Shown: positions 1 through 23,953 of the stretch, in pieces
Numbering within the stretch: the first letter of the stretch is position 1
Layout: each line of letters starts with the position of its first letter
Origin: a virus
Reading direction: 5' to 3' (one strand)
IMG/VR virus record: IMGVR_UViG_3300035698_005599
Span: 1-23,953 of that record
DNA length: 23,953 nt
The notes under the pieces: generated by a model
Seen by the model: only the letters and a program-made list of their open reading frames with translations
What the model was told of the DNA's origin: nothing
Database searches by the model: none
Made by a program: the position numbers and the translations under genes

Positions 1-2144
1 CTGGTCATAGCCTGGTCAGCGGCTTGTGTTGCCCGCTTTAACGCGTTGTCACTTCGGGTAACGGCCTCGTTGATGGCTGCCTCGCCAGCCTTTTGCGTAG
101 CCTGCGCCGACTTGCGCGCCGCCTGGGCCGCTTCAGTGGAGAGTTTGAGAGCGCCGCCGGTGGCCAGGGCGTTGTCGAATGGCTGGCGCAAACCGGCAGG
201 CAACCCCTCAAGTAGCGGCTGGTAGTTGCGCATGAAGTCGGCATCTACGCCGCCTGACGCGCGCTGCGCGAGCACTTCAAACACCTGATCACGGACTTCC
301 GGCTCGTTCATGGTCCGAAGCTCTCGCGCTGCTACAGCGTTTGCTTCCGGCGTCGTGCCGATCAGGGTCTTGACGTACATTTCCGGCTGCTGCTTCTGCG
401 CCTTGACCAGCGTGTCGCCGCGAAAGCGATCATATTTCTCGCGGGTGGCGGCCTTGGCTGCTTTAAACGTCGGCGAGGTGATGGATTCCTCCATCCTTGT
501 GATGACATCGCGCAGTATTCGCTGCTCAGACGTGGGGCCTTTGATAGGGTCGGCCACGTCATAGGCCATTTCGCGCAGGTCGGTCAAAAAAACCTGAACA
601 TCAGCCGGTGGAACGTCTGCGTCGTCCCACACTTCCAGCGCCAGCACGTCCTTTCCGTAGGCGTCCTCAAACTTTTTGCCGCGCATAGCCCCAAGCTCGG
701 AGACTATATCGTCGTAGCCGCTTCGAAGTTCAGTTGAGGGGATTGACGGCCCAGCCTTGAAATCGTTCCACGCGGGAGTCTCGAACGATGTCACAAAGCC
801 TTCTTCGGCGGCAGTGGCGGCGTCACGCATTGCCCTTGACTGGTCATAGGAGGGCATATCCGGCTCAATAACCTGCCGCGTTGCATCATCTGCGCTTCGG
901 GCAGCGGCGGCGGTCACATCAGCTTGCTCGGCGGCATCGACGGCCTCAGTGATGGCCTGTCGGCGAGGGTTTATCTCGGTACCGGCTATGTTGGCCTGTA
1001 TTTCGCGGGCAGTATTCGCTTCGCTTGTGACCCTGGCGGCGGCGCTTCGGTCGATAGCGGCCCCGGCGTCGTCAATAAAGTCTGTCGCAGCACCCTGGGC
1101 GCCCACCGGCGTCTCGGCGCCAAATTCATCCAGTACACCGGCTGCGATCTGATTGACTCGCTGGCGACCTGCCTCCCGCACACCTTGGTCAAAGGTTCCG
1201 TTCTGGTTCTGGCGAAGCATTCCCTGTTGCAAAGAGGTTACGCCCCGGTCGAGCGTCACATCGGCAAGCGTTCCGGCTTCACCGCGCAGCACTGCCGCCT
1301 GGGCAGCGGCGCGCATGGCAGCCGGATCAGTGGCCTGGTTGGAAACCAAGTCCATCGCCTGCTCGGTGTTGGTCGGGCGACGCCTTAACAGCCCGGCGAT
1401 CAGCGCGGCAGTCATCCCGCCACCTGCTTCGGTAATTTCGCCATCATCCAGCCCAAGCGTCTCACGCCCGAACTCACTGGAACCTAGCTGGCTTCCGGCG
1501 GCGGCGGCGGTGCCAACAGCAAGGTCAGACTTCAAGCCCGTATCAGCGAGCACGTTGGTCACCTGCCTGTCGTCTGGAATTGCTCTATTGACCAGCTTTT
1601 GCAATCCCTGGGCGGCAGATCGGCCCAGTGCTCCGGGACCAGCCCACTCGACCACGGTGCGCAAAGCGTCGGCCAGCCTGGACTGCTCGGGGTCCACTAC
1701 ATCACCGGCAAATCGCTCCTCCATCCGGCCATACATTTGTGGCCCCATCATCTGCATCATCGGCGAGCCTTCCGATACGTTAAACGCCTCGATGTCGCTG
1801 GGAACACCGTCGCCCATACCCAAAGCCTTGCCACCGGCAAACGCCAACTGCTCCATGTTTAACGGCAGCGCCTCGGTATCAAGGATATTGCGGCCCAGGC
1901 CTTTTGCGACGTGCAAGGCCTGGTTCAGCAACGTAGGTGGCTGGTATTGGCGCGGTGCAGGCGCGGGCGCTTGCGGGGACATGGGCGCGTCGTTAAGGCC
2001 GTACTCGGCACGAATCTGTGCCGAACGCTGGGCATCCATAGGGGGCGCGGGTGCCATAGGGGGCGAGCCTGCCATGGCAGCCGGTTGCGCGTCGTTAAGG
2101 CCGTACTCGGCACGGATTCGCAGCTTGTCTTCTTCGGTAAGCAT
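1..2144 (-). CDS. Very large virion (probable DNA-ejection) protein, N-terminal 714 codons, runs off left edge
   Basis: An open frame runs leftward from the ATG at 2144 to the window edge with no stop. The ATG overlaps the stop of the preceding gene as TGATG, which suggests translational coupling. The protein is Ala-, Gln-, Asp- and Arg-rich, with long helical stretches and no motif I recognise. It begins with the segment TEEDKLRIRAEYGLND, and RAEYGLNDA recurs about 34 residues later. Its place at the end of a head-tail operon, after several low-complexity virion-type genes, and its size (over 714 aa) fit the giant internal or ejected proteins of podoviruses; that is inference. Some such proteins carry a peptidoglycan-cleaving domain, but none is visible here and the C-terminus is missing. 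Plus-strand ORFs opposite it look like antisense shadows. The CDS is clear; the role is moderately sure. Confidence 0.85.
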   Translation of the reverse strand, partial: MLTEEDKLRIRAEYGLNDAQPAAMAGSPPMAPAPPMDAQRSAQIRAEYGLNDAPMSPQAPAPAPRQYQPPTLLNQALHVAKGLGRNILDTEALPLNMEQLAFAGGKALGMGDGVPSDIEAFNVSEGSPMMQMMGPQMYGRMEERFAGDVVDPEQSRLADALRTVVEWAGPGALGRSAAQGLQKLVNRAIPDDRQVTNVLADTGLKSDLAVGTAAAAGSQLGSSEFGRETLGLDDGEITEAGGGMTAALIAGLLRRRPTNTEQAMDLVSNQATDPAAMRAAAQAAVLRGEAGTLADVTLDRGVTSLQQGMLRQNQNGTFDQGVREAGRQRVNQIAAGVLDEFGAETPVGAQGAATDFIDDAGAAIDRSAAARVTSEANTAREIQANIAGTEINPRRQAITEAVDAAEQADVTAAAARSADDATRQVIEPDMPSYDQSRAMRDAATAAEEGFVTSFETPAWNDFKAGPSIPSTELRSGYDDIVSELGAMRGKKFEDAYGKDVLALEVWDDADVPPADVQVFLTDLREMAYDVADPIKGPTSEQRILRDVITRMEESITSPTFKAAKAATREKYDRFRGDTLVKAQKQQPEMYVKTLIGTTPEANAVAARELRTMNEPEVRDQVFEVLAQRASGGVDADFMRNYQPLLEGLPAGLRQPFDNALATGGALKLSTEAAQAARKSAQATQKAGEAAINEAVTRSDNALKRATQAADQAMT
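1985..2114 (-). repeat. In-frame 28-bp direct duplication in the giant virion gene
   Basis: The same 28 bases occur at 1985-2012 and 2087-2114, 102 bp (34 codons) apart, so the reading frame is kept. Both copies encode RAEYGLNDA near the N-terminus, and the segment between them is rich in Met, Pro and Ala. It looks like a recent in-frame duplication of a short N-terminal motif. Confidence 0.85.
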
Positions 2145-3610
2145 CAGTAATTCCACAGTACGCGAGCAAGTTCGGCATCTTCGGGGCGCAGTCCGAACGC
2201 GGCCAAATCTTCTTTCTTGACGCCAGCTTTAAACGCCGCGTCTAAAAGGCTTCCCCTGATCACTTTCTGCTGCTGCGCTGATTTTTCATCGTAGTCTTGC
2301 GCGGAAACGTCTCCACCGGCAGTAATCAGCGCCCGTTGCTCCCGGCCTTTGGCAGCGATGCTGTCCATGCCCTGACCGTACAAAAACGCGTACATGGTCT
2401 CAGGCTCCGAGGTGATCTGCGCTACGCTGGCTTTGATTTCGCTAAAGTCTCTGTCGGTCACTGGCGCAAACAGGCGCATAGTGTCGGCGTAGAAACTCAA
2501 GGCAACCGCCCGAGAGCGCTGATCCCGTGTTTGGTCTTTCCAGGCTCCCTCGCCCAAGCCCAACTCCCGGCCCAGTGCTGCCGGAACGTTTAAACGGCCC
2601 ATAGACTCGGGCAGCTCGGGATCGGCGGCCAGCCGCTTGATGTTCGCCGTCAGTGATGCCGTTTCGTTCTCCAGTGCAGCCCGATCCTGCCACAGCTTTT
2701 GCCGCGCTTTAAGCTGCGCTGCCGTACTGGCTACGTTTGCCACGCCTTGAGGGTCATTGCCCAGCTCGGTCAGCTTGTAGACTTCTGCCGGGGTCATGAG
2801 GTTGCTTTTGTCAGCCGCCGGACTGCCTTTATAAACGTCCGTGCCTACCTGAAAATACGTCCCCGGTACCCCGGTATCAGAGTTGATCGCGGGGAACTGG
2901 GTCACGTTACCGGCCTCTTGCGCGGCGTCGGTCGCGCGCTGCTCGTCACCACGCATTCCCGTAAGCGCCTGCTCATCCCTTGTTCTTTGAGCGGCGAGCT
3001 CCTGGTCGGCAGCAATCCGCGCCGTAAACTGGCTCTGCTCCCGCGCCTGGTTGGCGCTGAACTGACCCGCCTGCTGCTCCTGGGTGGCGTTGAACTGGCC
3101 TACGCCCTGCTGGGCATTGCCACGGGCGACGCGAGCCTGTGCTTCGGCTTTAGCCTGCCGTAACGGACCCATGGTTTCGTCCTGGCGGCCCTGTAGCCTT
3201 CCTTCAACGAACCCTCCCAGCGCCCGCTCAGCGGCGGCTGCTGCGTTCTTGAACTGGTTCTCCACGTAGATACCCGATGGCCCCACGCGTTGACCCTCGG
3301 GCATTTCGCGGCCCCTCATGGCCTGCGCAAAGGCGATCTGCCGGTCAAACGCAGCCTCCTGGGGTGCAAGGTCTTGGTTCGCGGCCATAAAATCGGCTTG
3401 CGACGCTAGCTGGTTCACGCTCTGGGGCATTCCTTGCCCGGCTTGCTGGGGCATTCCTTGCCCGGCTTGCTGGGGCATTCCTTGGGGCGCGCCTTGAGGG
3501 GCACCTTGAGGAGCGCCTTGTGTCGCCTGCAAATACCGGCGAAGCTTTTCTTCTTCGGTCATCTGCGCGCCGCCCAGCATCGACTGAGCGTATGGGTTAA
3601 TGTACTGCAC
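2144..3610 (-). CDS. 488-aa virion-associated protein, probable internal/ejection protein
   Basis: The likely start is GTG at 3610, because AAGGAG lies 8 nt upstream. The N-terminus has TEEEKLRRYL, resembling the TEEDKLR start of the next gene, then a Gln-Gly-Pro-rich repeat (residues about 32-60). The middle (about 120-230) is Gln/Ala-rich and probably helical or coiled. The C-terminal half is more ordinary. No enzyme motif is visible. It lies between the 363-aa protein and the giant protein in the late operon, so a role as an internal virion or DNA-ejection protein is plausible from position and composition only. One GTTTAAAC site at 2588 is read as R-L-N with a TTA leucine codon. Confidence 0.82.
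   Translation of the reverse strand: MQYINPYAQSMLGGAQMTEEEKLRRYLQATQGAPQGAPQGAPQGMPQQAGQGMPQQAGQGMPQSVNQLASQADFMAANQDLAPQEAAFDRQIAFAQAMRGREMPEGQRVGPSGIYVENQFKNAAAAAERALGGFVEGRLQGRQDETMGPLRQAKAEAQARVARGNAQQGVGQFNATQEQQAGQFSANQAREQSQFTARIAADQELAAQRTRDEQALTGMRGDEQRATDAAQEAGNVTQFPAINSDTGVPGTYFQVGTDVYKGSPAADKSNLMTPAEVYKLTELGNDPQGVANVASTAAQLKARQKLWQDRAALENETASLTANIKRLAADPELPESMGRLNVPAALGRELGLGEGAWKDQTRDQRSRAVALSFYADTMRLFAPVTDRDFSEIKASVAQITSEPETMYAFLYGQGMDSIAAKGREQRALITAGGDVSAQDYDEKSAQQQKVIRGSLLDAAFKAGVKKEDLAAFGLRPEDAELARVLWNY
3423..3520 (-). repeat. Coding tandem repeats (24-bp then 12-bp units)
   Basis: A 24-bp unit begins at 3423, 3447 and 3471 (the last copy is partial). It is followed by about three degenerate 12-bp units up to 3520. 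On the minus strand these encode QGAP repeats and then GMPQQAGQ-type repeats. Unit sizes are multiples of three, so length changes would keep the frame. Confidence 0.85.
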
Positions 3611-3622
3611 TGTGTAAACTCC

Positions 3623-4714
3623 TTAACCGAACAGGTTGCTAAAGCCGCCCGCTGCGCCAGCGGCCCCAAGAAAGCTACCGCCCAAGCCCAGAAGCGCCCC
3701 GGTTGGGTTGTTCGCAGCATTGATTGACGACTGATCTGCTGCTGCCTGGTACAGCGGTGCTGACTGCGCGGCGGTAGCCTGGCTGAAGTTCGGCATCTGC
3801 GGCGTCCCAACCTGCTGGCCAGACAGCAATGCGTTTATTTCGTTTAGCGAGAACCCGCGACGCTGCATTTCTTCGGTCTGCTGCTGCTGGCGAAGCTGTG
3901 TTGCGTACTGGCTGCCCTGCATGGCCTGCCCGAAGTTCTGCGCGTTAGCGCCTAGAGCCTGGTTAAACATCTGCCCAGCCGCCTGGTTACCAAACTGCGC
4001 CATGCGATCCTGCTCGCCGGTAGCCATGCTTCGCAGCCCAACGTCCTGGCGGAAAAGCTGCGCCTGCTCGCCTCGCCCGGCCATCACGGCATCTGACTGA
4101 AGCTGACCCATGGCGTCGTTTTGCGCAAGATCAATGCCCTGCATCTGCGACTGGTACGCCTCATCCAAAGGACTCAGGCCCTGGTTTCGCAGCTTGATCT
4201 CCATCTGCTGCCGCTGACTGCCGAATCGGTCGTTTAAACGCCCCTGGCCCTTGTCGAACACGGCGTTCTCGGCGCGCTGCCGTAGATCACGGGGATCACC
4301 TACTTGCGGAGCACTGGAGTAATCAAGGTTCTGGCGCAGTTGCTCCGGCAGCGTAAGCTGGGACACCGGCACCTCGCCCATAGGGTTCAGGTTGTCGAAG
4401 TTCACCGACTCGCCAAACTCGCCGCCGAGCCTGCCCGTAAGCATACCGGCAATGTCGCTTCGCCCGTCCTGTACCGCAAGCTGCTTGTTCAGGATCGACT
4501 GAAGCTGAGGCGTCAGACTGGTTGTTTGCTGCCAGCCGGTGACAGGTTGGCCAGTTGCGGGGTCGATCTGCTGCTGCGAGTCCCAGGTGGTCGATCCAAA
4601 CGGCGTATATTGGTCTGGCCGATTGGCAAACGTCTGGTCCGTTACAACCTGCCGGTTAGCGTCACCCTGAGCAATGGCTGCACCCTGCATATTCGGCTGC
4701 GATTTACCTCCCAT
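3623..4714 (-). CDS. 363-aa Gln/Asn/Gly-rich virion-associated protein with hydrophobic Gly/Ala C-terminus
   Basis: ATG at 4714 is preceded by purine-rich AAGGTAAGGGT. The protein starts MGGKSQPN, has a Gln-rich body with likely helices (about 140-290), and ends in a Gly/Ala/Leu/Phe stretch (last 25 residues, including GALLGLGGSFLGAAGAAGG). A weakly hydrophobic C-terminal segment of this kind suits a protein that touches or enters a membrane, as podoviral ejection proteins do, but this is inference. No catalytic motif is seen. It sits among other low-complexity late genes downstream of the tail hub. A GTTTAAAC site at 4232 is read R-L-N-D. The function is not recognised with certainty. Confidence 0.8.
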   Translation of the reverse strand: MGGKSQPNMQGAAIAQGDANRQVVTDQTFANRPDQYTPFGSTTWDSQQQIDPATGQPVTGWQQTTSLTPQLQSILNKQLAVQDGRSDIAGMLTGRLGGEFGESVNFDNLNPMGEVPVSQLTLPEQLRQNLDYSSAPQVGDPRDLRQRAENAVFDKGQGRLNDRFGSQRQQMEIKLRNQGLSPLDEAYQSQMQGIDLAQNDAMGQLQSDAVMAGRGEQAQLFRQDVGLRSMATGEQDRMAQFGNQAAGQMFNQALGANAQNFGQAMQGSQYATQLRQQQQTEEMQRRGFSLNEINALLSGQQVGTPQMPNFSQATAAQSAPLYQAAADQSSINAANNPTGALLGLGGSFLGAAGAAGGFSNLFG

Positions 4715-4781
4715 ACCCTTACCTTTGCCCTTTTTCTGCGTAATTTACGGTGGAAATCCACCATTTAGTGTCAATTTGCGA

Positions 4782-5546
4782 TTAAAACGGTAGCCCGCCG
4801 CCCATAAAGCTGCCGCCTTGCTGGCCGAACCCGCCGCCGTTAAAGCCACCACGCGCCGGGGCCGTGTTTTGCTGGAAATTCAATCCGGCCAGTGGCGACG
4901 CGTACCCTGAATCCATCAGCTCCACGTCCGGCAACCCACCCTCCAGCCATGACCAGTCAAGCTGTTGCGGGTTCGATGCCTGACCGGCGCGAGCGGCTGA
5001 CGCACTGGTTGAGCGCGCTTGCAGGTTGTCGCGCTGGTTCATAAGCTGTGTAAACTGATCGTTGTAGAACGGCTGGTTCACGCTCTGCTGCTGCCACATG
5101 TCACCGGCATTGTCAGCCATCGTAAATTCTGCCTCCGCGCCTGGTGATGACTGGAACTGGCTGAAATCCCATGTCGCATCTGGTGCGCCGCCGCCATAGG
5201 TCGGGCGCTGCCGCGAGTTCCAGTTCTGGAGCGTCGAATCGCCGTAATCCGGCTGGTTGGTCAGCACAGCGCCTTCATTGCCTACCGGCGCGTTGATAGT
5301 CCCTAGCTGGGCATTGCTGAACTGCGTCCCGTTGGCGGCCATACCGTTACCGGCGGGCGGCGTGCTGGGCATTGACGGCTGCAAGTTGCTGAAAAAAGAG
5401 CCTAGAGCGTTCTCGTCGAACCCGAAACCGCCGCCGTCTACGCCGTCACCCTGGATTGACTGGCCGATTTGCTGGGCATTACGCCCAAACTGATCGGTCG
5501 TACCGTTCCAGCCGATCTGATTAAGGTAATCCTGTACTGAGAACAT
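4782..5546 (-). CDS. 254-aa Gly/Asn/Gln-rich late protein of unknown function
   Basis: The start ATG at 5546 overlaps the stop of the GNAT-like gene as TAATG, so the two are probably co-translated. The protein is low-complexity: Gly-, Asn-, Gln- and Ser-rich, few charges, with GGGFGFDENALGSFF near residues 38-52 and a Gly/Phe-rich C-terminus ending GGGLPF. I recognise no domain. Composition and place in the late operon suggest a virion component, perhaps a flexible internal or ejection protein. A 67-bp gap with no gene separates it from the 363-aa gene. Confidence 0.78.
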   Translation of the reverse strand: MFSVQDYLNQIGWNGTTDQFGRNAQQIGQSIQGDGVDGGGFGFDENALGSFFSNLQPSMPSTPPAGNGMAANGTQFSNAQLGTINAPVGNEGAVLTNQPDYGDSTLQNWNSRQRPTYGGGAPDATWDFSQFQSSPGAEAEFTMADNAGDMWQQQSVNQPFYNDQFTQLMNQRDNLQARSTSASAARAGQASNPQQLDWSWLEGGLPDVELMDSGYASPLAGLNFQQNTAPARGGFNGGGFGQQGGSFMGGGLPF

Positions 5547-6013
5547 TATGCGGCCTCTGATTCTGTGTTAGTTCTGGCGCACCGCGCCTGTTTAAACGGG
5601 TTCTGGCTGATCCAGCGACAGTCAGCTTTGTCCATTCGCATGACCACATACCCTACGCCGGTAGCCACCGCGTCATCCACTCGGGCAACCTCTCGCCATC
5701 CCATGTGTGCGTTGAGTTTGAGCGCCTTGTCGTTGTCGGTCGGCACAAGCCCAAAAATCCGCTCACGGTGAGACTCAACAAAAAGGTAACGGGCGATCTC
5801 GCTCAGGAATCCATGGCGCAGGACAATAGGCTTGTCGATAGCCATATGGACAGAGCAGGCATCGACAGTCCAACTGTCAAACGCAGCAGCGGCAAGTATC
5901 CGGCCCTGTCCGTCCAGCGCGAGTATTCCCTGGGTGTCCTCACAGTAGATTGCGTGGGTTCGGGCATTGATCCACCTCCATTCTTCACACGTCTTGAGCG
6001 GTTTAAACACCAT
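5546..6013 (-). CDS. GNAT-like (N-acetyltransferase fold) protein in the virion operon
   Basis: At 155 aa, its pattern fits a small GNAT domain: GILALDGQGRILAAAAFDSW (about 30-49) as the first beta strands, a central helix with ARYLFVESHRERIFGLVP, then NDKALKLNAHMGWREVARV (about 94-112), which matches the acyl-CoA-binding helix and G(W/F)-x-E strand. The family normally transfers acetyl groups to amines. Some podoviral internal virion proteins also have a GNAT-like fold, so enzyme activity is not certain. The start overlaps the gp10-like hub gene as TGATG, and the stop overlaps the next ATG. Two GTTTAAAC sites lie in it, one in codons 3-5 (V-F-K) and one near the 3' end (P-F-K-Q). Confidence 0.72.
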   Translation of the reverse strand: MVFKPLKTCEEWRWINARTHAIYCEDTQGILALDGQGRILAAAAFDSWTVDACSVHMAIDKPIVLRHGFLSEIARYLFVESHRERIFGLVPTDNDKALKLNAHMGWREVARVDDAVATGVGYVVMRMDKADCRWISQNPFKQARCARTNTESEAA

Positions 6014-7629
6014 CAGAGGAATCCTCCGGTGGTGAACGTGATGTCCCAGCCGATAATCGTCAGTCTTGATGCCGATTCGCCTCTCATGGCTATCGCAAAC
6101 ACCCTACCGATACCCGCCGCGCCTTCAATAGATGAGCGCCCGTCATTCTCTCCGCCCCAGACAGCCAAGTCCCAGATGCCTACGTCCCACAACGAGACGG
6201 GGATCGGGAACGCGCCGGTAGGCGGCGGAGCCTCGGCAGTGATGTTGTAGTCGTACACGGCCTTGAGGTTGTAGCTGATCTCGGTGTCAGACAGCGCAAC
6301 CACGCGCATCAGGCCGATCCGCTTGTAAAAGCCATGCTCGCCGTAGGGCTGAAATGAGGTCAGGATCGAGAACCCGATAGGCTCCCCGCCCAGGCCGTCG
6401 ATGTCGCTGCCGTCCAGGACGCCGGTGTACAGCCACACCTCGCCAGCTTGTGCGCCCATGAAAAAATCAGCTTTCCACGTCTCGGCGCACAGCATGGGAA
6501 CGTCGCGCCAGTATCCCCAGGCCTTTGTTAGCAGGTTTTGGCTGTACTGGATCGCCTTGTTGGCAAAGGTAAACGGTTCAATAATTTGCAGGAATCCGTC
6601 AGGAGGAAAGCTGCACATCTGCCAGCCAGGCTCGTCCTGTTTACCCACCACGGCAGCGCGCAGAACCCGGTTGATCTTGCTGGAGGGTGACTGACCTGTA
6701 TCTGAAGCCGACACGCCGGAAACAAGGTCGCGCAATGATGTAACGCCAAAGGTCGATAATATGTACAGCTCGGCGGCATACGCCTCCACCACGCGCCGGG
6801 AGTTGGGCATTTCGCCGACAAAAAAGGACCCTTTAAGCTCCCAGGTGTTCGCGTCGCTTGGGTCGGCACCGCGATAGACCAGCACATCGCCACCGCGAGA
6901 TACCCCGACAAAGTAGTCATCAAGGCCGTTCCCGCCGTCCAGGGTCCAGGTGTACATTCCCAGCAGCTTGCCGCCGTAGGTAAACTTCGATCCCCAGACA
7001 AACTTCACGAACGCACCGGCCACCGCAGCAACAGGGCTATAAAACGAATCGGTGGAGTCCTGCATCCCGAGCCAGAGGCGTTGCTTGTGGAGCACGACAA
7101 AGCCCACGTCAGCAACAGTGACACCCGTGATGGTCGGCACTTCCCATCCACCGCCCACCGTATATTGGTGGAGGCCATTTTTGGGGCAGGCGACAAAAAG
7201 GAACGTCACAGCCGCGTCGTTGGTGAACTCGGTCCACGTCACAATGCCCGCATCGCCGGTATTGATACCAAACGCCACCGCGACGGTCGGGTTCGTCGTG
7301 CCGTCCGTTGTCACATCGTAAATGCCGTCTGCGGTCACCGCAAAAAGTTTGTCATTGGCAGGGTCCGTACCCTGAAACGGCACGATTGAGCGCACATTGG
7401 TGTAGGGCGCTGCGCCGACGCCGCTGGCCCAGGTTCGATAGCCTTTGCGCAGGCGCAGGCCGTATTCGCTGGGCATCAGGTTAAATGTGTAGTAACAATC
7501 CTGCACTGGCAGCGCGATCAAAGGATCAAGCGCGTTTACACCGCCTACTGACGCAGGGATGGTCGCCGGTTCTGCGGCAGCAGTCACGGGTTTAAGCATC
7601 CCGCCGCCTGTCTGTGGCCTATAAAACAT
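6013..7629 (-). CDS. P22 gp10-like tail hub / packaged-DNA stabilisation protein
   Basis: At 538 aa, it is mostly beta-rich with repeated short strands, for example DKLFAVTADGIYDVTTDG (about 90-108), QRLWLGMQDSTDSFYSP and GDVLVYRGADPSDANTWELKG. This is the propeller-like pattern seen in P22 gp10-type tail accessory proteins, which plug the portal after packaging and hold the tail. Length is near that of the family (P22 gp10 is about 470 aa). It directly follows the gp4-like adaptor gene (3-nt gap), the same order as in P22, and precedes the GNAT-like gene with a TGATG overlap. Family assignment rests on pattern and order, not on a search. Confidence 0.78.
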   Translation of the reverse strand: MFYRPQTGGGMLKPVTAAAEPATIPASVGGVNALDPLIALPVQDCYYTFNLMPSEYGLRLRKGYRTWASGVGAAPYTNVRSIVPFQGTDPANDKLFAVTADGIYDVTTDGTTNPTVAVAFGINTGDAGIVTWTEFTNDAAVTFLFVACPKNGLHQYTVGGGWEVPTITGVTVADVGFVVLHKQRLWLGMQDSTDSFYSPVAAVAGAFVKFVWGSKFTYGGKLLGMYTWTLDGGNGLDDYFVGVSRGGDVLVYRGADPSDANTWELKGSFFVGEMPNSRRVVEAYAAELYILSTFGVTSLRDLVSGVSASDTGQSPSSKINRVLRAAVVGKQDEPGWQMCSFPPDGFLQIIEPFTFANKAIQYSQNLLTKAWGYWRDVPMLCAETWKADFFMGAQAGEVWLYTGVLDGSDIDGLGGEPIGFSILTSFQPYGEHGFYKRIGLMRVVALSDTEISYNLKAVYDYNITAEAPPPTGAFPIPVSLWDVGIWDLAVWGGENDGRSSIEGAAGIGRVFAIAMRGESASRLTIIGWDITFTTGGFL

Positions 7630-7631
7630 AC

Positions 7632-8360
7632 TTAAAACCCGTACCCGGTGTCAGGAACGTTGTTTATCATGTTGAGGAGCGGGTACCGGCCCACGCCGCC
7701 GATGTGCAGAATCTGGCCGCCTTTCTGGTTGCCCAGGCGGTTCTGGAGAAGGTTCTCAAACTCGGCGTGAGCGGCACTAGAGGGAAGGTTCTTTGCATCA
7801 AGAAACTTCACCTTGAGAAACTTTTGCATCAGCGTTGAATCAAGAAGAACCACGTCCCCGGTAACGGTGCAGAAGTCGATACCCTCCTCCAGCGCGTTGG
7901 TCGCCCAGTTGGTCGATATGTACTGGAACGTTACCGTCGCGTTAGTCGGTGGAGGGTTGGGGAAAATCTCGATCTGGCCCTTGTTGATGCGATAGCTGAC
8001 ATAGATCGTGTCAGTAATAAGCTGACGGCCAATCATGTAGGACCATTGTTGTGGGCTCAACGGACCGATTACCGGCACCTCGTTGGAGTAGTCCCACCCG
8101 GTTTGCTGGATAAACCGATCATAGTCGTTGGGAAGCTGGGCGTACCCGGCGACGATGTCAGCCGTGGTGTTGAACGAAAAGGTGCTGGTCAGCTCTTGCC
8201 ACTCAAACATGGCGGCCAGTTCCAGGCCCGCAATGTTGAGCAGCGCAGTAAGCTGTGTAAACCCGGCGTCAGTGCTGGAAAAGGGGTCTGCGACAGGCAG
8301 CAAGCCGACTTCCACGGCTGTTCGATTGATTATCGTACCGGCGTTTTGCTGGCGAGCCAT
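7632..8360 (-). CDS. Head-to-tail adaptor (P22 gp4-like tail accessory factor)
   Basis: At 242 aa, the helical N-terminal part (INRTAVEVGLLPVADPFSSTDAGFTQLTALLNIAGLELAAMFEWQEL) is followed by a beta-rich part (TSTFSFNTTADIVAGYAQLPNDYDRFI, with IEIFPNPPPTNATVTFQYIS later). The LPxDYDRF and I-x-I-x-P-x-P pattern is typical of phage adaptor and connector proteins that bind below the portal ring. The start at 8360 follows a GGGGG-type ribosome site. It lies immediately upstream of the gp10-like gene, as expected for this module. Confidence 0.75.
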   Translation of the reverse strand: MARQQNAGTIINRTAVEVGLLPVADPFSSTDAGFTQLTALLNIAGLELAAMFEWQELTSTFSFNTTADIVAGYAQLPNDYDRFIQQTGWDYSNEVPVIGPLSPQQWSYMIGRQLITDTIYVSYRINKGQIEIFPNPPPTNATVTFQYISTNWATNALEEGIDFCTVTGDVVLLDSTLMQKFLKVKFLDAKNLPSSAAHAEFENLLQNRLGNQKGGQILHIGGVGRYPLLNMINNVPDTGYGF

Positions 8361-8432
8361 GTAAACCCCCTGGGTGTAGAGGAATGGCCTTCACGCTGTC
8401 AGCTCATTCCGGTTGTGATCCATCGCTTGCGA

Positions 8433-9098
8433 TTACTGGCTCTCGCCGGGACGCTGATCTGACTCAAACGCGAGGTCTTTCGCCATGTCTTTCGCCATGT
8501 CTTTCGGCTCACGCTTGGCGTACTTGCGTGTTTCACGTGGAACATTGTTCTCGGTCAGCGTTTTGACGGTGGCGGCAAGTTCCCGAACCTGCTCGGCCAG
8601 CATGGCGTTCGCAGCTCTCAAGTCCTCGTGCTCGTTAATCACCGCCTGCTTGTCAGACGCCGCAAGAAAAGCCTTGGCGCGCTCTCGGAGCATGTTTATA
8701 CCCATGAAGCCCTGGGCGTTTACATCGCTCATGTCGCAAAGCTGTTCGACGGTGTGAATGTGGCAGAATTTGAGTTCTTCGACCTGAGTACGGCTGACGC
8801 CCGGCCACTCGGACAGTAACGTGCCTTCAATGCCGACTTCCTCGTCCCGATTCTCAAGCCATCGCTTGTACTGCGTAGGGAATCGACGCTTGTGGATAAT
8901 AGTGACAGGGCTGACAGGGATGTTGTCCTTGTTGCCCGGCGTCATAATCTTGATGTACTCGACGCTCTCGAAAATATCCCGCCCGGCGGCATCGCTCTTG
9001 GGTCCGTTTTTCTTGGTGTGCATGAAAAACTGCACCAGGGCGCGTTCTTCAACGCGGCCCATGGCTTGATTCGTCAGCGACAGATCGGCTTCTTGCAT
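8433..9098 (-). CDS. 221-aa structural-module protein with helical C-terminus, function unknown
   Basis: The start is set at ATG 9098, since AGGAG lies 8 nt upstream; a GTG six bases earlier would be too close. The N-terminal half (about 20-100) includes VEERALVQFFMHTKKNGPKSDAAGRDIFESVEYIKI. Residues about 100-150 resemble a small helix-hairpin-helix (WPGVSRTQVEELKFCHIHTVEQLCDMS). A coiled-coil-like stretch (about 155-190) and a basic tail with a DMAKDMAKD repeat follow. It lies between capsid-related genes and the adaptor. GTTTAAAC sits immediately upstream of its ribosome site (9112-9119). A head or connector-assembly role is inferred from position only. Confidence 0.8.
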   Translation of the reverse strand: MQEADLSLTNQAMGRVEERALVQFFMHTKKNGPKSDAAGRDIFESVEYIKIMTPGNKDNIPVSPVTIIHKRRFPTQYKRWLENRDEEVGIEGTLLSEWPGVSRTQVEELKFCHIHTVEQLCDMSDVNAQGFMGINMLRERAKAFLAASDKQAVINEHEDLRAANAMLAEQVRELAATVKTLTENNVPRETRKYAKREPKDMAKDMAKDLAFESDQRPGESQ

Positions 9099-9166
9099 GT
9101 GCACTTCTCCTGTTTAAACAGCTTGGCCTTATTTGGCTACAGCATTTTGATACAGCGGCGCCGTTT

Positions 9167-9205
9167 AAGCAAAGCCGGGGCCTTCAAGCTCACTAAAAGC
9201 CCCGG
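9167..9205 (-). terminator. Likely leftward terminator after the capsid/decoration genes
   Basis: On the minus strand a perfect 7-bp GC stem (CCGGGGC at 9205-9199, GCCCCGG at 9181-9175) with a 17-nt loop is followed by CTTTGCTT. It lies just past the stop of the 179-aa gene. The loop is long and the T run is interrupted, so it may be leaky, which would suit read-through into the tail genes. Confidence 0.55.
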
Positions 9206-9211
9206 TGACGA

Positions 9212-9751
9212 TTACGCTACAGGCACCTTGCCCCAGATCAGATCGCCGATGGCCACGGTTTGCCCGGTGTTGTTGATCGCGCCGGTTACCGTGTCCATGA
9301 TCGCGCCATTGATGGCAGCGGCGTTCGTCAGCACAAGGTTTGCCGTGTCGTTGTAGTCTGCGTTGGGATGGTCTGCGATCTTTATCGGGTTGGTCGGTAC
9401 GCCCGCTACGCCGCCAGATGAAGGCCATGCCAGCGCTGAGCGATCAACAAAGCCTGTGTTTCCGATATAGTCAGAATCCTGCGGAAGGCGGGCAAGACCG
9501 TTCTGGTCCAGCCTAGTCCAGCTCTGGAATTTATCTGCGAGCAGCGCGGTATTCAGGACGAGCACGACGCCGGTACAGATGCTAATGCCGGGCGCGCAAG
9601 AGCCTGCGCGGTTGCATCCCAGATAGGTCAGATAGTCGCCGTTGCCGTTCACGTCAGAAAAAGGCGTACCAGTGTACTCGGCGTTTCTGGCGGTTACGTC
9701 AGCAGCCGTCATTTGAAACGTAGGAAGATTTGGGGCGATGACTCCAGCCAT
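9212..9751 (-). CDS. 179-aa capsid-associated protein, possible head decoration (cement) protein
   Basis: ATG at 9751 has AAAGGAG upstream, directly after the capsid terminator hairpin. The protein is beta-rich, of low charge, and full of Asn, Thr, Gly and Ala (VNGNGDYLTYLGCNRAG, TANLVLTNAAAINGAIMDTV). It has no enzyme motif. The gene follows the major capsid gene, where BPP-1-type podoviruses encode a cement protein, so a decoration role is plausible. This is inference from place and composition. Confidence 0.75.
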   Translation of the reverse strand: MAGVIAPNLPTFQMTAADVTARNAEYTGTPFSDVNGNGDYLTYLGCNRAGSCAPGISICTGVVLVLNTALLADKFQSWTRLDQNGLARLPQDSDYIGNTGFVDRSALAWPSSGGVAGVPTNPIKIADHPNADYNDTANLVLTNAAAINGAIMDTVTGAINNTGQTVAIGDLIWGKVPVA

Positions 9752-9765
9752 GATTAAACTCCTTT

Positions 9766-9786
9766 AAAAAGGGGGCTTGCGCCCCC
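9766..9786 (-). terminator. Intrinsic terminator after the major capsid gene
   Basis: On the minus strand GGGGGC (9786-9781), a GCAA loop, GCCCCC (9776-9771) and TTTTT (9770-9766) form a textbook rho-independent terminator, 7 nt after the capsid stop codon. It is followed at once by the ribosome site of the 179-aa gene. It probably lowers transcription of genes below the capsid, giving the capsid gene the highest expression. Confidence 0.85.
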
Positions 9787-9793
9787 GTATTGA

Positions 9794-10753
9794 TTACGCG
9801 TTGCCGTCAAATCGGCCCTGGAACTGCGCGCCGGACATGGTGAGGTTGCCCGCCCATGCCATGATCTGCACTTCCGCGTCCTGGTTGGTTGAGTATCGCT
9901 TGTTTGGCGACAGGGCCACCATGTTGCGGTCGGCGTGGGGACGGTAATGGATGTACTTGGTGTTCAGGAAGAACGCCGTACCCAGGGGCGCGAAGCCGCC
10001 GATACCGCCGTCAAGGCACACGTCAGCGTCCATAAACTTGAGCGACGGGAAGCCCAGGTTGCCCACTTCCGGGCTGGTGAAACGCTGGAGCGCCTGCAAG
10101 GACGCCATGTACGCGGCCCATACGGTCGAGTCAGCGACGATCAAATCCACCCGGTCAGAGCCACGGACGGTTTTGGCCCACAGGTTGTTCCAGTCCACTT
10201 GAATGTTGGTCAAGTTGGCTGAGTTTTGAATCTGACTACGCCAGAAGGTCCACGTTGCGCGGTCAATGCCGCCATACGTGCCGGTGGTGGGGTCCAGGGG
10301 AATCGCGGCGGTAAGGCCGTCGATCTCTTTGCCGCCCGATCCGGTACCGTCAGAGTACAGGCCATCGGAGATCAGGTTGGCCAGGGTAGACTCGGCGACG
10401 GTTAAACGCGCTTCCAGCAGGTCGATCATCCGCTCTTTGCCGCTGTTTTGCAGCATTTCAAGGCCAGACATGACAACCGGCACAGCCGCCTGCTTGATCT
10501 GGAACTCGGCGGCGGTAATCACGTCGGATACGCCCACAGGCAGAAGGTTATAGCCTGAGTACCAGCCAGCGTTGCTGTTCTCGGCGAAGCTCATTTCCTG
10601 GTAGATTTTAACGCCGCCGGAAAACGTTTTGATGTTGCCGCGCATGGACAGCTTCATCAAAAGACAGTTGTTTTTGGTTACGTTGTCGGAGATTTCGCGG
10701 GTGCGAGAATCAATGGTGGTTGCGATAAGATCGCTTACGTTTGGAAAAGACAT
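9794..10753 (-). CDS. Major capsid protein
   Basis: At 319 aa, the size fits HK97-fold coat proteins of BPP-1-like podoviruses. Features fit that fold: N-terminal arm (residues 1-25), LSMRGNIKTFSGGVKIYQEMSF (about 35-56), AAVPVVMSGLEMLQNSGKERMIDLLEARLTVAESTLANLISDGLYSDGTGSGGKEIDGL (long spine helix and loop), and a C-terminal beta part (DADVCLDGGIGGFAPLGTAFFLNTKYIHYRPHADRNMVAL). It follows the scaffold gene after a 226-bp gap that holds its own promoter-like site, and is followed by a strong terminator, as expected for the most expressed virion gene. GGAG lies 7 nt before the ATG. Confidence 0.88.
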   Translation of the reverse strand: MSFPNVSDLIATTIDSRTREISDNVTKNNCLLMKLSMRGNIKTFSGGVKIYQEMSFAENSNAGWYSGYNLLPVGVSDVITAAEFQIKQAAVPVVMSGLEMLQNSGKERMIDLLEARLTVAESTLANLISDGLYSDGTGSGGKEIDGLTAAIPLDPTTGTYGGIDRATWTFWRSQIQNSANLTNIQVDWNNLWAKTVRGSDRVDLIVADSTVWAAYMASLQALQRFTSPEVGNLGFPSLKFMDADVCLDGGIGGFAPLGTAFFLNTKYIHYRPHADRNMVALSPNKRYSTNQDAEVQIMAWAGNLTMSGAQFQGRFDGNA

Positions 10754-10928
10754 GGAAAGCTCCGTGGACCTGGGGTCCGTCAGTGGTTGTCAAAGTTAGG
10801 CTCACAGTACCTTTGCGCTCACCGGCTCTGAATTACGGGGCTGCGCTAAACCAGGAAAAACCGTCTGACTTGGCTTTCTCTTTAAATCTGTTCTAATCCG
10901 GGCGAACTGTACATGAAATATAGGGGCG

Positions 10929-10956
10929 TTTATACACCCCTTACCCAACCAGTCAA
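10929..10956 (-). promoter_or_regulatory. Sigma70-like promoter for the major capsid gene
   Basis: On the minus strand TTGACT (10956-10951), a 16-bp spacer and TATAAA (10934-10929) lie in the 226-bp gap between scaffold and capsid genes, about 175 bp before the capsid ATG. This gap is unusual in an otherwise packed operon. A GTTTAAAC site lies just upstream (10970-10977), and a small GGACC/GGTCC hairpin (10766-10778) lies near the ribosome site. Confidence 0.5.
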
Positions 10957-10979
10957 ATACCAGGATAGCGTTTAAACTC

Positions 10980-12047
10980 TCACATACGCCCCGCGTTCTC
11001 GATAGCGTGCATCAACGCCGAGCGAATAGTGCCAGCGGGAGCGGCAACCGACCCATCGCCGCCACGGGTACCGTGCACACTGCTGGCAGCCTTGCGCTTG
11101 CGATTGACTGACCCCGCCGATGCCCTGGTAGCGAGAATCTGGCTGATTTCAGGGTGATTTTCGCAGGCTTTATCGTAGGCTTGCTTGAGCGTCATGTTCT
11201 TGAACGCCGGGTTGGTTGAGCGCGATGACATTTCCATCCACTCGGCCATGTCGCCGCGAACGTCCTCATAAAACTCGTGGGCAGGATTCTGCGCGAACGC
11301 CTGAATCTCCTTAGCGACCTCACCGCCGCGCTGCTGGTTTTGCTGCGTCTGGTACGCCGATTGCTGATTTGCCTGCATCTGCCGCAATCGCTCATCGACC
11401 AGGGTGTTGATGTCGGTTTGCTGGTTTTTGGGAGGCGCAGAGCCTACTAAAGCCGAATCCAGCTCATTGATGTCCACGCCGTACTGTTTAACGATGCTCG
11501 CAATGGCCTGGGCCTTCTGGCTGGGCGCTCCGCTGTGCAAAATAGCGGCTGTCTGGAGCAAAGTGCCTACCAACTGTGGGGGATTCTGGCCGGTCATGGC
11601 AAAAAGCTGCTGATAGGGGCGCATCACGTTGGTCATGGCCTCGCCGTTCTTGGCCATTGACGCGTACTTGGCGATGCCGTTGGAGTAATCCTCGGAGCGT
11701 TTGTGCATTGCCTCGCGGATCGCCTTGGGGGTGTTCTTCCATTCTTCGCGCTGGGCGGCAGAAAGTCCCCTGGGTGGATCGGCCAGAGGGTCAAGTTTGG
11801 TGTCGGGTTCCGGGTCGCCCTCGTCATCTTTGGCCTGTTTTGCTGGCTTGGCGGCCTTTACAGGCTTTTCTGCCGCAGCTGATGCCTCCGGCTCGTCATC
11901 AGACTCGTCAACAGCGGCAACCGGCGCAAGTACAACGCCATCGTCAGGATCAGAGCCGTCCTCATAGCTGTCGGCAAACGCCAGCTCAAGATCATCCCGC
12001 AAGCTGCGTGCGTCTTGTTCCTTCTTTTCAGGCAGGTCAAAGTTCAT
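10980..12047 (-). CDS. Scaffolding protein (capsid assembly)
   Basis: At 355 aa, the first third is strongly acidic and low-complexity (DSYEDGSDPDDG, DESDDEPEASAAAEKPVKAAKPAKQAKDDEGDPEPD). The middle has LSAAQREEWKNTPKAIREAMHKRSEDYSNGI (about 95-125), then long Gln-rich helices, and a basic C-terminus (AGSVNRKRKAASSVHGTRGG). Acidic, helical, between portal and capsid: the typical picture of a phage scaffold, which guides coat assembly and usually binds coat by its basic C-terminus. ATG follows the stop of the 112-aa gene directly (TAAATG), with GGAG upstream. Confidence 0.83.
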   Translation of the reverse strand: MNFDLPEKKEQDARSLRDDLELAFADSYEDGSDPDDGVVLAPVAAVDESDDEPEASAAAEKPVKAAKPAKQAKDDEGDPEPDTKLDPLADPPRGLSAAQREEWKNTPKAIREAMHKRSEDYSNGIAKYASMAKNGEAMTNVMRPYQQLFAMTGQNPPQLVGTLLQTAAILHSGAPSQKAQAIASIVKQYGVDINELDSALVGSAPPKNQQTDINTLVDERLRQMQANQQSAYQTQQNQQRGGEVAKEIQAFAQNPAHEFYEDVRGDMAEWMEMSSRSTNPAFKNMTLKQAYDKACENHPEISQILATRASAGSVNRKRKAASSVHGTRGGDGSVAAPAGTIRSALMHAIENAGRM

Positions 12048-12386
12048 TTATTGGCGCTCCAGTCTCGTCCAGTGCTCATGTATTTCCTGTTTGCGCCGAA
12101 GTTTCTGCGCTTTAGTGTGCTCACCGCCAAAAAAGCTCTCACGCTCCCGTTTTTTTCGCTCGAAAAACTCAGGGCTGAACTCGGCGCTTGGTACGACGTT
12201 GTGCTTGCGGCAATGGTCCTGATATTGACGGTTATTTTTGATCTCGGTGCCGTCAATAGGCGATTTAAACGCATCAATATTGCCCCGGACAAAAAAGAAG
12301 CCCTGTCCCTGCTTGTTGTCTCGTTTAAACGCCGCTTCATCAGCAGGGTACATTTTTCCTGTGTCCCTGTCTTGCAACCATTTCAT
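12048..12386 (-). CDS. 112-aa basic phage protein between portal and scaffold, unknown function
   Basis: The protein is short, charged and basic. Residues about 33-66 (GNIDAFKSPIDGTEIKNNRQYQDHCRKHNVV) match a pattern common in small phage proteins near portal genes: a Y/F-K-S-P-x-x-G-x-x-I-x-x-R-x-x-H-x-x-H core. The C-terminus is a helix rich in Lys, Arg and Glu. ATG lies 1 nt past the portal stop, and its stop abuts the scaffold ATG. A GTTTAAAC site at 12323 is read F-K-R, and ATTTAAAC at about 12263 is a near copy. No function is claimed. Confidence 0.78.
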   Translation of the reverse strand: MKWLQDRDTGKMYPADEAAFKRDNKQGQGFFFVRGNIDAFKSPIDGTEIKNNRQYQDHCRKHNVVPSAEFSPEFFERKKRERESFFGGEHTKAQKLRRKQEIHEHWTRLERQ

Positions 12387-12387
12387 G

Positions 12388-14553
12388 CTAATTCGCCCTG
12401 CCGCTGTTTTTCGCCCGAATGCGCTCCATTTCCATCAGGTGATTAAGCTGATCGTTGTTCATGTCGTACTGGGACTGCGCCGACTCGACCGCGATGTCCT
12501 TGCTCATGTTGGCCTGGATCAGGCGCAGCTCGTTCTGGAAGTCACGCATGATTTCAGCCATGCGCGCCCCGGATGTCATCTGCTGAAGCTTCTGATCGCC
12601 GGTCTGGTCAACGGTGATCTTTAGAAGCTCGCCCTGGATTTTGGCCTGGAGCGTCGCCATGTCGGCCTGGGCCTTGGCCTGGATTTTCTGCAAATCGCCC
12701 TGAGCCTTCATCTGGGCAGTTTGCTGACGCATTTTCTCTGTCTCAAGGCGCATCTGCTCAGGCGACGGACCCTGATCTTCCTGCTGGCCGCCTTCCTGGG
12801 ACTTGAGCGCGGCCTGGATCGCCTGATCCAGAATGCCCTCAAGGTAGTTCGCGCCTTTGAACCCGGCCACGCCCCACTTCATCATTTCCAGCAAAACAGG
12901 CAGTGAGCCGGGTACGGTGGACGCCATGGCCTGCGCCGACTGAAGATATTGCGAGATAGCCATGATGTACTGGCTGCGCTCCTCTTTAAGCTGCGCATAG
13001 TCCACCATGGCGATGGATTCTGGCCGGATATTGACGCGCCATCTGATCTCGTCCGATTTCATCAGCTCAAGGGCCGGTCCGACAAGGGGAATGTCCGAGC
13101 GCGGCAAAAAAGCCGCTCCTGACTGCCGCAAAATCGACATTGGCTCGAAATGCCTGGATATGACCTCCGCCCGGAGCGTTTCAAGGTCCGAAGCGAAGCG
13201 GGCAAACTCATCCTGGAGGCTCTGAACCCGAATAGAGGCAAACTTGGCCTTTAACTGGTCCTGGCCGACGCCGGAATACTGCCCGGACTGGCCACGCATG
13301 ATGTCAGCCATGCCGGTGACCTCCTGAAGCAGCGCGATCTGCTCACCAAGGCTCTGCTGTAGCAGTTTCAGGGTCTGAACCACCATATCGACCGGGAACC
13401 AGTCAATTTTGCCTCTCAAGCCGCCACCTTCCGAGAACATGGCCCAGTTATCGACCGGAATCAGCTCGTTCTCCGTGGCCTCGGTCAGCATTCGGCCTAC
13501 GGAATGCCCGGCAGCCTGGTCATAGACGCCGACCACGCGGATGGCGCGGGTGATGATCGTGATTCGCGTGTACAGCTCGTCAATCTGGTTGTAAATGTCC
13601 TGCGCCAGCACAAAATCAGGCGTCGGCATGAACAGGTTGGTGGTCTGGTTGGCGATCATAGGCCTGGGCATGGGATAGAAGCCGTTTAAACCCAGCGGAT
13701 CGTCTTTGACATCCAGGATTTCAGCCTGGCCAGCCTGATACCAGTAGACTTTCTTCTCGCCCTTGCACCAGATTTCCCACATTTCAGCTTTTTCGCCGAC
13801 TGAGCGGGTTTCAACGGTGCCGACATCCTCGTCGGTCATTTCTGCCGTCTGGGGTTTAAACGCAAGGTTGTCGCACACTTCCTGGCCGAACCGCTTTTTC
13901 GCCTGGTCCTTGCTCAGGTACGAACGAAAGGCGATCCAGTGAAGCTCTTTCCAGGTGCGGCCCCAGGACCACGCAAAGTCATTCCAGTGAACGTAGTCCA
14001 CCGGCGCTTCCTCGTAGTCCATGACCTCGGTCTCAACCAGTTCGCCGGTCTCGGGGTCCGGCATTTCAGCCTCGGTCGTGTACAGCTCATAGCGAACACG
14101 GGCGACGCCCAGGCCAGGCAGCAACCGGTCCTGTAAACAGGCTTTCAGGGTCGTAGACAAATCTTCGCCGCTGGGGTCTACGTCAGCTTGCAAGATTCTC
14201 TGGTACATCAGCCCGGCGACTCTGGCCACGTCATCGTCAGGGTCGTTGTGCTCTCGGGAGACTTCGACCTTGGGAACCGATCCGTACAGCATGGCCTGCT
14301 GCGTCGAGACGTTGGAGTGAAACATGTTCAGCGAATAGTTGCGGTACGGCCCCTCATCGCCACCGAATCCCCCGCGCTCGTCAATGTAGCGTTTAACCAC
14401 CTTGGCACCGACACGGTGGAACGGCTTGGTGCGCTTGTGTGACGCCTGCATTTCCTTGCTCCAGTGCTTTTGCCACTGGGCTTTGGTCTTGTCGCCTAAA
14501 TCTTCGGTGTCCGGGGCCTCAGTGGGCGCAGGGTTCTGATCTTTGTATTCCAT
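12388..14553 (-). CDS. Portal protein (P22 gp1-like)
   Basis: At 721 aa, it is close to P22 portal (725 aa). The N-terminal part has KHWSKEMQASHKRTKPFHRVGAKVVKRYIDERGG (about 30-65) and DYEEAPVDYVHWNDFAWSWGRTWKELHWIAFRSYLSKDQAKKRFG (about 158-205), typical of this portal class. The long C-terminal region (about 595-700) is Gln/Lys/Glu-rich and predicted coiled coil, matching the barrel of P22-type portals. The portal forms the dodecameric channel for DNA entry and exit and docks terminase. It lies between terL and scaffold as expected. Two GTTTAAAC sites 170 bp apart (13684, 13854) lie inside, read in different frames (L-N and F-K). Confidence 0.9.
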   Translation of the reverse strand: MEYKDQNPAPTEAPDTEDLGDKTKAQWQKHWSKEMQASHKRTKPFHRVGAKVVKRYIDERGGFGGDEGPYRNYSLNMFHSNVSTQQAMLYGSVPKVEVSREHNDPDDDVARVAGLMYQRILQADVDPSGEDLSTTLKACLQDRLLPGLGVARVRYELYTTEAEMPDPETGELVETEVMDYEEAPVDYVHWNDFAWSWGRTWKELHWIAFRSYLSKDQAKKRFGQEVCDNLAFKPQTAEMTDEDVGTVETRSVGEKAEMWEIWCKGEKKVYWYQAGQAEILDVKDDPLGLNGFYPMPRPMIANQTTNLFMPTPDFVLAQDIYNQIDELYTRITIITRAIRVVGVYDQAAGHSVGRMLTEATENELIPVDNWAMFSEGGGLRGKIDWFPVDMVVQTLKLLQQSLGEQIALLQEVTGMADIMRGQSGQYSGVGQDQLKAKFASIRVQSLQDEFARFASDLETLRAEVISRHFEPMSILRQSGAAFLPRSDIPLVGPALELMKSDEIRWRVNIRPESIAMVDYAQLKEERSQYIMAISQYLQSAQAMASTVPGSLPVLLEMMKWGVAGFKGANYLEGILDQAIQAALKSQEGGQQEDQGPSPEQMRLETEKMRQQTAQMKAQGDLQKIQAKAQADMATLQAKIQGELLKITVDQTGDQKLQQMTSGARMAEIMRDFQNELRLIQANMSKDIAVESAQSQYDMNNDQLNHLMEMERIRAKNSGRAN

Positions 14554-14593
14554 TGCTAACTCCCGAGCCTCGCCCGATGGTGTTTAAACGCTG

Positions 14594-15940
14594 TTAGAGT
14601 CTGAGAACCCTGCCCCGGCTTTTTTCTCGATTTTCTCGATGCTCGAATAACTCATCCAGCCGGTACTTGGGCGGCTCGATCAGCGGCCTGTCAGGTACCT
14701 GTATGGGTATCTCGGCCTCGGCGACAGTCATCAGGGAAAAGTATCGCCAGGCGTCGGCACCGTGAGAGCACCAGTCATGCAGCGGTTCGTCAGAATACTG
14801 CTGTGTCTTGTCGTTAAACTTGCGCCGATAGCCGCGCAGCGCCTCGATACCACCAAAACAAAGGGTCTGGTCAATGCGGCATCTTGGCATGAGGAGCCTT
14901 GACGCGTCGATACCATGCTGGAGCCTCAGCTTTGGTACAGGTTTAACGGGCAACTTCTGCTCCATGAACTGCTCGATGGTGGAGCGCCCGGTCTGGAAGC
15001 TGGTTTGCAGGGCGTCGTGCGGCAGATAGATGTTCTCGACGGTGTAAGGCTTGGACGCGAGCATGTCGAAGTAGAATTGAAGGGGGCGCCCGGATTCTTC
15101 CTCGTAGTCGATCAGGATGGGGCCTTTGTCATCCACCTGCCAGAACCAGAACGCCGTGGAGTCGCTATAGCCCAGATCAGCCGCACAGGACACACCAAGG
15201 GCGGGGTTATAGGCATAGTTGCCGATTCGGTTGTTCTTCTCCATTTCGCCGATGATCTTGGCGTAGTACGTCCCCGGCACAGCCGCGTCAAAGTCGCACT
15301 CCATTTCCTGCTGCCATGCCTCGTCAGTCATTTCGGCCCGTGCCATCGCCATGGCCCTGGGACCGAGCAGGCCGGACTCGGAGACTTTGAGCTTCATGGA
15401 AAACCAGCCGGGTTCTTCCGTAGAGCGTTTATACATCTTGTAGAAGTGGTTTTTGCCCTTGGGAGTACCGATAAACACCGCCCAACCATTGCGATCAAGC
15501 AGCGCCGGTAGCAAAACCTCGTTCCACAGGGTCGCCCGCACGTCGCCGTACTCGTCAACCACCACCCCGTCGAAGTACATGCCCCGGAAACTGTCGGGGT
15601 TATCAGCGCCATAGATCGTAATCGAGGCGTCATTGGGTAGGCGAACGCGAAGCTCGGCCTCGCGCGGCGGCCCTTTAGAGAATCCCTGGGTGTACTCCTT
15701 GAGGTATTCCCATGCGGTCTCCTTGGCTTGAGAGCGAAACGGCCCGATGTAGGCGAACTTGGCGCGCTTCTTCTTGGTGTACAGCGCCCGCAGGATCAGA
15801 TCGGCAATACAGGCAACGGTCTTGCCCGCACGGCGATGACACACCATGGCCGTAAACTGGCTCTTGCGCTGATGAAAGGGTAAAAAAGGCGCACGGGGTT
15901 CGTACTTGTAACGAAAATCCTGCTCCGAGTTATCAGTCAT
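14594..15940 (-). CDS. terL: Terminase large subunit
   Basis: At 448 aa, it has a visible ATPase and nuclease. Walker A is CHRRAGKT (residues 34-41), Walker B is VVVDE ending at D129-E130, and a coupling-type GTPKG lies at 158-162. The RuvC-like nuclease starts at AADLGYSDST (D255 and D260 likely metal ligands), with a C-terminal HGADAWRYF segment that would hold another acidic ligand. It cuts and pumps DNA into the prohead through the portal. Its start lies 8 nt inside the end of terS, suggesting coupled translation. A 40-bp gap with a GTTTAAAC site (14582) separates it from the portal gene. Confidence 0.95.
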   Translation of the reverse strand: MTDNSEQDFRYKYEPRAPFLPFHQRKSQFTAMVCHRRAGKTVACIADLILRALYTKKKRAKFAYIGPFRSQAKETAWEYLKEYTQGFSKGPPREAELRVRLPNDASITIYGADNPDSFRGMYFDGVVVDEYGDVRATLWNEVLLPALLDRNGWAVFIGTPKGKNHFYKMYKRSTEEPGWFSMKLKVSESGLLGPRAMAMARAEMTDEAWQQEMECDFDAAVPGTYYAKIIGEMEKNNRIGNYAYNPALGVSCAADLGYSDSTAFWFWQVDDKGPILIDYEEESGRPLQFYFDMLASKPYTVENIYLPHDALQTSFQTGRSTIEQFMEQKLPVKPVPKLRLQHGIDASRLLMPRCRIDQTLCFGGIEALRGYRRKFNDKTQQYSDEPLHDWCSHGADAWRYFSLMTVAEAEIPIQVPDRPLIEPPKYRLDELFEHRENREKSRGRVLRL

Positions 15941-16289
15941 CGGTGTCGGCTGTGGGGTCGATGGATTCCATGTCTATGATGTCCTCGTACTCGCCCTCAA
16001 TGTCCAGGCTCGTAGGAGCCAAAGCCGGGTTAACAGTGATGTTGATGTCACCGTTGATCGAGGACGTAGGACTCATGCCGGGGGTCATCTTGGTCAACAG
16101 CCGATAAAACGTAGCGGGATCGTCCTGGGCAAACCTGACCAGATGATCCATGCCACCAACGATCTCCCACGCTTCAGCGAACGCACCAAACAACGCATGG
16201 TGAGCTTCCAACTGACGGCGTACAGCGGCCTCACGCTGACGTTGAGGCACAGCTTCGGGCAGTGATCGCGCCATATAGGGTATGTCCAT
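15933..16289 (-). CDS. terS: Probable terminase small subunit
   Basis: At 118 aa, it has a helical N-terminal part (QRQREAAVRRQLEAHHALFGAFAEAWEIVGGMDHLVRFAQDDPATFYRLLTKMTPG) and an acidic C-terminal tail (EGEYEDIIDMESIDPTADTDD), a common layout for small terminases, which recognise packaging sites and dock on TerL through the tail. It overlaps terL by 8 nt. Ribosome site is weak for both possible starts (ATG 16289, or ATG 16274), so the start is not settled. It is the first leftward gene next to the non-coding region, where a packaging site could lie. Confidence 0.78.
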   Translation of the reverse strand: MDIPYMARSLPEAVPQRQREAAVRRQLEAHHALFGAFAEAWEIVGGMDHLVRFAQDDPATFYRLLTKMTPGMSPTSSINGDINITVNPALAPTSLDIEGEYEDIIDMESIDPTADTDD

Positions 16290-16515
16290 AAAAGGGCTAC
16301 ACGGCGTTTATACAGCATGACAAAGGTCAAATGAAGTTGGATAGGGTAAAGCCCACACAGCACCACGGCGAAAGCAGCTACGGCAAGGCCATTAGTAAAG
16401 GATACATATAAGCAGGAGAACCAGAGACATTTTACGGATGAGGTTCCCTATAGACGATAGCGATGAGATTCAAACCCTGCCCGGGGGGTGCCCAGACCCT
16501 GACCCCGTGAGAGCC

Positions 16516-16563
16516 CGCGTAAACGTCCTAGGGCCTTGAGACCGTGTAAACACTGGGCTTGAG
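16516..16563. repeat. Two imperfect direct repeats upstream of terS
   Basis: GTAAAC followed by GGGC(C)TTGAG occurs twice: GTAAAC at 16519 and 16546, and the second half at 16532-16540 and 16555-16563. The second copy contains GTGTAAAC, one base off the GTTTAAAC octamer. This is a possible binding site pair. Confidence 0.5.
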
Positions 16564-16883
16564 GGCATGCCGAGACTAGTAAAGGTGGCGCCTGCACCAC
16601 TGCTACCAATGCCTGATACCCATACTGCCGGACCATCGTCATGGCGGTGTTCAAACAGTGTCATAATGGAACGGACCCTACTTACTGTTACTTGTACTGG
16701 TCACCCTGCACCATCAACGCCTTCCCTCCTGTACTCCCTTACTACTTACCTATACGTAAGCGCATTCGCTGCGATCCAGTGCCTTGATTAACCTGGTCGC
16801 CTGCTAGCCATCGCTCGGACCCATGGCACGCCCCATGCTGCACGTTATCGCGCTACCCATGCGCCCGCCTTGCTTGCTATCGC

Positions 16884-16931
16884 GCCTTGCTACGGCCCTG
16901 CTACGCGCCCTGCTAGGGGCCCTGCTTGTGC
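16884..16931. repeat. Four 12-bp tandem repeats in non-coding DNA
   Basis: Four adjacent 12-bp units start at 16884, 16896, 16908 and 16920, with the shared core CC(C/T)TGCT and mostly an A next. Similar TTGCT/GCTA words continue on both sides (16865-16880, 16938-16945). Confidence 0.65.
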
Positions 16932-17021
16932 CGGGCTTGGCTACGCATTTACGCCATGCGCCCGCAGTTTAGCGGCACGAGACCTGGATCACACTTTAGC
17001 CAGCTTTGTTGTGTAAACACC

Positions 17022-17051
17022 TTGCACATAAAAGCTGTGTATGATTATAAT
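17022..17051 (+). promoter_or_regulatory. Strong sigma70-type promoter of the rightward block
   Basis: TTGCAC (17022-17027), an 18-bp spacer and a perfect TATAAT (17046-17051) lie 46 bp before the SprT-like gene. GTGTAAAC overlaps the upstream flank (17011-17018). A short CCGG/CCGG dyad (17061-17074) and GGTTAAAC (17073-17080), another near copy of the octamer, lie downstream, where a repressor could act. AGGGGA precedes the ATG by about 7 nt. Confidence 0.8.
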
Positions 17052-17096
17052 GATCACAAGCCGGGATAGTCCGGTTAAACGATCAGGGGAAAAGAT

Positions 17097-17696
17097 ATGT
17101 TTGCACAACGGGAAACCTACTTAACCGAAGCTGCTGGCTTGCTGCTAGACGAGAAGATCATGCCAGCCGTAGTCGCCAGTGGCTATGCGTATGACCGTCC
17201 GGCTTTCCGTATTTCTGTCGGCTGGCCAAAAGGCTCGCGAAGCAGTAAGGCAGTTGCGCAATGCTTTGTGCGCAGAGTGTCAGGCGACAGCGTAAGCGAA
17301 ATTTTTGTCTCACCGGAGATTGACTCACCCATCAAAGTCCTGGATTGCGTAATCCACGAACTCATACATGCAGTCGATGACTGCGCTAGTGGGCACCGTA
17401 ACTTTTTTGCGCGGATTGCGCGATCAATCGGGCTTGAGGGGCCCTTCACTGCTACTTACGCGGGCCCAGAGCTCGCTGAATATCTAGCGCAAGTAGCCGA
17501 GCTACTAGGCGATTTTCCGCATCATAAAATGGTGCTGAGCGAGAGCGGAAAGGCACCACAGACTACGCGCATGTTGAAGGTGGCCTGCACTAATTGCGGT
17601 TTTCATTTTCGCACTAGCGCACAGCAAGTAGCGCGACTGGATCACGCAAGTGTGTGCCCAGCTTGCGATATACCGGCGCTTTCAATACCAGCCTAA
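17097..17696 (+). CDS. SprT-like zinc metalloprotease-type protein
   Basis: At 199 aa, it contains the metal-site motif HELIH (residues 87-91) with a third histidine at 100 in SGHRNFF, the SprT-type arrangement, and a C-terminal zinc ribbon with cysteines at 164, 167, 187 and 190. Human SPRTN of this family cleaves proteins crosslinked to DNA; bacterial and phage members are poorly understood. It is the first gene after the strong rightward promoter, with a good ribosome site. Acting on DNA-bound proteins is plausible but inferred. The active-site residues look intact. Its neighbour downstream is the AAA+ ATPase. Confidence 0.85.
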   Translation: MFAQRETYLTEAAGLLLDEKIMPAVVASGYAYDRPAFRISVGWPKGSRSSKAVAQCFVRRVSGDSVSEIFVSPEIDSPIKVLDCVIHELIHAVDDCASGHRNFFARIARSIGLEGPFTATYAGPELAEYLAQVAELLGDFPHHKMVLSESGKAPQTTRMLKVACTNCGFHFRTSAQQVARLDHASVCPACDIPALSIPA

Positions 17697-17748
17697 ATAA
17701 CCTGGCGCCCGCGCCGTTTAAACAATCCCACAAAATGAGACTGACGCT

Positions 17749-19107
17749 ATGACAACTGAGACAACTGAGACAACTGAATTGACCACCCTAGCCCGAGGCG
17801 TTTTGCGCCGTCGCCTTTTGAGCGCGGGTATTCCATCCGCGCATATGGGCGATGACGAAATACGCGCCGCCGTGTCTGCGCTTGATGCGCTACCGGACTC
17901 GCCCCTCAATCTGGGCAAAGGCAAGCCCAGCAAGACGCCAGCCGCGCCGACATTGCCTAAATGTTTTTGGGATGAACTTTCCGCGCATCGCAAAACGATG
18001 CGCTTGCCTGACATGGAAAGAGCCGAAAAGGCCGTCAAATTTGTTGTATTTATGGGAACAGCGCATTTTACAGTGGCAACTGTTCAAGCTGGAAAAGATT
18101 GGATTGCACACTATGGTGATGAGGCGCCAGAGTACTCGCCCGAGCCCGCGCCTGAGCCTGAGCCCGCGCCTGAGCCTGCGCCCGAGTCTGAGCCTGCGCC
18201 CGAGCCTGGCACTAATGCAGCCGCCGCCGCCGCTATCATTGCGGCGCTTGAAGGAATCCGAGCGCAGCCTGGCGCGCTAGATGAAAAACGAGTGATCCAG
18301 CTTATAAAGGATCACGTTGCGGCGCCGCGAACCGTAACGGTGCGCGTACAGCAAAGCGAAAAAACTACCCTGATTGAGGGCGCGCACGCCCAAACTCCCG
18401 AACTTCTGGCGTGGGTCGCTGCCGGTAAATCTATTGCCCTGTTTGGCCCTCCAGGCTCCGGCAAGACGACTGCGGCACAGCAAGTCGCAAAGGCACTAGA
18501 CCTGCCGTACCGATTTACCTCAACTTGCCTACAGGAGCATAAAGTGCTGGGCTTTATTGATGCGACTGGGACGTATCACAGAACACCTTTTCGCGACGCC
18601 TTCGAGCACGGCGGCATTCACGTTTGTGAAGAGTTCGACTCATGGGGGCCGAAGGTGGGGGCTTGCCTTAATAACGCGTTGGCGGGCGCATGGTGCGACT
18701 TCCCCGACGGCATGATTGAAAAGCACGCCAGCTTTATCTGTATAGCTAATATGAATACGGCTGGGCGCGGAGCCGCGTCCGGCTTAGTGGCGCGTAATGC
18801 GCTCGACGGCGCGACGCTCGATCGTTTTGCTTTCCTAGAATGGGGCTACGATGAAAACCTAGAGCGCGAGTGTGCGCTTGCTGTAAATCCTGCGGCGGAC
18901 GATTGGGTGACAATCGTGCAACAAATCCGCGCAATTGTAGCCGAGACAAAAGCACCTATCTTTGTGACGCCCAGAGCGTCAAGTGAGGGCGCGGGCGCCA
19001 TGGCGCACGGTTTAAACATAGCGCAGTGCAAAAATGCACTGATCTATAAAGGCATTTCCGCTGACCAAGTCGCGGTAATTGAGACCATGCTGGAGAGCGC
19101 AGCATGA
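17749..19107 (+). CDS. CobS/MoxR-type AAA+ ATPase (AAA_5-like)
   Basis: At 452 aa, the N-terminal third has a small charged domain, then a Pro-Glu-Ala linker (about 128-153). The AAA+ core has Walker A GPPGSGKT from residue 233, a Walker B position reading VCEEFD (about 292-297), where Glu replaces the usual first Asp, then IANMNTAGRGA (sensor-1 region) and ARNALDGATLDRF, very like CobS-family ATPases of phages. MoxR/CobS ATPases remodel protein complexes with a VWA-domain partner, and the next gene may be that partner. Its stop overlaps the next start (ATGA). The start lacks a clear Shine-Dalgarno; the first codons are 9-bp repeats encoding TET. GTTTAAAC at 17716 lies upstream and another at 19010 inside (G-L-N). 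Confidence 0.9.
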   Translation: MTTETTETTELTTLARGVLRRRLLSAGIPSAHMGDDEIRAAVSALDALPDSPLNLGKGKPSKTPAAPTLPKCFWDELSAHRKTMRLPDMERAEKAVKFVVFMGTAHFTVATVQAGKDWIAHYGDEAPEYSPEPAPEPEPAPEPAPESEPAPEPGTNAAAAAAIIAALEGIRAQPGALDEKRVIQLIKDHVAAPRTVTVRVQQSEKTTLIEGAHAQTPELLAWVAAGKSIALFGPPGSGKTTAAQQVAKALDLPYRFTSTCLQEHKVLGFIDATGTYHRTPFRDAFEHGGIHVCEEFDSWGPKVGACLNNALAGAWCDFPDGMIEKHASFICIANMNTAGRGAASGLVARNALDGATLDRFAFLEWGYDENLERECALAVNPAADDWVTIVQQIRAIVAETKAPIFVTPRASSEGAGAMAHGLNIAQCKNALIYKGISADQVAVIETMLESAA

Positions 19108-19937
19108 TTACGCATGGGCGCAGATTCGGAGGACTATCCGACCTTATGGGCTTGCTGGAATCGCCCATACCGCCGGACAGCGGTAGATCAAGCCAGTATC
19201 CCAGCAACCCTGACTGGGATTTGGGTTTGGATTGGGACGGCGCGGTGAATATCGCTCGGGCTGGCGGCTACTGGCCAGCGGGGCGAGAGAGAATGTCGAA
19301 AGTAGTCGCTGCTGCCGGGCGCGCAGCGCATATGCTACCCCATGGCGATGATCAAGGTGTTGTAGGGCATACGCTCGTTGTTCCTGATTACGTGTCAGGC
19401 ATTCCCGATTGCTGGATTCAAGCGGAGGAAAATGATCCAACGGCGATCCTGACGATTGGCGTATCTGTAATCGCAAGCGCAGGGTGCCACGCTGAGCCTA
19501 TGTTTAATCGCGGCGCGGCAGTTTTGAGTCTAGTGGATTCACTCGAAACGCAAGGCATACGCTGCCGGTTGTCGGCGGTGTACTGCGCACGATGGACGGA
19601 TAATGGCGCGGAGCACCTGACGATTGAAGATATAACAGTGAAAGACATTGGCGATCACTGGAATATAGATAAAGCGGCTTTCATGCTCGCGCATCCGGGC
19701 TTTATGCGCAGGATCCTTTTAGGCATGGTGGAGCGCGGCGCGACTGCCGAGGCGCGCAAAATTACGAATAACGCGTATGGCATTCCGTGCGGTGGGACGC
19801 ATTCAAAACAGATAAAGGATGCGATGGGATACGATATTTTTATCCCCGAGTTAAAATCAAGTGATGGACGGTACGAAACAATAGATGGTGCGCTTCAATG
19901 CGTGATGGCTCATTACCGCAGCGAGGGCGCGCAATGA
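19104..19937 (+). CDS. Probable VWA-like partner of the AAA+ ATPase
   Basis: At 277 aa, the start overlaps the ATPase stop (ATGA). The N-terminal part (RRFGGLSDLMGLL, then LDWDGAVNIARAGGYWPAGRERM) resembles a family of phage proteins that sit beside CobS-like ATPases. The rest alternates strands and helices like a von Willebrand A fold: ILTIGVSVIASAG (about 113-125), a helix with FNRGAAVLSLVDSLETQG, strand CRLSAVYCARW, strand HLTIEDITVKD, and a helix with AFMLAHPGFMRRILLGMVERG. The metal-binding DxSxS is not intact (GVSVIAS), so ion binding may be lost. Family call is by pattern and neighbour; CDS is firm. Confidence 0.8.
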   Translation: MITHGRRFGGLSDLMGLLESPIPPDSGRSSQYPSNPDWDLGLDWDGAVNIARAGGYWPAGRERMSKVVAAAGRAAHMLPHGDDQGVVGHTLVVPDYVSGIPDCWIQAEENDPTAILTIGVSVIASAGCHAEPMFNRGAAVLSLVDSLETQGIRCRLSAVYCARWTDNGAEHLTIEDITVKDIGDHWNIDKAAFMLAHPGFMRRILLGMVERGATAEARKITNNAYGIPCGGTHSKQIKDAMGYDIFIPELKSSDGRYETIDGALQCVMAHYRSEGAQ

Positions 19938-20056
19938 TCGCGCTCGCGTACCATCTCGCACGATGCACTGGCGCATTGCCCGCGATCCAGCTTGCCAGTA
20001 AGGCGGCAGGCTGGGCCTTGCTAGTCTGGGCAATAGCGGCGCTTGCTTATGGGTGA
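19934..20056 (+). CDS. 40-aa small membrane protein (putative)
   Basis: Its ATG overlaps the stop of the VWA-like gene (ATGA), and its end overlaps the next start. The peptide has one hydrophobic segment near the C-terminus (AAGWALLVWAIAALAYG), enough for one membrane span, and a short N-terminal part with an Arg. Overlaps at both ends favour a real gene, but it is short and unrecognised. Confidence 0.5.
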   Translation: MIALAYHLARCTGALPAIQLASKAAGWALLVWAIAALAYG

Positions 20057-20261
20057 TGGGCGTCCTGAAAAAATTTACCGTGCCCTTAAGGTGGTCGCAA
20101 AACAACGAGCTGCCTTAAACTCTAGCCTGCCGGTAAAAAAAATTAAGCGACCCAGGGGCATGGTCACACGAGAATTTACGCGCCGGATAGGTAATCTTGC
20201 CCGCGCAGAGCGTCAGCTTAAGGAGATTGGATTCCCCCTGATTTTTCCGCGCCGTATCTAA
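20049..20261 (+). CDS. 70-aa basic protein of unknown function
   Basis: ATG at 20049 (an in-frame TTG lies 6 nt upstream) overlaps the end of the 40-aa ORF. The product is Lys/Arg-rich (KIYRALKVVAKQRAAL, VKKIKRPRGMVTREFTRRIGNLARAERQLKEIG), helical, and could bind nucleic acid; no family is recognised. It is the last gene of the rightward block: its TAA overlaps the ninG stop on the other strand, and a strong terminator follows 18 bp later. Confidence 0.65.
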   Translation: MGDGRPEKIYRALKVVAKQRAALNSSLPVKKIKRPRGMVTREFTRRIGNLARAERQLKEIGFPLIFPRRI

Positions 20262-20860
20262 AAGTTTTTCTCCTGAGTAGCGGCGCGTGAGGCCGCTTTT
20301 TTTTTGCGCAGCTTGGCCTGATGGCGCGCCTTATGCGAAAAAATTCGCTTTAGTCTTAGCAGATAGTCGATATCAAGCTTGCGCGTGGCTGGCGCGCATT
20401 CAATCGCCTCCACGGTGTCAAGGCCAAACCGTGCGATCAGGCCCAAGCGGAACTCGAGAATGTTTCCAGACTTTGAGTTATTGCATTGGGCGCACTGCCG
20501 GACAACGTTTAAACAGTGAAAGGATAGCGCGGGCGCCGCTGCGCGTGTGCGATAGTGCCCGGCGTGCGCCTGGCCAGTGCGTATACCGCACGATATGCAG
20601 CCACGATCAATATCGCGTGCGCGTATGTACTTGTTAAATGCCGCTTGAGCATCCCGTCTATGCTGGGTAGGTGTCTTGATGGACTCCCGCAAGCGCCTAG
20701 TCTCTGCCGCGTACTGCCGGGCGCGGGAGGCTTGAGCCTTTGCGCGATCCGCCTTGACCCTACCCAGAGCGCAGGCCGGGCCGCACACCACCTGTAGGGG
20801 CCGGTCCGGGGTAAACCGCACCTTGCACTGGCGGCACACCTTGCTGCGTATTTTTGTCAT
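20258..20860 (-). CDS. ninG: NinG/Rap-like recombination endonuclease
   Basis: At 200 aa, NinG has an N-terminal zinc-finger pair (C9, C12, C26, C30), a basic helix (about 35-80), then an HNH-like zinc nuclease region: CISCG (88-92), AHAGHY (98-103), HCLNVVRQCAQCNNSKSGN (115-133). This matches lambda NinG (Rap), a structure-specific nuclease acting on branched DNA in recombination; length matches (about 200 aa). The start ATG overlaps the stop of the upstream 37-codon ORF (ATGA) and lies in the last copy of a tandem repeat. The Lys-rich C-terminus coincides with a terminator on the other strand. GTTTAAAC at 20507 is read C-L-N inside the nuclease region. Confidence 0.9.
   Translation of the reverse strand: MTKIRSKVCRQCKVRFTPDRPLQVVCGPACALGRVKADRAKAQASRARQYAAETRRLRESIKTPTQHRRDAQAAFNKYIRARDIDRGCISCGIRTGQAHAGHYRTRAAAPALSFHCLNVVRQCAQCNNSKSGNILEFRLGLIARFGLDTVEAIECAPATRKLDIDYLLRLKRIFSHKARHQAKLRKKKAASRAATQEKNF
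20279..20305 (+). terminator. Intrinsic terminator of the rightward block, inside the 3' end of ninG
   Basis: AGCGGC (20279-20284), a 7-nt loop, GCCGCT (20292-20297) and a run of nine T form a strong rightward rho-independent terminator. The same bases encode the Lys/Ala/Arg-rich tail of NinG on the minus strand. The opposite strand lacks a T run after the stem, so it should act one way only. Confidence 0.88.
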
Positions 20861-20982
20861 GCAATTTTCCCAAAATACTCCGGGATATTTTTGTCACGCA
20901 AATTTCCCAAAATCCCCCTGGATATTTTTGTCATGCAATTTTCCCAAAACGCGCAGGCTATTTTTGTCATGCAAATTTCCCC
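20849..20982 (-). repeat. Four 36-37 bp tandem repeats at the ninB/ninG junction
   Basis: On the minus strand a unit with GGGAAATTTGC or GGGAAAATTGC followed by ATGACAAAAATA (GTGACAAAAATA in one copy) occurs four times, with start triplets at 20970, 20934, 20897 and 20860 (spacing 36, 37, 37). Each unit carries a potential stop/start overlap. The first is the ninB stop and the last the ninG start. Confidence 0.92.
20857..20970 (-). CDS. 37-aa ORF formed by the ninB-ninG tandem repeat (possible coupling peptide)
   Basis: ATG at 20970 overlaps the ninB stop (ATGA), and its TGA overlaps the ninG ATG (ATGA). The peptide begins MTKI, repeats MTKI after 12 residues and ends GKIA, echoing both the NinG start (MTKI) and the NinB end (GKFA). 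It is made wholly of the repeat units. It may carry ribosomes from ninB to ninG by stop-start coupling, or simply be a by-product of the duplication. No protein function is seen. Confidence 0.5.
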   Translation of the reverse strand: MTKIACAFWENCMTKISRGILGNLRDKNIPEYFGKIA

Positions 20983-21407
20983 AGATGGCTCAGGTCAACG
21001 CCTTTCTGGCTGTAGTAGGCGATGGCGGCGTCAATCACGCGCCCAAGCTGCTCGGTATTCATCGTACTTGTCACCGGCAGCAGGTCCATGGCTTCCAGCT
21101 TTTGCTCGTAACTTAAAACGTCCTTTATCACAGAATCATATCGCGCCCGGAAAGATTCGTCTGATGCTCGCAGTTCCGGGACGCCAAAAAACAGCTTCAC
21201 AAAGCGTTTAACCTCCCCCGCAGACTCCTGCCCTTGCTGCCTGGCCACGTCCCTGATGATCTGGTGCAACAGGGCGTTCTGCCCCTCGGTTCTGTGCGGC
21301 TTGATGAACTGAAGGTGAACCGCTCGACCGTCGCGCATTTCTGATCTTGCGTGGTCGCAGAAACTTGTGAGCTGGTGCTCATATTTAATAGTCCATTTTT
21401 CTGCCAT
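20967..21407 (-). CDS. ninB: NinB-like recombination protein
   Basis: At 146 aa from ATG 21407 (MAEKWTIKYEH), it matches the usual NinB/Orf length (about 145); longer upstream reading is unlikely because AGAGGAA lies about 9 nt before this ATG. Typical features are the short beta start, then KPHRTEGQNALLHQIIRDVARQQGQESAGEVKRFVKLFFG (about 46-85), and the C-terminal VTSTMNTEQLGRVIDAAIAYYSQKGVDLS. Lambda Orf (NinB) binds SSB-coated single-stranded DNA and helps RecA or Red recombination. It lies upstream of ninG through the repeat. Divergent control DNA lies upstream. Confidence 0.88.
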   Translation of the reverse strand: MAEKWTIKYEHQLTSFCDHARSEMRDGRAVHLQFIKPHRTEGQNALLHQIIRDVARQQGQESAGEVKRFVKLFFGVPELRASDESFRARYDSVIKDVLSYEQKLEAMDLLPVTSTMNTEQLGRVIDAAIAYYSQKGVDLSHLGKFA

Positions 21408-21480
21408 GCCCTTGTGTTCCTCTTTTATGTGTAATATACTTGTACAGTGTCGATGTGACACGAATCGAGAGACTGACATT
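21408..21480. promoter_or_regulatory. Divergent control region with operator-like dyad
   Basis: The 73-bp gap separates ninB (leftward) from the small-gene run (rightward). It has a perfect dyad GTGTC-N5-GACAC (21447-21461) and the palindrome TGTACA (21441-21446). A weak leftward promoter can be read as GTGTCA, 17 bp, TATATT (21461-21433 on the minus strand), which the dyad would overlap. TAATAT (21432) might serve rightward, with no good -35. A repressor site is plausible. Confidence 0.45.
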
Positions 21481-21669
21481 ATGACAACGAATACAGGAAA
21501 AGGAATGGATGCGCGACAGCGGGAGCTATTGCTTATCATGCTGCAACAGATACGCGATGAGTACATGTACGGAGACAGCGCAGCGGCCCATGAAAAGATA
21601 TGCCAGTTAATCGCCGCCGTAGGGCGGGACATTAAGATACACAGCCTGGGAGTGGATGAGAATGTCTAA
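21481..21669 (+). CDS. 62-aa helical protein of unknown function
   Basis: ATG at 21481 is chosen because it lies just after the control region; reading further upstream would run through the ninB promoter area. The product starts MTTNTGKGMDARQRELLLIMLQQIRDEYMYGD and looks like two helices; no family is recognised. The bases around the start (21469-21488) match those of the AAA+ gene at 18 of 20 positions. Its end overlaps the next gene by 14 nt. Confidence 0.65.
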   Translation: MTTNTGKGMDARQRELLLIMLQQIRDEYMYGDSAAAHEKICQLIAAVGRDIKIHSLGVDENV

Positions 21670-21871
21670 TATTTACGACGTGACGTTTAAACACATACAC
21701 CGCTCTCAAAACGAAATCCAGGCGGCGCTTTCAATAACAAGCGAAGTACGCTTTTCAGTCAAAGCCGATTCGTTTTCTGAGGCGGTGGCTGCCACAAACC
21801 ATCTCATACAGGAGCGAGGCGAGAACAGCGTTAGCGCCACACGCCGACCACAACAGGATGACCAGCTATGA
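21656..21871 (+). CDS. 71-aa protein of unknown function
   Basis: It starts at ATG 21656, or ATG 21662 (MSNIYDVTFKH), inside the end of the previous gene. The product has a beta-alpha look (IYDVTFKHIH, VRFSVKADSFSEAVAATNHLIQERG) and a polar tail, like small phage proteins with a single RNA/DNA-binding-size domain, but I recognise none. Its stop overlaps the next ATG (ATGA). GTTTAAAC at 21685 is read F-K-H. Confidence 0.65.
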   Translation: MRMSNIYDVTFKHIHRSQNEIQAALSITSEVRFSVKADSFSEAVAATNHLIQERGENSVSATRRPQQDDQL

Positions 21872-22113
21872 AAGTAACAACCCCCACAGGCGACATAGAC
21901 CTGCCGCAAGGCATATGCGGCATAAGTTTAAACGAGGAGGACATTATCATGATCCTGGGCGCACTGGATGTTTTTGAATTTTACGCACAGAAACGCGGTC
22001 ATAGTGGAGAGTTGATCAGTCGCATCAATAAGCTCTATTGGAAACTAGTCGAGGAAACAGACTGCCCCTTTGACCCTAAAACAGTGGAGGCGCACGGAAT
22101 TGTCGCCAAATAG
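21868..22113 (+). CDS. 81-aa protein of unknown function
   Basis: Its ATG overlaps the previous stop (ATGA). The product begins with short strands (MKVTTPTGDIDLPQGICGISL) followed by an acidic helix (NEEDIIMILGALDVFEFYAQKRG) and a second helix (ELISRINKLYWKLVEETD). No motif is known. GTTTAAAC at 21926 is read S-L-N. Part of a five-gene overlapping run. Confidence 0.65.
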   Translation: MKVTTPTGDIDLPQGICGISLNEEDIIMILGALDVFEFYAQKRGHSGELISRINKLYWKLVEETDCPFDPKTVEAHGIVAK

Positions 22114-22330
22114 ACCAGAGGATTTGATCCTCATATCACGTCCCCCTAAGTGGCAGAAGGAGCCTCTGGAGTCTCAATTCAGGGCGCTCCAGAGCGTATA
22201 CCGACGAGAACAGCGCCGGTATATGGCTCGGCATAGGGTAATTGGCATTCTAAGGGAAGCAGGGGCCACTGACCCTGTTCGGATCATCAACAGGTTAGTG
22301 AAGCAAGGTGTACTGGGAGTTTACCGATGA
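22100..22330 (+). CDS. 76-aa basic protein, possible winged-helix DNA binder
   Basis: TTG at 22100 is chosen because GGAGG lies 9 nt upstream, although the frame is open to a TTG at 22070. The product is Arg-rich (FRALQSVYRREQRRYMARHRVIGILREAGATDPVRIINRLVKQGVLGVYR). The last 35 residues read like a small helix-turn-helix or winged helix. It overlaps the previous gene by 14 nt and the next ATG by 4 nt. Function is not known. Confidence 0.62.
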   Translation: MSPNRPEDLILISRPPKWQKEPLESQFRALQSVYRREQRRYMARHRVIGILREAGATDPVRIINRLVKQGVLGVYR

Positions 22331-22500
22331 ATATTACAAAGCCAGAAAAACTAGACCAGCAGCTTAGGCTGGTGATGACAAGATCAGACAGAGGACGTTT
22401 AGACGTTCTCTCCACGCACTACGGTGTGAGTCGCAATGAGCTGCTTCGCCAGCTTGTTTCGTTTGCGTTCGACAAGCTGCCAGAAGAAAAGGGGCGCTGA
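22327..22500 (+). CDS. 57-aa ribbon-helix-helix-like small protein
   Basis: Its ATG overlaps the previous stop (ATGA). The product (LDQQLRLVMTRSDRGRLDVLSTHYGVSRNELLRQLVSFAFDKL, about 9-51) resembles a CopG/Arc-type fold: a short strand, then two helices with the SRNELLRQLVSFAFDKL pattern. Such proteins are usually dimeric DNA-binding repressors; here it could control the nearby operator-like dyad, which is inference. It is the last gene of the run. Confidence 0.65.
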   Translation: MNITKPEKLDQQLRLVMTRSDRGRLDVLSTHYGVSRNELLRQLVSFAFDKLPEEKGR

Positions 22501-22507
22501 ACCGGCG

Positions 22508-22532
22508 TAGCCTGGGGGTGATCCCTGGGCTA
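22508..22532. terminator. Hairpin between convergent genes
   Basis: A stem of ten pairs (TAGCC with GGCTA outer, GGG with CCC inner, two G-T pairs in between) and a GTGAT loop lies right after the 57-aa gene. It includes the TAG stop of the convergent 145-aa gene. No T run follows on either side, so intrinsic termination is uncertain. Confidence 0.4.
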
Positions 22533-22967
22533 TGCCTCGACCATGGCGATTATCCGCTTTATAGCCTTCCAATTTTCGATTCCGTACACACGCCCGTCGA
22601 TGTACAGGCTGCATATTTTTATGCCCAGGCATTTCCGTAGGGATTCCACGGACACAAACTCGTAGCGGCTGAACCCTGTGTCTATCGTCAGCCGATGTTT
22701 AAACACTCGGTCATCAGGCGTTCCTGATTTGATCACAAAGTCTTTGAAGGCCTGGCTTGCGCTTGCGTAATCTCTATAGACCCTCAAGTGAATGCCGTCA
22801 TCATCGCAACCAGCAAAACTTCCCTGCTTGTAGTCGCTATCGGTGATCGTTTCGCTGTGCCTCATGATCTCTGTCTCCCGCTCAAGGCCCCGGACCCTTT
22901 CCTCAAGGCGACGGATACGATCCGCCGTATCCATGGCCGCCTTCATTGTGAGTCCGTTGCCTCTCAT
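22530..22967 (-). CDS. 145-aa protein with N-terminal coiled coil, unknown function
   Basis: ATG at 22967 has AGGAG about 7 nt upstream, overlapping the stop of the preceding gene. Residues about 12-40 (MDTADRIRRLEERVRGLERETEIMRH) form a heptad-like coiled coil. The rest (HLRVYRDYASASQAFKDFVIKSG, FSRYEFVSVESLRKCLGIKICSLYIDGRVYGIENWKAIKRIIAMV) is a mixed alpha/beta domain I do not recognise. GTTTAAAC at 22697 is read V-F-K-H. Confidence 0.7.
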   Translation of the reverse strand: MRGNGLTMKAAMDTADRIRRLEERVRGLERETEIMRHSETITDSDYKQGSFAGCDDDGIHLRVYRDYASASQAFKDFVIKSGTPDDRVFKHRLTIDTGFSRYEFVSVESLRKCLGIKICSLYIDGRVYGIENWKAIKRIIAMVEA

Positions 22968-22971
22968 TGAC

Positions 22972-23466
22972 TTACTCCTGCGACGCGTTCTTGGGAGGCG
23001 CTAGAAGCGCGTTTATCACCTCGTCTTTCAGCATCCCCTGATCTCTCAGGTTCATCACGATCTTGGTTGCGAATGCCGCGTTGTATTGGTTTTTCATATC
23101 CTCCCCAAACTTTTTACAGTATGCGTCGATGTGCTTTGCCGGGCTCCACATATGATTATTCTCGGAGAACAGGGCTTCCACGTACTCTTTCACGGGCATT
23201 AACTTTGCATCTTTCCCTGATGAGTAGTCAGTCTTTTTCTTTATAAGCCCGTCCTTCATAAACTCGGCTATCGCCTCGTCTATTGCCGGGGCCATCATAT
23301 TATCCGTAGCCTGTTTAACGCTGGCGAGCATAAGCTCGTCAACTTTCCCCTGGATTTCAGCGGATATTTGAGCGACAACTTCTTTGACAATGTGCCGTTT
23401 CAGGGCTGGCTCTAACTCATGTTCCCCGTTCATCCAGAACTTTTCTATCTTGATTTTAAATATCAT
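22972..23466 (-). CDS. 164-aa charged helical protein, unknown function
   Basis: The start is placed at ATG 23466 (MIFKIKIEKFW), because AAGGAG lies 6 nt upstream; an ATG at 23490 is in frame but lacks such a site. The first part is helical and acidic (ELEPALKRHIVKEVVAQISAEIQGKVDELM). The last 90 residues have helices typical of many small phage proteins (VKEYVEALFSENNHMWSPAKHIDAYCKKFGEDMKNQYNAAFATKIVMNLRDQGMLKDEVINALL). No function is recognised. Confidence 0.7.
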   Translation of the reverse strand: MIFKIKIEKFWMNGEHELEPALKRHIVKEVVAQISAEIQGKVDELMLASVKQATDNMMAPAIDEAIAEFMKDGLIKKKTDYSSGKDAKLMPVKEYVEALFSENNHMWSPAKHIDAYCKKFGEDMKNQYNAAFATKIVMNLRDQGMLKDEVINALLAPPKNASQE

Positions 23467-23482
23467 GTCTTGCTCCTTCATG

Positions 23483-23692
23483 TCAGTCAAACGCTGTTTG
23501 CGTCACACTTACAAGCAACTCGCGAAGCTGGGCATTCTCTTCTTTAAGCTTTTGGTAGTCATCATGAAGAACCCAAGACCCATGGCGGTATTTTTGTAAG
23601 CCGTAACCACATGGAAGCAAACAGTATCTTTCAACGTTCGCAGTCAGTGGAGGCTGGCCATCAAAACGTGATGTATCAATTAAGATATTCAT
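23483..23692 (-). CDS. 69-aa protein of unknown function
   Basis: ATG at 23692 has a strong AAGGAGG 6 nt upstream. The product starts with strands (MNILIDTSRFDG), has a Cys/Gly-rich middle (YCLLPCGYGLQKYRHGSWVLHDDY) and a short leucine-zipper-like helix (YQKLKEENAQLRELLVSV). It is followed closely by the 164-aa gene. No family is recognised. Confidence 0.65.
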   Translation of the reverse strand: MNILIDTSRFDGQPPLTANVERYCLLPCGYGLQKYRHGSWVLHDDYQKLKEENAQLRELLVSVTQTAFD

Positions 23693-23758
23693 ATAAGCCT
23701 CCTTGTTCTCGCTCGGCCAGCCGCCTCTCGGACACGCACAGGCAATATCTTTGAGTTG

Positions 23759-23947
23759 TCATAACTCACCATCCTTAGAGCCCGAGGCCAAGAGATCGTC
23801 ATGGTCCGGCCCAACCAAAGACTCCGGGTCGCCACCAGCAAACTCAATGATCCTACGCCAATGGCCATCCAAAATACGCCGGTAGACGTTAATCATAGGG
23901 CGTCGTGCGACTTCTTCGTGCCACCCGTCTACCGCAAAGGCAAGCAT
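23759..23947 (-). CDS. 62-aa (or C-terminal part of longer) phage protein of unknown function
   Basis: The open frame reaches an ATG 6 bp from the right edge, so the true start may lie outside. The product (WHEEVARRPMINVYRRILDGHWRRIIEFAGGDPESLVGPDHDDLL) has a W-H-x-E, R-P-x-x-N-x-x-R-R, G-G-D-P pattern that I associate with small phage proteins of unknown role. A GAGTT-N5-AACTC hairpin (23753-23767) covers its stop. Confidence 0.6.
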   Translation of the reverse strand: MLAFAVDGWHEEVARRPMINVYRRILDGHWRRIIEFAGGDPESLVGPDHDDLLASGSKDGEL

Positions 23948-23953
23948 CGCCTC

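Follow-up and report, generated by a model that had tools for sequence, protein, structure and literature searches.

The short site GTKTAMAC is probably read by a phage-encoded SprT-like zinc protein, which would regulate transcription, its own included, in a stoperator-like manner. The site was found in the window, the stretch of 23,953 nucleotides that was analysed, which is the entire IMG/VR record IMGVR_UViG_3300035698_005599 and itself a genome fragment. Across phages, site enrichment followed one early gene, encoding the SprT-like protein (17097-17696, + strand, in the window), and not structural-gene kinship.

Octamer enrichment in the window

The palindrome GTTTAAAC was present in 16 exact copies from position 2588 to 22704, spaced 170 to 3134 bp apart, in agreement with the original prediction. 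Its expected count was 0.20 by dinucleotide shuffles of the window and 0.23-0.30 by order-1 and order-2 Markov models, and the excess was about 53-80 fold (40-80 fold had been claimed). In the Markov-model count of 8-mers set beforehand as a check, GTTTAAAC exceeded all other 8-mers of the window in enrichment, with the next-ranking palindromes at 4 copies each. The claim that copies occur on both strands is void, since the octamer is a perfect palindrome. The flanks of GTTTAAAC had a weak bias only (YGTTTAAACR).

The one-base variants GTGTAAAC and GTTTACAC, overlooked in the first reading, accounted for six further copies. GTTTAAAC and these variants are one site with the consensus GTKTAMAC, of which the window holds 22 (16 exact copies plus 6 variants).

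Copies of GTTTAAAC, which have no strand, were located inside genes at 2588-2595 (gene 2144-3610), 4232-4239 (gene 3623-4714), 5590-5597 (gene 5546-6013), 6001-6008 (first codons of the same gene), 12323-12330 (gene 12048-12386), 13684-13691 and 13854-13861 (both in the portal gene), 19010-19017 (AAA ATPase gene), 20507-20514 (NinG gene), 21685-21692 (small gene 21656-21871), 21926-21933 (small gene 21868-22113) and 22697-22704 (gene 22530-22967). Intergenic copies were located at 9112-9119 (gene 8433-9104 starts 8 bp downstream), 10970-10977, 14582-14589 (portal gene 29 bp downstream) and 17716-17723 (AAA ATPase gene 26 bp downstream). On the + strand, GTGTAAAC occurred at 3612-3619 (intergenic), 5048-5055, 8255-8262, 16544-16551 (within a divergent intergenic region) and 17011-17018, and GTTTACAC at 7534-7541. 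The copy at 17011-17018 adjoined the -35 element of a putative promoter of the SprT operon (17022-17051, + strand; TTGCAC-18-TATAAT, read by eye), and the degenerate site GGTTAAAC (17073-17080, + strand) lay between this promoter and the SprT start.

Linkage of the site to the SprT-like gene

Conservation in related phages, proposed as a second check, was found in part: relatives at 67-73% MCP identity had the site, but the nearest capsid relatives (80-82%) did not, and this split turned the search to an early gene. A scan by site pairs alone recovered contigs with no BLAST similarity to the structural genes of the window, and of the 31 contigs with strong enrichment, 16 encoded the SprT protein. 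In the converse scan, phage loci were fetched by the SprT protein alone and those of at least 8 kb were kept; 55 of 63 were enriched (P<1e-4), with 667 sites against 42 expected, and none of 52 SprT-less controls was enriched (28 sites against 25 expected). Positives fell into 13 of 18 DNA clusters, groups with no DNA relatedness to one another, and had a GC content of 34-73%; the other five clusters (L337, L347, L361, L369 and L384) had the loop described below and did not reach significance. Of all gene families, only the SprT-like protein occurred in 24 of 29 positive genomes and 0 of 7 negatives; tblastn detected it in the remaining five positives as well.

Site counts in cultured phages were 42 in the 54 kb of Streptomyces phage Stuff (0.05 expected), 23 in KeAlii (0.12 expected), 22 in Zeta1847 (0.08 expected), 17 in R5C (0.04 expected) and 27 in the temperate Arthrobacter phage Powerpuff (control 0). 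The hosts of phages using the octamer were Streptomyces, Arthrobacter, Microbacterium, Dinoroseobacter, Burkholderia, Pseudomonas and E. coli, and single-base dialects of the site differed between related phages.

Other candidate carriers were rejected. Portal relatives (L001-L056) and the closest MCP relatives lacked the site, which removed the structural genes. A ribbon-helix-helix-like protein (22327-22500) and a 51-aa MazE-like protein (G002, G006 and G014) each occurred in only some of the positive phages. The AAA (CobS/MoxR-like) ATPase (17749-19107, + strand), in the SprT operon of many relatives, was linked in just 11 of 29 positive genomes, and the DUF7192 protein (19104-19937, + strand), in the operon of some relatives, in just 5 of 29; neither was found in Bas97, Mica, KeAlii and others.

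The SprT-like protein

The window protein belongs to phrog_6361, usually annotated as 'SprT-like protease' or 'transcription elongation protein', and has an HExxH motif, a QTTRMLK loop and a zinc ribbon. The HExxH motif was present in it and in 112 of 113 homologues checked. Of 15 aligned members, 7 matched the PF10263 profile at E<0.01 (2e-5 at best); the protein of the window was not one of them. A predicted model (AF2, pLDDT 92) had a metallopeptidase-like domain and a zinc ribbon; its best solved-structure match was the SPRTN protease domain (PDB 6MDW; VIA Z 7.4 over 101 residues, a middling value), and a Foldseek search of the PDB returned nothing at E<=0.001. Neither the AF2 model nor family searches revealed a helix-turn-helix or any other known fold for sequence-specific DNA binding.

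Sites were present in 14 of 14 cultured phages whose SprT protein has a QxTRMxK loop ahead of its zinc ribbon, and the 7 of 7 cultured SprT phages that lacked the loop had 0-1 sites (n=21 in all, not all independent); HExxH was intact in all 21. The loop correlation was tested by these 21 phages only, because the peptide pattern of the 80-locus scan included the loop. Within the phage group of the window itself, loop changes went with site dialects. L297 and G014 had diverged loops and many sites nonetheless.

Site placement and conservation

Of 78 SprT genes, 43 had an exact site in the 150 bp preceding them, where 8.5 were expected, and this site often lay on a promoter; about half of the SprT genes, that of R5C included, had a promoter without an exact site. 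Several sites of KeAlii and Powerpuff, including that of the SprT gene, were directly 3' of a TAGACT -10 element with a TTGCG -35. In KeAlii, 10 of 23 sites were intergenic (p=2e-5), all in the same orientation, and sites were mostly 20-46 bp upstream of gene starts. Intergenic enrichment was also found in Stuff (p=0.002), Bas97 and Persinger, and was weak in the window (p=0.03); most sites were inside genes. Orientation, undefined for the perfect palindrome, was 19:4 in KeAlii, 20:7 in Powerpuff and without bias in Stuff (21:21). Of 16 sites aligned between KeAlii and Powerpuff, 13 were identical (p=3e-7, against a background of 20%), and of 15 aligned between Zeta1847 and Honk, 12 were (background 19%).

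Discussion

Of the functions that the original prediction had listed for the octamer, a target of a transcription regulator is the probable one, in view of the tight linkage to one phage gene, the promoter sites and the conserved positions; a role in packaging or partition keeps some probability. GTKTAMAC, as GTTTAAAC and its variants, would be the recognition site of the SprT-like protein. The protein may bind as a dimer, with the conserved QxTRMxK loop and the C-terminal zinc ribbon recognising the palindrome. It would regulate its own promoter through the overlapping or adjoining site, and would also bind many sites elsewhere: at further promoters, in the short spaces ahead of genes and within genes. 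The simplest mode would be repression, with initiation blocked at promoters and transcription silenced or blocked elsewhere, as proposed for mycobacteriophage stoperators. Where a phage has no recognised integrase, as is the case for the near-complete relatives of the window, the protein may time or silence expression during infection.

A rather unlikely alternative is that the SprT-like protein acts at its sites without repressing and marks or organises the phage DNA, its promoter sites only balancing its own level; it would then serve replication, packaging, condensation or protein clearance as by SPRTN. The fold relation to this DNA-protein crosslink protease, the occurrence of sites genome-wide and within genes, their wide spread in Stuff (42 in 54 kb) and the large divergent intergenic region of G003, G014 and L104, where sites are clustered and in tandem, agree with such a role, but the sites prefer intergenic gaps and promoters. 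Moreover, an intact HExxH is not accompanied by sites where the loop is lacking, and a broken HExxH in L196 coexists with 22 sites; protease activity is thus not the common denominator.

That a host protein reads the sites, with the SprT gene merely one target per phage, is improbable. It would agree with the frequent site at the SprT gene's own promoter, but the octamer is identical in phages of bacteria as different as Streptomyces and E. coli, and dialects within one phage group vary in step with the SprT loop. Even one host species, Microbacterium foliorum, has site-rich and site-free phages, split by the loop: Floof and Honk, with it, have 17 and 34 sites, and Dismas, Armstrong, Eden and Bachaco, without it, have zero. 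A search of bacterial genomes with the MCP for the host of the window phage gave only distant or doubtfully binned contigs.

A methylation mark, or a highly iterated palindrome imposed by the host like cyanobacterial HIP1 (PMC4390886), is a highly improbable explanation of the octamer. The site is, as such a mark would be, an octameric palindrome dispersed over genic and intergenic DNA, and HIP1 sites are associated with methyltransferases. A host-wide mark, however, was not borne out: 0 of 229 Gammaproteobacteria genomes were rich in the site (at most about 0.04 sites/kb, against 0.67 in the window), and in MAGs holding relatives the whole-genome counts did not exceed the reversed control, only phage contigs being enriched. 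The suggestion of a methyltransferase target likewise lacks support in the phage genes compared, as no methyltransferase family is common to the positive phages and relatives differ by single-base dialects. Chance excess from composition, codon usage or shared ancestry has a negligible probability: most sites are genic and some relatives have flanking DNA in common, but P values reach 1e-106 (order-2 Markov) in genomes of 34-73% GC, the pattern read backwards yields 0-1 sites, and conservation is about four times as frequent for site octamers as for comparable octamers.

Regulation by the SprT-like protein would bear on a published question. Powerpuff (cluster AZ) forms stable, superinfection-immune lysogens, and no repressor was identifiable in cluster AZ and EH phages (PMC8758107); in these temperate phages the SprT-like protein is a candidate immunity repressor and may answer that question. 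No description of a GTKTAMAC/SprT system was found in the literature searched (for the octamers and for SprT as a repressor). phrog_6361, a widespread phage family of unknown function, gains a testable function, with a candidate binding site that can be read directly from genome sequence. If the binding is confirmed, site-specific phage regulators would include a new type, a zinc-ribbon SprT protein, and its recognition code could be deduced from the dialects and the loop changes that match them. A wider reading is offered tentatively: a new class of sequence-specific DNA-binding regulator, joining an SprT-type metallopeptidase domain to a zinc ribbon, may read GTKTAMAC, underlie stoperator-like control across phages from several bacterial phyla, be the missing repressor of the Arthrobacter/Microbacterium clusters AZ/EH and possibly use the peptidase domain as a switch.

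Comparison with known systems

The SprT-like protein resembles SPRTN and the SprT-like metallopeptidases (PF10263; PDB 6MDW) in its predicted peptidase-like domain and HExxH motif; unlike SPRTN, the phage family ends in the QxTRMxK loop and zinc ribbon that correlate with a sequence-specific genomic site. To our knowledge, no link of SPRTN to such a site has been described.

HIP1 and the alternate HIPs of cyanobacteria occur chromosome-wide and go with methyltransferases (PMC4390886). GTKTAMAC is likewise a dispersed octameric palindrome far over expectation, but its enrichment is in phages and not in the bacterial genomes sampled, and its companion is the SprT-like gene. The start-associated sequences of cluster K mycobacteriophages are 13 bp long, non-palindromic and 3-7 bp from start codons (PMC3203893); they too are dispersed repeats near gene starts, mostly in one orientation, whereas GTKTAMAC is mostly 20-46 bp upstream (KeAlii), overlaps promoters and is also genic.

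Cluster A mycobacteriophages have the repressors L5 gp71 and Bxb1 gp69, with 24 stoperators in L5 and 34 in Bxb1 (PMC3029335). Stoperators are 13-bp and asymmetric, whereas GTKTAMAC is an 8-bp palindrome or near-palindrome that spans phages of several bacterial groups, has most of its copies inside genes and shows no orientation bias in Stuff; its candidate reader, unlike the stoperator repressor, is an SprT-like zinc protein without a helix-turn-helix. The two systems are alike in having tens of short sites genome-wide with intergenic enrichment, operators at promoters and one cognate phage gene (both putative for GTKTAMAC), and dialects that vary between related phages; the sites of KeAlii and Powerpuff also favour one orientation.

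Results

The palindrome GTTTAAAC occurred 16 times in the 23,953 bases of the window (expected 0.20 by shuffles to 0.30 by an order-2 Markov model), which bears out the excess in the original prediction, and when all 8-mers were counted it outranked every other in enrichment. Flanks of the copies shared only a weak pyrimidine/purine pair, and the copies therefore do not derive from any longer repeat. The window, an entire IMG/VR record, is a phage fragment with a capsid and portal of the Mx8/BUCT555 type. A packaging and structural operon occupied the left 16 kb (minus strand), and a divergent operon to its right began with the SprT-like gene (17097-17696), followed by an AAA ATPase, a DUF7192 protein and NinG/NinB-type recombination genes. 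SprT followed by the AAA (CobS/MoxR-like) ATPase and DUF7192 protein (window 17749-19937) recurred in relatives G002, G006, G014 and G041, and the three are possibly a functional module; among 29 site-positive genomes the ATPase was present in 11 and the DUF7192 protein in 5, and the arrangement was not found in temperate positive phages. A 57-aa protein at 22327-22500 resembled ribbon-helix-helix regulators (PF01402, below cutoff).

Comparison with related phages upheld the prediction in part: the nearest capsid relatives (80-82%) and portal relatives at 52% identity had no site excess, whereas remoter capsid relatives were enriched (L079, 11 copies in 15 kb; G014, 19 in 34 kb; G002, 13 in 34 kb). 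An unbiased 8-mer count revealed dialects of one site: GTTTAAAC plus GTGTAAAC in the window, GTTTAAAC plus GTATAAAC and GTATATAC in G014, and GTGTAAAC (34 copies) with GTGTACAC (7) and no GTTTAAAC in G041. In some relatives GTTTAAAC was clustered in a large, noncoding divergent intergenic region upstream of the packaging operon, with six copies within 470 bp in L104 (48-475) and four at a 15-bp period in G003 (locus L143, 423-533). Separate inverted repeats (AAAGGTAACT, AGGTTACAA, ATGTTACAA and similar) flanked an AT-rich stretch, which looks like a replication origin, in the central intergenic region of G002, G003, G006, G014 and G026. Other repeats were ATGCGATG/GCATCGCA in L083, which is related to the window phage but lacks the motif (16 copies vs. 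0.5-0.8 expected, whole locus), and AGTTTCAT and CCAGTTTC in L007 (23 copies each within 10.9 kb), probably a repeat array.

Scanning for two nearby sites, with proteins not used, returned at least about 30 strongly enriched contigs, with as many as 19 sites within 7.5 kb; among the matches listed, nearly all lacked BLAST similarity to structural proteins of the window group, and 16 of 31 encoded a SprT homologue. Locus L287 had 13 GTTTAAAC over 14 kb, many of them spaced by about 1.2 kb, and SprT was not found within the fetched stretch. The converse scan, by protein only from a 15-homologue alignment, gave 80 viral loci, all loop-bearing because the peptide pattern included the conserved loop preceding the zinc ribbon. 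With pooled counts of GTTTAAAC, GTGTAAAC and GTGTACAC, 55 of the 63 loci of at least 8 kb were enriched (P < 1e-4; 667 sites vs. 42 expected), against 0 of 52 SprT-less controls (28 vs. 25). Grouping by DNA similarity gave 18 clusters, 13 of them positive. In a gene-content comparison SprT was the only family found throughout the 29 positive genomes (24 by ORF comparison, 5 by tblastn where simple ORF calling failed in GC-rich DNA or similarity was low) and in none of 7 negatives.

Cultured phages confirmed the link of site and SprT. Streptomyces phage Stuff had 42 GTGTAAAC (expected 0.05), Arthrobacter KeAlii 23 sites (0.12), Microbacterium Zeta1847 22 (0.08), Dinoroseobacter R5C 17 GTTTAAAC (0.04), Burkholderia Mica 7 sites (0.09) and Pseudomonas Persinger 4 (0.09), with a weaker excess in E. 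coli Bas97 (6 vs. 0.7) and Acinetobacter Alexa (8 vs. 1.0). Counts of the pooled site GTKTAMAC were 27 in Powerpuff, 34 in Honk, 21 in R26L, 17 in Floof and 16 in GardenState, and 0 for the reversed pattern.

All 15 aligned SprT members belonged to phrog_6361, annotated as function unknown, and 7 matched Pfam SprT-like weakly. The AF2 model (pLDDT 92) combined a metallopeptidase-like domain with a zinc ribbon at the C terminus and had no helix-turn-helix; VIA-align placed the SPRTN protease domain (6mdw) top among Foldseek candidates with a middling score (Z 7.4, 3.7 A, 101 residues).

The loop Q[GST]TR[ML]xK was present in 14/14 cultured phages with sites and absent from all seven SprT phages with at most one site (Dismas, Armstrong, Eden, Bachaco, Epa5, CN1 and FP1), all of which kept HExxH, though the phages of the two sets are not all independent; a stricter pattern not matching QTTRLVK of Alexa gave a 13/0/1/7 table (p = 7e-5). 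In L196 the homologue (9501-10115) had a broken HExxH with loop and zinc ribbon intact, and 22 sites were kept. These patterns point to the loop region as the site-reading part of SprT; exceptions were G014 and L297, with diverged loops and many sites. Within the window group, QGTRMLK or QTTRMLK accompanied GTTTAAAC plus GTGTAAAC, QKNRQLL (G041, G026) accompanied GTGTAAAC/GTGTACAC, and GRNNNKI (G014) accompanied GTATAAAC. Loop changes went with dialects there, a correlation over few lineages. SprT of Epa5 (Pseudomonas; L413-L415) and CN1 (Bordetella; L420-L422) lacked loop and ribbon cysteines. Octamers with CCTGGGC/GCCCAGG were strongly in excess in both (in Epa5, CCCTGGGC 53 vs. 5.3 expected), reflecting either codon usage or another site system. 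Microbacterium phage Armstrong (L406-L407) had a different dispersed or repeated element, CTATTGTA/ACAATAGA (6 copies vs. 0.01).

Of 78 loci, 43 had an exact site in the 150 bp preceding the SprT start (8.5 expected), and asymmetric variants there were always oriented as GTTTACAC. Relative to promoter elements assigned by eye, the SprT site and several others in KeAlii and Powerpuff were directly 3' of a TAGACT-like -10 (-35, TTGCG), and the SprT site of Stuff was between -35 and -10. In the window, GTGTAAAC (17011-17018) adjoined a putative SprT operon promoter, TTGCAC(18 bp)TATAAT by eye, and GGTTAAAC (17073-17080) was just downstream. Intergenic sites were 10/23 in KeAlii (9.4% expected, p = 2e-5; most of them 20-46 bp ahead of a start codon), 9/39 in Stuff (p = 0.002), 4/16 in the window (p = 0.03), 3/6 in Bas97 and 3/4 in Persinger. 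Site octamers were kept between phages in 13/16 cases (KeAlii-Powerpuff) and 12/15 (Zeta1847-Honk), vs. about 20% for comparable octamers.

Discussion

Among the roles originally proposed, a transcription regulator's target fits best: placement upstream of SprT, at promoters and between genes suggests transcription control, with binding and repression putative. A methyltransferase target was also proposed; since dialects differ by single bases and operators are clustered, the sites look more like protein-binding than restriction or methylation sites. The host as source of the excess is disfavoured, because phages of one host species, Microbacterium foliorum, divide by the loop: Floof and Honk, which carry it, have sites, and Dismas, Armstrong, Eden and Bachaco, which lack it, are free of them. 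Site density in 229 Gammaproteobacteria genomes was always below one tenth of the window's (a sample, not proof), and genome-wide site counts in MAGs with phage relatives did not exceed the reversed-pattern control.

Powerpuff lysogens are immune, and clusters AZ and EH have no identified repressor (PMC8758107), a concrete opening for a candidate. SprT and sites are present in phages of both clusters, and SprT is hypothesized to be their missing immunity repressor. No integrase was evident in those relatives of the window that are near-complete, and there SprT would serve timing or silencing within infection.

Compared with stoperators, the dispersed repressor-binding sites of cluster A mycobacteriophages, the proposed SprT system differs in the defining helix-turn-helix reader and shares the orientation of sites in only some phages; the likeness would lie in the way of working.
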